Virus record (IMG/VR): IMGVR_UViG_3300047299_000067
Coordinates: 1-64,000 of that record
Direction: 5' to 3' (one strand)
Origin: a virus
DNA: 64,000 nucleotides
Shown: positions 1-64,000 of the stretch, piece after piece
Position numbering within the stretch: the first letter of the stretch is position 1
Layout of the letters: each line of letters begins with the position of its first letter
The notes under the pieces: model-generated
The model's input: the letters and a program-made list of their open reading frames with translations, nothing else
The model's database searches: none
What the model was told of the DNA's origin: nothing
Position numbers and translations under genes: made by a program

Positions 1-3000
1 TTAAAAACGCTGAGTTTGTTAGTTATGATTTTGACACGCTACGTCAAAGCATGGTTAATTACATGCAAACAAACTATGCGGAGGAATTCAACGATTATAT
101 TCAAAGCAGCGAATTTATCGCGTTGTTGGACTTAGTAGCTTACGTTGGACAAAACTTAGCGTTCCGCATGGACCTAAACGCTAGAGAAAATATTTTAGAT
201 ACGGCAGAAAAGCGCGAAAGTGTGCTACGTATTGCACGTATGCTGTCTTATAAACCAAAGCGTGTTCGTCCTGCTCAAGGATTTTTAAAGGTTACAAGCG
301 CAGTAACAACAGAACAATTGTTAGACAGTACAGGCGTAAACTTATCTAACAAAGTAGTGCAATGGGGAGCAGATCCTAGCGAGTTAGAATACGAACGTTT
401 TGTACGTATTATGAACGCAGCATTTACCGATGTAAACAAGTTTGGCACGCCTGTTAAACGTGCAGTAAGCGAAACAGATTCTAACATATTCGAAGTATAT
501 CGCTTAAACAACCCTGCAACATTTGCTAACATGCCTATTAGTGTTACGGCAGACGGTATTAATTTAAACTTCGATTTATTACCAATTGATATTGATGCAA
601 AGGGAGTATTAACGCAAACAGAACCAAGTTATGATAACGGCTTTACTGTTATGTATCGCAACGACGGCCGCGGCGTCGGCAGCACCAGAACGGGATTCTT
701 CTTGTTAGCCAAGCAAGGCTATATTGCATCCACAACAGAAACTATTCTAAATCCTGTTGCAAACGCAGTGATTGATATTCCTAATTCCGGCAACGTAAGT
801 GAAGAAGACTTTTATGTTCAAACAGTTGATGCAGCAGGCACAGTTATTAAATCATGGGACCGTATTAGCAATTTAGATTTTAGCAATATTGTTATTAATG
901 AATTTGGTTCCGCAAACAAAGACATTTATGAAGTAATTTATAGTGACAATGACGTAACAAGTATTAAGTTTGGTGACGGCACATTTAGCAACCCTCCTAC
1001 TGGTAATATTCGTGTTTGGTATCGCTTGGCAGAAAATCGTTTTGTTAGAGTTAAAGCAGGCGAAATTGCCGGGGTTAATTTTGACATACAGTATACAAAC
1101 AGCGATAATCAAATCAACACATTGTCTTTAACTTTAGAGTTACAGGACAATATGATTACTGGCTTGCCTGGCGAAAGTATTGACGAGATCAAACAGAACG
1201 CACCCGAAGCGTTTTACAGTAAAAATAGAATGGTAACTGCCGATGACTATAACGGCTTTTTACCAACGTTAAACAATGACGTGCTAGTACTAAAAGCAGA
1301 AAACAGAACGTTTAGTGGACACAGTAGATATGTAGATTTAAAAGACCCGACAGGCAAAAGCCGTCCATTGGTCGAGTTTGCCGATGACGGGTTTTTATAC
1401 AGAGATGAAAGCGTTAAGAATACTTTTGTCCCCGACAATGCAGCAAGAAGAACAGTTGATTTGTTAGACGAATATGTTGAGCGACAGTTAGGCGACCTGG
1501 GCTTGTTAAATTTTTATTATGGTCGTTTAAACTTAACTAATGTAGCAGGTGGCACCGGCGAGCCGGGCAACGGCGAATATGGACTGTTCCCGGTAGTTAA
1601 CTCGACTAAAACAATTTATTACTCTACGTTAAGTTCTGTATTATCTGCAAGTGACATTATCAATTCACTGACAGTCGCCAGCATTAATACTGCTAATCCA
1701 TATGACAATTTTGATACAACCGGGGGCTTGTTACAAATTGGTAACGAATTGTTGACTTACCAGTCGATTACAGGAAACACATTCATCGGCATTCAACGAG
1801 CACAATTTGGAACAACTGCGCAAACTTATGCCGCAGGAACACAAGTATATAAAGTAAGTGACTATCGTTGGAGAGTGGCTTACAAGGATGCTACCAGTAG
1901 CAACGGATACATAAGCGAATCTAATGCCAACGTTACTCCGCAAAAGCTAGGTTACACTACCGGCGGCGTATTACGTTCTGTTCGTCCTGGCACTATGATT
2001 AAGTTCCAAAATACAACAGGATCGGCACAGTGGGTAACTGTTTTAGATATCAAAGGCGATGGTTTAGGTATAGAAGACGACAACTATGAATACACAGGCT
2101 TGTTATCAAATGGCGCAGGTCCAGTAGAAATTAATAAAAGCGTTACAACGATAGATCGCATACAAACAATCATCCCTCCATTTGTTAGAGTGTTTGATGA
2201 TATTGCCCGCGAACAAATATTAGAAAAATTAGAAAACAACGAATCGTTTGCGTTAAAGTTCGACAGTAATACTCCGAAATGGACAATTATTAATGACGAA
2301 GTATTTTTAGAAACTCCATACGACAGTAGAACAGATGCAAGTGCATGGTTAGTTAATTGCAAACGAGAAGCAACTGGCTGGACTATTACAACCAGACAGT
2401 TAGACTATATCTTTGGCAGCGAAGAACTTATTCGTTTTTACAATATTAATTTTGCACCATCTTTTAATCCAAACATTAAGTCTGTTAGCAAAGACAATAT
2501 ATCTTTGTTAACATTAGGCAACAGCGGCAAGTTAGAAGAATTTGGTAGTTATAAAATTAGCGGTTACTATGTATATGACGATGGCTATACTGACAACAGT
2601 AAAGTAAAAGTTACTCCGTTGGACGCCGACAATGACTTTTTACCCGACAACCCTGAGCATTTTGTTAATGCAGTCGATGGTAATGAATTGGCGTTGATAA
2701 ATTACAATGAAGGCGATTTTACTTATGTTGTACCGGCAGCGACTAATACAACAGAGCCTGTATTAATGACGGTTCCGGGACGCATGGGCATGGCGTTTAA
2801 ATGGAAGCATTTAGTCGATATTGATCAAACACTTAATCCTAGTTTAACTAACATTATCGACGTTTATGTTTTAACCAAAAGTTACAATGACGAATACACA
2901 GCATGGAAGAAAAAGAATTCGAAGAGTATTGTTGTTCCACTTCCGCAAACTAGCGAAGAATTACGCAATAGCTTTGCAAGTTTGTTAAGTTATAAAATGA

Positions 3001-3407
3001 TGACAGACGAAGTTATATTCCATCCTGTTAAATTTAAGCCACTGTTCGGAACACTAAGCGAACCAGAATTCCAAGCACAATTTAAAGTAGTCAAAAATGC
3101 CAAGAGCAAATTAACCGACAGTGAAATTAAATCAAAAGTAGTTAATGCAATTGATACTTATTTTACCCCAGGTAACTTTGGCTTTGGAGAGAATTTTTAC
3201 TTTACAGAGTTAGCAGCTTACATTCACACAGTGTTAAATAAAGATTTAAGCAGTGTTGTAATTGTACCGGTTAGCCAATACAGCAAATTTGGAACGTTGT
3301 TCCAAATACAACCTGACAGAAATGAAGTTGTTACAAGTGTAGCAAGTGTAAACGACATTATCGTTATTAATGAAATTACAGATAGCAATATTAGGATCGG
3401 ACGATGA
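1..3407 (+). CDS. 6: Baseplate wedge protein, T4 gp6-like (5' end outside window)
   Basis: This is probably the gp6 subunit of the T4-type baseplate wedge, which dimerises to form the ring around the hub. The reading frame is open from base 3 with no start, and the residues before the first ATG (51) continue the family N-terminus, so the gene is cut by the window edge. The N-terminal third (helical region with LDLVAYVGQNLAFRMDLNAR, and the ENILDTAEKRESVLRIARML stretch) is the characteristic gp6 signature. The segment with APEAFYSKNRMVTADDYNGF matches the baseplate-J-like core. At more than 1130 residues it is far longer than T4 gp6 (660). The extra length includes a beta-rich insert around residues 480-640 of the ATG-based numbering, with a repeat-like GNELLTYQSITGNTFIGIQR stretch typical of virion adhesive domains. 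Its stop overlaps the next start (ATGA). Confidence 0.85.
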   Translation, partial: KNAEFVSYDFDTLRQSMVNYMQTNYAEEFNDYIQSSEFIALLDLVAYVGQNLAFRMDLNARENILDTAEKRESVLRIARMLSYKPKRVRPAQGFLKVTSAVTTEQLLDSTGVNLSNKVVQWGADPSELEYERFVRIMNAAFTDVNKFGTPVKRAVSETDSNIFEVYRLNNPATFANMPISVTADGINLNFDLLPIDIDAKGVLTQTEPSYDNGFTVMYRNDGRGVGSTRTGFFLLAKQGYIASTTETILNPVANAVIDIPNSGNVSEEDFYVQTVDAAGTVIKSWDRISNLDFSNIVINEFGSANKDIYEVIYSDNDVTSIKFGDGTFSNPPTGNIRVWYRLAENRFVRVKAGEIAGVNFDIQYTNSDNQINTLSLTLELQDNMITGLPGESIDEIKQNAPEAFYSKNRMVTADDYNGFLPTLNNDVLVLKAENRTFSGHSRYVDLKDPTGKSRPLVEFADDGFLYRDESVKNTFVPDNAARRTVDLLDEYVERQLGDLGLLNFYYGRLNLTNVAGGTGEPGNGEYGLFPVVNSTKTIYYSTLSSVLSASDIINSLTVASINTANPYDNFDTTGGLLQIGNELLTYQSITGNTFIGIQRAQFGTTAQTYAAGTQVYKVSDYRWRVAYKDATSSNGYISESNANVTPQKLGYTTGGVLRSVRPGTMIKFQNTTGSAQWVTVLDIKGDGLGIEDDNYEYTGLLSNGAGPVEINKSVTTIDRIQTIIPPFVRVFDDIAREQILEKLENNESFALKFDSNTPKWTIINDEVFLETPYDSRTDASAWLVNCKREATGWTITTRQLDYIFGSEELIRFYNINFAPSFNPNIKSVSKDNISLLTLGNSGKLEEFGSYKISGYYVYDDGYTDNSKVKVTPLDADNDFLPDNPEHFVNAVDGNELALINYNEGDFTYVVPAATNTTEPVLMTVPGRMGMAFKWKHLVDIDQTLNPSLTNIIDVYVLTKSYNDEYTAWKKKNSKSIVVPLPQTSEELRNSFASLLSYKMMTDEVIFHPVKFKPLFGTLSEPEFQAQFKVVKNAKSKLTDSEIKSKVVNAIDTYFTPGNFGFGENFYFTELAAYIHTVLNKDLSSVVIVPVSQYSKFGTLFQIQPDRNEVVTSVASVNDIIVINEITDSNIRIGR

Positions 3408-6400
3408 GCAGACAAACTAAAAAACCAGCAGAGCAAATTGTAGCCAAGGTACAAAACGTAAATTTATTACCTAGCGTATTTGCCACGGAGCCTAACAAAA
3501 AAATGTTAGATTCGACGCTGGACGTTATGACCAGCAAAGGCCAATTATTACCTTTTAAAGAAACATTTGGCTTACGTTCTGCTAGTAACAAAACAAATAA
3601 CTTTCTAGTAGACGAGTCAAATCAAGTTCGCAGAGAAAGCCAAGCTAACAATATGTTAGTATCTCGCGATGCCAATGACGAGTATATGGGCAAGGTAAGT
3701 TATTTAGATATTGAAAATTATTTTCAAATTAAAAACAATCCACTAGTAGACGGAACTGTATTAGATAAAAACATCAACATACTAGACTTACCAGTTAATC
3801 CTACTAAACTCACCGACTACAATTTGTTTTATTGGGTAGAAAACGATTTGCCTCCGTGCCGCATTCACGTGGATCCTAAAGACGACGGATCTGCAAAATT
3901 TTCTGTTACACAAAATATTATAACTAAACCTTTTGTTACTATTGTAGACGACTTAACCGGAAATAGTTTAAATTTACAAACAGGAATGATTGTTTACTTT
4001 ACAGGAACACTGGCAGAGCCTACTTATTTGACTACTGATTTAGATGCCCCTGCATTATTTTATGTTTCCGGAGTAGGTGATTACATTAGTTTGACACGAA
4101 CAACAAACGTTGATCATAGAATTCCCAACAGCTACTTAAAAAAGAGACTATGGGATAAGAGCGAATCTTCGTTAGAACCGCCTGCAATTTACTGGGACAG
4201 TGAGCAATGGGATTCTAGTTACATTAAAACTAGCGAACCAGAATATGTTACGCAAGAAAAATATACTTCTAATACAAACAATTGGCAAGCCATTGACCAT
4301 TGGTATCATATTTCTGTTATTCGTGCAGTTGCAACATTTAACGGTATGCTAGTTGAACAAATTGCAACAGCAGCAAACAAAGCAAAACGTCCTATTATTA
4401 ATTTCTATTCAGGAGTTAAGTTATACAATTGGCCTAACAATACAAAAGCAGAAGTTGCTGCATTACTTCCTTACGACATTACACGATACAATAATACAAA
4501 TTTAACAAGCATTATCGATCCAGCAGGATATTCTCTTAAAGACGACGACTTGGTTGTATTCGAAAACAATCCAGGTGTTTATCAAGTAAGCAATTTATCT
4601 GCTAATGCGATCTTTACCTTACAACCGATTAGCATCGTAGCTAATGATGGTGTTATGATTATTTCTGCAAGCCCTGTGCAATTCTTTCGTTTAATTTATA
4701 AAAACAACAACTGGCAATTTGCACAAAATAAAACAGAACCGAACCAAACGCCATTGTTTGAATTTTACACTAGCAACAACGTTTCATTGCAAGCATATAA
4801 CGAAACAGATTTTGCGGGCGGAGCTATACTCGGATTTAAAACAGGCACGACTTTCGACGACGTATTACAAAAATATGTAGAAGTTAGCAGTATTGATTTT
4901 GATTTAGTAAACGAAGCAAGTTCTAATACCGTAAGCCCTAATCAACTTAAGTTATACACAGATGTTGATATGACATGGAACTATACTAATTCTACTACGG
5001 GCGAAAAACAATATATTCGCGGACCGTATGGTTTTAGTTTCGAAGCAAATCAAAATATTTTTAGTTTTTATAAACAACGTTCGGGCTTAGACATTACCAA
5101 ACAAGTGCAAGATTTAGAATATACAACATCGAGCGATGAAATTTGGTCCGCACCGATTAGTCCCGTATCAACGGCTATGGAAACTATTCACGTTTATTAT
5201 GACGCACAAAACAAAACACAATTCTACACAGAAATAGAAGGTTTTGGATTAACTAGATTTTCTAGCAAAAAGAGTTTTAACACAGTAGAGCCATTACTTC
5301 CATTGGTCGCCGGTAAGAAAATAAAATTTGTTTGCCATAACTTACCCGTCGCATTTAGTTTATATAAAACAGAAGTAATCGATAACATAACAACTCCGCA
5401 ATTACTTGCAGCTCCTTATTGTACAAATAATAATATCACAGACGGTATTATTGAATTAGATTTGACAAGTAGCATTAGTTTAGATGGCGGGACTAGTTAT
5501 ATAGACAATGAATTATCAATTGAAAATACCTTATTGCAATTTAGCTATGCTACAGCGGGTTCTACTAAATTGTATAAAACTGCTTTAGTAAAAAGCGAAA
5601 ACAAATGGAGATTCTTGCAAAACTTACATTTGCGAGATAAAACAAATCCTATTTACAATGGATATGATTATGTAGTCGAGGATTACATATTACCCGACGG
5701 TTCGTTTAGTAATTTACAATCTGTTCGTGCAACTACTGCACTAACTAAAAAAGCAGCCGTTGGTGATAAAGTTTTAGTGGATAGCATCGTTGCCAATCCG
5801 GTGCAAAAGACAGCCCCTTTAAGTTTAACAGTAAACCCATTAAACGCTGCATTGTCTACTTTGAATTATTACAGTTTGTATCAACATGCTACAAATTTAA
5901 AGTCTAACGCTACTAATAGTAGAGAGTATATCGATTCTGAATCTATTTTACAATCGTCGTTATTAGGCGGCGGCACCTTGCTGAAACATTCGAGCCCTAT
6001 TAGTAAGTTTGCAATAGTTGCAACGCAAATGCCTTATGACTTTGCAGACCTTGCAACTAAGCAAAGCAAACATTATGATAACTTTTTAAACAAGTTAAAG
6101 CTAGAATTGCAACATACTATCGAGTCTGTTGATTACACTACATTCTCGTCTGTAGAATTATTAAGCATTGCACTAGCAACTATTTTTAAAGGTTCTGCAC
6201 CAAATTCATTCTGGGCACATAGCAATATGTTAGGCTGGGGAGAACAGTTAGACAACTATAGAACTACCACTCATGCAGTTACATCCAGTACATTGAACTT
6301 TGTTCTAACTGGTAATTTTGAACCAATTAGTCATCGTGCTGGTAAGGAATTTTTATTGCAACTAACACAAAACGGACGCTTTTTAGTTCGAGGCAATGAC

Positions 6401-9400
6401 TATTCGCTAATAACAACCAGCGACGAATATACAAGTATTTTGTTCGATGCTTCGCTAATTGGAACAACTGTTGAAATAACACAATGGTATTCTAGATTCG
6501 AATCTCATGTTCCTGCTAGCTTGGCAAAGATTGGTCTAGTACCAGTGTATCGTCCTGAAATTTACTTAGACACAACATACAGCACCGCAGCTTACTTTTT
6601 GAATAGACACGACGGAACTAGATATTATTTAGAAGATGGTGTTGATGCAAACTTGTATCCTGTTGATTTAGTTGATCAACTATTATACGAATACGAAATA
6701 GCAGTATGGGCTAACATGTCTTACGATGTTAGAAATGCAGACTTTAGAGATGTTGTAGCAGCAGTACCGGGATATTTTAGAACTTTAGAAAAATCTTATA
6801 ATCAAGCTCGTGCAAGCTATGTTGACCAAACACATGCGTGGCTAGTCGAAAATACAATTTACAGTACTGCCAATGATAACTACGATGCAGCCGACGGCTT
6901 TACTAAAATTTATCAATTAGGCAGCGGCGATGACGACACTACTATTGTAGGTTCGTGGAGATTAATTTACAAATTTGCGTTTGATACTGATCGTCCTCAT
7001 ACTCATCCGTGGGAAATGCTAGGATATACAATCAAGCCAACATGGTGGGATACGTATTACAGCTGGACTGATTCATCTAAACGACTAGCATTAGAGTTAG
7101 CTTTACGCACAGGCAGAACAAGTAGTCCTGCCGGACAAATATCTATCAACACAGCGTTTGCCCGTTGCAATAATAAAGAAATAACTGAGAACTTCCCCGT
7201 TGACGATGCAGGACAATTGTTAGCTCCGGATGACATTACTATGCAATGGTTAAATGTATATGAATTGCCAGATAGTACAACATGGCAATTAGGTGCGTTT
7301 GGACCTTACGAACAAGTATTTGCAAATACACACCGAGGTATTGCAGCACTAGCAACGGTTTACTTTTTGCGAGCACCTGTATTGTATGTTAATAAAACAT
7401 GGGTGCCCGGACAACAAATTAAAAATGCATGGGGACAAAACATCGACAGAACTACTGGATTCTGGCAGCAAGGAACAATCGAGCACAATTATCACAAGTC
7501 TATCGTCGATAACCAAATGGTTTATACATCTGGTATGGAAAGTTTATTTGCGGAATTTTGCGTATTGAACAATAAATCTTTTGAACAAGAAGTTGTTGCA
7601 AAGTTTAACAATTTAACTGTTAACAAAGAGTTCTTGTTGCAAGGCTTTACAAATAAAGATAATGTTAGAATACAAAGTACTAGCATTAACAGCCAACGCC
7701 AAACTCTTTTTGTTCCGGAAGAAAGCTACGCAGTTAGAACAGTTAAACATTTCCCTCATAATGAATTGTTTTACAGTGCAGTTAGAATTGTTTATAACGG
7801 AACAGGTTATGAAGTTTATGGCTTTAACAGAGAAGCTACTTATTTTAATTTAAACCTACCAACGGCAAATAGTCCTACTATTGCAATAACTGTTGGCTCT
7901 ACTGTAGTTAAACAAAAAACGAGATACGAAACTAATACTACAACTATGTCGTATGGTAGTTCATTTACTAGCAGATTTGATTTGTATGACTTCTTAATGG
8001 GTTATGGAAAATATTTAGAATCTGTTGGTTTTGTATTCGAGCAAGCAGAAGGCGGTGACATTCGCAATTGGCAATTAAGTGCCAAGCAGTTTATACAATG
8101 GAGTAATGATGTAATTGCTCCGGGGAATTATATTGACTTAAATCCAGCAGCAGACTATTTAGAGTTAGCTGCATCATACGGACAATTAGACAATTTAGAA
8201 GGCACTAACGAAAATGTCGGGCAATGCGTTGATAGAAATAACAAGCCATTGTTTAGTAAAGATTTACTAGTGTCGAGAAACAATGATACAATTGTTATCT
8301 CTACTAAAAATAAATCCAATCCTGTTTATGGTATTAAGCTAACATTCTCTGTTTACGAATCTGTAGTACATTTGGATAATACAAGTGCATTCGGCGATGT
8401 ATACTTCTTACCAGAGCAAAGCACAGCTAAACGAAGTTTTGCGGTCGGCGGCAAAAAATCTCAAGCATGGACAGGTGCATATTTTGTACCGGGTTATATA
8501 TTTGCAGGACAATACAATAACTTAATCCCTAACTTAGATACAATGACCGAACAAGGCAGAAACTTGTTAGATATCGAATCGGTAGTAGTAGACAGCCAAG
8601 TTGCAGCAGCAGTTAAAGATCAATTTGGATTAAGCAGAAACCCAGAGCTACGCCAATTGTTTTTAGATGAAAGCAATGAAACATTATTTAAGAACGCCAT
8701 TACATATACAAAAGGAACTAGCCAAGTATTCGCAAGTTTAGAACCGTTAACTCATGGAGATAGTTCTAGTACTATTCCTTATGAGGAATACATGGTTCGT
8801 TTAGGCGAATTCGGTAATACTAAAAACATAGACTATTATGAGTTTGAATTAAAATCCGAAGACTTAAAGCGCGACCCGCAAGTTGCCCAAGTTGTTAAGT
8901 TCGTTGGCAACAATGAACCAGAAACCAACGACAAAATATTGTATGTAAAAGACAGCAGCAGCCGCTGGGTACACAAGCCACAGGGTAAAGAGTTGCGATT
9001 TGCAACACACTCGACTTCTTACAGTTTATTAAAAACAAGCGGTCCTATACTGCCAAGCGATACTGATTTAGCAGTAGACCGTTTGGAAGACATCGACAGT
9101 TTATTTGGCGATTTTGCACAGTTAGTTGCAATAGAGCATTACAATGAATCTAAAAGTTATAAACCATATGAACAAGTTAGATTTAATGGTCAAGTCTATC
9201 GTGCATTAACAACAGTTAGTCCGGGTACGTGGGCTAATAACAACGACAAATTTACAGCAATCAATGAGCCATATTTGCCTAACATTTATGTAGATAACTA
9301 CTATCGTCCTAATCCAGACTTGTCGATGTCGGGTACTAGCACATTTACTCCGGGCACTTGGCAAGTTCTGCAAACAATCGACCGTAGTGTTGGTATTGTT

Positions 9401-11884
9401 GAAACTTGCCCGGGTCCGACTGATGTTAGCCGTGCAAGAATACAAACAAGCAAGCCGCATAGATTAGTAGCAGGCGAGTATGTAGTTATTGTCAATGCTA
9501 GCAGCAAGTCTACTGTTATTGACGGTATTTGGTTAGTTGCCGAAGTCGAAGATGATTATAAGTTTTATATCAACACTCGCATTACGGAAGTTATAACAAC
9601 GGGTAAGATTTTTGCATTAAAGCCAGTTCGCTTTAAAAATACAAACGACTTAGATTTAGCTACAGCTACAGCTACTAAAGACTCGTTGGGTTATGCGTGG
9701 AAACAAAAAAACACGGACTTAGAATTGACTCCTAGCGGATATTCTAGAGCTTATCCTATTGCAATAGTAGACGATGGATTAAATTTAAATGATCCTGAAG
9801 CAACGTTCGATTACGGCAACTACAAAGTTTACAACGTTGATGGTACTATTAAGACTCTTGTAAAAGAAGAAAGTTTGCCGGTAAACATTGACGAGATAGA
9901 TTACTTGTTAATTTATAATCACGAAACTGGAAAAACAGTTGCCCGTGTTGAATTGTTTGATCCTAAGAAGTTAGCCATTCCCGCAGTGTTTAAAAATGAC
10001 ATTGATGTTATCGGTCGCGTTGATCCTGCGAAATATAACAGAACTACTGACAAGTTTAAAAGCGTTTATACTAGTTTAAGTTGGTACGAAGAAATGATAG
10101 GTCGTCGTTGGTGGGATACTAGCACGGTTAGCTTTAGTGATTATGAAGCAGGCGATGATTTAACTAAAGCAAAGTACTGGGGAACAACTACTAATAGCCG
10201 CAGCCCGGACATTTACGAATGGACTAAGAGTCCGGTGCACCCATCGCAGTGGCAAAAGTTAGTTGATGCTAATCAACAAGCCTTTGGGCAAACAGCCAGC
10301 GGCACTGTATATGTTGATCGTTCTCTAAACTCCGACAACTATCACTGGGTCGAAGAGCAAGATTATACAAACGGCAATGTTTACTCTGTTTACTACTTCT
10401 GGGTAAAGAATAAAAATACCATAGCTAAAGAAAGCACAGGTTCTAGAGTTTATACTACTCGACAACTAAGCGGGTATATGTTAAATCCGACCGCTGCTGG
10501 TTTTGCATGGTGGGCACCCATCGGCAACGACGCTATCATACTAAAAGGAGTAGACGCATTACTAAACAATACTAGCACAGTTGTACAGATTAAGAAAAAA
10601 TCTAAAGGCAACGAAAAGCACCAACAATGGGCATTTATCTCTGAGGGAAGCGAAGAGCCAATCCCAGAATGGATACACGTTCGTTTCCGCGATAGTATTA
10701 GTGCTCATTTGTATTACAAAACAGTCGGCAATTATTTGAGCTTTTCTACAACAGAATTGTTTAACCAAGGCGACATTGTCAAGTATAACGGCGACTTCTA
10801 TGTATGTAGAATTAACATGCAAGTACCGAGCATTGCAGATCCTGCTCTAGATACTAACACATGGTTTAAACTGACTAATGTATTCGAACTAACAGGCTCG
10901 CTAATCGGAACGTGGGATAGTTATTTCTGGGACAACATTCCTTTAGATTATTCTACAGATAAGTTTTGGTTCTGGAAAGCTAAAAATGTTCCGGATAGTG
11001 ACAACTTGCACAGATACAATAGACACGGTAATGATATTAGACCGCACGTACAAAGCTGGTTTGTTGATACATTAGAAGCGCGTCGCACGTTTATTAAACA
11101 GTTGAACGACACTATGCAGCACGTTGATATTACAACGTTATCTACATGGGGAACAACGAGACTAAATGATACAGCGTATGTTATTGCAGACGAACAGATT
11201 GATATTACAAAATTTTGGACTTATGCCGATTACATGGCCGAAGATTTTGTTGCAACACAATCCACTATAGTGCTGTCCGACGAAAGCGAATTATACAGCG
11301 CAGGTTTAGCAGCAGGCGATTATGCAAAAGTTAATACAGGCATACGAGATTATGTTATATACGAAAAGAAAACAGATCAAAGTTTTGCAGTTGTATATAG
11401 AACAAACGGTGCTATTGCATTTAATGCAGAGTTATACAGCCCGGCAGGACTAAGCACATGGGATACTATCGGCAACGATATGAACACATGGGACTCGGAC
11501 TTAAATGCCGTATTTAATGCTATCGTAGACAGTTTACGTTATGAAATTTTCGTGGGCACAAACAATAACTACTATGCTAAGATGATTTGCGTTATGTTTA
11601 GATATGTATTGAGCGAACAAACAGCAGTCGATTGGTTAACAAAGTCGAGTACGATAGAACCGGTTAACTTAATCGGACAAAGTTTAACTAACAGCGAAAC
11701 CTTAAGCAGAGACGATATTAGCACGTTAAGTAGCTTCTATTCTAGTGTTAAGTCTTACAGAGATAAGATTCGTGGCGGCACAATAACTAAATCTTCTAAC
11801 GAGGATGTTGTTGTTGAAATGTCGGAAAGCATAACTGTCACAGTTACTGAATCGGGTATACCCGATTCATGGACTTTGGTTTAA
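3404..11884 (+). CDS. Giant baseplate wedge/structural protein, probably in the gp7 position
   Basis: A 2826-residue virion protein. In T4-like phages gp7 (wedge initiator, about 1030 residues) follows gp6, and position plus ATGA overlap with the gp6-like gene suggest this is its equivalent or a gp7 fused to extra domains. I do not recognise diagnostic gp7 motifs, so the assignment rests on synteny. The protein is rich in Trp, Tyr, Asn and Thr and looks beta-structured throughout. Two stretches near residues 1920-1950 and 2460-2490 (PYEQVRFNGQVYRAL and GDIVKYNGDFYVCRINM) resemble the short carbohydrate-binding modules that end many chitinases and phage adhesins. No signal peptide or transmembrane segment is apparent. 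It could instead be a host-recognition protein anchored in the baseplate. Confidence 0.6.
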   Translation: MSRQTKKPAEQIVAKVQNVNLLPSVFATEPNKKMLDSTLDVMTSKGQLLPFKETFGLRSASNKTNNFLVDESNQVRRESQANNMLVSRDANDEYMGKVSYLDIENYFQIKNNPLVDGTVLDKNINILDLPVNPTKLTDYNLFYWVENDLPPCRIHVDPKDDGSAKFSVTQNIITKPFVTIVDDLTGNSLNLQTGMIVYFTGTLAEPTYLTTDLDAPALFYVSGVGDYISLTRTTNVDHRIPNSYLKKRLWDKSESSLEPPAIYWDSEQWDSSYIKTSEPEYVTQEKYTSNTNNWQAIDHWYHISVIRAVATFNGMLVEQIATAANKAKRPIINFYSGVKLYNWPNNTKAEVAALLPYDITRYNNTNLTSIIDPAGYSLKDDDLVVFENNPGVYQVSNLSANAIFTLQPISIVANDGVMIISASPVQFFRLIYKNNNWQFAQNKTEPNQTPLFEFYTSNNVSLQAYNETDFAGGAILGFKTGTTFDDVLQKYVEVSSIDFDLVNEASSNTVSPNQLKLYTDVDMTWNYTNSTTGEKQYIRGPYGFSFEANQNIFSFYKQRSGLDITKQVQDLEYTTSSDEIWSAPISPVSTAMETIHVYYDAQNKTQFYTEIEGFGLTRFSSKKSFNTVEPLLPLVAGKKIKFVCHNLPVAFSLYKTEVIDNITTPQLLAAPYCTNNNITDGIIELDLTSSISLDGGTSYIDNELSIENTLLQFSYATAGSTKLYKTALVKSENKWRFLQNLHLRDKTNPIYNGYDYVVEDYILPDGSFSNLQSVRATTALTKKAAVGDKVLVDSIVANPVQKTAPLSLTVNPLNAALSTLNYYSLYQHATNLKSNATNSREYIDSESILQSSLLGGGTLLKHSSPISKFAIVATQMPYDFADLATKQSKHYDNFLNKLKLELQHTIESVDYTTFSSVELLSIALATIFKGSAPNSFWAHSNMLGWGEQLDNYRTTTHAVTSSTLNFVLTGNFEPISHRAGKEFLLQLTQNGRFLVRGNDYSLITTSDEYTSILFDASLIGTTVEITQWYSRFESHVPASLAKIGLVPVYRPEIYLDTTYSTAAYFLNRHDGTRYYLEDGVDANLYPVDLVDQLLYEYEIAVWANMSYDVRNADFRDVVAAVPGYFRTLEKSYNQARASYVDQTHAWLVENTIYSTANDNYDAADGFTKIYQLGSGDDDTTIVGSWRLIYKFAFDTDRPHTHPWEMLGYTIKPTWWDTYYSWTDSSKRLALELALRTGRTSSPAGQISINTAFARCNNKEITENFPVDDAGQLLAPDDITMQWLNVYELPDSTTWQLGAFGPYEQVFANTHRGIAALATVYFLRAPVLYVNKTWVPGQQIKNAWGQNIDRTTGFWQQGTIEHNYHKSIVDNQMVYTSGMESLFAEFCVLNNKSFEQEVVAKFNNLTVNKEFLLQGFTNKDNVRIQSTSINSQRQTLFVPEESYAVRTVKHFPHNELFYSAVRIVYNGTGYEVYGFNREATYFNLNLPTANSPTIAITVGSTVVKQKTRYETNTTTMSYGSSFTSRFDLYDFLMGYGKYLESVGFVFEQAEGGDIRNWQLSAKQFIQWSNDVIAPGNYIDLNPAADYLELAASYGQLDNLEGTNENVGQCVDRNNKPLFSKDLLVSRNNDTIVISTKNKSNPVYGIKLTFSVYESVVHLDNTSAFGDVYFLPEQSTAKRSFAVGGKKSQAWTGAYFVPGYIFAGQYNNLIPNLDTMTEQGRNLLDIESVVVDSQVAAAVKDQFGLSRNPELRQLFLDESNETLFKNAITYTKGTSQVFASLEPLTHGDSSSTIPYEEYMVRLGEFGNTKNIDYYEFELKSEDLKRDPQVAQVVKFVGNNEPETNDKILYVKDSSSRWVHKPQGKELRFATHSTSYSLLKTSGPILPSDTDLAVDRLEDIDSLFGDFAQLVAIEHYNESKSYKPYEQVRFNGQVYRALTTVSPGTWANNNDKFTAINEPYLPNIYVDNYYRPNPDLSMSGTSTFTPGTWQVLQTIDRSVGIVETCPGPTDVSRARIQTSKPHRLVAGEYVVIVNASSKSTVIDGIWLVAEVEDDYKFYINTRITEVITTGKIFALKPVRFKNTNDLDLATATATKDSLGYAWKQKNTDLELTPSGYSRAYPIAIVDDGLNLNDPEATFDYGNYKVYNVDGTIKTLVKEESLPVNIDEIDYLLIYNHETGKTVARVELFDPKKLAIPAVFKNDIDVIGRVDPAKYNRTTDKFKSVYTSLSWYEEMIGRRWWDTSTVSFSDYEAGDDLTKAKYWGTTTNSRSPDIYEWTKSPVHPSQWQKLVDANQQAFGQTASGTVYVDRSLNSDNYHWVEEQDYTNGNVYSVYYFWVKNKNTIAKESTGSRVYTTRQLSGYMLNPTAAGFAWWAPIGNDAIILKGVDALLNNTSTVVQIKKKSKGNEKHQQWAFISEGSEEPIPEWIHVRFRDSISAHLYYKTVGNYLSFSTTELFNQGDIVKYNGDFYVCRINMQVPSIADPALDTNTWFKLTNVFELTGSLIGTWDSYFWDNIPLDYSTDKFWFWKAKNVPDSDNLHRYNRHGNDIRPHVQSWFVDTLEARRTFIKQLNDTMQHVDITTLSTWGTTRLNDTAYVIADEQIDITKFWTYADYMAEDFVATQSTIVLSDESELYSAGLAAGDYAKVNTGIRDYVIYEKKTDQSFAVVYRTNGAIAFNAELYSPAGLSTWDTIGNDMNTWDSDLNAVFNAIVDSLRYEIFVGTNNNYYAKMICVMFRYVLSEQTAVDWLTKSSTIEPVNLIGQSLTNSETLSRDDISTLSSFYSSVKSYRDKIRGGTITKSSNEDVVVEMSESITVTVTESGIPDSWTLV

Positions 11885-11935
11885 GATTAAAACACTAGTT
11901 AAATATTATGTTAAATAAGTGTACAAGGAAATAAA

Positions 11936-12505
11936 ATGCAAACGCAAGTAAATGTTAATATACAGGGTTTTGTTAAAATAACAGATTTGGAAACAAAGAA
12001 AGTTTTACGTGAAGTAGAAAATGCAGCAAATCCCGAAACAATGAGCTTAATCATAGCTTCTATGCTGCAAGGAAATAACAGCAAGTATCTGTATGAGTTG
12101 CATTTAGGAACCGGCGGAACAATTATTGATGAAACAGGTAATACAACATACAAAGACGTTAGTGAGAATTTATCGTTAGGAACGCTTGCAGATTTATACA
12201 ATCCTGGATTTTACAAAGTAATAGATACACTAAGTCCGGACAATACAGATCCTACTAGCAATCATGTTACTATAACTCATTTAGATGGATTAACATATAC
12301 TGACGTGGTTATCACTTGCACATTAACTGAAGAAGAACCGTTAAGTACGGGAGGCGAACTCGTTTTTAATGAAATCGGACTTAAGAGCCGCGGATCTAAC
12401 GGCTCTAATACTGGTTATTTGTTAACACATGCAGTATTTGAGCCTGTTACTAAGAATACAAGTAGAGCAATACAAATTGAATATATTTTACGCATACGTT
12501 CGTAA
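11936..12505 (+). CDS. Tail/baseplate structural protein (unknown)
   Basis: A 189-residue protein preceded by a good Shine-Dalgarno (aagga, 5 bases before aataaaATG region). The C-terminal part, with LVFNEIGLKSRG followed by LLTHAVFEPVTKNTSRAI and a final YILRI strand, is typical of small T4-like phage tail proteins that sit at the fibre or baseplate junction. No enzymatic motif is visible. Its position between the wedge genes and fibre genes supports a structural role. The 51-base gap before it is AT-rich and holds two TTAAATA stretches but no clean late promoter. Confidence 0.55.
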   Translation: MQTQVNVNIQGFVKITDLETKKVLREVENAANPETMSLIIASMLQGNNSKYLYELHLGTGGTIIDETGNTTYKDVSENLSLGTLADLYNPGFYKVIDTLSPDNTDPTSNHVTITHLDGLTYTDVVITCTLTEEEPLSTGGELVFNEIGLKSRGSNGSNTGYLLTHAVFEPVTKNTSRAIQIEYILRIRS

Positions 12506-12508
12506 AAC

Positions 12509-12516
12509 GATAAATA
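12509..12516 (+). promoter_or_regulatory. Candidate T4-type late promoter, GATAAATA variant
   Basis: GATAAATA differs from the T4 late consensus TATAAATA only at the first base, and sits 20 bases before the fibre gene start at 12537. The predicted transcript start (about 12522) is close to the aaagga ribosome binding site, so this is a weak candidate. Confidence 0.4.
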
Positions 12517-12536
12517 ATTAAAAGGAATTAAATGCA

Positions 12537-13466
12537 ATGGCATATGATGTTACAAAAACAGACGGTACACGATTAACTATCGTAGCAGATAGAACAGTCG
12601 ACGTTACTACCCCTATTAAATTAGTAGGTAAGAATTACGCAGGCTACGGCGAAATTATGGCTGAGAATTTGGTGCAGATGCTAGAGCATTTTAGTAGTCC
12701 AACTGCTCCGATTAACCCAATCGTAGGTCAACACTGGTGGAATAGCGTAGAAGAAGTATTATATGTTTATACAACTTCTGAATCATGGAGCCCGTTAGGC
12801 GGTAAAGATTTATTAGGCAGTTTACAAACCGGCTTTAAGATTGGCGTAATCCATGACAACGCCGGCGGCAGTCATCCTGCAATTCGTATTGTAGTAGGCG
12901 GTATCGACGTTGCGATTATTAGTTCTGACGCAGGTTCGTTTACTCCTGGTGGGGTAGATGTAGCGTTAGCAAGCAGATTCCCTGTTATCGGCCAGGGTAT
13001 TAACATGAATGATGGACAAGATGGCGGCTCTGATTATAGTAACTTTAAGATCCGTGGCCGCACTATGGAGGCAGAATTTGCTGACATGGCTGAAATTTAT
13101 CGCAGCGATGTTGAATTAGCCCCCGGTAACTTAGTTATACTAGGCGGAACAAAAGAAATTACAAAAACAAGCAAAGCCAATGATGATCAAATTTTTGGTG
13201 TTATTAGTACAGCCCCTGGCTTTTTATTAAACGCTAAAGAAAAGTTAAAAGAACATGCATATCCTGTTGCATTAAAAGGTCGCGTTCCTTGTTTAGTTGA
13301 CGGTCCTGTAACTAAAGGACAGCGTATTGTTGCAAGCGATATTGCAGGGGTTGGTATGGCAATGTCTACTAATAATGTAGATACTCAAGCTATTATCGGT
13401 CGTGCAATTGGAACTAAAGATAGTGCTGGTATTGGTTTAGTTGAAGTGGCGGTTGGTAGCAAGTAA
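12537..13466 (+). CDS. Tail fibre / adhesin-like protein
   Basis: A 309-residue protein whose N-terminal region (KLVGKNYAGYGEIMAENLVQ, then a PINPIVGQHWWNS motif) is the module that begins many T4-like cyanophage and pelagiphage tail fibre proteins, probably the baseplate attachment domain. The middle is beta-rich, and the end has a repeated IGRAIGTKDSAGIGLVEVAV-type pattern seen in fibre shafts and in proteins that are trimeric. The start at 12537 is preferred to the out-of-frame ATG at 12532. The stop TAA overlaps the next ATG by one base. Role (fibre subunit, host recognition) is inferred from this module and from context. Confidence 0.7.
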   Translation: MAYDVTKTDGTRLTIVADRTVDVTTPIKLVGKNYAGYGEIMAENLVQMLEHFSSPTAPINPIVGQHWWNSVEEVLYVYTTSESWSPLGGKDLLGSLQTGFKIGVIHDNAGGSHPAIRIVVGGIDVAIISSDAGSFTPGGVDVALASRFPVIGQGINMNDGQDGGSDYSNFKIRGRTMEAEFADMAEIYRSDVELAPGNLVILGGTKEITKTSKANDDQIFGVISTAPGFLLNAKEKLKEHAYPVALKGRVPCLVDGPVTKGQRIVASDIAGVGMAMSTNNVDTQAIIGRAIGTKDSAGIGLVEVAVGSK

Positions 13467-14485
13467 TGACTATCTCTACTGGATCGAAAATTACCGCCGT
13501 TGATTATAACGGCTTGGTAGAAAATACTAATAAGATTTTTGCCGACAATTATTCGTCTAGCACGCCATCTACTGATCCGACAGAACAAGCTGCTAGAGCA
13601 TTTGGATGGGGTAATGCAAATGCTACATTAGTTACAATGGGCACTAAAATTACTGCTAGTTTAGTTAACCAAGTAGTAGACAAACTAAACATTAGTGCAG
13701 AACATACCGGAAGCGAATACGTACTAGATCAAGTTATTCCCGGACAAAAAATTACAGCACAAATTTGGCAAGACATACAAACCGTTTTAAACGATGTTGC
13801 TCCTAATAAAAATACAGCAGCGATTGGACAAACGACAATATCACAATTAGGTTTTATTGAACATTCTGCTGGCTTTGGTCCGGCATTGACTTATACAGTT
13901 GCACTTACTTTTGACAGTTTTAATCAAGCTAGATACTTTTTTAATAGCGGAAGTACTATTAAGCTATCATTGGGCAAAGATGGCGGAAACGCAGCAGCTG
14001 ACTCGTGGGGTAGCGTTTATACCCGTTTTGGAACTGTAAATTTTAGCTTATCTAATACATTATCTACAACTTACAACATTATTAGCGAGAATTTAGGCTT
14101 TGAAGATTTAACAACCGGCGATCAACTGTTACTAACATGTAATGGTTTGGGCGGCGGTGGCTATGGATATGGTAGTTATGGATATGGAAGTGGCGGCTAT
14201 GGATATGGAAGTGGCGGCTATGGATATGGAAGTGGCGGCTATGGATATGGAAGTGGCGGCAGTAATAAACATATTAGGGTTTACGGCCGACTAACATCTT
14301 CGACTGGCGACTTCCATACAGGACCCGTAGTTATTACACTAACCGTTGCATTGACCTCTTCCGAAACTGATGTAACTGGAACACATACCCTATACGTCGA
14401 TAGTAATAAAGCTACAAATAAAACAAATGGTGCAGAAACTTTTTCCATAGTAGGCCCAAACTATGCAGGCTCCGCAAGTATCTAA
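13466..14485 (+). CDS. Structural/fibre-associated protein with Gly-Tyr repeats
   Basis: A 339-residue protein translated by one-base stop/start overlap with the fibre gene. The first half holds two internal similar segments: GSKITAVDYNGLVENTNKIF near the start and GTKITASLVNQVVDKLN around residue 52, followed by GQKITAQIWQDIQTVLNDV near residue 92. These look like a short repeated alpha/beta motif. Residues about 227-265 carry five copies of YGYGS with GG linkers. The C-terminal third is beta-rich. Glycine-tyrosine repeats in phage virion proteins are often found at flexible or adhesive tips. No catalytic motif was seen. Probably a fibre tip or accessory protein and the last clear virion gene before the glycan/radical SAM locus. 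Confidence 0.55.
   Translation: MTISTGSKITAVDYNGLVENTNKIFADNYSSSTPSTDPTEQAARAFGWGNANATLVTMGTKITASLVNQVVDKLNISAEHTGSEYVLDQVIPGQKITAQIWQDIQTVLNDVAPNKNTAAIGQTTISQLGFIEHSAGFGPALTYTVALTFDSFNQARYFFNSGSTIKLSLGKDGGNAAADSWGSVYTRFGTVNFSLSNTLSTTYNIISENLGFEDLTTGDQLLLTCNGLGGGGYGYGSYGYGSGGYGYGSGGYGYGSGGYGYGSGGSNKHIRVYGRLTSSTGDFHTGPVVITLTVALTSSETDVTGTHTLYVDSNKATNKTNGAETFSIVGPNYAGSASI
14162..14260 (+). repeat. In-frame 21-bp tandem repeat encoding YGYGSGG
   Basis: Five near-identical units; the last four are 21 bp (tat gga tat gga agt ggc ggc) and the first lacks the two Gly codons. The unit is a multiple of three, so copy-number change by slippage keeps the reading frame. Nucleotide identity between units is almost complete, which suggests recent expansion or active homogenisation. 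Confidence 0.9.
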
Positions 14486-14500
14486 ATTGTTATTTTGCTA

Positions 14501-14508
14501 TATAAATA
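14501..14508 (+). promoter_or_regulatory. T4-type late promoter TATAAATA
   Basis: A perfect TATAAATA late promoter lies in the 44-base gap after the structural genes, with an expected transcript start near 14514. It is framed by the inverted repeat TGCTAT (14497-14502) and ATAGCA (14515-14520). It is the only consensus late promoter I saw on the plus strand, so it may drive much of the following 34 kb. Confidence 0.75.
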
Positions 14509-14541
14509 GTTAAAATAGCATTTAATACAATGGAGCTCTGG

Positions 14542-14901
14542 ATGGATGATAAACTCAAAGCTGCCTTAGAGTTTAGCAATTACCGCTTAACTTTAAGCAA
14601 TCAAAAACAAAATCTCAAGCAGCGAATGAACACTATGTTAACCGTAGGTTACATGAGTTCGCTTTTCACGGCAAAAATCGAATTACTCAATTTTGTCAAA
14701 CAACTAATCGATCTCGGGGCAGAACGTTATATCATATTGGATGATAACGAAAACCCAGTACTTGTTTCCAACTTACAAGAGTTTCACGAAAAATTGTTTA
14801 GTGCATACACAGAAGCATTAAATGAATATTATGTAGAATCCGAAAAGTTAAAGAAACAACGCGACACTAGCGGATTGGTTGGAGTAAATGAAAAAGTTTG
14901 A
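14542..14901 (+). CDS. Conserved phage hypothetical protein, helical
   Basis: An open frame begins at ATG 14530, but the ATG at 14542 has a GGAG Shine-Dalgarno six bases upstream, while 14530 has none, so I prefer the 119-residue product starting MDDKLK. It is almost wholly helical and charged, with an FSNYRLTLSNQKQNLKQRM heptad-like stretch and a C-terminal helix ending in EKLKKQRD. Similar proteins of unknown role occur next to structural genes in T4-like marine phages (recalled, not searched). First gene after the late promoter, and its end overlaps the next start. Confidence 0.6.
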   Translation: MDDKLKAALEFSNYRLTLSNQKQNLKQRMNTMLTVGYMSSLFTAKIELLNFVKQLIDLGAERYIILDDNENPVLVSNLQEFHEKLFSAYTEALNEYYVESEKLKKQRDTSGLVGVNEKV

Positions 14902-15781
14902 ACGCGGCATACTGTTAATCGCTTATAATAACGGTAAGATAGCTTATGAAAAACTAGCTGCAATCGCAGCCAAGTGCGTTAAGCTACACATGAAAAACAA
15001 TCACGTTACGCTTTTAACTGATTATCCTACATTAAAAGCATTTGAACAGGTATATAACCAACATCAAATTGTTGAAATATTCGACCATATTATAGTCGAG
15101 GACATCGAACACGAACGTAATACTAGAACGCACAGAGACAGCCCGTGGGTTGAATTCTCAACGCAGTTTAACAATAAAAACAAGCATTCTATATTTGAAA
15201 AAAGTCCTTATAATAAAACACTAATGATCGACGTTGATTACTTAATTGGCAATGATACATTAGATGCTATATTTGATACTGACACAGAAGTTGCCATGTA
15301 CAAGCATGCAATTAGTGTTAGAAATTATGAGCCTAGAATTTGGGAACAAAAGCTACACCCCGATGGAATCGATATGTGGTGGAGTACAGCAGTGTATTGG
15401 CGCAGCGACAGCGAAACTGCTAAATTGTTTTTTGACTTATGGGCGCATGTTAAAGAAAACTATTCTTATTACAAATGGTTGTATAAATTCCCCGGCAGCT
15501 TGTTTAGAACAGACTATGCAGTTAGCATTGCTGCACATATTTTAAACGGGCATACTACAGGAAACTTAATACACGAATTGCCGGGCAAGGTTATGCGATT
15601 TAGCGAACAAATTGATGACGTTATTGAATTTACTAGCATGAGTGATATTTTGTTTTTATGCCCCGATCCTAAAGAACTTTGGAAAAATATTGCCAGCAGA
15701 ATAAAAAACGAAAACGTACACGTTATGAATAAAATGGCAATATTGCGCCACTACGACACTATTGAGAAATTTATATTATGA
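14888..15781 (+). CDS. Glycosyltransferase-like protein (GT-A type, DxD)
   Basis: A 297-residue protein with a Rossmann-like N-terminus (GILLIAYNNGKIAYEKLA) and a KTLMIDVDYLIGND motif near residue 115. The DxD in a hydrophobic strand is the usual metal/nucleotide-sugar binding signature of GT-A glycosyltransferases. A second motif with IDMWWSTAVYW near residue 160 resembles the acceptor-side region of such enzymes. The overlap with the previous gene (14 bases) and the next (4 bases) shows translational coupling. The sugar and acceptor are not predictable. Context at the start of a glycan-type locus directly after fibre genes suggests sugar transfer to a virion or surface glycan. Confidence 0.55.
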   Translation: MKKFERGILLIAYNNGKIAYEKLAAIAAKCVKLHMKNNHVTLLTDYPTLKAFEQVYNQHQIVEIFDHIIVEDIEHERNTRTHRDSPWVEFSTQFNNKNKHSIFEKSPYNKTLMIDVDYLIGNDTLDAIFDTDTEVAMYKHAISVRNYEPRIWEQKLHPDGIDMWWSTAVYWRSDSETAKLFFDLWAHVKENYSYYKWLYKFPGSLFRTDYAVSIAAHILNGHTTGNLIHELPGKVMRFSEQIDDVIEFTSMSDILFLCPDPKELWKNIASRIKNENVHVMNKMAILRHYDTIEKFIL

Positions 15782-16620
15782 GCGAAGGTTATTTAATTGT
15801 TAATTGTAGTATGAAGAATTTAACGCAAGTTGAATTGTTAATTAAAAGTATTCGCTTGCACGATCCTTCTCGTCCTATTAGTATTATTGCACACGAAAAG
15901 AATTTGTCGTCTTATATTTTATACGTTGACAACGAAATATATATAGATAAGAAACGCAAAGGCGAATCGACACTTTACTTTGATTCGTTATTAGCAAGTC
16001 CTTATGAAAAAACCATTGCATTTGAACCCGATCAATTGCTAACAGAATTTAATCCAGCCGTTTGGGAAAATCTTCGTGGCATGAATTGCATTGTTATTCC
16101 AAAAACAAGATTTAATTTTGATAATACAGAATTAAAGCACGACAAGTTTACTAAAACCCTAGTTGAAAATAAAAGTTTTAACACCAACTCGTGCTTAAGT
16201 GCAATTTATTTTAATCGTGCAAAAGGCTGCGATTACGTATTTGGCCTAGCTGCACTAATTGCGGGACACTATAAGCAGCACGAATTTGTTGATTTTGCTG
16301 GCTCGTTGCCTAATAATGCTTTACCAAACTTCCCCGAAAATATTTGGCCAGCTTGGATCATGTCATTACTATCGAAAGTAGTCGAATTTAAAATAGCCAA
16401 ATTTGATTTTATTAAATGTATTGACTTTAGCCCCAGGGATAATGATATTGCCAGCGCGAATTGGACAACAAAAAAATGGACAGAGTTTTTAACATACTGG
16501 GTAAACGATACGGGCAGCATTAAAGTTGAAAATTTTGTACAGCAGGGTTTGATTAAATATTCTACCTCCGCATGGCTAAATGAACAAACGCTAACTAATT
16601 TAAGAAAAAAGTATATTTAA
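15778..16620 (+). CDS. Glycosyltransferase-like protein, divergent
   Basis: A 280-residue protein with the fold pattern of its upstream neighbour: a beta-alpha N-terminus (GYLIVNCSMKNLTQVELLI, then ISIIAHEKN), a strand KTIAFEPDQLL near residue 80 where GT-A enzymes carry DxD (here EPDQ), and an asparagine-rich acceptor-like region. The missing canonical DxD makes catalytic activity uncertain; it could be a non-catalytic partner of the preceding gene. It overlaps that gene by 4 bases. Confidence 0.4.
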   Translation: MSEGYLIVNCSMKNLTQVELLIKSIRLHDPSRPISIIAHEKNLSSYILYVDNEIYIDKKRKGESTLYFDSLLASPYEKTIAFEPDQLLTEFNPAVWENLRGMNCIVIPKTRFNFDNTELKHDKFTKTLVENKSFNTNSCLSAIYFNRAKGCDYVFGLAALIAGHYKQHEFVDFAGSLPNNALPNFPENIWPAWIMSLLSKVVEFKIAKFDFIKCIDFSPRDNDIASANWTTKKWTEFLTYWVNDTGSIKVENFVQQGLIKYSTSAWLNEQTLTNLRKKYI

Positions 16621-17568
16621 ATGTCAACTATAGAAATTGACGTACAGCAGTCAATATTAAAACGTAAACAAAAATCGAAAGATATATTTTACGTTGAATA
16701 TAACAAACTGACTAATCGCGTATTAAAAGTTACTAAGGAGAATATCTCTCCTAGCAATACACAGCACGCGATTATGACCACGGAAACATGTTCCGCTATT
16801 ACAAGTTTGTTTAATAGTTCTTTGGCCCTGCATGACTTAACTGTTAATTATAATACACATACAAACTTGGGCAAATTAGTAATCATCGAGCAGGTAAATC
16901 CCGAAGCTAATAATTTAACTATAGCAGAAAATAACAGTATAAATTTTATAGAAATATTCCCCGATACGGTTTGTAAGAGATTAGAAGTTACATTTGATCC
17001 TGAAAAATTTAAGCAAGCATTAACAGTAGATAATAATTTAGCACATAGACTAGAGCAGATGCCCGAATGGTTTGAAATTATTGCAGCAGACAAGTATGAA
17101 AAAAGTAAATTACTAGGGATGTTTGCATTTAATACTAAAGATCTGTTTACTAGCTTATCTACATCGGTATACGCACCATGGTTACCTGATACAGGAATAC
17201 ACGATATAGATTTTTTATATTCTAACCAATCTATTAATGTTTCTATTTTAACACAACTAGAGCCACATGTAAATGTACCGCACATAAAGCCAGCATTAGT
17301 TTACAAGCAAGACAATAATGTCTTAACAATACAAAACTTATACAAGCATTTGGGTATTTTTAATTTGGACAAGCACATTACGTTATTCATACACAGTGCA
17401 AACAATCCGGAAAAAATATTAGAAACTGTTAGGTTAAATACACACGAATTCGACAACTATGGACAAGTAGAGTGTATTTTGAATACAAGCCAGGCAGTAA
17501 ATATTATTTCGGATTCGAGACACTTACATATAGAAAACGCAAATGCTAACACCTATTACCAATTTTGA
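16621..17568 (+). CDS. Hypothetical protein
   Basis: A 315-residue protein that I do not recognise. It starts immediately after the preceding stop and ends 26 bases inside the next gene, so it belongs to the same transcriptional unit. It is acidic, mixed alpha/beta, with no signal peptide, transmembrane segment, cysteine cluster or nucleotide-binding loop that I can see. An HNVPHIKPALVYK-like central stretch and a beta-rich C-terminus suggest a structural or binding protein rather than a classical enzyme. Confidence 0.45.
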   Translation: MSTIEIDVQQSILKRKQKSKDIFYVEYNKLTNRVLKVTKENISPSNTQHAIMTTETCSAITSLFNSSLALHDLTVNYNTHTNLGKLVIIEQVNPEANNLTIAENNSINFIEIFPDTVCKRLEVTFDPEKFKQALTVDNNLAHRLEQMPEWFEIIAADKYEKSKLLGMFAFNTKDLFTSLSTSVYAPWLPDTGIHDIDFLYSNQSINVSILTQLEPHVNVPHIKPALVYKQDNNVLTIQNLYKHLGIFNLDKHITLFIHSANNPEKILETVRLNTHEFDNYGQVECILNTSQAVNIISDSRHLHIENANANTYYQF

Positions 17569-18514
17569 CATAGTATTCATTAGTTATGATGAACCAAATG
17601 CTGATAAAAACTTCGCAGATTTATTAGAAAAAGCACCGTGGGCAAAACGAGTGCATGGTGTGAAAGGATTTGACGCTGCACACAAAGCCGCTGCAAAGGT
17701 AGCAACTACTGATAGATTCATTACAGTCGATGCCGACAATATTGTTAGAGAAGAATTCTTTAGCATTGAACTAGACATGAGCAAAATTAGCAAGCACGAT
17801 GTTATTAGTTGGGCAGGCAAGAATGTAATCAACGGTTTGGTATATGGCAATGGCGGCATTAAATTATGGCCCAAGCATGTAGTTGAGCAAATGCGAACTC
17901 ACGAAGCAGCCGAAGACCCCAAAGCACAGGTTGACTTTTGCTGGGATATCTATTATTATCAAATGAATAACATTTATTGCGATGTTAGCAATAATGCTAG
18001 TGCGTATCAAGCATTTCGTGCAGGATTTAGAGAAGGTATTAAGTTGTTGTTAGAAGGCGGACAACCAGTCGATCCTAGATTACTTAAACAACGAGTGCAT
18101 GATAGAAATTACAAGCGTATGTTAGTTTGGTCCAGCGTTGGCGCCGACGTAGAAAACGGATTATGGGCCATGTTCGGCACTAGACTGGGTGCATATATGT
18201 CTAACATAGCAAGGGCAGAGTTTGATTTTACCCTAGTTAGAGATTACGATTGGATCGACGGCTTTTGGGCAAACAGCATACAGCCGCAGTTTGCAGGCGC
18301 AGGCACCAAATGTAATGCAACAGGGTGGACATATGATGCTGATTTACTTAAGAAAAAGATTTTTACATTTGGCGAAACATTACGCGGGCAACTAGGATTA
18401 GAGTTAGCAGAGTTAGACAGTAATGGTTCTAAGATGTTTAAAGAAAGTTGGATCAATCCCCCGAGACTCGGTGCACTTGTAAAAGAATCCGAAGTGGATA
18501 ACGGAATAAATTAA
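17543..18514 (+). CDS. Glycosyltransferase-like paralogue (SYDEPNAD family), copy 1
   Basis: A 323-residue member of a family with four copies in this window (others at 32159, 32880 and 33874). Shared motifs in order: VFISYDEPNADKNF (near residue 10), KRVHGVKGFDAAH (near 35), RFITVDADNIV (near 55, a DxD in a strand), and NVINGLVYGNGGIKLW (near 98). The VDAD strand and the GGIKLW loop are compatible with a GT-A nucleotide-sugar fold, but no chemistry has been shown to my knowledge. It is most similar to the 32880 copy, sharing FCWD and the AFRAGFREGIKL segment. It sits just before two radical SAM genes; the other three copies sit just before the next radical SAM group. Confidence 0.5.
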   Translation: MLTPITNFDIVFISYDEPNADKNFADLLEKAPWAKRVHGVKGFDAAHKAAAKVATTDRFITVDADNIVREEFFSIELDMSKISKHDVISWAGKNVINGLVYGNGGIKLWPKHVVEQMRTHEAAEDPKAQVDFCWDIYYYQMNNIYCDVSNNASAYQAFRAGFREGIKLLLEGGQPVDPRLLKQRVHDRNYKRMLVWSSVGADVENGLWAMFGTRLGAYMSNIARAEFDFTLVRDYDWIDGFWANSIQPQFAGAGTKCNATGWTYDADLLKKKIFTFGETLRGQLGLELAELDSNGSKMFKESWINPPRLGALVKESEVDNGIN

Positions 18515-18517
18515 TAT

Positions 18518-19981
18518 ATGACAGAACAAAGTAAACCTGAAGTAAAAGAAGAAGACGGCGCGTTACAAAAAACACGTAATCAAGACTTTTTAGATTACAT
18601 GGATAGAACAATGTCCGGGATAGAATCGCATTTTGACAGTAAGAGTTTTTGCTCGGCTAAGTGGTTGCAAAGCACGACCAATTTACAAACAGGACAAACA
18701 CATAGTTGCCACCATCCGGTGCAACATAAAATTCCTATCGAAGAAGTGCTGTCTAACCCTACGGCTATTCATAATACCAAGCACAAAAAAGAACAACGCA
18801 AATTAATGCTAGAAGGAAAACGTCCTAGCGAATGCCATTATTGCTGGAATATCGAAGACTTGCCGGGAAAGCATTTTAGCGACAGAACATATAAAACAAC
18901 TGATTATATTTGGTCAGTTAACAACTTAAATGATATCGTAGATGCCGGACATAGCGGTGATATTATCCCTACATATTTAGAAGTTAGTTTTGAAAATACA
19001 TGTAATTTTAAATGCATGTATTGTACCCCCGATGTTAGTAGTAAATGGATGGAAGAAGTTGAGCGATTCGGTCCGTATCCGACCGGGCAGGGCGATTTGA
19101 GTTATATTGCTAAAGTGGGGAAAACTCCGATCCCAGTAAGAGAAAATAATCCATACATTGATGCTTTTTGGAAATGGTGGCCGGATTTATATCCTAAACT
19201 TAAAGTGTTTAGAGTTACGGGTGGAGAACCATTGTTAAGCAAAAACATGTGGAGATTGTTTGATTACATTATCGAAAATCCTCGCGATGATTTGAGTTTC
19301 GCCATCAATACCAATATGCAACCGCCAGATGAATTATTGGACAGATTGATTGAAAAGATTAATTTATTAGACGGTAAGTTAAAAAACTTAACGATCTTTA
19401 CTAGCTGCGAAGCTCATGGCGAACAAGCTAATTATATTAGGCACGGCATGAACTATGAAAAATGGTTAGCAAATTGCAGAAAGTTATTATCTAATACCAA
19501 AGTCGATTTAAACATCATGGTAACGTTTAATGGCCTTAGTGTGTTTTCGTTTAAAGACTTCTTAAAAGATGTATGGACATTACGAACAGAGTTTAACGAA
19601 GATGACGCTCACAATAGAATTCCTATTATGATTTCTTATTTGCGTTGGCCCGATCAACAAGGTATCAAACTTATTCCTAAAATATTTAAAGACAAACACT
19701 TTGCAGAAATAAAAGAGTATGTTATGAATAACATGCGTCAAACAAGTTCTAATAAAGCGGGTAGATTTTATTTAGAAGAATTGGATCAAATTAACCGACT
19801 TATAGAGTACAGTGAAAATACTTTTACTGAAGAAACAACGATTGAATTAAGAAAACATTTTTATAGATTTTTTAATGAATACGACAGACGCAAGGGATTG
19901 GATATTATTAAAACTTTTCCTGAGCTACACGAATATTGGGATTTTTGTAAAAGTCTGTCACGCAGACGCATTGGAGAATAA
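18518..19981 (+). CDS. Radical SAM protein with N-terminal Cys region, subfamily A
   Basis: A 487-residue radical SAM enzyme. Residues 162-169 hold CNFKCMYC, the CX3CX2C loop that binds the catalytic 4Fe-4S cluster and S-adenosylmethionine, and residues 235-238 are the GGEP motif. Ahead of the core are four conserved cysteines (C45, C64, C106, C109), which likely bind an auxiliary cluster or a zinc; this resembles a SPASM/twitch-type region placed before the barrel. The C-terminus has a DRRKGLDIIKTFPEL motif shared with other members here. The gene directly downstream (19982) is a close paralogue, probably a duplication. Substrate unknown: peptide and sugar substrates are both known for SPASM/twitch radical SAM enzymes. 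Confidence 0.88.
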   Translation: MTEQSKPEVKEEDGALQKTRNQDFLDYMDRTMSGIESHFDSKSFCSAKWLQSTTNLQTGQTHSCHHPVQHKIPIEEVLSNPTAIHNTKHKKEQRKLMLEGKRPSECHYCWNIEDLPGKHFSDRTYKTTDYIWSVNNLNDIVDAGHSGDIIPTYLEVSFENTCNFKCMYCTPDVSSKWMEEVERFGPYPTGQGDLSYIAKVGKTPIPVRENNPYIDAFWKWWPDLYPKLKVFRVTGGEPLLSKNMWRLFDYIIENPRDDLSFAINTNMQPPDELLDRLIEKINLLDGKLKNLTIFTSCEAHGEQANYIRHGMNYEKWLANCRKLLSNTKVDLNIMVTFNGLSVFSFKDFLKDVWTLRTEFNEDDAHNRIPIMISYLRWPDQQGIKLIPKIFKDKHFAEIKEYVMNNMRQTSSNKAGRFYLEELDQINRLIEYSENTFTEETTIELRKHFYRFFNEYDRRKGLDIIKTFPELHEYWDFCKSLSRRRIGE

Positions 19982-21523
19982 ATGAAAAGAAATTACGTAG
20001 AGTACAAAGATAAATTTTTAAATCAAATTAGCCCGAGCTTTTGCGGCGCTAAATGGTACAATGCGACAGTGTGGCTCGGTAGTGGTACTACTGCAAGTTG
20101 CCATCACCCACCTGCACACAAAATCCCGCTAGAAGAAATCCAACGCAGCTACAAAGCATTGCACAATACTGAATATAAAAAGATGGTACGTAAGCAAATG
20201 CTTATTGGCGAGCGCCCAACAGAATGCGAATATTGTTGGAAAGTCGAAGACCTCGGCGCTGACAAAATTAGCGACCGAGTGTATAAGAGTATCATTTACT
20301 CTGACGAGGCAAATTTACAAGCAAAAGATTTGTTTAAAGAAACTGAAGATGTTGATCTTAAAACATTAGAAATCGCTTTCGATGCTAACTGTAATTTTGC
20401 ATGTAGCTATTGTAATCCAAGTTTTAGCACTAAGTGGATGGAAGACATTAAAACAAACGGCCCTTACCAGAATATGGTTAGTGACGGTGCGGGAGCTTAC
20501 CATCAAGATGGATCGTGGGCGCAACCATATGGTATTAAAAATCAAGGGAATCCGTATGTTGCAGCGTTTATGGAATGGTGGATAAACGATTTGCAACACA
20601 GCTTGCAGGAACTTAGAATCACCGGTGGCGAAGCAACAATGAGCCAGGACTTTTGGCGACTGATGGACTGGTGGGAAAAGAATCCCGAATGTACAGTCAA
20701 TTTAGCAGTTAATAGTAACTTAGGCGCAAAAAAGCAATTAATTGAACGTTTGGCAGAAGTTAGTCATAAAATGAAAAACTTTCATTTATACACTAGTAAT
20801 GAGTCTGTAGGAGCACATGCAGAGTATATTAGAGACGGACTTAAATGGGATACTTGGTTGGAAAATATCGAGTATATGCTTACACACGGCAACTTAAAAG
20901 GTTTGCACGTTATGATGACTCTAAATTCATTGAGCTTGTTTAGTATGATCGAGTTCATGGATAAGATGCTAGAACTTAGGCAAAAACATTGGTCCAAGAT
21001 GAACAATCAAACAGCAGTTATGAGCTTTAACATACTTCGTTTCCCTAGCTTCATGAGCATAGTGACGTTGCCGCAATCTATTAGAAATGAGTATGCAGAC
21101 AAATTAGAAGCATGGTTAACATCTAGACTAAGCGAAGTTAACAACCTAATACATGAACACGAAAAACAAGGTATCCAGCGTACGATTGCATATATTAGAG
21201 AAGTAGAAGTAGGGCATTATGGAACTAGTAGTATAGAATCGAGAGAACGCGATTTTAAAACATTTTATATGCAATATGATGTTCGTCGTAAGAAAAATTT
21301 TACACAAACGTTTCCCGAACTAGCTGAATGGTATAATGGTATTCCGGTGACTGAAATCGAATCGCTGCAAACATTAATCGAAGGCGACAGCACCAAAAAC
21401 TGGAAGCATGTTTCGGAATTGCATTTGCGAGCCGCCAAGGAAGGCTGGGTACTCAATAAACAGCAGTCTAATCCGGGTTCCCAAGATTACAAACCTACTA
21501 AAAAGAGACTGTGGGATATTTAA
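19982..21523 (+). CDS. Radical SAM protein, subfamily A, tandem paralogue
   Basis: A 513-residue paralogue of the gene at 18518, starting on the base after its stop. It has CNFACSYC at 137-144 (CX3CX2C), the N-terminal cysteines C21, C40 (within SCHHP), C82 and C85 (ECEYC), and RITGGEATMS in place of GGEP. The C-terminal FTQTFPELAEW motif follows VRRKKN as in the neighbour. It has an extra C-terminal tail of about 50 charged residues. Tandem placement and shared architecture suggest that the two act on the same or successive substrates, possibly as a heterodimer (inference). Confidence 0.88.
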   Translation: MKRNYVEYKDKFLNQISPSFCGAKWYNATVWLGSGTTASCHHPPAHKIPLEEIQRSYKALHNTEYKKMVRKQMLIGERPTECEYCWKVEDLGADKISDRVYKSIIYSDEANLQAKDLFKETEDVDLKTLEIAFDANCNFACSYCNPSFSTKWMEDIKTNGPYQNMVSDGAGAYHQDGSWAQPYGIKNQGNPYVAAFMEWWINDLQHSLQELRITGGEATMSQDFWRLMDWWEKNPECTVNLAVNSNLGAKKQLIERLAEVSHKMKNFHLYTSNESVGAHAEYIRDGLKWDTWLENIEYMLTHGNLKGLHVMMTLNSLSLFSMIEFMDKMLELRQKHWSKMNNQTAVMSFNILRFPSFMSIVTLPQSIRNEYADKLEAWLTSRLSEVNNLIHEHEKQGIQRTIAYIREVEVGHYGTSSIESRERDFKTFYMQYDVRRKKNFTQTFPELAEWYNGIPVTEIESLQTLIEGDSTKNWKHVSELHLRAAKEGWVLNKQQSNPGSQDYKPTKKRLWDI

Positions 21524-22197
21524 TGAAAAAGATAGCGGTTAATATAGTAGATGAAATAAATTTACACGAAGCGCATGACAATGTTATTAACTTCTTGTAT
21601 TCTACTCGCGACGAATATTTTCGAGATTTAGAACAAAACAATATTAAGATCGACTATTATATTTGCCATCCGCATGTTAAAGAAATTTACACAGGTCCGT
21701 TGTTTGAGAATTCTACAATAACTTCTTCTGTATTAACAAACGAAGAAGTTATGTTTAATAACGTGCATAACGGAACTAATACAGAAATACTCGCCAGGCT
21801 TAAAAACTTATTTCGCGTCATGTATAGGTCTTATATTAATTCACAAGCAATTCATCAAAATACAACTAAGCATTTATATGACATGGTTATTAGCTATGAC
21901 AAAAATCATAGCTTGATGTATTTTAAAACTAATAAAAAGAATTTTACACTAGAACAAGATTTTATGTTTATTAACATTATCGAACCTCGTTGGTTAAATG
22001 TTGATTATACATATTACACTTGTGCAACATCTACATTTTTTAAAATAGTAAACTTTTGGAGGTTTTTAAGTATAGTATCGGACCAAACATTTAATATATG
22101 GACGTGGTTAGATGGCAGGATAGATGCCGATCGTTTTATATTCCCAATGTGGTTAAGTAATCAAAATATTAAAGTTAGGAATATTCGTGGACTATAA
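21523..22197 (+). CDS. Hypothetical protein, possibly glycosyltransferase-like
   Basis: A 224-residue protein. A GTG at 21511 is possible, but the ATG at 21523 overlapping the previous TAA by one base matches the coupling used throughout this locus. It begins KKIAVNIVDEINLHE and has DYYICHP and a YDMVISYDKN segment that may be a degenerate form of the RxD strand seen in the next gene. No cysteine cluster or membrane segment. Probably related to the glycosyltransferase-like genes around it, but this is weak. Confidence 0.4.
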   Translation: MKKIAVNIVDEINLHEAHDNVINFLYSTRDEYFRDLEQNNIKIDYYICHPHVKEIYTGPLFENSTITSSVLTNEEVMFNNVHNGTNTEILARLKNLFRVMYRSYINSQAIHQNTTKHLYDMVISYDKNHSLMYFKTNKKNFTLEQDFMFINIIEPRWLNVDYTYYTCATSTFFKIVNFWRFLSIVSDQTFNIWTWLDGRIDADRFIFPMWLSNQNIKVRNIRGL

Positions 22198-23083
22198 AAA
22201 GAAAAGAATAGCGGTATGTTTATACGGACAACCGAGGACAGCGTTATATTGTGCTCCGTGGATTAAAGAATGGTTTAATGTTCCTGCGGGCGCAGAAATA
22301 AACGAATATAAGAAAAACTTTGACATGCACCCGGAGTTTATTTCTAAAGATCCGTGCCAAGTAGAAGTTGATTATTTCTTGCATATTAAGGACTATAACA
22401 TTTACACTAATACCATTGGCGATATAGGCTCGGGACCCGACGACAGCCCTGTTAGAAAAGTAAGCCAGGAGTTTTTGGATGAATTAGTCAAGGTTTATAA
22501 TCCTAAAAAATATCAAGTGTTGTCTCATGAAGAAGAATCATATTTAATACAAGGGCATAGAAATAGTTATAGCGCATTGTTTTATAGTATTAGTTCTGCA
22601 ATGAGGCTAAAGCGAGAATATGAAATAGAAACCGGGATAACTTATGATTATTGTTTTGCACACAGATATGACGGTATCACTGGACCAGATATAAATTCGT
22701 TTAAAAAACGTATCACCGGCCCAGGATTTCCCCCGATGGCAGTGTTGGCACTGGGCGAAATGTTTCGTTGGAAATGGGAACAATGGCGGCTAGGACCAAA
22801 CGATGTGTTTTTGGGCGGCGATAATTTAGCAATGGAAATGTTATTAGCAGATACTAGTAGAATTTATACATCCGATGATTTATTCATGTGTAACGACGAT
22901 ATTGGCGGCCCTAACGTAATATTAGGGCGCAGCTTTAGTAATTCGAATATTAAGTTAGAAACAGACCCGAATATTCATTGTGCTATTGTTAGACACAGTG
23001 CAGATTTAACAATTCCAGTTTTAGAAAGTTGGCAATATCATCAAAATTTCTGGTTAAGTAATCACAAATCAACATTATTATGA
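22187..23083 (+). CDS. Glycosyltransferase-like protein (YGQPR / RxD type)
   Basis: A 298-residue protein starting at GTG (22187) with an AGGA Shine-Dalgarno; no earlier ATG is available in frame and the next Met would remove the conserved N-terminus (RIAVCLYGQPRTA). A strand with YDYCFAHRYDGITG near residue 160 matches the RxD motif that occurs in a loose family of bacterial and phage sugar-transfer-like proteins. A large middle region is rich in Tyr and Trp. It overlaps the previous gene by 11 bases and the following SGNH gene by 4. The function is inferred from motif style and neighbours only. Confidence 0.42.
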   Translation: MDYKKKRIAVCLYGQPRTALYCAPWIKEWFNVPAGAEINEYKKNFDMHPEFISKDPCQVEVDYFLHIKDYNIYTNTIGDIGSGPDDSPVRKVSQEFLDELVKVYNPKKYQVLSHEEESYLIQGHRNSYSALFYSISSAMRLKREYEIETGITYDYCFAHRYDGITGPDINSFKKRITGPGFPPMAVLALGEMFRWKWEQWRLGPNDVFLGGDNLAMEMLLADTSRIYTSDDLFMCNDDIGGPNVILGRSFSNSNIKLETDPNIHCAIVRHSADLTIPVLESWQYHQNFWLSNHKSTLL

Positions 23084-23949
23084 AAAGACAATTAATATGC
23101 AATGGCGATAGTTGGGTCTTCGGCAGCGAAATAGTAGATCCAGAATTAGCAAAACAATATCCTGTGGATGTGCATGTAGGAAATTATGATCATAAAAAAG
23201 AAAATGATCATTATAGACTACCTAGAATATTCCCCACAAAACTAGCCGACAAATTAAATGCAGATGCAATAAATTTAAGTTGGCCGGCAGACGACAACCA
23301 GAGCATTTGCAATAGAACAATAGAGTTTATAACAAAAAATTATATTAACACAGGTTTGGGAGTTGATCATTTATTTGTTGTAATAGGGTGGTCAAGCCCC
23401 GAGCGAGTTAGATTTTGGTACAAGGACGACGAACGCAATCAAAAGTTTATTATATGGCCGAGTTTAGAATGGTTTGACACACCAGCCCAGGAAAAGTTTT
23501 GGCGTTTATATGTTGCATATATGTGGAATAAAGAAGAATTTATTCCTAGGTATGTAGACACTGTTCTACGATTTCAAAACTTTTGCAACGAACACGGTAT
23601 AAAGTTTGTTATGTTTAATGCATTTTATCAAGGACAGGGTAGTGGATGCAGTCATGCTATAGAACATGATTTTAATGTAGAACAAGAATTAACACAACTT
23701 GCAGTAGAAGGATATGATTATTCTATTAACAACGTTAGACAGCAAGGAGTTTCTTTTTCTGCCAAGCATGCATGGGCGACTGTAGATAAAGTTAGATACT
23801 ATAATAAAGACGCAGAAAAGAATTCGTTTAGAACGTTTATAACAGATAACCTAGAAAAGCCTTTACAAGGCTGGCACCCGAGCGAACTCGGGCATTCTAT
23901 ATGGGCAGATGAATTGCTTAGATATATAAATGAAAACAATTTATTATGA
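23080..23949 (+). CDS. SGNH/GDSL-type hydrolase or acyltransferase, copy 1
   Basis: A 289-residue protein with ICNGDSW at residues 6-12 (block I, catalytic Ser11) and HPSELGH at 266-272 near the C-terminus (block V, catalytic His). This is the SGNH fold used for ester hydrolysis or for O-acylation/deacylation of glycans. There is no signal peptide, so it acts inside the cell. It is first of four SGNH-type genes within 4 kb (others at 23946, 24800, 26085), all sharing the HxxxxGH ending. In a sugar locus the simplest role is trimming or adding acyl groups on a glycan or its precursor. Confidence 0.65.
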   Translation: MKRQLICNGDSWVFGSEIVDPELAKQYPVDVHVGNYDHKKENDHYRLPRIFPTKLADKLNADAINLSWPADDNQSICNRTIEFITKNYINTGLGVDHLFVVIGWSSPERVRFWYKDDERNQKFIIWPSLEWFDTPAQEKFWRLYVAYMWNKEEFIPRYVDTVLRFQNFCNEHGIKFVMFNAFYQGQGSGCSHAIEHDFNVEQELTQLAVEGYDYSINNVRQQGVSFSAKHAWATVDKVRYYNKDAEKNSFRTFITDNLEKPLQGWHPSELGHSIWADELLRYINENNLL

Positions 23950-24803
23950 TTTCTCAGATTTATACAAACGGATGTTCTTGGACAGAAGGACATTTTTTAC
24001 ACGAAGACCCAGTTGTTAGCCAGTATGTAATTGACGCTGGATATAAAATACAACGCAATAAAGAAATTGATTTTTTAGAAATTGCTAATCCTAACGGACA
24101 AGGACTAGAGTATCCTTACAGATTTATATATGATAAATTTAATTGGGCAGGACATGTTGCAAAACATGTTGATGCTAAATTAATCAACGACGGCCTCGGC
24201 GCTGCCAGCAATAGCCGTATGATTAGAACAACTCTAGACTTTATCAATAATTCAAGCCAGGAAGATTTAGAATCTACATTAGTTATTTTACAATGGACTT
24301 TATTAGAACGCGACGAACTATTTTTAAATGACGGAGAATCTAATGCACAATGGGTTAGATTTAACCCAACCCAACGATTTAGTGATTTAGAACGATGTTT
24401 TGCTCCTGGGTTTGTTAATATAGTAGATAAATTTTGGGAATTACACACAGCTTATATACACAATTTTGAGCATAAATTAATGAAATATTTCCAGGACATT
24501 TATTTGATGCACAATTTATTAAAGGCTAAAAATATCAAGCACTATTTTTTTAATGCGTTTCCCATTGGCTTTGGCGCTCCGGAAACGTTTAATTTAGATT
24601 TTTCTAAATGGTTTGACATTTACGCAAAAGAAATAGAACCCACGGCATTAAATTGTTTCGATACTTTTAGTGAATTTGTTTACAATACACAATCAGAAAC
24701 TAATCAAACTTTAATAATTTCCGACGGACATCCTAATGCACTAGGACATAAACTATGGGCGGATCATATTATTGCAGATATGACGGCAAAGAACATTATA
24801 TGA
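23946..24803 (+). CDS. SGNH-type hydrolase-like protein, copy 2 (GCS variant)
   Basis: A 285-residue paralogue of the preceding gene, coupled by ATGA overlap. Block I reads YTNGCSW (residues 6-12), so the usual Asp before the catalytic Ser is Cys, and the C-terminal block is HPNALGH (262-268). A block with RDELFLNDGE and an AAIHN-like middle is shared with copy 1. The Asp-to-Cys change does not remove the catalytic Ser, so activity is plausible. Confidence 0.6.
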   Translation: MISQIYTNGCSWTEGHFLHEDPVVSQYVIDAGYKIQRNKEIDFLEIANPNGQGLEYPYRFIYDKFNWAGHVAKHVDAKLINDGLGAASNSRMIRTTLDFINNSSQEDLESTLVILQWTLLERDELFLNDGESNAQWVRFNPTQRFSDLERCFAPGFVNIVDKFWELHTAYIHNFEHKLMKYFQDIYLMHNLLKAKNIKHYFFNAFPIGFGAPETFNLDFSKWFDIYAKEIEPTALNCFDTFSEFVYNTQSETNQTLIISDGHPNALGHKLWADHIIADMTAKNII

Positions 24804-25420
24804 ATAAGCTGTGGATATATGGATGTAGCTTTAGCGAACCGTTTGGGTTTGAACAAACTGGTCCTGTTTTTGATGTAAATGGTTATAGAAATATCAAAGT
24901 GCCATACTGGGGCACTCACTTGGCCGAAAAATTAAATTTAACGTGTATAACGAGAAGTTTAGCAGGCGTGGGGTGGAACTATATTACTTTTCAAATCGAA
25001 CAAGATGTAAGATCTTGGAGCAAAGACGATATAATTATAATAAGCCCTAGCTTTTTAAGTCGTGTGAATATTATGGAATTTACAAATGGTTCCACTAGAG
25101 ATGAATTAATTGGGTTTTATAAATCATGGGATGAAATAGCCAAGTATAATAAAACTCGTTGGCGTAATACTATTTTAAATTATCAATACCTCGGATATAA
25201 TGTTTATACATGGCTAGTCGAACATGTCGACGAATTGCCTCCTAAAACAATATTTGCCTCCGATAATGAAGCTAATTGGTATAATTGGATGACACGGCAT
25301 TATGAATACTGGACAAGTTTGCCGGGTATTGTTTATCCCGACGGTGATTGGCACTTTAATGCACGAGGGCATGTTGCAGTAGCTGATAGAATGTACGAAG
25401 TAATATGCAAACAGCAGTGA
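24800..25420 (+). CDS. SGNH-type hydrolase-like protein, copy 3 (GCS variant)
   Basis: A 206-residue protein starting at ATG 24800 with ATGA overlap to the previous gene; a longer frame from 24755 is rejected because it adds 15 residues of overlap without family motifs. Block I is YGCSFSE (Ser10), block V is HFNARGH (185-191). It is shorter than its two upstream paralogues. The IIISPSFLSR segment around residue 75 corresponds to the block III strand. No export signal. Confidence 0.6.
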   Translation: MNKLWIYGCSFSEPFGFEQTGPVFDVNGYRNIKVPYWGTHLAEKLNLTCITRSLAGVGWNYITFQIEQDVRSWSKDDIIIISPSFLSRVNIMEFTNGSTRDELIGFYKSWDEIAKYNKTRWRNTILNYQYLGYNVYTWLVEHVDELPPKTIFASDNEANWYNWMTRHYEYWTSLPGIVYPDGDWHFNARGHVAVADRMYEVICKQQ

Positions 25421-26112
25421 TAATAAGCGGCATCGTTAGGGAAATGGACAACGCTATTAACACGTGGTTCTTTCCCGGAGATTATTTTTTATTTGCACAA
25501 AAAGAATATCAAAGACCGAGAAGCGATATAGTCGAACACAATATTCTATCTAGTTTAACAAATCATCTTCATAAATTTCAGTCTATATCGTTAGTAAGTA
25601 GATTAGACAATATACATCCGACACTTAATATGGCATGGAAATGGAAAGTAGCATTTCATCATTTGCAACCTTATATTAAACAACATAATTACACCCAATT
25701 TATTATAACTCGACCGGACTTTTATTTTTTAAAGTATAAAGACTGGGATTTGATTTGCACAGAACCCGATACACTATATTCTACTTCGATAATGGTATTA
25801 GACTCTATGGGGATGAAATTTGTAAACGACAGTTGCATGGCATGCAATTATGCAGTGTTTGAAAAATTATCGAAATTTTACGACTATTATGCAGATAAAG
25901 CAGCAACTCTTAATATCCATGTTCATTTATCAAATTATTTAGAAAATAATAACATTACGGTCAATGACAAGTTGTTAGAATATTCGCATTCTTTCCCGCT
26001 GCGATCGAACACAAGAGAAATGTTCACAGGCGGAGTTTTAGATAATAAATACTCAGTTAATGATTTAATTACAAAAGGACAACAATGGAACAGTGGCGAC
26101 CAAAACGATTAA
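25405..26112 (+). CDS. Glycosyltransferase-like protein (RxD type), second copy
   Basis: A 235-residue protein starting 16 bases inside the preceding gene. It opens with AVIISGIVREMDNAI and carries FIITRPDFYFL near residue 100, the RPDxxF strand of the same loose family as the gene at 22187. The end overlaps the fourth SGNH gene by 28 bases. The alternating order of RxD-type and SGNH-type genes suggests that they work on one product. Assignment is tentative. Confidence 0.42.
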   Translation: MQTAVIISGIVREMDNAINTWFFPGDYFLFAQKEYQRPRSDIVEHNILSSLTNHLHKFQSISLVSRLDNIHPTLNMAWKWKVAFHHLQPYIKQHNYTQFIITRPDFYFLKYKDWDLICTEPDTLYSTSIMVLDSMGMKFVNDSCMACNYAVFEKLSKFYDYYADKAATLNIHVHLSNYLENNNITVNDKLLEYSHSFPLRSNTREMFTGGVLDNKYSVNDLITKGQQWNSGDQND

Positions 26113-26903
26113 TAATATGCGGGGATAGTTTTAATATTGGCATTGGTTGTCAAGACTTAACAACGCAACCTTACGGAACGTTATTAGCTGATCATTATGG
26201 AATACCTTTGGTTAATTTAGCAAAAGGATCTAGCACTAATTTAAGTATATGGTTGCAAGTGGAATATGCAATTAGAGAATTAAAAGCAGGACCAGATGAT
26301 CTAATACTAGTTAATGAAACTAGCTCGAATAGATTTAATTGGTTCCCGGATGACAAACCTCATTCTGGGCAAATTACTAATTTAGATGTTAATTATCACA
26401 AATACCCGCCTTACGGTGATTTTAGTTATCATCAAATACTACCAGAACATCCTATGCAAAACCATCCGGGATATACTGGTACTATGATAACCGAAAACAT
26501 AGCAGGTGTGTTGGACTTTTTAGATAATTATTTGGCACGCGGTGATTATCAAATAGATCGCTATTATGATAGAATTGCACGAGAAAACCCAGCAAAGCTA
26601 AAGCTCATGGCAAATTTTTATGCAAGTATATATGATGAAAATATTTCTCAATTACAATCAAAAGCATTCATGAGTATGTCGAGCACTATGATTGCACGCT
26701 CGGGTGCAAAACATTTGATGTTATTAGCAAACCCAAATTGGTATCGAGAATTGATTGCCGATGAAAACTTAATGTATTTAAGTTGGGGCGAAATAACGTT
26801 GGAATATCCTGATAATATTCCAAGCGGTCATGCAGACGAACGTGGGCATGTTGTCGCTAAAGATATGATAGTTCATAAACTCAAACTTAACGGATGGATA
26901 TAA
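26085..26903 (+). CDS. SGNH/GDSL-type hydrolase or acyltransferase, copy 4
   Basis: A 272-residue protein with IICGDSFNIGIG (Ser15) at the N-terminus and HADERGH (249-255) at the C-terminus. A VNLAKGSSTN segment near residue 47 fits block II (Gly), and LVNETSSNRF near residue 78 fits block III (Asn). This copy therefore has the most complete SGNH signature of the four. No signal peptide. It is followed immediately by a sugar cupin and a nucleotidyltransferase fusion, which ties the SGNH set to sugar metabolism. Confidence 0.65.
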   Translation: MEQWRPKRLIICGDSFNIGIGCQDLTTQPYGTLLADHYGIPLVNLAKGSSTNLSIWLQVEYAIRELKAGPDDLILVNETSSNRFNWFPDDKPHSGQITNLDVNYHKYPPYGDFSYHQILPEHPMQNHPGYTGTMITENIAGVLDFLDNYLARGDYQIDRYYDRIARENPAKLKLMANFYASIYDENISQLQSKAFMSMSSTMIARSGAKHLMLLANPNWYRELIADENLMYLSWGEITLEYPDNIPSGHADERGHVVAKDMIVHKLKLNGWI

Positions 26904-27343
26904 TGGAAATTAAACAAGTAAACAAACACTGGGGATACGAATTATGGATTGCAGATGGTAGTCAAACTCCATATGCAAGCAAACGTATATTGTTTAAAGC
27001 AGGCAACAGAACCAGCTTGCAAGTACATGAATACAAAATAGAAACTAATTATGTATTAAGTGGAGAAGGTGTACTGCATCGTAGTCGAGAGCCATTAGAT
27101 ATTAAAAAGTTTTTAGAAGACGGAATGACCGAACGTCAAGTAGAACAATATGAATATACTTTCGAACGTATTGATCTTAAACCCGGAGTAGTGTTTAATG
27201 TGCAACCTGGTTATGTACATCGTGTAATAGCAACTACTGATTTAGAGTTTATGGAAACAAGCACAACAGAATTAGATGATGTAATACGTTTACAAGACGA
27301 TCAAGGTCGCACTCATGGAAGAATTAGCTACGAGCATGACTAA
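26903..27343 (+). CDS. Cupin, mannose-6-phosphate isomerase type II-like
   Basis: A 146-residue single-domain cupin resembling the C-terminal half of ManC-type mannose-1-phosphate guanylyltransferase/phosphomannose isomerase. The first cupin motif is in LQVHEYKIETNYVLSGEG and the second in FNVQPGYVHRVIATTD; the metal-binding pattern HxxxxE...G and PGxxH is visible, with the usual Lys/His ligands partly changed. ATG 26903 overlaps the previous TAA; ATG 26894 is an alternative giving three more residues. It likely isomerises or binds a sugar phosphate for the nucleotide-sugar step made by the next gene. Confidence 0.65.
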   Translation: MEIKQVNKHWGYELWIADGSQTPYASKRILFKAGNRTSLQVHEYKIETNYVLSGEGVLHRSREPLDIKKFLEDGMTERQVEQYEYTFERIDLKPGVVFNVQPGYVHRVIATTDLEFMETSTTELDDVIRLQDDQGRTHGRISYEHD

Positions 27344-28871
27344 TCATACTGTTATTATCCCAACAGCCGGCTTGGGCAGTAGAATGGGTAGTTACACGAC
27401 TAATCTAAACAAAGCGCTTTTGCCGTATTTAGATGAGCCCGTTATTGCACATATTATTAAAAGTTTTCCCAAAGATACTAATTTTATTATTCCTGTTGGG
27501 TATTTAAAACAACAAGTAATGGACTTTTGTACGTTAGCATTTGCAGATAGAAATATTACTTTTGTAGAGATAGACGATTATACTAGCCCGGCAAGCGGAA
27601 CAGCTTATACGCTTAAACAGTGCCAGCATTTAATATCTAGTTCATTTTGGTATGTACCCTGCGACACTTATTTTGCAGAATCTGTAATAGACAAAATTGG
27701 CATAGACGATTGTTATTTCGTTAAACAAGTAGCCGAGTCTGACTCGCATTTATACACTATGTTTAACGTTGCTCCTGATTTTAAAATAACCGACATAACA
27801 TTTAAACAAACAGTAAGAGAAGATTGGTTAGCTTATACAGGCTTGGCATTTATAAATGACTATCGAGGATTTTTAGATCGTCTTAATCGATTAGAAAGTA
27901 ATGAGTTTATTTTTATTATCGAACCGGGCTCCGACGTAGCAGAATTAAACACATGGCAGGACTTTGGCAATCCAGAAGAATATCAAACAGCACTGACTAA
28001 AAGCCAAAAGTTTGATTTTACTAAAAAAGATGAATTAACTTATATTACAAATAATCGCGTAGTCAAATGGTGGTTAGATCCTACAGTTGCGCAAAAGAAA
28101 TATAAAAAATTTGCAACTAATATGCAAGTATTCCCTCCTAATTGCCAGCACAGCGGCAATTATATTGCATATGATTATTGGCCGGGCGCAACGCTGTATC
28201 AATATAATAATCCAGATAGGTTCGACGATTTTTTGGTATGGTTAGAAACTTCCGTATGGCAAGATTATGCCATCAATATAGAACAAGCAAGTTTGGAGTT
28301 TTATAAAGATAAAACATTAAGTAGAATTAAAAAGTTCGTTGACAAGTATCCGCATTTACCCGCTATTAAAACAGTAAATGGTCTAGCAGTTAAAGACTAT
28401 ACAGAATACCTCGATGCTATTGATTGGCAATATTTAAGTACGGTTAATCGACCGGGCTTTATGCACGGTGATTTACAATTTGATAATGTTATTATTGACG
28501 AACACGGCAATTTTAAACTAATTGACTGGCGACATGAATTTGCAGGATTAGTAGAGTATGGAGACATTTACTATGACTTGGCAAAAATGTCTGGCGGGTT
28601 TATAATTAACTATGCTAATATTAAAGGACATAATTTTGATGTTGAAGTAGATGATAACTTAAATGCAGTGTTAAGTATTCCTAATATTGACAATATAACC
28701 ATTTATCAACGCAAGCTAAAGAAATATATACTAGATAATAATTTAGATTATAAAAAAGTACAAACACTAATACCTATTATATTTTGGAATATGGCACCGC
28801 TACACACGGCACCGTTTGATATATTTTTATGGTATTTAGGTCTTAAGCTATTTGCAGAATTAGAACAATGA
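27336..28871 (+). CDS. Nucleotidyltransferase fused to a small-molecule kinase
   Basis: A 511-residue two-domain enzyme. Residues 5-35 hold VIIPTAGLGSRMG followed by NKALLP, the nucleotide-binding signature of sugar-phosphate or choline-phosphate nucleotidyltransferases. The second half (about 230-511) is an aminoglycoside-phosphotransferase/choline-kinase-like domain, with FMHGDLQFDNVI (catalytic HGDxxxxN loop) and FKLIDWRHE (metal-binding Asp). A kinase plus nucleotidyltransferase in one chain would phosphorylate and then activate one substrate, as LicA/LicC do separately for choline. Start 27336 gives an 8-base overlap; 27315 is possible. The activated group could be a sugar or an alcohol such as choline or ethanolamine; sequence alone cannot decide. 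Confidence 0.75.
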   Translation: MTNHTVIIPTAGLGSRMGSYTTNLNKALLPYLDEPVIAHIIKSFPKDTNFIIPVGYLKQQVMDFCTLAFADRNITFVEIDDYTSPASGTAYTLKQCQHLISSSFWYVPCDTYFAESVIDKIGIDDCYFVKQVAESDSHLYTMFNVAPDFKITDITFKQTVREDWLAYTGLAFINDYRGFLDRLNRLESNEFIFIIEPGSDVAELNTWQDFGNPEEYQTALTKSQKFDFTKKDELTYITNNRVVKWWLDPTVAQKKYKKFATNMQVFPPNCQHSGNYIAYDYWPGATLYQYNNPDRFDDFLVWLETSVWQDYAINIEQASLEFYKDKTLSRIKKFVDKYPHLPAIKTVNGLAVKDYTEYLDAIDWQYLSTVNRPGFMHGDLQFDNVIIDEHGNFKLIDWRHEFAGLVEYGDIYYDLAKMSGGFIINYANIKGHNFDVEVDDNLNAVLSIPNIDNITIYQRKLKKYILDNNLDYKKVQTLIPIIFWNMAPLHTAPFDIFLWYLGLKLFAELEQ

Positions 28872-29608
28872 AACAATATATAAGTTTAAGTCAATTCCCT
28901 GGAACAACAGGGAAATACTATTATTCTAAATTCTTTGAATACTATAATATTCCTGCACAATATACCCCTATGGCAGCGGATAACATAGCAGAAAGTATAC
29001 AACACGCTAAACAGCAAAATATCGCTGGTATTAGCGTAAGCATGCCTTTTAAGAGTGCAGTTATTGAATTGTTAGACGAGCTAGACATCGCCCTAGCCGA
29101 GTATCCAAGTTGTAATACTATCGTGAATAGCAACGGAGTATTACGAGGATATAATGCAGACTTGGCAGGCGTTGAGTATAGTTGCAAACAAATTAAACAA
29201 GATGATGTAATTACTATACTGGGTATGGGCGCTATGGGATCTATGTTTGCAGAATACTTAACAAAGAACGGTTATACAAACTTAAACATATGTGCTAGAA
29301 AGCTAGACACTTGGAATAACAGATTTAAACAGTCCGATGTTATTATTAATTGTTCGGCACTGGGTACAAGTTCTAGCAATAGTCCTTTTTTACCGGGACA
29401 ACTTGACCCCGGTACTAGACTAGTTATAGATTTAGCTATCAAGGATAACGAACTTAAAAACCAATGTGCGATACTAGGAGTTAAATACACGAGTGGAATT
29501 GAATTTTATAAACAACAATTCTTAAAACAATTTGAAATTTACACTGGCATTAAGCCCGATAGTGCAAAGTTCGATGAATTCGAAAGACAGCTACATGAAA
29601 AAATTTAA
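28868..29608 (+). CDS. Shikimate dehydrogenase-like protein
   Basis: A 246-residue AroE-family oxidoreductase, slightly shorter than bacterial AroE (about 270). Seen motifs are ISVSMPFK (residues 55-62; Lys62 is the catalytic lysine), CNTIV (82-86), GYNAD (94-98; catalytic Asp98) and ILGMGAMGS (117-125; NADP-binding glycine loop). The catalytic residues are kept, so it is probably active. In a phage sugar locus it more likely reduces a keto-cyclitol or shikimate-like building block than serves aromatic amino acid synthesis, since no other aro genes are present (inference). Confidence 0.75.
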   Translation: MKQYISLSQFPGTTGKYYYSKFFEYYNIPAQYTPMAADNIAESIQHAKQQNIAGISVSMPFKSAVIELLDELDIALAEYPSCNTIVNSNGVLRGYNADLAGVEYSCKQIKQDDVITILGMGAMGSMFAEYLTKNGYTNLNICARKLDTWNNRFKQSDVIINCSALGTSSSNSPFLPGQLDPGTRLVIDLAIKDNELKNQCAILGVKYTSGIEFYKQQFLKQFEIYTGIKPDSAKFDEFERQLHEKI

Positions 29609-30665
29609 ATTAGGCTTTGGCCCCATGAGTAGTAGAATTATTAAATCTATCGCCAAATACTCTAAAGAACACAATTATCCGCTGATGCTAATTGCAAGTC
29701 GCAATCAAGTTGATGCAACAACCGGATATGTTTGCACTAGTCAAGAACTAGTAGACTTGGTTGCAGAGTTTAAAACGGACAATTTACTTGTTTGCCGCGA
29801 TCATTGCGGTCCGTACTTTGCAGACTTGGATAAGAATTTAGGACTAGAAGCCGCAATTGTTCGTTGTAAGCAAACTATTGCAGCAGACATTAGTGCAGGC
29901 TTTGATATTATACATATAGACGTTAGTCGTGTGCAAGATGATCCTTTGGGAGTAGCAGCACATTTAATGGATTATGCTATTAGTTTGAATCCTAATATTC
30001 GGTTTGAATTCGGCAGCGAAGATAACACGGGAATCGACATCGAGTCGAGTTTGTCTAGACTAGAAAGTCAATTTGAATTTTTAACAAAATACAAAGACCA
30101 TGTGGTATTTTTTGTCACGCAAACAGGTAGTTTGACAAAAGCAGAACAAGCAGGCAAGTTTAGTACAGATAGAAATAAACAAGTAGCTGCACAAATACAC
30201 GCCGCAGGATACTTGTTTAAGGAACACAACGCTGATTACTTTGATCAATATGCATTAGAACAACGAGTAGATGCAGGCATTGACAGTTTGAATATTGCCC
30301 CGCAATTAGGTAAGATACAAACGGAAATTACTAAAAAGTTTGCAAGCGAAACAGCCTGGGCAGAGTTTGCCGAGTATGTTTATGAACAAAAGTATTGGGC
30401 ACGTTGGGTAGAAGATGCAGGTGCTGACCGTGAACAAGCCGTTGCAGTAAGTGCTCACTATTGTTTTAGCACTGTTGAATATATGAAAGTTATTACTAGC
30501 ATAATTGATTTGCCTGCATTTGAAGCAGCAGTCGATCGTGCTATTGTCGAACTTATTGAGCTTTATAAGAAGTTTGATAAGGATGCTGAAGAAGCAGAGT
30601 TCCAAGCTAAATTACAACGCCGACTAGAAGAACTACGTCGCAGAGATCCTTTTATTTACAGATGA
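29595..30665 (+). CDS. GatZ/KbaZ-like TIM-barrel protein
   Basis: A 356-residue protein resembling the D-tagatose-1,6-bisphosphate aldolase accessory/aldolase-like family. It has the N-terminal strand LMLIASRNQVD, LLVCRDHCGPYF around residue 65 (family GDHLGP), and GFDIIHIDVSR around 105. It begins at ATG 29595, 14 bases inside the previous gene; a longer frame from 29532 is rejected. The C-terminal third is helical and highly charged, ending in a KLQRRLEELRRRDPF helix. A role in making or breaking a phosphorylated ketose used by this locus is inferred. Confidence 0.62.
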   Translation: MKKFKLGFGPMSSRIIKSIAKYSKEHNYPLMLIASRNQVDATTGYVCTSQELVDLVAEFKTDNLLVCRDHCGPYFADLDKNLGLEAAIVRCKQTIAADISAGFDIIHIDVSRVQDDPLGVAAHLMDYAISLNPNIRFEFGSEDNTGIDIESSLSRLESQFEFLTKYKDHVVFFVTQTGSLTKAEQAGKFSTDRNKQVAAQIHAAGYLFKEHNADYFDQYALEQRVDAGIDSLNIAPQLGKIQTEITKKFASETAWAEFAEYVYEQKYWARWVEDAGADREQAVAVSAHYCFSTVEYMKVITSIIDLPAFEAAVDRAIVELIELYKKFDKDAEEAEFQAKLQRRLEELRRRDPFIYR

Positions 30666-32134
30666 ACATTTGGGGAATTAGTGCCAACAGTCATGATGCT
30701 GCAATAAGCGTTTGGCACGATAAAGAATTAAAATTTGCAGCACACAGCGAACGCTATTCGGGTATTAAAAACGATGGCGATTTGTGCGAGGGTCTTATAA
30801 AAGATGCCGAACAATTTGGTCGTCCTGATTTAATTGTTTGGTATGAAGATCCTGTTAAGAAAACTGCTAGACAGTTTTATGCAGGACAAGGCGACAAATC
30901 CGAAGAAAATGATGTACACGCATACTTACACAAGTACGGACTAACTGCACCTGTTGAGATCGGACAACATCATAAAAGCCATGCAGCAGCAGGATATTAT
31001 ACAAGTGGATTTACTGATGCTACTGTAGTTGTTATCGATAGTATTGGCGAATTTGAAACTCTAACTGTTTGGCAAGGACAAGGAAACGATTTGTCGCAAG
31101 TTTATTCGCAAGGATACCCCGACAGTGTTGGCCTTTGGTTTAGTGCTATGACACAACGTTGCGGCTTAAAGCCCAACGAAGAAGAATATATTCTAATGGG
31201 CATGGCTGCATATGGCGATCCCGAACGTTTAAAACAAGATATCTACACGGACTTCTTTGAAAAGATTGCAGGACCTGAAATTAAATTTAAACGCAACTTG
31301 CATAGAGGTTGCCCCGATTGGCGCATTGATTTGACTAAACAACAAGATGTATATGACATAGCAGCAGCAACGCAGCGAGTATATGAAGAATTGTTGCAAG
31401 GTATTAGCACGTGGGCAAGAGAAAAAATGCCTAGTAAAAATTTAGTACTCATGGGCGGCTGTGCGTTAAATTGTGTTGCCAACAGCAACATTACTGGCGA
31501 CTGGGATAATGTTTGGATTATGCCAAACCCCGGTGATGCTGGATCTAGTGTAGGTGCAGTATGCGCTTACCATGGAGAACAAGTTAACTGGCCGGGCGCT
31601 TATATTGGCTATGACTTGGGCGATGACTATCCAGTGGAGGAACTAATAAATGAACTCAAAACTAACAAAATTGTGGGAGTGGCTAGCGGTAGAGCTGAGT
31701 TCGGCCCAAGAGCTCTTGGCCACCGCAGTTTATTGGCAGACCCCAGAGGACACGAAATCAAAGACACCGTCAACGCAATCAAGCGAAGACAAAAGTTTAG
31801 ACCATTCGCCCCCGCAATCCTAGAAGAACATGTACACGAGTATTTTGAAATGCCAAAAGGCATAACTGCTAGTCCATTTATGCAGTTTGTTGCCAAATGT
31901 AAAAAACCTGACGAATTCCCTGCTATTATACACGCAGATGGAACTAGCAGAGTGCAAACGGTTAGCAAGAACGACAGTCCTGGATTTAGAGCATTACTAG
32001 AAGCATGGTATGCAGCAACCGGTTGCCCCATTCTACTTAATACTAGTTTAAACATCAAAGGTATGCCAATGGTTAATACGCTAGAAGATGCTAAAGACTT
32101 TTATGCAAAGTACAATGTCCGCGTTGTATCCTGA
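30662..32134 (+). CDS. Carbamoyltransferase, NodU/CmcH family
   Basis: A 490-residue enzyme of the family that makes carbamoyl-AMP and transfers the carbamoyl group to a hydroxyl, e.g. of a Nod factor sugar or an antibiotic. The N-terminal Kae1/HypF-like domain shows NSHDAAI (9-15), HHKSH (103-107; iron-binding histidines) and VVIDSIGE (123-130). The C-terminal domain shows GRAEFGPRALGHRSLL (from about 344) and LLNTSLNIKG. All family landmarks are present. It overlaps the previous gene by 4 bases. It likely O-carbamoylates a sugar produced by this locus. Confidence 0.85.
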   Translation: MNIWGISANSHDAAISVWHDKELKFAAHSERYSGIKNDGDLCEGLIKDAEQFGRPDLIVWYEDPVKKTARQFYAGQGDKSEENDVHAYLHKYGLTAPVEIGQHHKSHAAAGYYTSGFTDATVVVIDSIGEFETLTVWQGQGNDLSQVYSQGYPDSVGLWFSAMTQRCGLKPNEEEYILMGMAAYGDPERLKQDIYTDFFEKIAGPEIKFKRNLHRGCPDWRIDLTKQQDVYDIAAATQRVYEELLQGISTWAREKMPSKNLVLMGGCALNCVANSNITGDWDNVWIMPNPGDAGSSVGAVCAYHGEQVNWPGAYIGYDLGDDYPVEELINELKTNKIVGVASGRAEFGPRALGHRSLLADPRGHEIKDTVNAIKRRQKFRPFAPAILEEHVHEYFEMPKGITASPFMQFVAKCKKPDEFPAIIHADGTSRVQTVSKNDSPGFRALLEAWYAATGCPILLNTSLNIKGMPMVNTLEDAKDFYAKYNVRVVS

Positions 32135-32158
32135 TAAGAAATATTAAATACTAGCATA

Positions 32159-32908
32159 ATGCTAGATGTATTTTTTCTTAGTTATAACGAACCATACGCC
32201 GATGAGAACTACGAACTTTTATTGAAAAAGGTTCCACATGCTCGTCGTGTAAATGGTATTCGAGGCTTTACAGAAGCACATCAAGAATGTGCCAAAAGAA
32301 GTTTTACCAATAACTTTTATGTTGTAGATTCTGATGCTATAATAGTTGATGACTTTACTTTTGACTTTACGCCCAGTAAACATTTAACTTGGTGGGGTAT
32401 TCCGGAAGCAGAATGTTTGTGTTTATGGAATAGCCAAAATCCAATCAACGGATTAGTTTACGGACACGGCGGTGTTAAGTTATTGCCAAAAGCAAGTTTA
32501 TTAACTAAAAATCCGGATACAATTGATTTTACAACCGGATTTGGATTAAGCATTAAAGTGTTCGATACTGTTAGCAACATAACAAAATTTAACTATGACG
32601 AGTTTAGCACTTGGCGTAGTGCGTTTCGCGAATGTGTTAAGCTAACAACGAACTTAACTAACGACGAACTTAAATATAAGTTAAATTATAATTTAGTAGA
32701 GTTAGAAAAGATACGAAATGAAAGTCGTGCAAGACTCGAAATATGGATGACTAAAGGTGCCAAGAAACCGTTTGGTAAGTATGCATTAAACGGTGCAATC
32801 GCTGGCAACCGATACGGAACTGAAAATGCAGCAGACCGAGAAGCATTGAAACAAATTAACAATTTAGACTGGATGAAAGATGAGTTTATTAAATTCTATA
32901 ACAACTAA
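32159..32908 (+). CDS. Glycosyltransferase-like paralogue (SYDEPNAD family), copy 2
   Basis: A 249-residue family member: VFFLSYNEPYADENYELL (residues 4-21), RVNGIRGFTEAH, FYVVDSDAIIV (VDSD in the DxD position), and NPINGLVYGHGGVKLL. It is shorter than copies 1 and 3 and closest to copy 4 (33874), sharing the FSTWRSAFRE segment. The 24-base gap before it is the largest in this part of the locus. First of three consecutive copies. Confidence 0.5.
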   Translation: MLDVFFLSYNEPYADENYELLLKKVPHARRVNGIRGFTEAHQECAKRSFTNNFYVVDSDAIIVDDFTFDFTPSKHLTWWGIPEAECLCLWNSQNPINGLVYGHGGVKLLPKASLLTKNPDTIDFTTGFGLSIKVFDTVSNITKFNYDEFSTWRSAFRECVKLTTNLTNDELKYKLNYNLVELEKIRNESRARLEIWMTKGAKKPFGKYALNGAIAGNRYGTENAADREALKQINNLDWMKDEFIKFYNN

Positions 32909-33899
32909 AAACATAGCAGTACCAAAACAAGACGAAGTTATTAAACTTAAAGACATGCCTGTTGTCTTTTTAAGCTACGACGAACCTAATGCAGATGAAA
33001 ATTTTGAATATTTAAAGTCAAAACACCCTAATTATAAAAAAATTAAACGAGTGCATGGCGTTAAGGGATTTGATGCAGCACACAAAGAAGCCGCTCGTGT
33101 AGCAGATTCTGAACGCTTTTTTACTATAGATGCAGATTGTCGTGTCGACCGTGCTATATGGTCTAAAAGCATTAAACTAACCCCGGATATTGCACAAGCA
33201 ACATTGAGTTGGAGCAGCAGAAACATTGTCAATGGCTTAGTATACGGCAACGGCGGAGTTAAGCTATGGTATTCCGAGCATGTTAAAAACATGCAAAGTC
33301 ACGAAGCTGCTGATAAAGAAGATGGCAGAAACAATGTGGATTTTTGTTGGGACCCTGCTAACTATAAACAAATGAACAGCACATATGGCGTGGTGCATAA
33401 CAACTCTACTGCCAAGCAAGCCTTTAGAGCAGGTTATCGCGAAGGCATTAAAATGGGCTTGGACCAAGGCAACTTGGTAGCAGTGGAAGATTTTAATCAT
33501 AAAATGTATCCTGCTAACTATGCTCGTTGGTTGATTTGGATGACTGTTGGCCGCGATGTTGAAAACGGCGATTGGTCCATTTACGGAGCAAGATTAGCTG
33601 CTCGCATGTTATATATCGATCGTGTTGACCATACAACAATTGCAGATTACGATTGGTTTGATAAATTCTGGGAACAACAATGCCAAGAACTTAATCACGG
33701 CGAGTATTTGGAAAGTCATAGCCATAGAATTGCAAACGAACTTAGAACTCAACTTAATTTACCTTTAGTAGAATTAGATGCAGACCAAAGCACATGGTTT
33801 AAGCATGTGCATATCAGCCCGAGCAAAGGTCAAGGATGGCCGGAATTATTAAACCAAAGTGCATTGCCGTTATATGGATTTACTCTCCCAAAATTCTAA
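32880..33899 (+). CDS. Glycosyltransferase-like paralogue (SYDEPNAD family), copy 3
   Basis: A 339-residue member closest to copy 1 at 17543: VVFLSYDEPNADENF, RVHGVKGFDAAH, RFFTIDADCRV and NIVNGLVYGNGGVKLW. It starts 29 bases inside copy 2. About 25 residues before the first motif are extra relative to the other copies, so a later start (ATG 32955) is possible. An RDVENGDWSIYGARLAARM segment in the C-terminal half is also shared with copy 1 and separates copies 1 and 3 from the shorter copies 2 and 4. Confidence 0.5.
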   Translation: MSLLNSITTKNIAVPKQDEVIKLKDMPVVFLSYDEPNADENFEYLKSKHPNYKKIKRVHGVKGFDAAHKEAARVADSERFFTIDADCRVDRAIWSKSIKLTPDIAQATLSWSSRNIVNGLVYGNGGVKLWYSEHVKNMQSHEAADKEDGRNNVDFCWDPANYKQMNSTYGVVHNNSTAKQAFRAGYREGIKMGLDQGNLVAVEDFNHKMYPANYARWLIWMTVGRDVENGDWSIYGARLAARMLYIDRVDHTTIADYDWFDKFWEQQCQELNHGEYLESHSHRIANELRTQLNLPLVELDADQSTWFKHVHISPSKGQGWPELLNQSALPLYGFTLPKF

Positions 33900-34572
33900 T
33901 ATCCCTGTATACTTTTTATACACAGATGAAAAGAACTTAAATGCAAATTGGAACAGACTATTAAAATTCGCCCCTGAAGCTGTGGCAGTTAGTAGCATTG
34001 GTTCTATATTCGAAAGCCACAAGCATATTGCAAAACAATGTGCCTCGGATAGATTTTATGTAGTCGATGCAGATTGTTGGATTGTTGATAGATTTAGTTT
34101 TGATAAAAAGATAGATTTAACACCGCGCAGTGTTGCAGTGTTTAGGGCAAAGAATCCGATCAATGGATTAGTTTACGGTCATGGCGGGATTAAATTGTTC
34201 AGCAAAGATTGTTTTGACGTGGAGCGTCTCAATCGTCCCGACATGACCACCACTCTTGCAGATAGTTATATTAAAGTTAATATACTAGCAAGCGAACACA
34301 GATTTAATTACACTCCGTATGCTACGTGGCGAACAGCGTTTAGAGAAGCTATAAAGTTAAGTGCTGGTATTAATAAAAACAACAACGATCAAGAAAGCCT
34401 CGATCGCCTTAACATGTGGCTTAACGCAGGTAATGAAGCAGAGTATGGATATTTTGCCATACAAGGTGCCCGCGCTGGCGAGCAGTATGCTAGAACAAAA
34501 AATGCAGACTTTACGTTGGTAAACGATTTTGATTGGCTACAAGAACAATTTAATACTTGGGTTGGAATTTAA
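33874..34572 (+). CDS. Glycosyltransferase-like paralogue (SYDEPNAD family), copy 4
   Basis: A 232-residue member: VYFLYTDEKNLNANWNRLL in place of SYDEPNADENF, RFYVVDADCWIVDRF, and NPINGLVYGHGGIKLF. ATG 33874 is chosen over a GTG at 33859; both overlap copy 3. The first motif is the most changed of the four copies, while the VDAD and GGIKLF motifs are intact. Similar in length to copy 2. Confidence 0.48.
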   Translation: MDLLSQNSNIPVYFLYTDEKNLNANWNRLLKFAPEAVAVSSIGSIFESHKHIAKQCASDRFYVVDADCWIVDRFSFDKKIDLTPRSVAVFRAKNPINGLVYGHGGIKLFSKDCFDVERLNRPDMTTTLADSYIKVNILASEHRFNYTPYATWRTAFREAIKLSAGINKNNNDQESLDRLNMWLNAGNEAEYGYFAIQGARAGEQYARTKNADFTLVNDFDWLQEQFNTWVGI

Positions 34573-35432
34573 TGTTAGACGATAATTCTATTACCTGGTT
34601 ATTTGGTATTGAAAAATACTTTCACTTTCAGCGTCAATTCGATCAAGAACTGTTTATTCGTTCGTTGATTAATTTAAAATACAGCGACCAAATAAACAAG
34701 CCATGGAAGTTGCGTGATTTAATAACTTTAGATTACTCGCTATATCCTACAGATAGCAGAGAACATCGCACTAATATATACACTAAGTTATGTGTCGAAA
34801 ATAATATAACAACTCAAGAAGTAGTTTACTTGTTAAGTTCGATTTGGCCAACAGACGCATTGATTAGTAAGTTGCATCACATAGTAGCGTTAAACCAGGG
34901 AGAACTGTTAGCAACAGTATTTTCTAAAGGGCAAGTGTTTAGTAAAATATGGATGTCGGAAATACTTTCTAAGTTTGATTTAAAGTTCGATAGTATTTTA
35001 TTAATCGGTGGCTGGCTAGCACATCATACTTTATATTTGAATGATGTTAAGTTTAATGAGCTTTACAGCATTGATCCCGATTCGAGCATAAACGAGTTGA
35101 TTGAAATTGTTAACCCTGGTGCTATAGTTGTTAATAAACAAATAAACGAGTGCTTTGATTTTGCAAATAATATTACAATATATGGTAAAACAATACTACC
35201 AAGTTTAGTTATCAATACTTCTGCAGAGCATATGGACAACGCATGGTACGAAAAACTTGCACCCGGGACAAAAGTCTTTATTGAAAGCAATGATTATGAT
35301 ATACCCGAGCACATTAACTGGTGCACAAATTTAGAAAACTTTGCAGCTAAGTATCCTATGCAAACAGTTTATTATCGCGGAGAATTGGCACTTTCTAAAT
35401 ACAAGCGTTTTGCACTTTACGGAATAAAATAA
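34572..35432 (+). CDS. SAM-dependent methyltransferase-like protein (class I)
   Basis: A 286-residue protein. Its second half contains SILLIGGWLAHHTLYL (glycine-containing motif I), YSIDPDSSINEL (acidic residue at the end of strand 2), and LVINTSAEHMDNAWYEKL followed by TKVFIESNDY (motif IV-like). This pattern fits a class I methyltransferase fold and is met in phages beside radical SAM genes. The N-terminal 120 residues are helical and unassigned. Start at ATG 34572 overlaps the previous TAA. Methyl acceptor unknown; a sugar or protein of this locus is likely. Confidence 0.55.
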   Translation: MLDDNSITWLFGIEKYFHFQRQFDQELFIRSLINLKYSDQINKPWKLRDLITLDYSLYPTDSREHRTNIYTKLCVENNITTQEVVYLLSSIWPTDALISKLHHIVALNQGELLATVFSKGQVFSKIWMSEILSKFDLKFDSILLIGGWLAHHTLYLNDVKFNELYSIDPDSSINELIEIVNPGAIVVNKQINECFDFANNITIYGKTILPSLVINTSAEHMDNAWYEKLAPGTKVFIESNDYDIPEHINWCTNLENFAAKYPMQTVYYRGELALSKYKRFALYGIK

Positions 35433-36604
35433 TGTATAACTATAGCGAAATAAAAACAGTGCATCTAGAAATGACCGAAGCATGCAATGCTTCTTGTCCT
35501 ATGTGTGCGAGAAATCTAAACGGAGGCGAGGTTAGTCCTTTATTACACGGTGCAGAATTATCTATCGCAGATATCGAAAAAATATTCACAGTAGATTTTA
35601 TTAAACAGTTGGATCGAATTTACATGTGCGGGAACTACGGCGACCCGGCGGTAGCAAGCGACACCCTCGAAGCTTTTGCGTACTTTAGAGAAAACAATCC
35701 TAAAATAAATCTAAGCATGCATACTAACGGCAGTATGAAAAAGCCAGAATGGTGGGCAGAACTTGCGGGAGTTATCGGCAAACGAGGTTATGTTATATTT
35801 GGCATCGACGGACTTGAGGATACTAATCATTTATATAGACAAGGAACTGTTTGGAAAAAGATTATGGAAAATGCCCGAGCGTTTATCGAAGCCGGCGGTA
35901 GAGCACGTTGGGATTATATCGTATTTGCACACAATGAACATCAAGTGGAGCAAGCCGAGCAATTGGCAAAGGATATGAACTTTGAAAAGTTTAATGTTAA
36001 AAAGTCAAACAGATTCTTTAGCAACACCCGCGGCGAAGTTAAACAAGAGCACCAAGCAGGTAATCGCAAAGGTGCTGCAACTACTTTACTTGCCATGCCC
36101 ACCGATCCTAAATATCACAACCAAGCTATTAAAAAATTGAGTGACTTAACCAAAGGACAACAGTCCGATCCGTATCAGCTGATTACAACTGTAGCAGACT
36201 TAGAAGGTAAAGTTGGCAGTCAACGGTTTTCTTCGGACCCTGATAAGAAAAAGCCAATGGAAAAGTATTGGGACGAAGTCCCAATCAAATGTAAAGTAGC
36301 CGAAGAAAAAAGCATTTACATAACAGCAGAAGGATATTTGCAACCATGCTGCTGGACTGCTGGACAAATGTATGTGTGGTACTGGAAAGACCGTGGAGGA
36401 CAAATTTGGAACGCTATAGATCAAGCAGGACTAGATACACTTGATTTAAAACAACATTCTCTAGAACAAGTTATAAGTGGTAAATTCATTCAAGAAGTCA
36501 TTCCCGACAGTTGGAGCAAACCCAGCTGTGCAGAGGGAAAACTGGCAGTATGTGCCAAGACTTGCGGCACTAAATACGATGTATTTACAAGCCAATTTAA
36601 ATGA
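35432..36604 (+). CDS. Radical SAM protein, subfamily C (C-terminal Cys region)
   Basis: A 390-residue radical SAM enzyme with the core cysteines close to the N-terminus: CNASCPMC at 18-25. The usual GGEP is replaced by MCGNYGDPAV, as in a subset of SPASM-type enzymes. The C-terminal region carries further cysteines (one in PIKCKVAEE, two in LQPCCWTAGQ, then CAEGKLAVCAKTCG), consistent with auxiliary clusters in a SPASM/twitch domain. The next gene is a paralogue of the same design. The pair differs from the subfamily at 18518 in having no N-terminal cysteine extension. Confidence 0.88.
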   Translation: MYNYSEIKTVHLEMTEACNASCPMCARNLNGGEVSPLLHGAELSIADIEKIFTVDFIKQLDRIYMCGNYGDPAVASDTLEAFAYFRENNPKINLSMHTNGSMKKPEWWAELAGVIGKRGYVIFGIDGLEDTNHLYRQGTVWKKIMENARAFIEAGGRARWDYIVFAHNEHQVEQAEQLAKDMNFEKFNVKKSNRFFSNTRGEVKQEHQAGNRKGAATTLLAMPTDPKYHNQAIKKLSDLTKGQQSDPYQLITTVADLEGKVGSQRFSSDPDKKKPMEKYWDEVPIKCKVAEEKSIYITAEGYLQPCCWTAGQMYVWYWKDRGGQIWNAIDQAGLDTLDLKQHSLEQVISGKFIQEVIPDSWSKPSCAEGKLAVCAKTCGTKYDVFTSQFK

Positions 36605-37737
36605 ATTTACAACAAATTAAAAAAATAGAACTAGAAATTTCTAGTAATTGCAATGCAGCTTGTCCGGGCTGTGCAAGAACACAATATCAAGGTGATTTTT
36701 CTGTAGAGAATATTACATTAGAGCAAATTAAAAATATCTTTCCTGATAGAGAATCTATTGTTGATAAGAATTTTAAATTGTGCGGGGTGTTAGGCGATCC
36801 AATTATCAACAAGGACTGTTTAGAAATCGTGCGTTATATTGTTGCCAATGACGGATACTGCCAACTTAGCACTAACGCTGGATTACGAGATGCTGAGTTC
36901 TGGACAGAACTTGGTGTGCTGTCTAAATATACCAATCGTGTTGATGTAAATTTTTGTATAGACGGTCACCGAGACACTAATCACATTTATCGTATTGGCA
37001 CAGACTGGGCAGTTATTGAACGCAACCTAGAAGCATATTGTTCGGCAACTGAATATAAACCTGCAGGGACCTGGGTTTATATTGTATTCGATCATAACGA
37101 ACACGAACTAGAAACGGCCCAGAAGCATGCCGAACGCTTGGGATTACAATTTGCAACAAGAACAGGTATGCGAAATAGCTTGCATAACTGGGTAAGCGAC
37201 TTAAAAAGAAAAAACAAAGAAACTAAACAGGTAGAATATTCTACCCAAGTTATAACAACTAGCGGAGCAAAAGAGCATAGTAAAAAGGCAATTGTTGCCG
37301 AGCTAGATAATTTTATTAAACTGGCAGAAGAAAAGAAAAATAGAAAAGCTCCGCCGCCAAATATTACTTTTATGCTAACTGAAGAAGATGCATACGAACA
37401 GAAGAAACAAGAAATAGTTTCATCCATTAAATGCAAATTATATCACGAACGAGAACTGTTTATTGCTAGCAACATGACTGTATGGCCGTGCTGCTTCTTA
37501 TGGGACAATATGTTCAGACGTAAAGAACAAATTGTCGATAAGCTAGGTATATTTGACGAAGAATGGAATAGTTTAAAAAAACATTCTATAGACGAGATAT
37601 TAGAGCACCCGTGGTTTGATCATTTACTTCGTGCTTCCTGGGACCCGGATCACCCGCTACATTTTAATAGATGTATTAGAACATGTGCTTACAATAAGGC
37701 ATATCAAAACGAATTTAATTATAAGGATAAGAAATAA
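36601..37737 (+). CDS. Radical SAM protein, subfamily C, tandem paralogue
   Basis: A 378-residue enzyme with CNAACPGC at 17-24 and LCGVLGDPII in the GGEP position. C-terminal cysteines appear in IKCKLYHE, VWPCCFLWD and RCIRTCAYN, equivalent to those of the upstream paralogue. It is coupled to both neighbours by ATGA or one-base overlap. Functional prediction is the same as for the gene before it; a shared substrate or a heteromeric complex is plausible but not shown. Confidence 0.88.
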   Translation: MNLQQIKKIELEISSNCNAACPGCARTQYQGDFSVENITLEQIKNIFPDRESIVDKNFKLCGVLGDPIINKDCLEIVRYIVANDGYCQLSTNAGLRDAEFWTELGVLSKYTNRVDVNFCIDGHRDTNHIYRIGTDWAVIERNLEAYCSATEYKPAGTWVYIVFDHNEHELETAQKHAERLGLQFATRTGMRNSLHNWVSDLKRKNKETKQVEYSTQVITTSGAKEHSKKAIVAELDNFIKLAEEKKNRKAPPPNITFMLTEEDAYEQKKQEIVSSIKCKLYHERELFIASNMTVWPCCFLWDNMFRRKEQIVDKLGIFDEEWNSLKKHSIDEILEHPWFDHLLRASWDPDHPLHFNRCIRTCAYNKAYQNEFNYKDKK

Positions 37738-39143
37738 TGCAAAAGCTACCAAGTAAAACTTTTTGTATTTTACCGTGGGTGCATTTAAGCACTCGCCCAA
37801 ACGGACATATGCGTGTATGCTGTACGGCAAATGCCAGCAGTGTAGGTCCCACTAACGACAAGGAGCATGGTGGCGAAGTCGGAGTTCTAAAACAAGAAGA
37901 TGGCAAACCGGCTAACTTAAACGTTACGGACTTTCTAAGTAGTTGGAATAATACTTACATGAAAAACACTCGCTTGAAAATGTTGGCAGGCGAAGAACCT
38001 CCGAGTTGTACCAAATGCTATAAAGAAGAACGCGAAGGGCATAAAAGCAAACGTCAATGGGAAACAGCGTATTGGAGCCAACGAGTTGATTTAAACAAGC
38101 TATTAGCAGACACAGACACTGATGGAAGTGTTCCTCCGCAAATTACGTATATCGACATGCGTTTTGGTACTAAGTGCAACTTGGCTTGTGTTATGTGCAG
38201 CCCGCATGACAGTAGTTTATGGATTCCTGAATGGAATAAAATTTATCCAAATATCTCCAACCCGGTGCTTAAAGAAACAATGGGCTGGGATAAAAATGAA
38301 CAAGCTACAAATGGCGCAAGTTACAACTGGCATAAAAACAATCCAGAGTTTTGGACGCAGTTATGGGAACAGATTCCTAACATGAAGCAACTTTATTTTG
38401 CAGGCGGCGAGCCGTTGATTATCGACGAACACTATGAAATTTTGGAGCAGTGTATTAAACAAGGCTATGCCAAAGATATGGAAATACGTTATAACAGCAA
38501 TGGCGTAGAATGGCGTGAAGACTTGTTTGAACTTTGGAGCCATTTTAAGCTAGTACGTTTCCATTATAGCGTAGACGCAGTAGGCGAACGAAACGATTAC
38601 ATTCGTTATCCGAGCAAATGGGACCGCAACTTAGAAGCATTTAAGCAGTTGGATGAATTGACAGGCGATAACGTAGAAGTTACAATAGCATGTGCAGTGC
38701 AGGCTTTAAACATTTATTATATTCCCGAGTTCTTAAAGTGGAAGTTAGAACACGGATTTAAAAAGGTTAACATGTGGCCATTTGGCGCAGGTGGCATCAA
38801 CTATCATTTTGTGTACCATCCACCGCATTTAAACGTTAAAGTATTGCCAATGTGGTTTAAAGACGAAATTGAACGCAAGTACGAAGAATTTATACCATGG
38901 TGGCAAGCCAACTGGCAAAAAGGTGTGCCCGAATGGCATAAAGGAAAAGTCACGCAAGAAATGTTCGATTCTGCGGATTACGGTATTAGCAGATTACGTG
39001 GCATGATTAAGTTTGCCAAGAGCGAAGACTGGAGTAATAGATTGCCGGAGATGAAGCAATATTTAGAAGCATTAGATGCACATCGAGGAACAAACTTTTA
39101 CGAAACATTCCCTGAAATGAAGGATATATTTAAAGATGTTTGA
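37737..39143 (+). CDS. Radical SAM protein, subfamily B (N-terminal CC motif)
   Basis: A 468-residue radical SAM enzyme. The N-terminus has FCILPWVHLSTRPNGHMRVC followed by a second Cys (C10, C28, C29), then CTKC at 91-94: an auxiliary cysteine set before the barrel. Core cysteines are CNLACVMC at 147-154, and FAGGEPLII gives the GGEP motif. The C-terminus ends with HRGTNFYETFPEM, the same closing motif as subfamily A. Four more genes here share the N-terminal pattern (40073, 42271, 44730, 45823). It is followed by a PP-loop enzyme that starts 8 bases inside it. Confidence 0.9.
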   Translation: MQKLPSKTFCILPWVHLSTRPNGHMRVCCTANASSVGPTNDKEHGGEVGVLKQEDGKPANLNVTDFLSSWNNTYMKNTRLKMLAGEEPPSCTKCYKEEREGHKSKRQWETAYWSQRVDLNKLLADTDTDGSVPPQITYIDMRFGTKCNLACVMCSPHDSSLWIPEWNKIYPNISNPVLKETMGWDKNEQATNGASYNWHKNNPEFWTQLWEQIPNMKQLYFAGGEPLIIDEHYEILEQCIKQGYAKDMEIRYNSNGVEWREDLFELWSHFKLVRFHYSVDAVGERNDYIRYPSKWDRNLEAFKQLDELTGDNVEVTIACAVQALNIYYIPEFLKWKLEHGFKKVNMWPFGAGGINYHFVYHPPHLNVKVLPMWFKDEIERKYEEFIPWWQANWQKGVPEWHKGKVTQEMFDSADYGISRLRGMIKFAKSEDWSNRLPEMKQYLEALDAHRGTNFYETFPEMKDIFKDV

Positions 39144-40071
39144 ACGAAACACTAATGTAGGTTTTGATTTTAATTGGAGCAGAGTTCCTGACTCTAATAT
39201 AACTAAAAGAAACATAACCGTTATACATGACTTTTTGCAAGAAAATAAAAAGAATGTAGATTGGAATAATATTTACAATATAAATGGTATTCCTATTTAC
39301 TTGAATCGAGAGGAAGAAAACATAGCAATAACATTAAGTGGCGGTGCAGACAGCTCGATGTTATTATTTTTGCTATGCAGTTTGATAGAAGACTTAAAAA
39401 TAAATCCAACTATTCATGCGATTACAATGGTTAGATTTTGGCGAGATAGAATTTATATAGAAGATTTAGTTGCAAACGTTATTGGCTTTATAAATTCTAG
39501 ATTCCCTAATATAAAAATAAAATCTCATTTTGGATTCATTCCTACCGCGTTAGAAACTACTCCTTTAGAAAATTTAAATTTTAGACTAGATCCTGCATGG
39601 TCGGGGAGAAAACCTGACGATTTAAAGGGCCGATTTGCTGATGTTTATGCCGTAGGCGATTATTCTGATTATGTATGCAGCAGAAATAATATCGGTTATT
39701 CTTATACAGGAACAACTACTAACCCCGAGCACCATATTGCATTGGCTCCTGAATTTAGAAATGTTAAGGAAATAGATCCCAACAGATACAGCTATCAATT
39801 TTTTAAGAAAATAGGAAAAAATACTTTTTCAATGGGTCCATTTGAATATATACAAAAAAACTGGGTTATGGCGCAGTACGAAAACTTCGGGTTAGAAGAT
39901 TATATGATGATGACTCGTAGCTGCGAAGGCGGAAAACATAATATGGATTTAACTTTCGGCCCCGGTAAATGGACGGCCGAAGGAAGCAAATATGTCTGCG
40001 GTCGTTGTTTTTTCTGCAATGAAAGATCATGGGCATTAGATTCGAAAATGCCGTTTTTAATTAAGAAATAA
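39136..40071 (+). CDS. QueC-like PP-loop ATP pyrophosphatase, copy 1
   Basis: A 311-residue PP-loop enzyme: ITLSGGADSSMLL at 65-77 is the ATP pyrophosphate loop (SGGxDS). The C-terminus has TRSCEGG (Cys near 263) and CGRCFFCNER (C288, C291, C294), a four-Cys zinc-type site like that of 7-cyano-7-deazaguanine synthase QueC. It lacks the rest of the queuosine pathway as neighbours (no QueD or FolE here), so it may adenylate another acid for amide, nitrile or thio transfer. A second copy lies at 41436, with radical SAM genes before, between and after: a strict alternation that suggests joint function. Confidence 0.72.
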   Translation: MFERNTNVGFDFNWSRVPDSNITKRNITVIHDFLQENKKNVDWNNIYNINGIPIYLNREEENIAITLSGGADSSMLLFLLCSLIEDLKINPTIHAITMVRFWRDRIYIEDLVANVIGFINSRFPNIKIKSHFGFIPTALETTPLENLNFRLDPAWSGRKPDDLKGRFADVYAVGDYSDYVCSRNNIGYSYTGTTTNPEHHIALAPEFRNVKEIDPNRYSYQFFKKIGKNTFSMGPFEYIQKNWVMAQYENFGLEDYMMMTRSCEGGKHNMDLTFGPGKWTAEGSKYVCGRCFFCNERSWALDSKMPFLIKK

Positions 40072-40072
40072 C

Positions 40073-41443
40073 ATGACTAATCCGATTACTTGCTATTATA
40101 CATTAGGCGGCATAAACTATAAAAATGGCTTTGTTACAAGCTGCCCGCAACAAAGCGACCAGCTTTACATTATGAAAGAAGGGCAATCTATTAAGCCCAG
40201 TGATATCATTAATTCCGAGGGCTTTAAAAAGCACAGAAAAGAAATGATGTCCGGACAATGGAGCGCAGGTTGTCATTTATGTAAAGAAATTGAAGTAAAT
40301 GGCGCCGGGCATAGTATGAGAAAGGATTACCCTGCAACAACGTTACACTATAATGAAGAAACTGGAGAAATTGATTTTGCTGGCGTAAAGCATTTAGAGT
40401 TGCGTTTTAGTAACGCATGCAATTTTGCATGTTTGCATTGTAGCGATGTGTATAGTAGCGGCTGGATGAGTAAATTAAAATACTACGAACCAGACAAAGA
40501 TGACTTTAGATTTCAGTTGATTCAATTAACCAAAAAGATGCATCGTGTTGGCGCAGAAGATAAACTATCTATTGACATTGATATAGAAAGCATGGAAGTT
40601 ATTGTTAATGACTTAATTGCAAACTTTCCTAACTTAGAAAAAATCGACTTCGCCGGTGGAGAAGTATTATATCAAAAGCAATTCTTGCCATGCTTAGAGT
40701 TATTAGCAACACATCCTAATGCAAAAAACATAGGAATAGTATTTCATTCTAACTTTAATGCTCGCGCAGACCTTCATAGATTATACAATGCATTAAAGAA
40801 TTTTAAATGCACTCCGGAATTGCCAGAATCTATAACGACGACAATTATGTTAAGTTTAGATTCCGGCAAGAATATTTACGACTACTTCAGAACTGGTCAA
40901 TGGGAAGTTCTTAAACAAAATTTGAGTGAGTTCAATTCATATGATATCGACAATAAAATAAAATTAACAATTGTATGTACTACAAGCGCTTACCAAATTA
41001 TGGACATTGAAAACATTTTTAGTTCTTTCTTAGAATTAGACGTGAATGAGATTAGCTCTAGTATCGTATATACACCTAAATACTTAAATCCATCATTGAT
41101 GATGTTAAATTTTAAAGACAGTGTGCTAGCGGATTTGGAATCTACAAAGAAAATAATAGCCAATGCAAATTTTGAAAGATATAAAAATATTGCCGTAACG
41201 TCAAAAAAACGTTCGTGGCATCCGGTTGCAAAAACATTTAAAGATATAATTTCGGCACAAGACGCAATAGAAAATATTAAAACATATATTACTAATACTG
41301 TTCTACCAGACACAGAATATATGGTTATGTCGTTAGAGCATTATATAGGCAAAACAGACAAGATCTGGAAACAAGAATTTAATGAAAGATTTGTTAAGTA
41401 CAAATACATAGACGGAAAGATTATAAGGAACGAACATGATTGA
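40073..41443 (+). CDS. Radical SAM protein, subfamily B-like variant
   Basis: A 456-residue radical SAM enzyme with core CNFACLHC at 116-123 and FAGGEVLYQ as the GGEP variant. The N-terminal auxiliary set is reduced: C24 (in VTSCPQQ), then CHLC at 67-70; the PWxH and CC features of subfamily B are lost, although the YYTLGGI start is in the same position. It begins one base after the first PP-loop gene and overlaps the second by 8 bases. Its long middle differs from its relatives, so its substrate may differ. Confidence 0.86.
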   Translation: MTNPITCYYTLGGINYKNGFVTSCPQQSDQLYIMKEGQSIKPSDIINSEGFKKHRKEMMSGQWSAGCHLCKEIEVNGAGHSMRKDYPATTLHYNEETGEIDFAGVKHLELRFSNACNFACLHCSDVYSSGWMSKLKYYEPDKDDFRFQLIQLTKKMHRVGAEDKLSIDIDIESMEVIVNDLIANFPNLEKIDFAGGEVLYQKQFLPCLELLATHPNAKNIGIVFHSNFNARADLHRLYNALKNFKCTPELPESITTTIMLSLDSGKNIYDYFRTGQWEVLKQNLSEFNSYDIDNKIKLTIVCTTSAYQIMDIENIFSSFLELDVNEISSSIVYTPKYLNPSLMMLNFKDSVLADLESTKKIIANANFERYKNIAVTSKKRSWHPVAKTFKDIISAQDAIENIKTYITNTVLPDTEYMVMSLEHYIGKTDKIWKQEFNERFVKYKYIDGKIIRNEHD

Positions 41444-42278
41444 TTTTAGTGCAAGCAACGATTTATACAAGAATATACCAGAGTCGTACGGGAACATTCG
41501 ACTATTCCGTTTCGACGGATTAGATCTACCATTTAATCCCGATTGGAAGAACATTGGTATTAACTTAAGTGGCGGCGCCGACAGTAGTTGTTTGCTAATG
41601 TTGTTATGCAAAATTATAGAAGAAACTAAATCTGATTGCCGGGTACATGTAATCCAACATCATCGTTGCTGGAATATTCGTCCGTGGCAAGGCCCAGTTG
41701 CATTAGAAGTTTTTAACAAATTTAAAGAATTATTCCCCGCTATAGAATTCATTCGCTATAAAAATTTCATCCCTGTTGAATTAGAATGGGGCGTACTTGG
41801 TCCTATTACAACAGATGCAAAAGGCCGTCCTCGATCCGGCGATCAAATCATTGTAGATTCGTTTAACGAATATGTAATGTACAACGAAAATATTGATGCT
41901 ATGTATAATGGTACTAGCAGAAACCCTGATGTAGATTTGCCTCATAAAATGATGAATAGAGAAAAGTCTGCAGAACAAGGCGAGGTTCGTGACTTAATCT
42001 TTAAGAAAGTAAAGGGCTTAGTAATACTTCCTTTTAAGTTCGTTCGTAAGGATTGGATTGTAGCACAATTTTATCGTCAAGGACGTGCAGACTTGTATAA
42101 TACAACACGTAGTTGCGAAGGCAATGTAGGGCATGCAACTAGTGCAGAATTGATCCCGACATTAGAAGATTACAAACCTGGTATGTATGTTCCGTTGTGT
42201 AAAGAATGTTTTTGGTGCTTAGAGAGAGACTGGGCAGATAGCAAATTAGAAGAAACATTAGCGAAACTAAATGACTAA
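41436..42278 (+). CDS. QueC-like PP-loop ATP pyrophosphatase, copy 2
   Basis: A 280-residue paralogue of the gene at 39136. INLSGGADSSCLLM (42-55) is the PP-loop. The C-terminal zinc-type site is TRSCEGN plus CKECFWCLERDWA. The YNGTSRNPDVDLPHK segment matches YTGTTTNPEHHIA of copy 1, so the active-site surroundings are shared. It is slightly shorter than copy 1 because the N-terminus starts closer to the loop. Two copies with radical SAM partners argue for a multi-step modification rather than simple duplication. Confidence 0.72.
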   Translation: MIDFSASNDLYKNIPESYGNIRLFRFDGLDLPFNPDWKNIGINLSGGADSSCLLMLLCKIIEETKSDCRVHVIQHHRCWNIRPWQGPVALEVFNKFKELFPAIEFIRYKNFIPVELEWGVLGPITTDAKGRPRSGDQIIVDSFNEYVMYNENIDAMYNGTSRNPDVDLPHKMMNREKSAEQGEVRDLIFKKVKGLVILPFKFVRKDWIVAQFYRQGRADLYNTTRSCEGNVGHATSAELIPTLEDYKPGMYVPLCKECFWCLERDWADSKLEETLAKLND

Positions 42279-43581
42279 TACCTTTTGCCCTATTCCGTGG
42301 AACTTTCAAGCTATTCGCGCAAACGGTGACGTTCGTATTTGCTGTCAAGCCAACGTGACTAAGAACCAAGGTGTTATACGTAAACTAGATGGTACGGCTT
42401 ACAATGCAGGTCGTGATGATTTAGTGGAAGCCCGCAATGCCGAGCTTATGAAAATAGTTCGTAAGAATATGCTAGCAGGCGAATGGAGTGATGAATGTGG
42501 GCGCTGTAAAAGCGAAGAAGAAAACGGCCTAGTAAGTCGTCGCAGTTATGAAAACCAACAGTGGATTATGAACGTTAGTGCGGTTGCATCGGCAACTCAA
42601 GAAGATGGAACCATTGCAGTAGAAGATTTTCCTGTACATTATTATGATTTACGATTTGGTAATTTTTGCAACTTAAAGTGCAGAATGTGTGGCCCTACTG
42701 ATAGTAATGCATGGTACGACGATTGGATAGAATTAACAGGTACAAGCGAGTTTAAAGATACTAGCGGGATCATACAAATAACCAAAACCGACAAAGGATA
42801 TAGTGTGCCGCAATTCGATTGGTGCAATCATGAACCGTTTTGGGAACACTTAGAAAAGAATATGCATAATATAGAGCATGTATATTTTGCAGGTGGCGAA
42901 CCAATGTTGATAGAACGTCATTATGACTTTTTAGAACGTTGCGTAATTAGCGGTGCCGCCAAGAAGATGGTAATCGAATACAATACAAACATGAGCACGT
43001 TGCCAACTAGAGTGTTAAATCTATGGGCAAAGTTTAAACAAGTTCGTATTGGTGCAAGTGTCGATGGCATGGAAGCAGTATTAGAATATCAACGAAATCC
43101 TGCTAAATGGGATAAAGTGCTTGGAAACTTATATAAAGTTGATGCACTACCAAACAATGTTATTAGTTGGTTGGCTTTTACAGTTACGGCATATAATGTA
43201 TTGCATATGATTGACTTTATGAAGTGGAAACTAACTGAAAGCAATTTTAATCGTATTAATTCTAGCACACGCAGACCTATAATAACTTATCATGTTGCAC
43301 ATCATCCTAAACATTTAAACATTCGCGTATTACCTGCAGAATTTAAACAAGAAGTCGCGCACAGGTACGCAGAATTTTTACTTTGGATAGAACAAAGTTC
43401 TTTTAACGAGCACGTAAAACGCCATGCAAAAGAAATAGTAAATGGCGTAGTTAGTTATATGCAAAGTGATGATTACTATGATGAACACTGGCAAACATTT
43501 GTTAAATACACTGTAGAATTAGATGCAATAAGAAACGAATCTATAAAAGAAGTTGAACCGGAATTTAAAAAATACATATGA
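42271..43581 (+). CDS. Radical SAM protein, subfamily B
   Basis: A 436-residue enzyme with FCPIPWNFQAIRANGDVRIC and a second Cys at the N-terminus (C6, C24, C25), CGRC at 76-79, core CNLKCRMC at 133-140, and FAGGEPMLIE. It is close to the gene at 37737 in architecture and ends with the same type of terminal motif in weaker form (VEPEFKKYI). It overlaps the second PP-loop gene by 8 bases, completing a radical SAM / PP-loop alternation. Confidence 0.9.
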   Translation: MTNTFCPIPWNFQAIRANGDVRICCQANVTKNQGVIRKLDGTAYNAGRDDLVEARNAELMKIVRKNMLAGEWSDECGRCKSEEENGLVSRRSYENQQWIMNVSAVASATQEDGTIAVEDFPVHYYDLRFGNFCNLKCRMCGPTDSNAWYDDWIELTGTSEFKDTSGIIQITKTDKGYSVPQFDWCNHEPFWEHLEKNMHNIEHVYFAGGEPMLIERHYDFLERCVISGAAKKMVIEYNTNMSTLPTRVLNLWAKFKQVRIGASVDGMEAVLEYQRNPAKWDKVLGNLYKVDALPNNVISWLAFTVTAYNVLHMIDFMKWKLTESNFNRINSSTRRPIITYHVAHHPKHLNIRVLPAEFKQEVAHRYAEFLLWIEQSSFNEHVKRHAKEIVNGVVSYMQSDDYYDEHWQTFVKYTVELDAIRNESIKEVEPEFKKYI

Positions 43582-44303
43582 GCAAATTAATATATGAATA
43601 CGATACACTCGATTTATTGACAGGTAGTGTATTTCAAGTGACATGGGACTTGGGACGTCGTTGTAATTACGATTGCAGTTATTGCCCTGTACATAGGCAT
43701 GATAATTTTAGCCCGCATGCAACGTTAGAAGAATTAAAAAAGAACGCAGATTTTGTGTTCAAGTATATCTCGCTGTATATGAAGTATAGAAATTACAAAG
43801 AAGCAAGTATTAGTTTCACTGGTGGAGAACCAACAGTCAATCCTAACTTTATTCCTTTTATAAAATATCTAAACGAAACTTATGAAGCGAATTATAAAGA
43901 TCAATATTTTTGCTCGTTCGCGCTCACTAGTAATGGAGCTATGAGCGAAAAGATGGCCGATGCAATTGTAGATAATTTTAGTCATATTACTATTAGCTAT
44001 CATACAGAAGCAGACGAGACAATTAAAAAGAATGTGTTAGAGCGTATACAACAGATTTACGCAAAAGGCTCTATCAACCCATGTTCTGTTAGTATCAACG
44101 TTATGTTTCATGCACAATACTTCGACGAGTGTGTTAAGGTTTGTGAATTCCTTGATAGTAAGAATATTACATATGTTCCGCGTGTCATTGGCGAAGATCC
44201 TGATAGTCGACCTAGCTTCGCGCACAAATACACCGAAGCTCAAATGCAATGGATGAAAGATCATTGGGATAAGAAAAATAAAAAGGTAAACGAAAATGTC
44301 TGA
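43578..44303 (+). CDS. Radical SAM core protein, subfamily D (no C-terminal domain)
   Basis: A compact 241-residue radical SAM core: VTWDLGRRCNYDCSYCPVHR places C29, C33 and C36, and SFTGGEPTVNPNF is the GGEP motif. It corresponds to the first two thirds of the 393-residue protein at 47296 (VSWLLGRYCNYRCSYCWPY), which continues into a cysteine-containing C-terminal domain. Here that domain is apparently a separate gene directly downstream (44296), starting 8 bases inside this one. The two products probably form one functional enzyme. Confidence 0.85.
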   Translation: MSKLIYEYDTLDLLTGSVFQVTWDLGRRCNYDCSYCPVHRHDNFSPHATLEELKKNADFVFKYISLYMKYRNYKEASISFTGGEPTVNPNFIPFIKYLNETYEANYKDQYFCSFALTSNGAMSEKMADAIVDNFSHITISYHTEADETIKKNVLERIQQIYAKGSINPCSVSINVMFHAQYFDECVKVCEFLDSKNITYVPRVIGEDPDSRPSFAHKYTEAQMQWMKDHWDKKNKKVNENV

Positions 44304-44730
44304 TGAAAAGAAATTAGGAATGAAAATCGGACGCCCGTGCTGTGGCGGACGAACCATGTGCTTTAGTAAGCAAGAAGAAAGCATCAAAGGTATTTTTAGT
44401 GGGCAACGCGAATTTAAAGGTTGGCATTGCAGCGTTAATTGGTTTTTCTTTCACATAGAGCAACAAACAGGTAATGTATTTCATCATCAAACTTGCCAAG
44501 CGCAATTTGGAGAAACACGAGGTCCGATTGGCACATTGCAAGACAGTGATAAGATATTAGAAGAACTAGAACGCAATTTGCAAAACCAAACAATGCCAAC
44601 GATTATCTGCCCTAAGAAAACTTGCGGTTGTGGCATGTGCGCACCAAAGAGTGCAAACAAAGAAGATTACAAGCGTGTATTCTTCCAGCATTTAAATGAT
44701 ACTTCTGTATTTAAAAACTCGGGATTGTGA
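44296..44730 (+). CDS. Stand-alone Cys-rich (auxiliary Fe-S-like) domain
   Basis: A 144-residue cysteine-rich protein with CC near residue 15 (GRPCCGGRTMC), GWHCSVNW, a Cys in HHQTCQAQF, and ICPKKTCGCGMCAPKS at the end. The order aromatic-Cys, beta strands, Cys, then CG.C..C parallels the C-terminal domain of the radical SAM protein at 47296 (KWECSSGY ... YSCSEVP ... PCGGTSC). I read it as the SPASM-like partner of the core enzyme encoded by the preceding gene, separated by gene fission, or kept apart as a partner that can exchange. No close family is known to me. Confidence 0.6.
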   Translation: MSDEKKLGMKIGRPCCGGRTMCFSKQEESIKGIFSGQREFKGWHCSVNWFFFHIEQQTGNVFHHQTCQAQFGETRGPIGTLQDSDKILEELERNLQNQTMPTIICPKKTCGCGMCAPKSANKEDYKRVFFQHLNDTSVFKNSGL

Positions 44731-45842
44731 TGGCAGGCGAAACAAAACACTATTGCCCTATACCTTTCCATCATATTGCTATACGCCCTGATGGTAATAT
44801 CCAACCATGTTGTTCGTACCGTTGGGAAGAAGTTCCAAAAGACTTTAATTTACAATATAAAGATTTATTTTTATCTCATCCTCATATGATCGAGATTAGA
44901 GATAAACTTCGCAAAGACAAACCTGTAGCAGGCTGCTCTCGTTGTTATGAATCCGAGCAGCTAACAGGTAAAAGTATGCGAACAGAGTACATTCAAGAAT
45001 CGCGACTAGGATTTAGCGAAGTCCCGCCCGCAGAACCCACATTAACTTATATCGACTTGGCATTGAGTAATGCATGTAACAATAGATGCAGAATGTGCAG
45101 TTACGAATTAAGTACAAATTGGTACAGCGATAGCAAAAAACTAGGCATAGAAATCCCAAGAGGTTTAATCGAATTAGACAACAACTTCGACGATATTGAT
45201 TTTTCCAAACTAACATATATCAAGCTCATTGGCGGCGAACCTTTAATGGAGCAAACTAAGTTTATTGAGATTCTAAAAAAATGCAAGCTAGACACATTAA
45301 ATGTATTGATTACAACTAATTCTACTATGCGCCCCGGTGATGAATTGTTATCATTATTGCAAGCATGTAAGAAAGTTCGTTGGAATCTGAGTATTGATGC
45401 ATATGGTGAATTTAATAACTTTCTGCGCAAAGGAAGTAAATGGGACGAAGTCGCTGCTAATCTCGATTGGTATTATAACATGTTTCCTGGGTGCATCAAC
45501 GTTAATGGAGTCGTGAGCATTTACAATTCTAATAATTTCTTCTTGTTAGTAGATTATATAGAAAGCAAGTATAAAAATATTAGAATCGCATTTAACATGA
45601 TAGACGGGCACGATTGGATGCATCCAAAGCACTTGCCCGAGCTGTACAAACAAAAAATAATAGATATTCTTAAACAACAAAGTCACCCTATTGTCAATCG
45701 TGTAATAGATGCGATCAAGCAACAAGGCGATACTAAAGAATTTATTGCGCAAGACACTAAGTTAAATCAACTTAGAACAGAAACGTGGGAAGCATACAAT
45801 CCTGAATTATATGCAATGATATATGAAGCCGGAAGTAAATAA
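44730..45842 (+). CDS. Radical SAM protein, subfamily B
   Basis: A 370-residue enzyme starting at ATG 44730, which overlaps the preceding TGA by one base (a GTG three bases earlier is possible). It has YCPIPFHHIAIRPDGNIQPC with a second Cys after it (C9, C27, C28), CSRC at 69-72, core CNNRCRMC at 116-123, and LIGGEPLME. It lacks the long C-terminal tail of the genes at 37737 and 42271, making it one of the shortest in its group. Fold and clusters are clear; substrate unknown. Confidence 0.9.
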   Translation: MAGETKHYCPIPFHHIAIRPDGNIQPCCSYRWEEVPKDFNLQYKDLFLSHPHMIEIRDKLRKDKPVAGCSRCYESEQLTGKSMRTEYIQESRLGFSEVPPAEPTLTYIDLALSNACNNRCRMCSYELSTNWYSDSKKLGIEIPRGLIELDNNFDDIDFSKLTYIKLIGGEPLMEQTKFIEILKKCKLDTLNVLITTNSTMRPGDELLSLLQACKKVRWNLSIDAYGEFNNFLRKGSKWDEVAANLDWYYNMFPGCINVNGVVSIYNSNNFFLLVDYIESKYKNIRIAFNMIDGHDWMHPKHLPELYKQKIIDILKQQSHPIVNRVIDAIKQQGDTKEFIAQDTKLNQLRTETWEAYNPELYAMIYEAGSK

Positions 45843-47064
45843 TACTTTTTGTTTTTATCCATTTAGACAAATTGCTTTAAAAGATTTCCGAGGCTCGCAA
45901 TTAGAAATGGCATGGCCTTGCTGCATGATGGGCAACAAAACTTCTGTCGGCGATGATTCGGACAAATTAAAAATTCCAAATATAAATTCGATGCAACCGG
46001 ATGAAATTTTTAATCATCCTAGAATGCAACAGCTTAGAACAAATTTACTAAATGGAATTAAAGATTCTGCTTGTGAAATTTGTTGGGGACAAGAATCTAA
46101 GGGTATTAAAACTTTCAGATTCTCTTCCGAATTACACAATACTGTGATTGATTTAAAAAATCCAACACTAACTAGTATAGACATAACCAACTCCAGGGAA
46201 TGTAATTTACGGTGCAGAATGTGTTCTCCTGTTTCTAGCAATCAATTGATGAAGGATTATAAATTCTTCGAAGAACATAGTTTATTAACTAAATTCTATT
46301 CAGCAAACACCGGGCGATGGAAAAGTAATAATTCTCTTTTAAAATATTCTCCCACCGATTCTATTCAATGGGATTGGTTGATGAAAAATACCGACAAAAT
46401 TAAATATATTCAAGTTTCCGGCGGAGAACCTTTTTACGATTCTAAAACAATAAAACTAATAGATAGATATATAGAAACAGGCGCAGCTAAAGACACTACA
46501 TTGTCTTTCATAACCAATGGTACAATGTTTACTTCCGAACTAATGGAAAAACTAAATCAATTTAAAGCAAATGATCATTCAGTAAGCATAGACGGTTATG
46601 GGTTAGCTTATGAATATATACGTTATCCTTCTACATTCTCTGGTTTAGAAAAATCACTAAAAACTTTTTTAGATCTATCTACCACGAATAAAAAATTATT
46701 AACAAGCATAGTAGTAAGTTCGCTAAATGTCGCATCGTTAGTTGACTATGTTAAATGGTTAAGAGAATTTGCGCCGGGATCGACTATAATTTTTACAGAA
46801 ATTTTACCAAGCGAACGCGGGACTAGTTTATTTAGAATGCCAATCTACTTGTTACAACAAGCACTGGATCGACTTGCAATATTTGATAACAACGATAACG
46901 AAATAAACAATTTGCGGAATTTTATAGCCGCAGCCATTAAAAATAACCAAGAAGATAAACAAAAGATGTTAAATGAAATAGAACCTTTTGATTTGTCCCG
47001 AAATCAATATTTTGGCGACTTTCTAGATCCTGCACTAGTCGAATGGCTAGAACGTAAGGATTAA
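45823..47064 (+). CDS. Radical SAM protein, subfamily B
   Basis: A 413-residue enzyme beginning 20 bases inside the previous gene. N-terminal set: FCFYPFRQIA (C10), AWPCCMMGN (C33, C34), CEIC at 84-87. Core CNLRCRMC at 127-134, and VSGGEPFYD. The N-terminal insert between C10 and the CC pair is longer than in its relatives (FRGSQLEMAW replaces PDG). Codon use appears somewhat more AT-rich than in adjacent genes (many aaa/tta codons), which might reflect a more recent arrival; this is an impression, not a calculation. Confidence 0.88.
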   Translation: MKPEVNNTFCFYPFRQIALKDFRGSQLEMAWPCCMMGNKTSVGDDSDKLKIPNINSMQPDEIFNHPRMQQLRTNLLNGIKDSACEICWGQESKGIKTFRFSSELHNTVIDLKNPTLTSIDITNSRECNLRCRMCSPVSSNQLMKDYKFFEEHSLLTKFYSANTGRWKSNNSLLKYSPTDSIQWDWLMKNTDKIKYIQVSGGEPFYDSKTIKLIDRYIETGAAKDTTLSFITNGTMFTSELMEKLNQFKANDHSVSIDGYGLAYEYIRYPSTFSGLEKSLKTFLDLSTTNKKLLTSIVVSSLNVASLVDYVKWLREFAPGSTIIFTEILPSERGTSLFRMPIYLLQQALDRLAIFDNNDNEINNLRNFIAAAIKNNQEDKQKMLNEIEPFDLSRNQYFGDFLDPALVEWLERKD

Positions 47065-47072
47065 ATAGTTGC

Positions 47073-47303
47073 ATGAATATAAATGATTTGTCTTTGAGAC
47101 AACTACAATTAGAAGCAGCCAGAGTAATAAGCTCTATGCCTGCAACCAACGACAACATATACAAGTTTAATCGAGCTAGCAGGCACAATAGCCAGGGTTG
47201 GTATGTTGCAGCTATTGAATGGTATGTAGCAACATACGGCGGTCTACCTAGCGAAACAGGTCCAGGTAAAGATATAAAAATGGTATACGAACAAGATGAG
47301 TGA
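47073..47303 (+). CDS. Small hypothetical protein between radical SAM genes
   Basis: A 76-residue protein. It starts MNINDLSLRQLQLEAARVIS (helical) and ends in a GWYVAAIEWYVATYGGLPSE segment followed by a charged tail. The 8-base gap before it and 8-base overlap with the next radical SAM gene place it in the unit. It lacks the leader/core pattern and the cysteines typical of known RiPP precursors, but is the smallest gene in the cluster and could be a substrate, carrier or assembly factor. I do not recognise it. Confidence 0.5.
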   Translation: MNINDLSLRQLQLEAARVISSMPATNDNIYKFNRASRHNSQGWYVAAIEWYVATYGGLPSETGPGKDIKMVYEQDE

Positions 47304-48477
47304 TTTAAAAACAAGCGAATACGACTTCACGAAAATTCCGTATAAGGATTTAGTTAGAGTCGGACAACGGACAATGCTATACCGCGATATGTTTACCGTT
47401 AGTTGGCTACTAGGTAGATATTGTAACTATCGTTGCAGCTACTGCTGGCCATATGCTCGCAGTGATACAAAGGACCATCGCCCTACTCCTTTAATGTTAA
47501 GCACAGTAGACGAAATTAAACGACAAGCTCGTGAACGCGGTTTTAATAGTTTTCACTTTAGTTTAAGTGGCGGCGAACCAACATTTCATCCTGCTTACAT
47601 CGACATCCTCAATCATTTAAACAACGATGTAGCTAATACAAATTATACCAGTGTTCACATGACCAGTAACATGAGCCGACCGATGAAATGGTTTAAAGAA
47701 CAATATGTTCCTGCCGTTAAAAACTTCCATCGTGCTAGTATAACAGCCAGTTGTCACAGGGAACATGTCGATACGCAAAAGAAAGTAGAACAGTTTGCAG
47801 ACAAGTTAGTGTTATGTCAAGAATACGACACACAAGTGACAGTGAATCAAGTCATGGTGCCCGAACAGTTTTATGAAATATACGACTTAGCTCTTTACTT
47901 TCATGAACGCGGTATCAACGTTACACTAAAGCCGCAAAGCGATCCTACTGCAAGTAGAGTAGTAGATGGTTACACTGATGATATGTTAGAAAAGTTGCAC
48001 AACGGAATGCCGCAACGTGCATTTACTGAACAGAAAGCAGCAGTAGCAGGACTAATAGAACGTCCGAAGCCGACTTTTACTGTTGACAAAGCAGATCCCT
48101 TGCGTAAGCAACAAGCAACAACTCCTGCTCACTACCAAGTAGAGTTTATTGACAAGGATGGCAATCCGTGGTTCATGGATCAAGCAGAACGATTTAATGC
48201 ATTTAACTTTAACAACTTTAACAAGTGGGAATGTAGTAGCGGCTATCGCAGTATTATTATCCGTGAACCAGACGGAACAGTAAAGCGTAGTTATAGCTGT
48301 AGCGAAGTTCCATTGGGGCATATCGAAACCGGCTTTAAGTTATATGACAAACCGATGCCATGCGGCGGAACCAGTTGCGTGAGCAGCGCCGACAGTAAGA
48401 TTCCGAAAAGAGCACCTGGCACTAAGTTGCCTTTATTCCCGGGAGATAAAACATATGAAGATACTAGTAGCAGGTAA
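47296..48477 (+). CDS. Radical SAM protein, subfamily D with C-terminal Cys domain
   Basis: A 393-residue enzyme with VSWLLGRYCNYRCSYCWPYA (C43, C47, C50) and SLSGGEPTFHPAY. Its C-terminal domain carries KWECSSGYRS, YSCSEVPLGH and MPCGGTSCVSS, likely binding an auxiliary cluster. It is the fused counterpart of the two-gene arrangement at 43578 and 44296. It overlaps the small gene before it and the SDR-like gene after it (23 bases). Subfamily D looks least like the others at the N-terminus and might catalyse a different step. Confidence 0.88.
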   Translation: MSDLKTSEYDFTKIPYKDLVRVGQRTMLYRDMFTVSWLLGRYCNYRCSYCWPYARSDTKDHRPTPLMLSTVDEIKRQARERGFNSFHFSLSGGEPTFHPAYIDILNHLNNDVANTNYTSVHMTSNMSRPMKWFKEQYVPAVKNFHRASITASCHREHVDTQKKVEQFADKLVLCQEYDTQVTVNQVMVPEQFYEIYDLALYFHERGINVTLKPQSDPTASRVVDGYTDDMLEKLHNGMPQRAFTEQKAAVAGLIERPKPTFTVDKADPLRKQQATTPAHYQVEFIDKDGNPWFMDQAERFNAFNFNNFNKWECSSGYRSIIIREPDGTVKRSYSCSEVPLGHIETGFKLYDKPMPCGGTSCVSSADSKIPKRAPGTKLPLFPGDKTYEDTSSR

Positions 48478-49003
48478 TAGCGAATACGGCCTAGCTGCCG
48501 CAATAAAAACAACATTTGGCGACCACGACATAACTTATCTAAGCAGAGCAAGCGGCTATGATTTAACAAAAGCAGAACACCAGCAAAGGTTTGCGGAAGT
48601 TGCAGTTGACTTTGATGTTATCATTTTATCCAGTGCATTATGGAAGTTTAATCAAACTGTATTGCTAGACGTTGTATATAAGAAACTAAAAGCCGAAAAC
48701 AAAGAGCCATTGATTGTTTGTATAGGTAGCACAACCGATCGAGTAAACAAAGCGACAGACTGGTTATACAATGCCGAAAAGAAAGCGCTTAGAGATTATT
48801 GCAACAGTTTGAGCTTATCCGGCGTATGGAACAAAGGACCACGAGTAAGTTATATTAGTTTTGGCACACTAGATAATATGCAACATAAACATCCTAGCAG
48901 AAAGACTATGCCAATAGAACAGGCTGCTCAATATATCAAATGGATAATCGAGCAGCCTGTTGGGTTGCATGTAAACGAATTAAGTTTAGATCCTATACAG
49001 TGA
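48455..49003 (+). CDS. Short-chain dehydrogenase/reductase-like protein
   Basis: A 182-residue Rossmann protein: MKILVAGNSEYGLAAAI (modified glycine loop), FDVIILSSALWKF, IVCIGSTTDR, and YNAEKKALRDYC, which offers the Tyr-x3-Lys catalytic pair of the SDR family. It is shorter than typical SDRs (about 250), lacking part of the C-terminal substrate region. It is the last plus-strand gene; its TGA (49001-49003) directly abuts the stop of the convergent thymidylate synthase gene, leaving no spacer. Probably oxidises or reduces a sugar or modified residue. Confidence 0.6.
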   Translation: MKILVAGNSEYGLAAAIKTTFGDHDITYLSRASGYDLTKAEHQQRFAEVAVDFDVIILSSALWKFNQTVLLDVVYKKLKAENKEPLIVCIGSTTDRVNKATDWLYNAEKKALRDYCNSLSLSGVWNKGPRVSYISFGTLDNMQHKHPSRKTMPIEQAAQYIKWIIEQPVGLHVNELSLDPIQ

Positions 49004-49933
49004 TTACACTGCCATTGGTGCTTTAATAGCATCCATGCTAGTATAATCTACTAATGAAATATCGCCCATAGTAAATCCGTCGATAGTTTTTATATTCGGA
49101 TTTAACTGTAGTTTCGGTAAGGCGAGTGGAGTTCTAGAAAGTTGTTCCTTAACTTGCTCTACATGGTTCGAGTATATATGTGCATCTCCGATGGTATGCA
49201 CAAATTCTCCAACACCCAAGCCACATACTTGTGCAATCATATGTGTGAATAAACTATAGCTGGCAATGTTGAACGGGATTCCCAAGAAGAAATCCGCGCT
49301 GCGTTGATACATTTGGCAACTTAGCTTACCATTACGAACATAGAATTGTGCAAAACTATGGCATGGAGGTAATGCCATTTGATCTAACTCTCCTGGATTC
49401 CATGCAGTGAGAATATGCCTGCGATCTTCGGGATTCTTTTTAATGCCTTCGATTAAGTTTGCTAGCTGATCAACTTCTTTACATTGTAATCCACCTTGTA
49501 CACTGTATGTAGTTCCAAAGTCGTCTTTAATCGTAGTTTCTTTTGTATTTTTAATGGCTTTCCATTTGCGCCACTGTACGCCATACACTCGACCTAAATC
49601 GCCATCGTATTCCGCCTTTGGCTTCCAGTAGTCTGCTTGTGCATTAGCAGTCCATATAGTAGGTTTAAGTACTCCGTGATCAGTTCTAGCTTCTCTATTT
49701 CCATAAAGAATTTCTGCTAACCTGCGTTCATCTCCCGAGCCTTCGATGAACCACAGTAGTTCGCTAACCACACCTTTCCACGCTAGTTTTTTTGTTGTTA
49801 CTGCCGGGAATCCTTTGGTCAAATCATAACGACTTTGCATACCAAACACGCTAATAGTGCCAGTGCCAGTTCTATCTTTTGATTCGACTCCGTTGTCTAA
49901 TATAAATTGTAAATCGTGTAAGTATTGTTGCAT
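49004..49933 (-). CDS. thyA: Thymidylate synthase (ThyA type)
   Basis: A 309-residue folate-dependent thymidylate synthase that methylates dUMP to dTMP, supplying dTTP for phage DNA. Landmarks: SKDRTGTGTISVFG (phosphate-binding Arg), LKPTIWTANA, RVYGVQWRKW, ALPPCHSFAQFYV with nucleophile Cys191, RSADFFLGIPFNIASY, and IGDAHIYSNHVEQ. The C-terminus ends MAV as in many ThyA enzymes. All catalytic regions are present, so it should be active. It is the last gene of a minus-strand unit (51084 to 49004) and converges on the plus-strand locus. Confidence 0.95.
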   Translation of the reverse strand: MQQYLHDLQFILDNGVESKDRTGTGTISVFGMQSRYDLTKGFPAVTTKKLAWKGVVSELLWFIEGSGDERRLAEILYGNREARTDHGVLKPTIWTANAQADYWKPKAEYDGDLGRVYGVQWRKWKAIKNTKETTIKDDFGTTYSVQGGLQCKEVDQLANLIEGIKKNPEDRRHILTAWNPGELDQMALPPCHSFAQFYVRNGKLSCQMYQRSADFFLGIPFNIASYSLFTHMIAQVCGLGVGEFVHTIGDAHIYSNHVEQVKEQLSRTPLALPKLQLNPNIKTIDGFTMGDISLVDYTSMDAIKAPMAV

Positions 49934-49934
49934 T

Positions 49935-50240
49935 TTATTTTTCGTCGCCGAATTGGCTTACTAACAATGTTTTGACATATTGCACAACCTTGCCTTTAAT
50001 CTTTGCGCTGTCGATAAACACTTCGATGTCTTGGATGTTGTCTTTCAAATGCTCTAGTCCCTGACTTTTAAGAACTTCGCTAGCTGTATTTAGACCAGCG
50101 AGTTCCTCTTGACTAAATTCCAAGCTATCGCCATTTTTTAACTTTAGTTGGATATGTGTAATGTATTCGATAGGAACTTCTTCCATGACCACATCTTTAA
50201 GGATTTCTTCAAACGATCTATCCTTTTTTCTGATTCCCAT
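49935..50240 (-). CDS. Conserved phage hypothetical protein
   Basis: A 101-residue acidic, helical protein beginning MGIRKKDRSFEEILKDVVME, with ISYITHIQLKLKNGDSLEFS-like beta strands in the middle. I recall similar small proteins in T4-like marine phages, without known function. It lies one base upstream of thymidylate synthase on the same strand and has no membrane or catalytic motif. Confidence 0.6.
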   Translation of the reverse strand: MGIRKKDRSFEEILKDVVMEEVPIEYITHIQLKLKNGDSLEFSQEELAGLNTASEVLKSQGLEHLKDNIQDIEVFIDSAKIKGKVVQYVKTLLVSQFGDEK

Positions 50241-50256
50241 GACTTAACTTCCTCGA

Positions 50257-50862
50257 TTACTTTTTTTTAGGTCTGCCTCGACCTTTTTTCTCTGTAGTTG
50301 CACTAGTAGCAGGCTCTACAATAGCTTTTGTAGTTTGCGGATCTAGTGCTTCTGCTTCTGCATATAAACGCTCTGCTTCTTTACGAAAGAATGCTGCCTG
50401 GCTACGCATTTGATTTGCAATTTGGTCGTCACTTAATACGCCTGCCGGTTTAGATTCTTCTACTAACGGTTGGCTAATGTCTCCGCTTGTAGTTTTACTA
50501 GCATCGCTTACTTGCGCAAGTTGTGCATTTAAGTCGCTGAGACGAATTTGCAAATCTCTAGTAGGCATCATAGTAATACTAGTAGTAGGATACTTTTTCA
50601 ACCAGCCGCTTGCGTGCATAGCTTCTAACATAGGACGCCCGTCATGGAATGTGCTACGGGCAGCATACTTAAAGAAGTCCATGTCTTCTTGTGCGCTATC
50701 ACCTTCGACAGCACTAATAAGTCCGTCATGATAAAGTTGTGGTAAGGTTTCGGTTTCTACAACTAAGCAAGAATTTTGTTCTCCGGGTATCTCTCTAAAT
50801 ACCACAACACACTTCTTGCCAGTTGCGTCTACTTGCCCTACATGTTTAATGAATTGAGGCAT
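50257..50862 (-). CDS. Conserved phage hypothetical protein with AT-hook-like tail
   Basis: A 201-residue protein. The N-terminal half (FIKHVGQVDATGKKCVVVFR, then CLVVETETLPQLYHDGLIS) matches a conserved hypothetical I associate with T4-like cyanophages and pelagiphages. The C-terminal half is helical and Ala/Glu-rich, and ends in KKGRGRPKKK, an AT-hook-like basic tail (GRGRP) that could bind the minor groove of AT-rich DNA. A DNA-associated role is therefore possible. It is preceded by an AGGAG-like site in tcctattatgc (minus strand), close to the stop of the previous gene. Confidence 0.62.
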   Translation of the reverse strand: MPQFIKHVGQVDATGKKCVVVFREIPGEQNSCLVVETETLPQLYHDGLISAVEGDSAQEDMDFFKYAARSTFHDGRPMLEAMHASGWLKKYPTTSITMMPTRDLQIRLSDLNAQLAQVSDASKTTSGDISQPLVEESKPAGVLSDDQIANQMRSQAAFFRKEAERLYAEAEALDPQTTKAIVEPATSATTEKKGRGRPKKK

Positions 50863-50874
50863 AATAGTCTCCTA

Positions 50875-51084
50875 TTATGCATCCGTTGTAGGAGCAGATT
50901 GCTCGCCGGCAGCTTGCTCTGCTTCGGCATTTGCTTTTGCAGCTTGCTCGTTAGCGTCTTTCAAGAATGATGCTAACTTTTCTGCCACTTGGCCAACAGC
51001 ACCTACTTCAAAAATGCTAAAAGTGCCACGCTTAACAGCCAACTCTACAGCGGCTAATAGTACAGATAAATCGCTAATGTTCAT
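50875..51084 (-). CDS. Small hypothetical protein, Ala/Glu-rich C-terminus
   Basis: A 69-residue protein: an N-terminal helical domain (LSVLLAAVELAVKRGTFSIF) and an Ala/Glu/Gln-rich tail that looks disordered. It is the first gene behind the tandem early and late promoters at 51119-51168, with an aaggag ribosome binding site. It may be highly expressed given this arrangement. Function unknown. Confidence 0.6.
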   Translation of the reverse strand: MNISDLSVLLAAVELAVKRGTFSIFEVGAVGQVAEKLASFLKDANEQAAKANAEAEQAAGEQSAPTTDA

Positions 51085-51118
51085 AATGGTAAACTCCTTT
51101 TTGTTTTATTACCTAAAA

Positions 51119-51126
51119 TATTTATA
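51119..51126 (-). promoter_or_regulatory. T4-type late promoter TATAAATA (minus strand)
   Basis: Perfect TATAAATA on the minus strand, 35 bases upstream of ATG 51084, predicted start near 51112. It lies just downstream of an early-type promoter, so the 51084-49004 unit (ending in thymidylate synthase) could be transcribed both early and late. Confidence 0.75.
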
Positions 51127-51139
51127 GTGCATGCTCTTA

Positions 51140-51168
51140 ATTATACATTTGCATTTGCACAAAGTCAA
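51140..51168 (-). promoter_or_regulatory. Early (sigma70-like) promoter
   Basis: Minus strand TTGACT (51168-51163), 17-bp spacer, TATAAT (51145-51140). The -35 box overlaps the U-tract of the upstream terminator. Drives 51084 leftward. Confidence 0.7.
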
Positions 51169-51192
51169 AAAAAAGGACTCCGAAGAGTCCTT
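51167..51192 (-). terminator. Intrinsic terminator with UUCG tetraloop
   Basis: On the minus strand AAGGACTC, loop TTCG, GAGTCCTT, then a T run (the A run 51167-51174 on plus). Eight-base-pair stem with a stabilising UUCG loop. It sits 23 bases after the VWA gene stop and ends that unit. The T run continues into TTGACT of the next promoter. Confidence 0.85.
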
Positions 51193-51214
51193 AAAATACT
51201 TAAAGGAGATTTTA

Positions 51215-52420
51215 TTATGCAGTAACTTTGTCGTCGTAATGTGCAGTAACACCAAACGGAGATTGGATAGTGTCGTTGCCATGCACGACAAACAGCGTGT
51301 CGCAGTAGTTTTCGTCGCCCCAGCTACCGCATGGGTAACCGTCTGTAAACATGATAAACTGCTTTGGCACAATGTCGTTAGCCTTCATATACTCGAACGC
51401 ACAATCAAAGTCTGTACCACCACCACCCATAGGTTCGTAGTCGTAAATGTCTTCACCGTTGTCGTCGGAGAATGTAACAGGGTTATACACTTCGGTGTCA
51501 AAGCTATAAACATGGATGCTATAAGTTGCATACATATCCATCATGCCTTTAACTTCGCTCAAAAAGTCTTGTGCCATAGCTTGGCTAATAGAACCCGACA
51601 TGTCAATGGCAATTGCCACATCCAAATGTTCTTGCGGCAACATGCCTGGCAACACTGCACCGGTATGCCAAGCCTTACGGCTTGGACGCATAAAGGAATA
51701 GTTGTTCTTCAAACTAGATTCCAATTGGATACGCAACAGATCTTGCCAACGCATTTTTGGCGCAGTAAATTGTTGGATAAGTCGACGAATGCCTGCAGGA
51801 GTATTACCTGCGCCAGCAGCCTGGGCACTTTGCAAAACAGCTTCTTTCATCTCGTCGCGAATCTTCTTCATAGTTTCTTCGTCGATTTTGATGCCCGAGC
51901 TTTTGCTCTTGCCGTCGCTACTACCTTTTTCGTTGCCGTCTTTATCTTCGCCTTCTTTGCCAGAGCCGTCCATGTGCATGTCCAAAGTAACTTGGATTTT
52001 GACAGCGTTCTTTACCAACTCGTCGTACACTTCTTCGGCAGTCATGTCGCGATATTTTGTATCGTGCAAAATTTGCACAGCGGTGATCTTTTTACCTACG
52101 CTATTTTGGATCAACATGTCGTTGATGAGATAGTCACCTGCCATGTTCCAAATTTGAGGATCACGGTCGCCTCGTCGTCCCATGTGGTTATAAACGCAAT
52201 GACCGACTTCGTGTCCAAACAAGAACACTAGTTCGTCGTCGTCTAGTTTATTGATAAAATCTGTGCAGTAGTAAAAATGGCGACCATCTGTTGCGGCAGT
52301 AGAACACCAATCACTAGCTTCTACTAGCTTCATGCGGGTTGCCAAGTTGCCCCAAAACGGATGCTTGAGTAGCATACGAACACGGGCTTTTGTCAGGCGG
52401 TCTCGAACGTCAAGTTTCAT
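51215..52420 (-). CDS. VWA-like metallopeptidase (DUF2201 type)
   Basis: A 401-residue protein. The N-terminal half has GHEVGHCVYNHMG with HEVGH at 70-74, a zinc-peptidase HExxH site, and further IWNMAGDYLIND as in the DUF2201 putative metallopeptidase family. A Lys/Ser/Glu/Asp-rich linker follows (about 175-205), and the C-terminal half is a von Willebrand A-like domain with VAIAIDMSGSISQAM (MIDAS DxSxS). Such proteins pair with MoxR AAA+ ATPases, as here with the gene at 54422. The pair probably forms a chaperone/remodelling machine acting on host or phage proteins early in infection. It has its own promoter at 52443-52471 and a terminator after it. Confidence 0.82.
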   Translation of the reverse strand: MKLDVRDRLTKARVRMLLKHPFWGNLATRMKLVEASDWCSTAATDGRHFYYCTDFINKLDDDELVFLFGHEVGHCVYNHMGRRGDRDPQIWNMAGDYLINDMLIQNSVGKKITAVQILHDTKYRDMTAEEVYDELVKNAVKIQVTLDMHMDGSGKEGEDKDGNEKGSSDGKSKSSGIKIDEETMKKIRDEMKEAVLQSAQAAGAGNTPAGIRRLIQQFTAPKMRWQDLLRIQLESSLKNNYSFMRPSRKAWHTGAVLPGMLPQEHLDVAIAIDMSGSISQAMAQDFLSEVKGMMDMYATYSIHVYSFDTEVYNPVTFSDDNGEDIYDYEPMGGGGTDFDCAFEYMKANDIVPKQFIMFTDGYPCGSWGDENYCDTLFVVHGNDTIQSPFGVTAHYDDKVTA

Positions 52421-52442
52421 ATGAATTCCTTAGTAATGCTTT

Positions 52443-52471
52443 ATTATATAGCCAAGTTGAATTTGTGTCAA
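52443..52471 (-). promoter_or_regulatory. Early (sigma70-like) promoter
   Basis: Minus strand TTGACA (52471-52466), 17-bp spacer, TATAAT (52448-52443): both hexamers perfect. Predicted start near 52436, 16 bases before the VWA gene ATG with aagga ribosome site. The -35 box overlaps the end of the upstream gene. Confidence 0.88.
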
Positions 52472-52728
52472 TTAAATGTAGATTGCAACATTTTGATAAG
52501 TTTCTCGCAACCTTCTTGATTCATGGTAAGTGTAACATCATAACCATCTCCCAAAACGGTAAGGGTTGTTTTGTTATCATTAGTTAAACCTACTCGGTAA
52601 GGTTCTTGATTTGCAGTTTCTTGATATTTAGGCATAATAGGCACCTTCCACGGCCCAGGTAGTCCATAAGTTTCGTTAGCTTGTTCGATAAGCTCTTTAG
52701 CTGTACGCTTGCGAAAAAAATCAAACAT
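52468..52728 (-). CDS. Small hypothetical protein
   Basis: An 86-residue protein: basic N-terminus MFDFFRKRTAKELIEQANET, then beta strands (KTTLTVLGDGYDVTLTMNQE) and a final helix. Its start overlaps the stop of the gene at 52721. Not recognised; no membrane or catalytic motif. Confidence 0.6.
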   Translation of the reverse strand: MFDFFRKRTAKELIEQANETYGLPGPWKVPIMPKYQETANQEPYRVGLTNDNKTTLTVLGDGYDVTLTMNQEGCEKLIKMLQSTFN

Positions 52729-52885
52729 CTTCGTTACTCCATGTAATAGTTACGCGAAACTCTCCTTGCCGAAATCCATGTTCATCTTTAGGAATCTCTG
52801 CAAAGTCCTTTTCCAATGCCCAACGAATATCTTCGTCGATATCAACAAGGCTTTCGTCAGAATAGTGTCGATCAAAAATAATCAT
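52721..52885 (-). CDS. Small acidic hypothetical protein (54 aa)
   Basis: A 54-residue frame, MIIFDRHYSDESLVDIDEDI followed by RWALEKDFAEIPKDEHGF and a beta end. GGAG Shine-Dalgarno lies in the sequence ggagttgaaga just before ATG. That upstream sequence also reads in another frame as IKKHFGVEE-stop, a remnant of the FGVEE gene family (see findings). Overlaps the next gene by 8 bases. Confidence 0.6.
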   Translation of the reverse strand: MIIFDRHYSDESLVDIDEDIRWALEKDFAEIPKDEHGFRQGEFRVTITWSNEDV

Positions 52886-52910
52886 TCTTCAACTCCAAAA
52901 TGTTTCTTAA

Positions 52911-52988
52911 TTACAAATCTTTTGCAATAGCAACACCTACTGCTACCCAAATAAGAATGGCTACGAAAAACACCAATGCTCCCATCAT
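52911..52988 (-). CDS. Transmembrane microprotein (25 aa)
   Basis: A 25-residue peptide, MMGALVFFVAILIWVAVGVA then IAKDL: one hydrophobic segment with a short charged C-terminus. It is coupled to the previous gene by ATGA overlap and uses the gggatt of that gene's last codons as ribosome site. Two further single-membrane-span genes lie just upstream. Probably inserts in the host inner membrane. Confidence 0.5.
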   Translation of the reverse strand: MMGALVFFVAILIWVAVGVAIAKDL

Positions 52989-53185
52989 TTAATCCCAAAA
53001 TAATCTTTAATCATAGGTCCAGGGTATTCGCCGCCGTCGTATGCATAGTTACCTACCACAACGCATTTACGAATAATCAATTCCGCAAATAACTCTAAGT
53101 CTGGTTGAGCAAACGGAATTTCATTTCCCAGCCTATCGTATTTTCTAGTAGATTCTTCTAGTAAAGTTTGCAAGTTAGCATTCAT
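52985..53185 (-). CDS. FGVEE-family small protein, copy A
   Basis: A 66-residue member of a small paralogous family (others at 53730 and 57991). Starts at ATG 53185 in ATGA overlap; a GTG five codons earlier is possible. Family features: LELFAELIIRKC (compare KFAELIVREC and EFAKLLIQEC) and a C-terminus IKDYFGIK (compare KKHFGVEE, KRNFGIEE). Role unknown. Confidence 0.65.
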   Translation of the reverse strand: MNANLQTLLEESTRKYDRLGNEIPFAQPDLELFAELIIRKCVVVGNYAYDGGEYPGPMIKDYFGIK

Positions 53186-53295
53186 TTGATTGCATTCCAC
53201 ATGCTTTTAACCATGACTATCGCTAGTCCACTAGCAACAATACCCATTGGAATTACCACTAACACCATTGGGATAATTTCTTTCATTTCACACAT
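53182..53295 (-). CDS. Single-span membrane protein (37 aa)
   Basis: A 37-residue protein, MCEMKEIIPMVLVVIPMGIV then ASGLAIVMVKSMW: one long hydrophobic helix with a Lys-containing end. ATG 53295 has an aagga site at good spacing; ATG 53286 in ATGA overlap is the alternative. Sits between two other tiny genes, two of which also encode membrane spans. Confidence 0.55.
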   Translation of the reverse strand: MCEMKEIIPMVLVVIPMGIVASGLAIVMVKSMWNAIK

Positions 53296-53384
53296 GTAAA
53301 TCCTTTCGCCATATGAGAGCCAAGTAGTGCAAGAATACCTAGCATACCAAATGCAACAAAACAAACAAATAAAAAATCAATCAT
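53283..53384 (-). CDS. Single-span membrane microprotein (33 aa)
   Basis: A 33-residue frame: MIDFLFVCFVAFGMLGILAL then LGSHMAKGFTCVK. One hydrophobic span at the N-terminus. The upstream sequence gaggatcgaaga supplies a Shine-Dalgarno and looks like a decayed FGIEE-stop end. Overlaps the next gene by 13 bases. Confidence 0.5.
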   Translation of the reverse strand: MIDFLFVCFVAFGMLGILALLGSHMAKGFTCVK

Positions 53385-53394
53385 TCTTCGATCC

Positions 53395-53730
53395 TCAACT
53401 GTAATGCACAAATGTCATTAATTTAAATGGTTCATACATAAACTTTTCAAACTCAGGAAACTTAGCAATGAATTCTTTCCTGTATTTGAGTTCAAGTTCT
53501 CCGAGCTTTTGAATATCAATCTCAACGAACGTATCTTCCATATCTCCCCAACGAAGATTTCCGCTGTCGTATAGAACATTACCAAAGATCATGTATTCGC
53601 CGCATATGCTTTCAAGTAAGACAAACGGGGTATCATTGTCATCATATACTTCATCATATGCTTGGGCAAAATCATCGTTCCATTCGGTTTTGACACCGTG
53701 CATGGTATAGTAGTGAGTATCGATTCCCAT
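53395..53730 (-). CDS. Conserved phage hypothetical protein
   Basis: A 111-residue acidic protein beginning MGIDTHYYTMHGVKTEW, with FVLLESICGEYMIFGNVLYD in the middle and a helical end finishing LMTFVHYS. I recall similar proteins in myoviruses, without known role. Its ribosome site (gggattgaaga) is the FGIEE coding end of the gene upstream. No membrane segment. Confidence 0.65.
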   Translation of the reverse strand: MGIDTHYYTMHGVKTEWNDDFAQAYDEVYDDNDTPFVLLESICGEYMIFGNVLYDSGNLRWGDMEDTFVEIDIQKLGELELKYRKEFIAKFPEFEKFMYEPFKLMTFVHYS

Positions 53731-54101
53731 TATTCTTCAATCCCAAAGTTACGTTTAATCATGGTTGATGATTTTATAGCACCAAGTCTAAACCATTTTG
53801 CACGAATAGCAGTAAAGCTATATTCTGCATTGTTTCCTTGCTCTTGTGCAATATTAGCACACTCTTGGATTAAAAGTTTTGCAAATTCATCTATCGACGT
53901 ACCGACGAGTGCAGGGATTAGTTCATTACCGTCTTCGTCTTGTGCAAGACCGCCTACTTCTTCTAGCAACTTTCGAATCTTAGAATCTCTCAATGATTGG
54001 TTTCGAACTTTAACAAACGCTTTGTAATCTTCTTGGTTACCGATGCTATAACCAAAGTCGCCTGCATGAATCTCTGCTCCTGCTTTAATGTTTTCGTTCA
54101 T
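53730..54101 (-). CDS. FGVEE-family small protein, copy B
   Basis: A 123-residue family member; ATG 54101 is preferred to a TTG at 54113. Features: EFAKLLIQECANIAQEQGN, SFTAIRAKWFRLGAIKSS, and a C-terminus TMIKRNFGIEE. It is longer than the other copies because of an N-terminal extension containing IHAGDFGYSIGNQEDYKA. Starts one base after the previous stop. Confidence 0.65.
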   Translation of the reverse strand: MNENIKAGAEIHAGDFGYSIGNQEDYKAFVKVRNQSLRDSKIRKLLEEVGGLAQDEDGNELIPALVGTSIDEFAKLLIQECANIAQEQGNNAEYSFTAIRAKWFRLGAIKSSTMIKRNFGIEE

Positions 54102-54102
54102 A

Positions 54103-54453
54103 TTAAATACCAAACTTTAATTTAAATGCAAACGCATCCTCGAGATTCTTAAACCAAATAGTATCATACCCTAACGGTGCGTAAAAGTCTAAACCTCTGA
54201 GACAAATTTCTCGTTGCCAAAGACTGAACTCTGTTCTCATAGTCGGTAACAAACGAGCTGTATGCCATTTGCCTTTTGCACGTTGATAATACTGCTCTAA
54301 TTCTTGTCTGGTGATATCTAGCCGGCCGAACACACTTCTAACATACTCGTTATCGCCATATACCACCGACAACACATAAGGACTAAGGGGGACTAAGTTA
54401 TAGTCCCCCAAAGTAGCGTGCTTAGTTGCTGACGTCGACGACAAGGTGTGCAT
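54103..54453 (-). CDS. Hypothetical protein overlapping moxR-like gene
   Basis: A 116-residue protein. ATG 54453 gives a 32-base overlap with the MoxR gene and a Ser/Thr-rich start; a TTG at 54411 would be an alternative. The body (VLSVVYGDNEYVRSVFGRLD, then QELEQYYQRAKGKW, and YDTIWFKNLEDAFAFKLKF) looks like a compact alpha/beta domain. A strong hairpin (54387-54409) lies within its 5' end. Not recognised. Confidence 0.55.
   Translation of the reverse strand: MHTLSSTSATKHATLGDYNLVPLSPYVLSVVYGDNEYVRSVFGRLDITRQELEQYYQRAKGKWHTARLLPTMRTEFSLWQREICLRGLDFYAPLGYDTIWFKNLEDAFAFKLKFGI
54387..54409 (-). promoter_or_regulatory. RNA hairpin just after the MoxR stop codon
   Basis: Perfect 9-bp stem GGGGGACTA / TAGTCCCCC with a 5-base loop, 13 bases after the MoxR stop, inside the 5' part of the next gene. 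There is no T run, so it is not a standard terminator. It could limit translation of the downstream gene or protect the MoxR transcript end. Confidence 0.6.
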
Positions 54454-55531
54454 AACGCTTGAAGAAGTCTGGGAAGTTCTTCAGCTTCTTGTGGTCGAAT
54501 GGCAAGTTGTAGTTCTTCAACGCTGTATGGGCACCCATGATAACCATTTCTGGTTCAAAGTTATCCATCATAAACTGGATGAAGAACTCGCATTGACTAT
54601 GCCATGTGTCCAACTTACCAGCCTTCTTAGCGTTTTCGTAACCGTCTTTGAGCTCATAGCACATACCGGTAGTCAAAGAGTACATAGCGGACACTTCTTT
54701 AACTTTGAGCTCTTTGACTTTACCTGCCAAGATGTCTGCAGGGTTAGGCAAGTCTGCGGCAATCTTACGATGTGCCATAAACTTGATAGCCAAGCCTTCG
54801 CCAATACAACCAGCAACCATATCTGTCTGCTCGTTATCGGTCATCTCGTCATCGATCAAGTCCGATACAAAGCTCCAAGAGCGAGGAGTTGCAAAGCTAC
54901 GGTCATGGACTGTAGGATCAAAATTGTAAAGGTCGCCCTTTGCATAGTTCAAGTAACCAACCACGTCCTGGTGGATACGGTTTTGCAGTGCCCACACGTT
55001 CCAGTCTGCAAAGTCCACGCGAAGTTCAAAGTGAACAAAGCGGTTAGCCAGCGGAGTAGGCATACGATAAGTAACACCTTTGTCTGTCATACGGTTACCT
55101 GCCGCCATAATAACAACGTTATCTGGTAGTTCGTAAGTACCCACCTTGCGGTTAAGAATCAGCTGGTAGGCTGCACTTTGCACGGCAGGAGGAGCACCTG
55201 CCAGTTCGTCCAAGAACAGAACAACAACTGGATGCTGTGCCGCAAATTCTTTAGTAGGCAACTCGCTCGGAGGAGCCCACGACATAGTGTTCTCTTTAGA
55301 GTTGTAATACGGGATACCTTTAATGTCAGTAGGTTCCCACAAGTTCAAACGCACGTCGACAAGTGCGCCGCCCATCTCTTGTGCCAATTGAGCAGCTAGG
55401 TCGGACTTACCGACGCCTGGAGGACCCCACATGAACACGGGGCGCTTGGCTTTCATTGCACGACGAACCAGTCGCTTTGCTTCGCTAATTTTAACTGTGC
55501 GACCTTCGGTCACTGCATCTTTCTTTGCCAT
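54422..55531 (-). CDS. MoxR-type AAA+ ATPase
   Basis: A 369-residue AAA+ ATPase. Walker A GPPGVGKS at 36-43, Walker B VVLFLDELAGAPP near 100, sensor region VVIMAAGNRMTDKG and the arginine-finger-type PTPLANRFVHFEL. This is the MoxR branch, whose members act with VWA-domain proteins to remodel or activate target complexes; the VWA metallopeptidase is 2 kb downstream on the same strand. Start at ATG 55531 with aaggag. Its own strong early promoter lies at 55569-55597, so it is likely an early gene. Confidence 0.88.
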   Translation of the reverse strand: MAKKDAVTEGRTVKISEAKRLVRRAMKAKRPVFMWGPPGVGKSDLAAQLAQEMGGALVDVRLNLWEPTDIKGIPYYNSKENTMSWAPPSELPTKEFAAQHPVVVLFLDELAGAPPAVQSAAYQLILNRKVGTYELPDNVVIMAAGNRMTDKGVTYRMPTPLANRFVHFELRVDFADWNVWALQNRIHQDVVGYLNYAKGDLYNFDPTVHDRSFATPRSWSFVSDLIDDEMTDNEQTDMVAGCIGEGLAIKFMAHRKIAADLPNPADILAGKVKELKVKEVSAMYSLTTGMCYELKDGYENAKKAGKLDTWHSQCEFFIQFMMDNFEPEMVIMGAHTALKNYNLPFDHKKLKNFPDFFKRYAHLVVDVSN

Positions 55532-55568
55532 TGCATTTACTCCTTAAAAATGTTTTTGCAATATGTAT

Positions 55569-55597
55569 ATTATACGAGAACGGGGATTTTGTGTCTA
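55569..55597 (-). promoter_or_regulatory. Early (sigma70-like) promoter
   Basis: Minus strand TAGACA (55597-55592), 17-bp spacer, TATAAT (55574-55569). Predicted start near 55562, 31 bases before the MoxR ATG. Confidence 0.78.
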
Positions 55598-55599
55598 TT

Positions 55600-56019
55600 T
55601 TAGACTGTTAATTCGTAAGCAGTATTCCACTTACCAACATTGATGTCGATGTAATGCGAACGATGGAAATAGTCACTTTGAATGTCGCTGTGATCAAAGA
55701 AATCAGGACCTTTCAATGCAGTAACCATCTCTGCCAAAAATTCTTTGGCGTCACCATCGAACTGCTCTTGAAACCAAGAAGTGTTCACATCGATATGGTC
55801 ACGAGCAGGACGGAAGTCTTGCGGGTTAGCCATATAACGAGTAGATTCGCTCACTACTCGATTGTAGTTGCCGATGAAGTCAATCTTCCCGGATTTGATG
55901 TTCAGGACCAATGTGCTGTGATTGCGAACAGCGATAGAACCTTTGACGCCGTATTTCTTGCAAATAGCTTTGATTTGCGGTGCCAATTTTGCTTTCATTT
56001 CCTGGGAGACATAAGCCAT
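55600..56019 (-). CDS. Conserved phage hypothetical protein (LPD29-like)
   Basis: A 139-residue protein starting MAYVSQEMKAKLAPQIKAIC at ATG 56019, with ggagttgaag as ribosome site; a TTG two codons earlier is rejected. The GSIAVRNHSTLVLNIKSGKI stretch and the HYIDINVGKWNTAYEL end are typical of a conserved small protein found in many unrelated phages and mobile elements, of unknown role. It stands alone between two promoters, so it is expressed early by itself and perhaps strongly. Confidence 0.68.
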   Translation of the reverse strand: MAYVSQEMKAKLAPQIKAICKKYGVKGSIAVRNHSTLVLNIKSGKIDFIGNYNRVVSESTRYMANPQDFRPARDHIDVNTSWFQEQFDGDAKEFLAEMVTALKGPDFFDHSDIQSDYFHRSHYIDINVGKWNTAYELTV

Positions 56020-56051
56020 CTTCAACTCCTGTTTTGTTACGCTATGTATCT

Positions 56052-56080
56052 ATTATAACGTAACTTCTATTTTGTGTCAA
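56052..56080 (-). promoter_or_regulatory. Early (sigma70-like) promoter
   Basis: Minus strand TTGACA (56080-56075), 17-bp spacer, TATAAT (56057-56052). Both hexamers perfect. Predicted start near 56045 for the gene at 56019. Confidence 0.88.
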
Positions 56081-56164
56081 TTAATGGTTTAACGCTTTGC
56101 CGCCGTATGGATTAAACCAGTGGGCGTAAAAGTAATTAGGCCACCAGTGGAGCTGGGAATGGGT

Positions 56165-56416
56165 TTAGGCAAGGCAGTTTGCATGTAATACTTTTTTGTT
56201 AGTTTGTTTGAACGTAAACTCTCGGTCTACGTAATATTTGATTAGTTCGCGTTGAATCATAGTAAGCAAGTCACCTTGATCGTCATTGACGACAAAACGA
56301 ACAGGACAACGTCCCCACGTGCGGTTCTCGTTGAAATCCGCAAACCACTTGCGATGATCTTTATTTTTTGCGTCAAAGATCACATAAGGACGACCGTGTA
56401 TCTGTAGCCTACTCAT
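56165..56416 (-). CDS. Conserved phage hypothetical protein
   Basis: An 83-residue basic protein beginning MSRLQIHGRPYVIFDAKNKD, with WGRCPVRFVV and LLTMIQRELIKYYVDREFTF. I recall it as a conserved small myovirus protein without known role. After its TAA (56167-56165) the same frame stays open for 26 more codons rich in Trp, Tyr, His and Asn (see findings). Expressed from the promoter at 56807 together with the gene at 56482, with a hairpin between them. Confidence 0.65.
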   Translation of the reverse strand: MSRLQIHGRPYVIFDAKNKDHRKWFADFNENRTWGRCPVRFVVNDDQGDLLTMIQRELIKYYVDREFTFKQTNKKVLHANCLA

Positions 56417-56451
56417 GAAGTATCCTAAAATTAAGGTTAGTGTAAAGTGTG

Positions 56452-56470
56452 CGGGGGAATTTCACCCCCG
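56452..56470 (-). promoter_or_regulatory. G/C-stem RNA hairpin between small genes
   Basis: CGGGGG / CCCCCG stem with a 7-base loop, 12 bases after the stop of the gene at 56482. No T run follows, so it is more likely an mRNA-stability or partial-termination element than a full terminator. Confidence 0.5.
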
Positions 56471-56481
56471 TAGTGCAGGGG

Positions 56482-56742
56482 TTACTCGCCTTGAGCGGCG
56501 GCAACGACATCTTCTGCGGAAGTGTCGGTATCTGCTGGTACTGCAAACAGGTTGTTTGCGCGGGCATAAGCAATGCCTGCTTCCTTAGTCATAGCCTCGG
56601 GCAGCTCGAACAAGTCGACTGCGGTATGACCGTTCTTGACCAAATTCTTAATTCGGGTTGCAAGGTCGTTTGCAAAACGAACTTTGGTCTTGCCGTTAAG
56701 GGTAGAAATACCGATAACCTTAAAAGTTTTACTAGTAGCCAT
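56482..56742 (-). CDS. Conserved phage hypothetical protein
   Basis: An 86-residue protein starting MATSKTFKVIGISTLNGKTK at ATG 56742 (aaagg site); a longer frame to 56787 is rejected because it would reach nearly to the predicted transcript start. It has FANDLATRIKNLVKNGHTAV and LFELPEAMTKEAGIAYARAN and an acidic tail. I recall similar proteins in T4-like marine phages; function unknown. Confidence 0.65.
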   Translation of the reverse strand: MATSKTFKVIGISTLNGKTKVRFANDLATRIKNLVKNGHTAVDLFELPEAMTKEAGIAYARANNLFAVPADTDTSAEDVVAAAQGE

Positions 56743-56806
56743 GTTAATTACCTTTTCTCTCTGTGTGTAAAAATGTATGGATTGCACTATTGCTCACCAT
56801 ACCTCT

Positions 56807-56835
56807 ATTATGCAGTCAAAACCAATTTGTGTCAA
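56807..56835 (-). promoter_or_regulatory. Early (sigma70-like) promoter
   Basis: Minus strand TTGACA (56835-56830), 17-bp spacer, CATAAT (56812-56807). Predicted start near 56800, giving a 58-base leader to ATG 56742. It overlaps the end of the broken small gene upstream. Confidence 0.78.
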
Positions 56836-56976
56836 TATCTTTACGTGCGAACTTTTTACGGTCGTAAACACGTTGATTTTTTTCACTTTTTGGCTTGAAC
56901 TGCCCGTCATGAAACAAGAAGTCAGCACGGCGCTTCTGTTTTGGCAGTTTAGCAGTGATAGTTTCTCGTTTCATAA
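56816..56976 (-). pseudogene. Small basic gene with probable frameshift at an A6 run
   Basis: From ATG 56976 (good ggagag site) the product starts MKRETITAKLPK and then meets AAAAAA (56944-56939 on the minus strand). In the reading frame as written it continues into a Ser/Thr-rich 60-residue product ending near 56794. In the next frame the same DNA reads KQKRRADFLFHDGQFKPK, VYDRKKFARKDIDTNWF-stop at 56816, which looks far more like a phage protein. One extra A would join the two into a 53-residue basic protein. Either the gene is broken, slippage on the A run is used, or one base was lost in sequencing. Confidence 0.45.
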
Positions 56977-56996
56977 TTCTCTCCAATTTCAATAAT

Positions 56997-57023
56997 TATA
57001 TTAGATTATTTATTTTGTGTCAA
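56997..57023 (-). promoter_or_regulatory. Weak early promoter (good -35, poor -10)
   Basis: Minus strand TTGACA (57023-57018) with AATAAT (57002-56997) at 15 bp, or TAATTA at 17 bp. It precedes the small gene at 56976. It follows the pattern of the other promoters of this arm but is weaker. Confidence 0.5.
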
Positions 57024-57258
57024 ATTTTGATTGGATCTTTTGGATAACCAAACGTGCATCCTTGTAAGGATCTGCGAGTTCTTCTTGGGCTTCGTCGATC
57101 ATTGCTAGTGCAAGCAACTTCATCAAACCCTGGGCTAACTCAAGTTCATAGTCGTCCAATGTCTCCATCCAATCCAAATATTCATCTTTGGTTTTAAAAT
57201 TCCAAATAATGTCAAGCATATCAACTTGCTCAGCAGTCAGTCCATCAATTTTAATCAT
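57010..57258 (-). CDS. Small acidic hypothetical protein
   Basis: An 82-residue, strongly acidic, helical protein: MIKIDGLTAEQVDMLDIIWN, LDDYELELAQGLMKLLALAM and DEAQEELADPYKDA. Good aagga ribosome site. Last gene of the unit running from the promoter at 59296. The early promoter for the next gene overlaps its last codons. Confidence 0.62.
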   Translation of the reverse strand: MIKIDGLTAEQVDMLDIIWNFKTKDEYLDWMETLDDYELELAQGLMKLLALAMIDEAQEELADPYKDARLVIQKIQSKFDTK

Positions 57259-57267
57259 ATTATTCCT

Positions 57268-57663
57268 TTACCAGAAAAAAGGTTCGTGCGTTGTATCTCC
57301 ACGCAATACCATCATTACATCTTCTTCTTCAGTGTATACCAAATTGTGTTCGACTAAAATTTTTCGACGTTCTGCTTCGCCCATTTTAATCCACAAGTCA
57401 ACGTTCTTAAAACTTCCGCGGGCAACTTCTGGCATTTCGTTGAACATCCAACTTGCCAATTTTTTAAGTTCTGCGACAGAATTGCCGGGGTGCGAATGTA
57501 GCATTGCTCTGAGATAGTCATTGGCCATTACCGCAGTAAAAAAACTACCTGGCTCAAAACCAAACACCAAATAGTTGTAGACAGGATCTAAATAATCTTT
57601 ACAAATTTCATACTTCGCTAAAGATTCTAGAAAACGATTACGGCTATGCGGAGCTAATTTCAT
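57268..57663 (-). CDS. Conserved phage hypothetical protein
   Basis: A 131-residue protein starting MKLAPHSRNRFLESLAKYEI at ATG 57663, two bases past the previous stop, with ggtgg ribosome site; the long N-terminal overlap with the upstream gene is rejected. It has the segment YNYLVFGFEPGSFFTAVMAN and HSHPGNSVAELKKLASWM, typical of a small conserved phage protein without known role. C-terminal MMVLRGDTTHEPFFW. Confidence 0.65.
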   Translation of the reverse strand: MKLAPHSRNRFLESLAKYEICKDYLDPVYNYLVFGFEPGSFFTAVMANDYLRAMLHSHPGNSVAELKKLASWMFNEMPEVARGSFKNVDLWIKMGEAERRKILVEHNLVYTEEEDVMMVLRGDTTHEPFFW

Positions 57664-57664
57664 A

Positions 57665-57994
57665 TTACCACCCAACTTGAATGCCATAGTTTTGATACAA
57701 CGGGCCACTACCATCATCTTCTGCAATTCCGCGAGGAACATACTTGTTGCCGTCGTTGCAAACACGGGCACGATAACCCAACTCTACAAGTTTATCAACG
57801 ACTGCACGATCCAATGGTGTGAGTTTATTCTCGACGTATTCGTAGGGACCCACACTACCAATGCAGATGAATGCAAACCGTTTGCCACCTTTTGCGGCAT
57901 CAATGATTTTTTGTTCAACGTGATGTTTGAGATATTCTGTAACCTCTGCACCAGATTCGTCATACAGTTGTTTGGCTTGTTTTGCATCAATCAT
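57665..57994 (-). CDS. Hypothetical protein
   Basis: A 109-residue alpha/beta protein: MIDAKQAKQLYDESGAEVTE, FAFICIGSVGPYEYVE, DRAVVDKLVELGYRARVCND. The pattern of a short Rossmann-like unit without a glycine loop. Coupled by ATGA to the FGVEE-family gene before it, whose last codons provide the ribosome site. Confidence 0.58.
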   Translation of the reverse strand: MIDAKQAKQLYDESGAEVTEYLKHHVEQKIIDAAKGGKRFAFICIGSVGPYEYVENKLTPLDRAVVDKLVELGYRARVCNDGNKYVPRGIAEDDGSGPLYQNYGIQVGW

Positions 57995-58221
57995 TCTTCA
58001 ACTCCGAAATGTTTCTTAACCTGTTTACACGCAACATATAGCACATCTTCTGGATCTGGTCCTTCCAACTCAGTCATGTCAGCATTAGCCGCAATATTCA
58101 AACATTCCCGTACAATCAACTCGGCGAACTTTTCTACATCAAAACCAAGGGATCTCATAGCTGCCTTGTTTATCATGTCATAGCCAGCAACCTTTGCCAA
58201 TGTTTCAATTCGTTCGTTCAT
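57991..58221 (-). CDS. FGVEE-family small protein, copy C
   Basis: A 76-residue family member: MNERIETLAKVAGYDMINKA, EKFAELIVRECLNIAANADM, and the C-terminus ACKQVKKHFGVEE. This is the clearest copy, and it keeps the full IVREC...KKHFGVEE pattern. The last codons gga gtt gaa gaa tga form the Shine-Dalgarno and start of the next gene. Confidence 0.68.
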   Translation of the reverse strand: MNERIETLAKVAGYDMINKAAMRSLGFDVEKFAELIVRECLNIAANADMTELEGPDPEDVLYVACKQVKKHFGVEE

Positions 58222-58397
58222 ACTGATTCCTCAAAACTTTCCAAATCACAACCTTTAACTTCACACCACACTTTAGTGGGATTTTCCACCAAAGCAAACT
58301 GATGCCAGTAACCGTTCCCGCTGAGATTGTCACCCAGATAGATCAAACGCTCGGGTTGACCTTTCCAATTATAACGACCACCAATAGTAAATTTCAT
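58218..58397 (-). CDS. Small hypothetical protein (59 aa)
   Basis: A 59-residue beta-rich protein: MKFTIGGRYNWKGQPERLIY, WHQFALVENPTKVWCEVKGC and an acidic tail. ATGA overlaps with the genes on both sides show it is translated. Resembles a small conserved myovirus protein of unknown role. Confidence 0.65.
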   Translation of the reverse strand: MKFTIGGRYNWKGQPERLIYLGDNLSGNGYWHQFALVENPTKVWCEVKGCDLESFEESV

Positions 58398-58600
58398 TCC
58401 AATTCTCCTGTTTGATCATTGACCCGACCAAGGTAGACAGCCTTCTTAGCAATGCCAACAAATTCAGCAATGGCGTTGAATTGTTTAACATATTTCTCTG
58501 CTTTTTTCTGCTTATCAAAGACCACAGGAACAACCCACTTCATAGTTGATTCACCGTTCGCCACGGGGTGGACTTGGACGATGTGTTTGTAGGTGGTCAT
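58394..58600 (-). CDS. Small hypothetical protein (68 aa)
   Basis: A 68-residue protein, MTTYKHIVQVHPVANGESTM, VVPVVFDKQKKAEKYVKQFN, then a VYLGRVND strand. Alpha/beta pattern like a small ferredoxin-fold domain. It lies one base after the previous stop and is coupled to the next gene by ATGA. Unknown role. Confidence 0.6.
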   Translation of the reverse strand: MTTYKHIVQVHPVANGESTMKWVVPVVFDKQKKAEKYVKQFNAIAEFVGIAKKAVYLGRVNDQTGELE

Positions 58601-58601
58601 T

Positions 58602-58757
58602 TTACGCTTTCGGTTCTACACTAGAAATCTTAACACCCGGAGTGATGTGATAGTTACGAGCAATGGATTTAGCTTGACGAACAGAGTCCGCAAACACGGT
58701 ACAGCCCAGACGCTCAGAACCATCTGCATCAGTGATATAAACTTTGTATTCTTTCAT
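58602..58757 (-). CDS. Small hypothetical protein (51 aa)
   Basis: A 51-residue protein starting MKEYKVYITDADGSERLGCT at ATG 58757; the longer frame to 58883 is rejected because another good small gene occupies that stretch. Has VFADSVRQAKSIARNYH and a short beta end. Alpha/beta, no known family. Confidence 0.58.
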   Translation of the reverse strand: MKEYKVYITDADGSERLGCTVFADSVRQAKSIARNYHITPGVKISSVEPKA

Positions 58758-58758
58758 T

Positions 58759-58923
58759 TCAGTTTTCTTCTGTGTAGATTTCGCAAATTTCGTAATGGTT
58801 GTCAGCAAAGTCCAAAGCTTCGTTCTCAGTATCAAAGCGACCAAGTTCCTGTCCGATCCAACGCTCCGGACCAGTGCCATCAATATCAGCGCCCCACTCT
58901 ACTTGATAAACTACGAATTTCAT
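58759..58923 (-). CDS. Small acidic hypothetical protein (54 aa)
   Basis: A 54-residue frame: MKFVVYQVEWGADIDGTGPE, then RWIGQELGRFDTENEALDFA and an acidic tail. Coupled by ATGA to the previous gene, and its stop is two bases before the next ATG. Its beta-alpha pattern (strand, loop, strand, helix) resembles its two neighbours, so these may be divergent duplicates. Confidence 0.6.
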   Translation of the reverse strand: MKFVVYQVEWGADIDGTGPERWIGQELGRFDTENEALDFADNHYEICEIYTEEN

Positions 58924-59102
58924 TGTGCGGCTTCCTTACGAGTTTTGAACGGGCCTGCGATTTTAGTGAAACCTTCTTGTGCGTGGTATTGAGCCAATGT
59001 CAAACGACCTTCGATTTGACTTGCATTTTCGGCCCAACGATGCACCGTCTCTGTGCCATCCTGTTTCTGAACCCGGTACCAAACAAAACGCAGATAGCTC
59101 AT
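58920..59102 (-). CDS. Small hypothetical protein (60 aa)
   Basis: A 60-residue protein beginning MSYLRFVWYRVQKQDGTETV at ATG 59102 with a strong gaggag site; an apparent 104-residue extension upstream is rejected because a separate small gene with its own ribosome site lies there. Contains GPFKTRKEAAQ at the end. Beta-alpha pattern as in the two genes downstream. Confidence 0.62.
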   Translation of the reverse strand: MSYLRFVWYRVQKQDGTETVHRWAENASQIEGRLTLAQYHAQEGFTKIAGPFKTRKEAAQ

Positions 59103-59119
59103 TTTAAGACTCCTCGCAG

Positions 59120-59263
59120 TTAAACATAGTTCCAGTTCAGCAAATCGTCTTGGACTTGCAGGAAGCCGGCAGTGTATCCTGCACCAACCCAAAACTTTAC
59201 AGAGCGATACGTGCGCCCATCTTGTCCTTGCCATTCATTGCTAACAACTTGGTTTTGGGGCAT
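59120..59263 (-). CDS. Small hypothetical protein (47 aa)
   Basis: A 47-residue frame: MPQNQVVSNEWQGQDGRTYR then SVKFWVGAGYTAGFLQVQ and a WNWNYV-like end. Aggagt ribosome site at good spacing, first gene behind the promoter at 59296-59324. Too short for a family assignment; possibly a small binding protein. Confidence 0.6.
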   Translation of the reverse strand: MPQNQVVSNEWQGQDGRTYRSVKFWVGAGYTAGFLQVQDDLLNWNYV

Positions 59264-59295
59264 TTCTAACTCCTGTTTTGCTTTGCTATGTATCA

Positions 59296-59324
59296 ATTAT
59301 AACATAGGTGCCAATTTGTGCCAA
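59296..59324 (-). promoter_or_regulatory. Early (sigma70-like) promoter
   Basis: Minus strand TTGGCA (59324-59319), 17-bp spacer, TATAAT (59301-59296). Drives the run of small genes from 59263 down to 57010. Confidence 0.82.
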
Positions 59325-59325
59325 T

Positions 59326-59547
59326 TTAGGAATTGTAGATACCAAAACCGCAAATAATCATAGCCACTAAATTCACAGCACCTTGCGGGTAGTTTTTAGT
59401 ACGAATTGCCCACGTTAAAAACAATGATCCGCCTGAAAAACCTAATACTAAATTAAGCGGAAACAAGTCTTTTCTAAACGACATGATTGCATACATAGAA
59501 AGTATACATATTGTCCCTGCCCATTGGATTATTTCGTTTGTTTTCAT
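59326..59547 (-). CDS. Small membrane protein, three spans
   Basis: A 73-residue hydrophobic protein: spans at about 8-22 (IIQWAGTICILSMYAIM), 33-48 (LVLGFSGGSLFLTWAI) and 57-71 (VNLVAMIICGFGIY), with Lys/Arg between spans. It resembles small phage and bacterial membrane proteins of unknown role that have repeated Trp-Gly-Thr spans. It probably sits in the host inner membrane. The start is one base past the previous stop. Confidence 0.62.
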   Translation of the reverse strand: MKTNEIIQWAGTICILSMYAIMSFRKDLFPLNLVLGFSGGSLFLTWAIRTKNYPQGAVNLVAMIICGFGIYNS

Positions 59548-59548
59548 A

Positions 59549-59809
59549 TTATTTTCCCAGTGCTGCTATTAGCAACAGCATTTCTAATTCTGTAATACTT
59601 TGATTTACATTTTCTAGCAGTTCGTTGTACTGCATAGTGGGTGCTCTCTTCATTCGCCGCGCATCTACTTCCATATTACCCAACTTCTTTACTTGGTTGT
59701 TAATGTTAGTAAGCACTCGATTAAGCCTGGGATCGGAAGAAGCGTCCTTACCGATTTTTCGTAATTGAGAACTTACATTTGACCAGTCGAGGCTTGATGT
59801 TATATGCAT
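59549..59809 (-). CDS. Small helical protein, probably from a leaderless mRNA
   Basis: An 86-residue helical, basic protein: MHITSSLDWSNVSSQLRKIG, NINNQVKKLGNMEVDARRM and a C-terminal helix with LLLIAALGK. The ATG lies six bases after the -10 box of the promoter at 59816-59844, so the transcript should begin at or next to the ATG, and there is no Shine-Dalgarno. The next in-frame Met would remove over half the protein. Confidence 0.55.
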   Translation of the reverse strand: MHITSSLDWSNVSSQLRKIGKDASSDPRLNRVLTNINNQVKKLGNMEVDARRMKRAPTMQYNELLENVNQSITELEMLLLIAALGK

Positions 59810-59815
59810 ACTGAT

Positions 59816-59844
59816 AGTATAACATCAAGCCTAATTTGTGCCAA
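59816..59844 (-). promoter_or_regulatory. Early (sigma70-like) promoter, close to ATG
   Basis: Minus strand TTGGCA (59844-59839), 17-bp spacer, TATACT (59821-59816). Predicted start coincides with the A of ATG 59809. Confidence 0.72.
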
Positions 59845-60156
59845 TTAAACGGGCAATCCGACTAGTGCTGCAACCATAATCATTTCAGGATCGCGGACTC
59901 CGATCCAATAAACTCTCGAACCATTTTGTTTTTTTGAATCACTCCAATGCACTGCCCACGCCGGTTGTTTTCGATGGTTGTTATTTTGATATTTCCACAT
60001 CCAATCTTGAGGACCATATCGATCCTTTAGAAATTGTTCGATAGACATAATATCTTTACTGTTATCACTGTAATTAGGAAAACGCCAAGCATGCGAAAAC
60101 TTAAGTTCGCGATATAGTTTATGCCTGCCGTTTAATTTTACTACTTTCTTACTCAT
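59845..60156 (-). CDS. Hypothetical protein, Trp-rich
   Basis: A 103-residue basic protein: MSKKVVKLNGRHKLYRELKF, FLKDRYGPQDWMWKYQNNNH, KQPAWAVHWSD and a hydrophobic C-terminus (PEMIMVAALVGLPV). Six tryptophans in 103 residues. Coupled to the previous gene by sequential stop and start. Not recognised. Confidence 0.58.
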   Translation of the reverse strand: MSKKVVKLNGRHKLYRELKFSHAWRFPNYSDNSKDIMSIEQFLKDRYGPQDWMWKYQNNNHRKQPAWAVHWSDSKKQNGSRVYWIGVRDPEMIMVAALVGLPV

Positions 60157-60351
60157 TTAACTTACTTTTTCGATAGTTGCACGCCAAAAGCATTCATAGC
60201 TTCCGCCTTCTTCCCAATGTTTTGCATACGCTTCTGCTTCTTCGCGGGTCGTAAAAAACTTAGTGTCATCGGGATCGACTCGTTGACCCCATCCTGCTTC
60301 GTATTCTGTGATAGACACTTTGTATACACTGCCCATTTTAACTTCTGCCAT
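60157..60351 (-). CDS. Small hypothetical protein (64 aa)
   Basis: A 64-residue protein starting MAEVKMGSVYKVSITEYEAG at ATG 60351 (gaggac site); the longer frame to 60411 overlaps a real gene and is rejected. Contains KFFTTREEAEAYAKHWEEGG. Its strand-strand-helix pattern is like the genes at 58759-59102. Confidence 0.6.
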   Translation of the reverse strand: MAEVKMGSVYKVSITEYEAGWGQRVDPDDTKFFTTREEAEAYAKHWEEGGSYECFWRATIEKVS

Positions 60352-60361
60352 TATTGTCCTC

Positions 60362-60556
60362 TCAATCTTCCGAAATAGGGTAGTCTTCAATTCGAACGCT
60401 ACAGTTGCCACGAGCCACCCTGTATGCTTTGTAATTTTCTGCCAACTCTTTGTCTAAGTAAGTGCGAACTAACTTATACTCGCGATGGTCTTGCCAATCG
60501 CTTGTGAAACCATGTGGTGTAGTGTCTACTACATATACCAAATATACTTTGGACAT
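60362..60556 (-). CDS. Small hypothetical protein (64 aa)
   Basis: A 64-residue protein: MSKVYLVYVVDTTPHGFTSD, REYKLVRTYLDKELAENYKA and an EDYPISED tail. Good aagga site; first gene behind the promoter at 60590-60618. Beta-alpha-beta pattern, no family recognised. Confidence 0.6.
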   Translation of the reverse strand: MSKVYLVYVVDTTPHGFTSDWQDHREYKLVRTYLDKELAENYKAYRVARGNCSVRIEDYPISED

Positions 60557-60589
60557 TTTTGGTTCCTTTCTGCTGGGTTGGTATAGTTA

Positions 60590-60618
60590 TAATAACATTT
60601 TGATATTTTTGTGTCAAT
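60590..60618 (-). promoter_or_regulatory. Early (sigma70-like) promoter
   Basis: Minus strand TTGACA (60618-60613), 17-bp spacer, TATTAT (60595-60590). The -35 box directly follows the U-tract of the terminator at 60619-60643. Confidence 0.75.
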
Positions 60619-60643
60619 AAAAAAGGCTACCTTGGTAGCCTTG
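60619..60643 (-). terminator. Intrinsic terminator
   Basis: Minus strand perfect inverted repeat AAGGCTACC / GGTAGCCTT (60624-60643) followed by a T run (60625-60620). It lies 19 bases after the stop of the exported protein gene at 60662 and ends the unit from 63932. Confidence 0.85.
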
Positions 60644-60661
60644 TAATGTAATACAAAAGTA

Positions 60662-60859
60662 TTACTTCTTTTCTTCTTTTGCGTCCTTTTTTATTTCTTT
60701 CTTTGCAGGCTTTTCTACCTTTGGCATAGCCTTTGGAGTAGCCGGCACACTGGCTGCACTTGCTGGCTTTTTAACTTCTTCTACTTTTTTAGTAGTGTCT
60801 GCGGCAAATGTTGCAGCGGCAAACATAGCGGCAACGATAAATGTAATAATCTTTTTCAT
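60662..60859 (-). CDS. Exported Lys/Ala/Pro-rich small protein
   Basis: A 65-residue protein with a signal peptide: MKKIITFIVAAMFAAATFAA (positive start, hydrophobic core, Ala-x-Ala cleavage near 18-20). The mature part is a Lys/Glu/Pro/Ala-rich, low-complexity chain, with paired KK, EVKKPAS, and VEKPAKKEIKKD, probably disordered in the periplasm. Similar short secreted proteins are common in Betaproteobacteria, so it may come from the host (inference). Good aaggat site. Followed by a terminator. Confidence 0.75.
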   Translation of the reverse strand: MKKIITFIVAAMFAAATFAADTTKKVEEVKKPASAASVPATPKAMPKVEKPAKKEIKKDAKEEKK

Positions 60860-60891
60860 AGTGTATCCTTTTATGCAATCTCTTGCTGTAA

Positions 60892-61623
60892 TTATTTAAC
60901 CTTGTTCAAGTTAATTCTTCGATATTCTTCTTGCCATATCGAATCTTCCATTTGTAGCAATCTCGCCATTTCTCTGCTGGTAATGTGTATTAGCAAGGCT
61001 CGACGAGGAAAGTTGGTGTTATTTGGCATAGTGCTATGAAGTGTACGAGGATGGTAAACTAATACATCTCCCACGGACATCTCCGGCTGCTCTACTCCTG
61101 CTAAAAATTCTTTATTATACTTTCCAGCATAACTATCTTTTACTACCCATCGTGTATTATGACTATTAGGTAGTAATCCGGTTCCTCCGTTTTCTTTCGT
61201 AAAGTTGCAAAGAGGAATAATACACTGCACGCCTAATAGCTCATCACGATCCCACCATTTATCAAACCTATACGGACTATCTATGTGAGGTTTAATAAAA
61301 TTATTTCCCGGCTCGTTAGTTATAATGTCTGCAATATAAGATGCAGGATCGTCAAACATACTGCCTAATAGTTCGATTAATTGTTGTGTTATTGCTTGCA
61401 CTTCTGGCCAGGCGCTCAATTCCTGGCTCCACCAAATGCCCAAGTCTTGGCACTCGTGTACTCGATCGGCAGGATAATATTTATAGTCCATGCCATGAGC
61501 ACGATGCGGGACTAATAAATCTTCTTTCAAGTTTAATTTAGAAATGCTTGTAGTTGATATTACAGAATTGAATACTGTATATCCTTGATTTGTAAATAAA
61601 TCTATTAGTCTTTGTTTGCCCAT
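60892..61623 (-). CDS. PhyH-type 2-oxoglutarate/Fe(II) dioxygenase
   Basis: A 243-residue phytanoyl-CoA dioxygenase-family protein. HxD iron ligands are in KPHIDSPYRF (H113, D115), the distal His in YHPRTLHSTMPN (H196), and the 2-oxoglutarate Arg likely in FPRRALLIH (207/208). GGTGLLPNSH is the typical core loop. Cytoplasmic, no signal. These enzymes hydroxylate small molecules, protein side chains or natural products. The start overlaps the upstream gene by 19 bases. It lies in the early arm, not next to the sugar locus. Confidence 0.78.
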   Translation of the reverse strand: MGKQRLIDLFTNQGYTVFNSVISTTSISKLNLKEDLLVPHRAHGMDYKYYPADRVHECQDLGIWWSQELSAWPEVQAITQQLIELLGSMFDDPASYIADIITNEPGNNFIKPHIDSPYRFDKWWDRDELLGVQCIIPLCNFTKENGGTGLLPNSHNTRWVVKDSYAGKYNKEFLAGVEQPEMSVGDVLVYHPRTLHSTMPNNTNFPRRALLIHITSREMARLLQMEDSIWQEEYRRINLNKVK

Positions 61624-61940
61624 AAATTGATATCACCTTGATATAAACTAAATTCAAACGCATCCATTTCACTAAACAGAACTAGCTTTTTCTTACTCAA
61701 ATAATAAGGCCATTCCATTTTACTATCTAACATTAATAATGTTTTGTTCGCTACAACATAATTGTCGGGTAGTTTTATGGCATAACTTTTCCATAAAAAA
61801 CTAGCCAAATCGAAACCTAAGCCAGTAAAACGAGTGCCTTTTGCGTTTTTGTATATACCAAAAAATGTCAAAGGTTTATCAACACTTGTTTGTATAGCGT
61901 TGAAAACTTTTTTACTTATTTGTTCTTTTGTTAAGGTCAT
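61605..61940 (-). CDS. Hypothetical protein
   Basis: A 111-residue alpha/beta protein: MTLTKEQISKKVFNAIQTSV, TFFGIYKNAKGTRFTGLGFD, SFLWKSYAIKLPDNYVVANK and an acidic end. It looks like a small beta-sandwich or binding domain. It overlaps both neighbours (29 bases with the gene before). Not recognised. Confidence 0.58.
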   Translation of the reverse strand: MTLTKEQISKKVFNAIQTSVDKPLTFFGIYKNAKGTRFTGLGFDLASFLWKSYAIKLPDNYVVANKTLLMLDSKMEWPYYLSKKKLVLFSEMDAFEFSLYQGDINLWANKD

Positions 61941-62229
61941 GTTCGTTGACCGCTTGTCCTTGGCGCATTTCCACTACAGAAAAGTCTGCGCATTTAAACA
62001 ACTTGTTTAACTTTTCCATAAGATTAAAGGCGTGCCCTGGATTACTAAAAGAGACTTTTTTGTATTTTGGACCTGGGTAATCTTGTAAGCTATTTAAATG
62101 AGTGCGAAGGTTAAAAGGTTTACCTTGATAAAAAACTGCATAGATGGCATCAGCTTCTAGGATTTCTTCGCTTTTGAATGTTCCTGGATCTACATGAGTT
62201 AAAAGTATAGTTGGTTTTGGTCTTGCCAC
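61912..62229 (-). CDS. Conserved phage hypothetical protein
   Basis: A 105-residue basic protein with a GTG start (62229) and aggag site eight bases before it. Starts MARPKPTILLTHVDPGTFKS; then ADAIYAVFYQGKPFNLRTHL, YPGPKYKKVSFSNPGHAFNL. This is a well-conserved small protein of T4-like cyanophages and relatives as I recall it, function unknown. A GATAAATA late-type box stands 19 bases upstream. Confidence 0.68.
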   Translation of the reverse strand: MARPKPTILLTHVDPGTFKSEEILEADAIYAVFYQGKPFNLRTHLNSLQDYPGPKYKKVSFSNPGHAFNLMEKLNKLFKCADFSVVEMRQGQAVNEHDLNKRTNK

Positions 62230-62247
62230 GTTTGCTTCTCCTACTTG

Positions 62248-62255
62248 TATTTATC
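62248..62255 (-). promoter_or_regulatory. Candidate late promoter, GATAAATA variant
   Basis: Minus strand GATAAATA, one base from TATAAATA, 19 bases before GTG 62229. The same variant occurs at 12509 before a fibre gene. It could give late expression of the genes at 62229 and beyond. Confidence 0.45.
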
Positions 62256-62276
62256 CAAGAAGCATGCTATGACAAT

Positions 62277-62744
62277 TTAATCGTCTTCGTAGTCGACTAC
62301 TTTCTGTTGTCCCAAAACTACTCTCAGGTCCATTTTAGTCTTATACGGGCCTACATAAGTATTGGTTTTTACAGTAGATAACCGGGGGCACAAGCTGCAA
62401 ACCCAACCATTTTTAAACTTTAAACCATACCAGCCTGCTACGTGAGTACTTTTACTTGCGGCTTTTTTAGTAAATGTCGGGAACCCGTCTTGTTCCATAA
62501 CGTTATAAACTTCCTCTTGATCTGTAGGATATCCCATAACTTCTAAATGGCCGCCATGCATAAAATCTCTACGAATAAACTCAATACCTAAAGTCTTTAA
62601 CTCTTTATCGTCGTGTGCTACATAGTCTTTGCGGTTTAAATTAATAACATAATTATCATCCTTAAAGTTCATCATACCTACACGCTTGGCATTTTCTTCT
62701 AAAATCCAAAACTTATCTTTAATAACACTTTTTGCTAAAATCAT
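62277..62744 (-). CDS. Hypothetical protein downstream of 5'-exonuclease
   Basis: A 155-residue protein starting MILAKSVIKDKFWILEENAK at ATG 62744 (ggagc site, ATGA overlap with the exonuclease stop); the longer frame to 62810 is rejected. Features: RVGMMNFKDDNYVINLNRKD, HGGHLEVMGYPTDQEEVYNV, and WVCSLCPRLSTVKTNTYVGP, where CSLC could be half of a metal site. Translational coupling to a replication nuclease hints at a nucleic-acid role. Not otherwise recognised. Confidence 0.6.
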   Translation of the reverse strand: MILAKSVIKDKFWILEENAKRVGMMNFKDDNYVINLNRKDYVAHDDKELKTLGIEFIRRDFMHGGHLEVMGYPTDQEEVYNVMEQDGFPTFTKKAASKSTHVAGWYGLKFKNGWVCSLCPRLSTVKTNTYVGPYKTKMDLRVVLGQQKVVDYEDD

Positions 62745-63730
62745 TTGTACGATGCTCCTAAGTAATCGCCGTGTTCGGTCATTTGATCGGCGATCTTGAC
62801 CAAGTTCCACTTGCTACAGAACTTAACGAAATGCAATCCTACTTGCGGTACTCGGGATTTATTTCTCGCAGTATCAATAACTTCGTCTAATGCTAATTTA
62901 ATATCATCCGGTTGTTCTGTCAAGTCGATTAATTTCTTGTTATGCAAATATCTATCACGCACACGATGTTCGACGCCATTATGGTCTACCCAACGTTGCA
63001 ACATGAGATTGTTCCAAGAATAGCCCTTATTATCTTTATCGGCAAATGCTTCGCGTAAGCCGACTTTATTCTTTGTACCTTTTTCACGCACACCTGGATA
63101 TGCACTAAAGATGTTATCGGACGTATCGCCTCGCATGCATTTCTCAAATAGCAACCAATTTGGATCGGGTGCAGGGTGAGGTTCTTTAGTTTTCTTATCT
63201 ACAGTACGTTTACCTTTTTCATCGAAGATACCGTCGATAGTAATAAGATGTTTAGTGATGCCGTTAAACTGTCTCACGTTAGGTGCAAGTAATTGGTAAA
63301 AGTCTCCGTCGCTACTTACAATAACATGTTGGTCAGTTGGATGTGTTTGAATCCAACGTGCAATGAAATCGTCGGCTTCGCAACGTTCGTGTCGCAATAC
63401 TGTGCAATTTGATTTAGCATCGAGAAAGGATTTAAGCTCATCAAACGCAGCCCAAAACATTTTATCTTCTTCTGCTTCTTGTGGATTTAATGCAGCACGA
63501 GCCGCAGCTCGATTTGCCTTATAAGTTGTATCAAAATCCTTACGCCAGCTACGACCTTCGAGTGCGAAGATAACATGCGAACCTTTAAAGTCTTTCCATA
63601 CTTTATTGATACTGTTAAACATAATGTGATATGACATACCAACTTTTGTTTCAGCATCCTCACCTCGAACTACATGCCTCGCTCTAAAAAACATATTAGA
63701 CGCGTCGACCAAAATATATGTATTACTCAT
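62741..63730 (-). CDS. rnh: 5'-3' exonuclease, T4 RNase H family
   Basis: A 329-residue FEN-type nuclease that removes RNA primers and 5' flaps during lagging-strand synthesis. Landmarks: YILVDASNMFFRARH (first Asp), HVIFALEGRSWRKDFDTTYK, ERCEADDFIARW (acidic metal-binding cluster), VIVSSDGDFYQLL, and MRGDTSDNIFSAYPGV (helix-hairpin-helix and final Asp pair). Length is close to T4 RNase H (305). All metal-ligand positions appear intact. Stop overlaps the next gene and start overlaps the previous one by 8 bases. Confidence 0.88.
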   Translation of the reverse strand: MSNTYILVDASNMFFRARHVVRGEDAETKVGMSYHIMFNSINKVWKDFKGSHVIFALEGRSWRKDFDTTYKANRAAARAALNPQEAEEDKMFWAAFDELKSFLDAKSNCTVLRHERCEADDFIARWIQTHPTDQHVIVSSDGDFYQLLAPNVRQFNGITKHLITIDGIFDEKGKRTVDKKTKEPHPAPDPNWLLFEKCMRGDTSDNIFSAYPGVREKGTKNKVGLREAFADKDNKGYSWNNLMLQRWVDHNGVEHRVRDRYLHNKKLIDLTEQPDDIKLALDEVIDTARNKSRVPQVGLHFVKFCSKWNLVKIADQMTEHGDYLGASYK

Positions 63731-63932
63731 TGTAATATGACTCTATTAATTTACTATCAATTTGTTCGCGAAATGCAATATTAAATTCTTGCATCAACTG
63801 CATAAATTCTGCATACTCGCGAACCCCCAAGAGCATTTCGCTCCATACATCTTCTTGGCTTTTTTTCATAGAAACAAGTATATGCTCGTTGCCTACGAAA
63901 TTTACCTTAAAGTTCCAGTTAAGTTTAGACAT
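63723..63932 (-). CDS. Small hypothetical protein, probably from a leaderless mRNA
   Basis: A 69-residue protein: MSKLNWNFKVNFVGNEHILV, then KKSQEDVWSEMLLGVREYAE and a helical end. ATG 63932 lies five bases after the -10 box at 63938-63943, so the message would begin at the ATG; no Shine-Dalgarno is visible. A later Met (63869) is possible but would remove the beta-rich start. Coupled to the exonuclease gene. Confidence 0.55.
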   Translation of the reverse strand: MSKLNWNFKVNFVGNEHILVSMKKSQEDVWSEMLLGVREYAEFMQLMQEFNIAFREQIDSKLIESYYNE

Positions 63933-63937
63933 ACGTT

Positions 63938-63966
63938 ATTATATGCTCAACTTTGATTCTTGTCAA
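63938..63966 (-). promoter_or_regulatory. Early (sigma70-like) promoter, close to ATG
   Basis: Minus strand TTGACA (63966-63961), 17-bp spacer, TATAAT (63943-63938). Both hexamers perfect. Drives 63932 down to the terminator at 60619. Confidence 0.88.
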
Positions 63967-64000
63967 TAGATTTTTTGGTACGTTTTTTTGGTAAAATATC

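Follow-up and report, generated by a model that had tools for sequence, protein, structure and literature searches.

What would a T4-like phage do with eleven radical SAM genes beside its tail-fibre genes? The record IMGVR_UViG_3300047299_000067 (117,305 bases) comes from an uncultured aquatic T4-like phage, and its positions 1 to 64,000 constitute the window analyzed here. The initial annotation took eleven separate CX3CX2C proteins (R1 to R11) in a late phage operon to suggest a multi-step modification pathway. The DNA is indeed of phage origin and not a host fragment, as indicated by the baseplate wedge and tail genes upstream of the island and by the gp23 capsid gene, which lies on the same contigs as the island in seven related records. 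The features of the locus are listed in Table 1.

Table 1. Features of the radical SAM island and its flanks (window positions)
Feature	Position	Strand	Assignment	Basis or remark
Baseplate gene	51..3407	+	Baseplate wedge subunit (phrog_10646), anchoring the cluster on its upstream side	E 9.5e-245
tf5	13466..14485	+	Tail-fibre-region protein with Gly-Tyr-rich tract	Directly before the island in all testable relatives
TATAAATA	14501..14508	+	T4-type late promoter box	Sole plus-strand copy in the window
g14530	14530..14901	+	First gene of the island	Position between tf5 and the GT gene is conserved
GT14888	14888..15781	+	Putative GT8-like glycosyltransferase	Family profile A12 against glycogenin, E 4e-4
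Second GT8-like gene	15778..16620	+	Putative, divergent GT8-like	In profile A12; synteny
g16621	16621..17568	+	Weakly conserved skeleton member	
g17543	17543..18514	+	Putative GT-A-like, DxD motif	Weak Glyco_tranf_2_2 match of bacterial member
R1	18518..19981	+	N_Twi radical SAM	Pfam, NF033640; orthologues adjoin g17543 in most relatives
R2	19982..21523	+	N_Twi radical SAM	Pfam, NF033640
Variable cargo	23080..26903	+	SGNH/GDSL-like proteins and others (DUF6071 matches)	
Cupin	26894..27343	+	Cupin, sugar-isomerase-like	
Fusion gene	27315..28871	+	Nucleotidyltransferase fused to APH-type kinase	
Dehydrogenase	28868..29608	+	AroE-like	
Aldolase-related	29592..30665	+	GatZ/KbaZ-like	
Carbamoyltransferase	30662..32134	+	NodU/CmcH type	E 9e-55
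Three g17543-type paralogues (32159, 32880, 33859)	32159..34572	+	Putative GT-A-like	
g34557	34557..35432	+	Possibly class I methyltransferase-like	Weak; conserved in bacteria too
R3	35432..36604	+	Radical SAM with C-terminal cysteines, core gene	Pfam
R4	36601..37737	+	R3 paralogue	Pfam, homology to R3
R5	37737..39143	+	N_Twi radical SAM, core gene	Pfam, NF033640
PP1	39136..40071	+	PP-loop protein, QueC-like cysteine motif	
R6	40073..41443	+	N_Twi radical SAM	NF033640
PP2	41436..42278	+	PP1 paralogue	
R7	42271..43581	+	N_Twi radical SAM	Pfam, NF033640
R8	43578..44303	+	Radical SAM core without C-terminal domain	Pfam
R8b	44296..44730	+	Detached C-terminal cysteine domain of R8	Separate overlapping gene
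R9	44727..45842	+	N_Twi radical SAM	Pfam, NF033640
R10	45823..47064	+	N_Twi radical SAM	Pfam, NF033640
sml	47073..47303	+	Conserved 76-aa protein	Overlaps R11 start
R11	47296..48477	+	Radical SAM with C-terminal four-cysteine domain	Pfam
Last gene of plus-strand run	48455..49003	+	Conserved, 182 aa	

The eleven radical SAM genes

All eleven ORFs are open and intact at the annotated positions, which hold as ORF starts and not as motif positions; the CX3CX2C motifs are further in, at 19001, 20390, 35483, 36649, 38175, 40418, 42667, 43662, 45075, 46201 and 47422. After shuffling of residues within ORFs (200 shuffles), the mean was 0.6 motifs and the maximum four, against the eleven observed. The Pfam model Radical_SAM (PF04055) matches exactly these proteins in the whole record (E ≤ 1e-3), with E values from 2e-14 to 8e-7. 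Nine are above the gathering score, while R4 (28.1 bits) and R6 (25.3 bits) are slightly under it; R4 shares homology with R3 (E 2e-38) and R6 clears NF033640 with 187.8 bits for a cut-off of 170. The core cysteines are intact in all eleven motifs and invariant among relatives of R3/R4, of the N_Twi set and of R11. A SAM-binding GGE motif is present in nine proteins; R3 and R4 have the variant GxxGDP, and the best PDB match of their profile is NifB. From these sequence features, the eleven proteins are assigned to the Radical SAM superfamily and are predicted to cleave SAM to 5'-deoxyadenosine.

The proteins form three classes, not the four architectures (A to D) first described, because A and B together make up a single family, NF033640 ("N-terminal twitch"). 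This class includes R1, R2, R5, R6, R7, R9 and R10 (188-437 bits), all seven with the N-terminal four cysteines; NF033640 names a family and assigns it no reaction. The pairs R3/R4 and R8/R11 are the other two classes, below the NF033640 whole-protein cut-off. The cysteine-rich end attributed to R8 is encoded by an overlapping gene of its own, R8b, which carries the auxiliary-cluster domain; equivalents of R8 and R8b are fused in a related locus (L040:6373-7545). The tandem paralogues are homologous, as proposed, but not recent: identity is 34% for R1/R2, 27% for R3/R4 and 26% for R9/R10, compared with up to 90% for orthologues in other phages, so that, judged by identity, these duplications are ancient.

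Membership in the prokaryotic viperins (NF038283) was rejected, as the best score was 46.8 bits (R8) for a 180-bit cut-off, and scores for MoaA and sulfatase maturases were far under theirs. None of the curated models for SPASM-type RiPP maturases came near its cut-off on the island proteins. Fold searches matched peptide enzymes (SkfB, anSME, CteB and EpeE) and, equally, sugar or nucleotide enzymes (BlsE, DesII, viperin and MoaA).

A conserved skeleton beside the tail fibres

The genes preceding R1 form a skeleton, tf5, g14530, the GT8-like genes and the GT-A-like g17543, found at all 52 testable loci (tf5 relatives with at least 7.5 kb downstream), including those free of radical SAM genes. 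Radical SAM genes appear in the visible stretch at 44 of these; at L176 and L203, where the sequence extends as far as the flanking ThyA/VWA module, there are GT-like genes and no radical SAM genes. The late operon claimed initially is supported by a T4 late box, TATAAATA, 29 nt before g14530, which is exact in five of nine relatives and a near-variant in two. The glycosyltransferase assignments are putative and rest on weak profile matches (E 4e-4 for A12 to glycogenin; E 0.003 for the Glyco_tranf_2_2 match of a bacterial g17543-family member); the g17543 family had no match in PDB.

Relatives in phages and in Bdellovibrionota

Islands rich in radical SAM genes are widespread at this site, with 22 related viral records bearing 4-20 such genes each. 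Orthologues of R5 (62-91%) occur in 16 to 18 of these records, and R3 and the GT-A-like genes in 16 each. Wide conservation is limited to R1, R3, R5, R11 and the GT genes, the remainder being variable cargo. R11 is the most conserved radical SAM protein of the island, under strong purifying selection (rough dN/dS 0.03). Cultured phages had no relatives of tf5, GT14888, g17543, PP1 or R11, and R5 gave remote radical SAM matches only. A scan of viral contigs with PP1 returned no matches; profile A12 was too divergent for scanning.

R3, R5, R11 and GT-A-like genes are also clustered in Bdellovibrionota chromosomes, in MAGs without gp23. These R11-R5-R3-GT clusters adjoin the housekeeping genes SppA, MoxR and pheS/pheT, and the bacterial islands also contain GT2 and UDP-glucose pyrophosphorylase genes. 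We excluded the MAG contigs assigned to Chloroflexi, Rickettsiales and Gammaproteobacteria, which are probably phage DNA binned in error: both gp23 and sml are present in three of those MAGs.

Because its enzyme core also occurs in chromosomes of some Bdellovibrio relatives, the island probably builds or trims a surface sugar or sugar-protein. We tentatively suggest that R3, R5, R11, the GT-A-like genes and g34557 are a transferable module, shared by aquatic T4-like phages and Bdellovibrionota, which makes an undescribed glycoconjugate built by radical SAM enzymes; the phages may diversify it with swapped radical SAM genes, the split R8/R8b and the sml partner, thereby varying the virion or host surface.

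Proposed function of the island

Our preferred explanation, to which we give an even chance, is a late-transcribed, tail-linked glycoconjugate pathway with radical SAM tailoring enzymes, the substrate being putative. It is based on the skeleton, the late box, the co-conservation of R3, R5, R11 and the GT-A-like genes, the Bdellovibrionota clusters with their GT2 and UDP-glucose pyrophosphorylase genes, the selection on R11, and the genes for a SAM synthetase (record positions 64303-65400, minus strand) and a 178-aa nucleosidase-superfamily protein (99128-99664, minus strand), the latter present also in two relatives rich in radical SAM genes. Against it count the weak glycosyltransferase matches, the lack of close resemblance between any radical SAM protein of the island and an enzyme whose substrate is known, the fold searches that pointed to peptide and to sugar or nucleotide enzymes alike, and the rarity of tf5 in R11-bearing Bdellovibrionota (one of 14 genomes searched). 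Of the multi-step pathway first proposed, a collective role is retained, as R3, R5 and R11 travel with the GT-A-like genes; eleven enzymes in one fixed pathway are not.

In this pathway, late in infection the GT enzymes would assemble a glycan or a glycosylated protein, and the radical SAM enzymes would tailor it stepwise, by H-abstraction with the 5'-deoxyadenosyl radical, through epimerization, dehydration, oxidation or cross-linking. The carbamoyltransferase, SGNH and PP-loop enzymes may act alongside. R3, R5 and R11 would produce the common part of the product and the swapped genes its variable part, most likely on the virion tail fibre or, alternatively, on the host surface. The sml protein could be a small partner or carrier for the R11-type enzyme, while the phage's own SAM synthetase may supply the SAM and the nucleosidase-superfamily protein could clear 5'-deoxyadenosine. 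If the product decorates tail fibres, aquatic phages would vary their surface through chemistry, beyond protein sequence alone.

The main rival, which we consider rather unlikely, is that the radical SAM enzymes are SPASM/twitch maturases acting directly on tail-fibre residues or a peptide (the Gly-Tyr tract of tf5, or sml), with the GTs glycosylating the same protein. Glycogenin glycosylates tyrosine, and a glycogenin-like GT adjoins the tf5 region. The window and eight relatives have 8-19 Gly-Tyr dipeptides in tf5, and their mixed synonymous codons indicate that the tract is kept at the protein level. In addition, the R11-type fusion model matches the peptide maturases anSME, CteB and EpeE, and sml, which the initial annotation overlooked, immediately precedes radical SAM genes. 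However, a Gly-Tyr run of four or more is missing in 29 of the 44 tf5 loci bearing radical SAM genes, and only one of 14 R11-bearing Bdellovibrionota genomes searched has tf5, so that tf5 cannot be the obligatory substrate, nor its tract a universal one. As for sml, it is conserved over its full length, shows no leader/core pattern, is fused to a radical SAM protein in L071 and is absent from the Bdellovibrionota clusters searched, which makes it an unlikely RiPP precursor; beyond sml, no candidate for a short precursor gene emerged.

A change of the host surface polysaccharide during infection, excluding other phages, is less probable still. The nucleotidyltransferase, carbamoyltransferase and aldolase-like genes would suit O-antigen chemistry, the bacterial version is free of phage structural genes, and PMC7029224 proposes such a role for pelagimyophage GT genes at the same genomic position. 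On the other hand, the late box and the place inside the tail cluster point to virion assembly more than to an early change of the surface, and none of the island genes was recognized as a flippase, polymerase or lipid-linked sugar gene.

Gene content differs strongly among relatives, R8 and R11 give weak scores with the viperin, MoaA and QueE models, and QueE-like, FolE and QueC-like genes lie elsewhere in the record. This could reflect a loose set of independent auxiliary or defence-related enzymes without shared product (viperin-like nucleotide or 7-deazaguanine chemistry), but the low viperin score and the co-conservation of R3, R5, R11 and GT genes across phages and bacteria make it highly improbable.

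Comparison with known systems

T4-like phages with multiple radical SAM genes are not without precedent (PMC5332604, PMC7029224); the chemistry is still undescribed. The T4-like environmental viral genome TARA_ERS488813_N000010 has a similar number, twelve, which were discussed in the context of Fe-S metabolism, together with ATC, Grx and PaaD (PMC5332604). Phage-encoded Fe-S assembly (ATC) was ruled out as a common link, ATC-type genes being absent from eight of nine records searched (this record and seven of eight relatives).

Pelagimyophage host-recognition clusters, likened here by their description in PMC7029224, are also T4-like, lie beside tail fibres, contain GT8-type and other glycosyltransferases, and gain and lose radical SAM genes as cassettes. 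Beyond that account, as far as available, the present island has a radical SAM core, a late promoter, sml, a split radical SAM gene and a bacterial counterpart. What is new here is the island anatomy and the conserved core. With as many as 20 radical SAM genes on a single phage contig, such islands represent a large reservoir of uncharacterized radical chemistry; the GT-like skeleton and the R3/R5/R11 core in Bdellovibrionota make of a mere curiosity of annotation a pathway that can be tested, with bacteria as a model.

A model for the proposed role is offered by the glycosylated virions of mycobacteriophages, with glycans on virion proteins (Freeman et al. 2023, cited through PMC12619734); they are other phages, and the account in PMC12619734 mentions no radical SAM enzymes. 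As for virion glycosylation, glycosyltransferase genes, called here from weak profile matches, are linked to the structural operon at all 52 loci.

Radical SAM genes of the window

All eleven radical SAM (rSAM) genes named in the initial annotation (R1–R11, in their order along the window) are open reading frames with a CX3CX2C motif, against an average of 0.6 in shuffled ORFs. A Pfam Radical_SAM search of the whole 117,305-base record, whose first 64,000 bases make up the window, returned exactly the same eleven genes, nine of them above the curated cut-off. Seven (R1, R2, R5, R6, R7, R9 and R10) passed the NCBIfam model NF033640 ('twitch domain-containing radical SAM protein'). As all seven have four N-terminal cysteines, the first two of the four architectures originally distinguished (A and B) are one, and three classes are left; the second comprises R3 and R4, with an invariant set of C-terminal cysteines, and the third R8 and R11. 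The AlphaFold model of R5 was good (pLDDT 84), and structure comparison gave the rSAM enzymes SkfB, BlsE, SuiB and anSME as its best PDB matches. Open frames of about 850 aa in records G003, G008 and G009, each with two rSAM cores, suggest tandem-fused rSAM proteins.

Two genes missed by the initial annotation belong to the same region. R8 (241 aa) consists of the rSAM core only and is followed by R8b; in viral locus L040 the two are joined as a single 391-aa ORF, and further core-plus-domain splits were found in L007, L009, L021 and L033. The small gene sml, which precedes R11, was detected by direct scan in 26 viral loci (52–87% identity). At the loci inspected it belongs to rSAM islands, where it lies ahead of R11, R3 or a short gene adjoining R11, and in L071 it is fused onto the C-terminus of an R11/R8-like rSAM. 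Its predicted fold is all-helical; searches gave no match in PHROGs or NCBIfam and no credible match in the PDB.

Features located in the window, the rest of its record and related sequences
Feature	Position	Strand	Remarks
tf5 (tail-fibre region)	13466-14485		Gly-Tyr tract
TATAAATA box	14501	+	T4 late promoter consensus; sole + strand copy in window
R8b	44296-44730		overlaps R8 by 8 nt; aligns with C-terminal cysteine domain of R11
sml	47073-47303		76 aa; overlaps R11 start
S-adenosylmethionine synthetase	L001:303-1400 (record 64303-65400)	-	all three Pfam domains
QueE-like and FolE genes and 514-aa protein	L001:2155-4924 and L001:11931-13475		QueE-like match weak, atypical cysteines
PNP_UDP_1-family protein	L002:15128-15664 (record 99128-99664)	-	178 aa; nucleosidase superfamily; also on two rSAM-rich relatives
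Lengthened tf5 homologue	L119:5111-8074		988 aa
Bdellovibrionales contig L094	6897-19340		tf5-g14530-GT8-g17543 unit with R5, R11 and other rSAM; adjoins pheS/pheT
G026 island (L111, L112)	contig 1, ~738-778 kb		40-kb stretch; also UDP-glucose pyrophosphorylase-like and 2OG-Fe(II)-oxygenase-like genes

Distribution among phages

The first gene of the window encodes a baseplate wedge, and the DNA polymerase of the record is nearest to those of jumbo myoviruses, at less than 50% identity. R11 homologues occur in 48 viral loci (64–93% identity), and the purifying selection on them is strong (dN/dS roughly 0.03, with synonymous sites close to saturation); the island content around them is variable. 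The gene order R3-R4-R5-R6-PP2-R7-R8, in which PP2 is a PP-loop protein, is kept in L010, L011, L024/L025 and L040 as far as contig ends allow, and most of these loci also have R8b. Related viral records with such islands number 22, each with 4 to 20 rSAM genes. Most carry an R5 orthologue (62–91% identity), the rest having weaker R7-like matches or none; R3 orthologues are present in 16 of the 22, as are GT-A-like genes of the g17543 family, commonly four per record, the same as in the window. The T4 capsid protein gp23 is encoded on seven.

Glycosyltransferase-like genes and late promoter

The order tf2-tf3-tf4-tf5-g14530-GT14888-g15778-g16621-g17543 is common to the upstream stretches of nine relatives, usually with R1 next and in some with an extra gene after tf5. 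A tf5 scan gave 80 loci, 52 of them with at least 7.5 kb downstream; GT8-like and GT-A-like genes were present in 52/52, and rSAM genes were in view in 44. Among the other eight, L176 and L203 can be followed as far as the flanking replication-side genes, and therefore the island in these two comprises glycosyltransferase-like genes and no rSAM. These assignments rest on profile matches (GT8/glycogenin, E 4e-4; Glyco_tranf_2_2 for a bacterial g17543 homologue, E 0.003); DxD is invariant in the g17543 family. The exact TATAAATA box lies before g14530 in L116, L117, L121, L122 and L123. Thus a late, tail-linked skeleton of glycosyltransferase-like genes seems to be the base to which the rSAM genes were added. 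The case for a glycoconjugate pathway, to which we give an even chance, is built mainly on this.

Alternatively, the rSAM enzymes may act on the striking Gly-Tyr tract of tf5, which the window shares, with mixed codons, with eight relatives; however, a run of four Gly-Tyr is missing in 29 of the 44 rSAM-bearing tf5 loci. The N-terminal region of the lengthened tf5 homologue reads as subtilisin-like.

A T4-like genome with twelve rSAM genes has been published (PMC5332604), and host-recognition clusters of pelagimyophages have been reported to carry rSAM cassettes (PMC7029224); our literature search did not find a functional account. As far as checked, the following are new: the skeleton and the late promoter in front of it, the R3-R5-R11-GT core and the counterpart of this core in Bdellovibrionota, sml, and the repeated occurrence of split rSAM enzymes.

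Bdellovibrionota counterpart

Scanning prokaryote genomes with an R11 profile revealed homologues at 57–65% identity in Bdellovibrionota MAGs, on contigs of up to 936 kb, and of 144 genomes sampled from this phylum, 9 carried R11. Where contigs are long enough, R5 (mostly 55–62%) lies near R11, usually with R3 (44–48%) and GT-A-like genes, among the housekeeping genes SppA, MoxR, DUF58, pheS/pheT and trmD; no gp23 was found in these MAGs. In the R11 tree the sequences from bacteria cluster together with support (99/100); given the very long outgroup branch, transfer may have gone in either direction. In genome G026 the chromosome carries a further island, in which about a dozen rSAM genes, an R8/R8b-type split pair included, were found.

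Of 14 R11-bearing Bdellovibrionota genomes searched, only one has tf5, and no genome searched for sml contained it; neither is therefore an obligatory substrate of R3, R5 or R11.

Phage contigs seem to be present in the MAGs of L078, L080, L089, L093 and L096, which carry the labels Rickettsiales, Gammaproteobacteria, Chloroflexi or Acidimicrobiaceae; searches for gp23 and sml were positive in the MAGs of L078, L089 and L096.

Accessory genes

PP1 and PP2, the PP-loop proteins between rSAM genes, share a pattern TxSC...CxxCxxC that is reminiscent of QueC (PHROG QueC-like match, E 1.5e-4). The S-adenosylmethionine synthetase, also on the rSAM-rich record 3300042889_001272, gives weak support, since such genes are common in viral contigs. 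By its active-site pattern the PNP_UDP_1-family protein resembles MTA/SAH nucleosidase, and this putative nucleosidase could clear 5'-deoxyadenosine. Besides the QueE-like and FolE genes, a 514-aa protein with no Pfam match looks like a relative of phage tRNA-guanine-transglycosylase/DpdA; the set possibly serves 7-deazaguanine modification.
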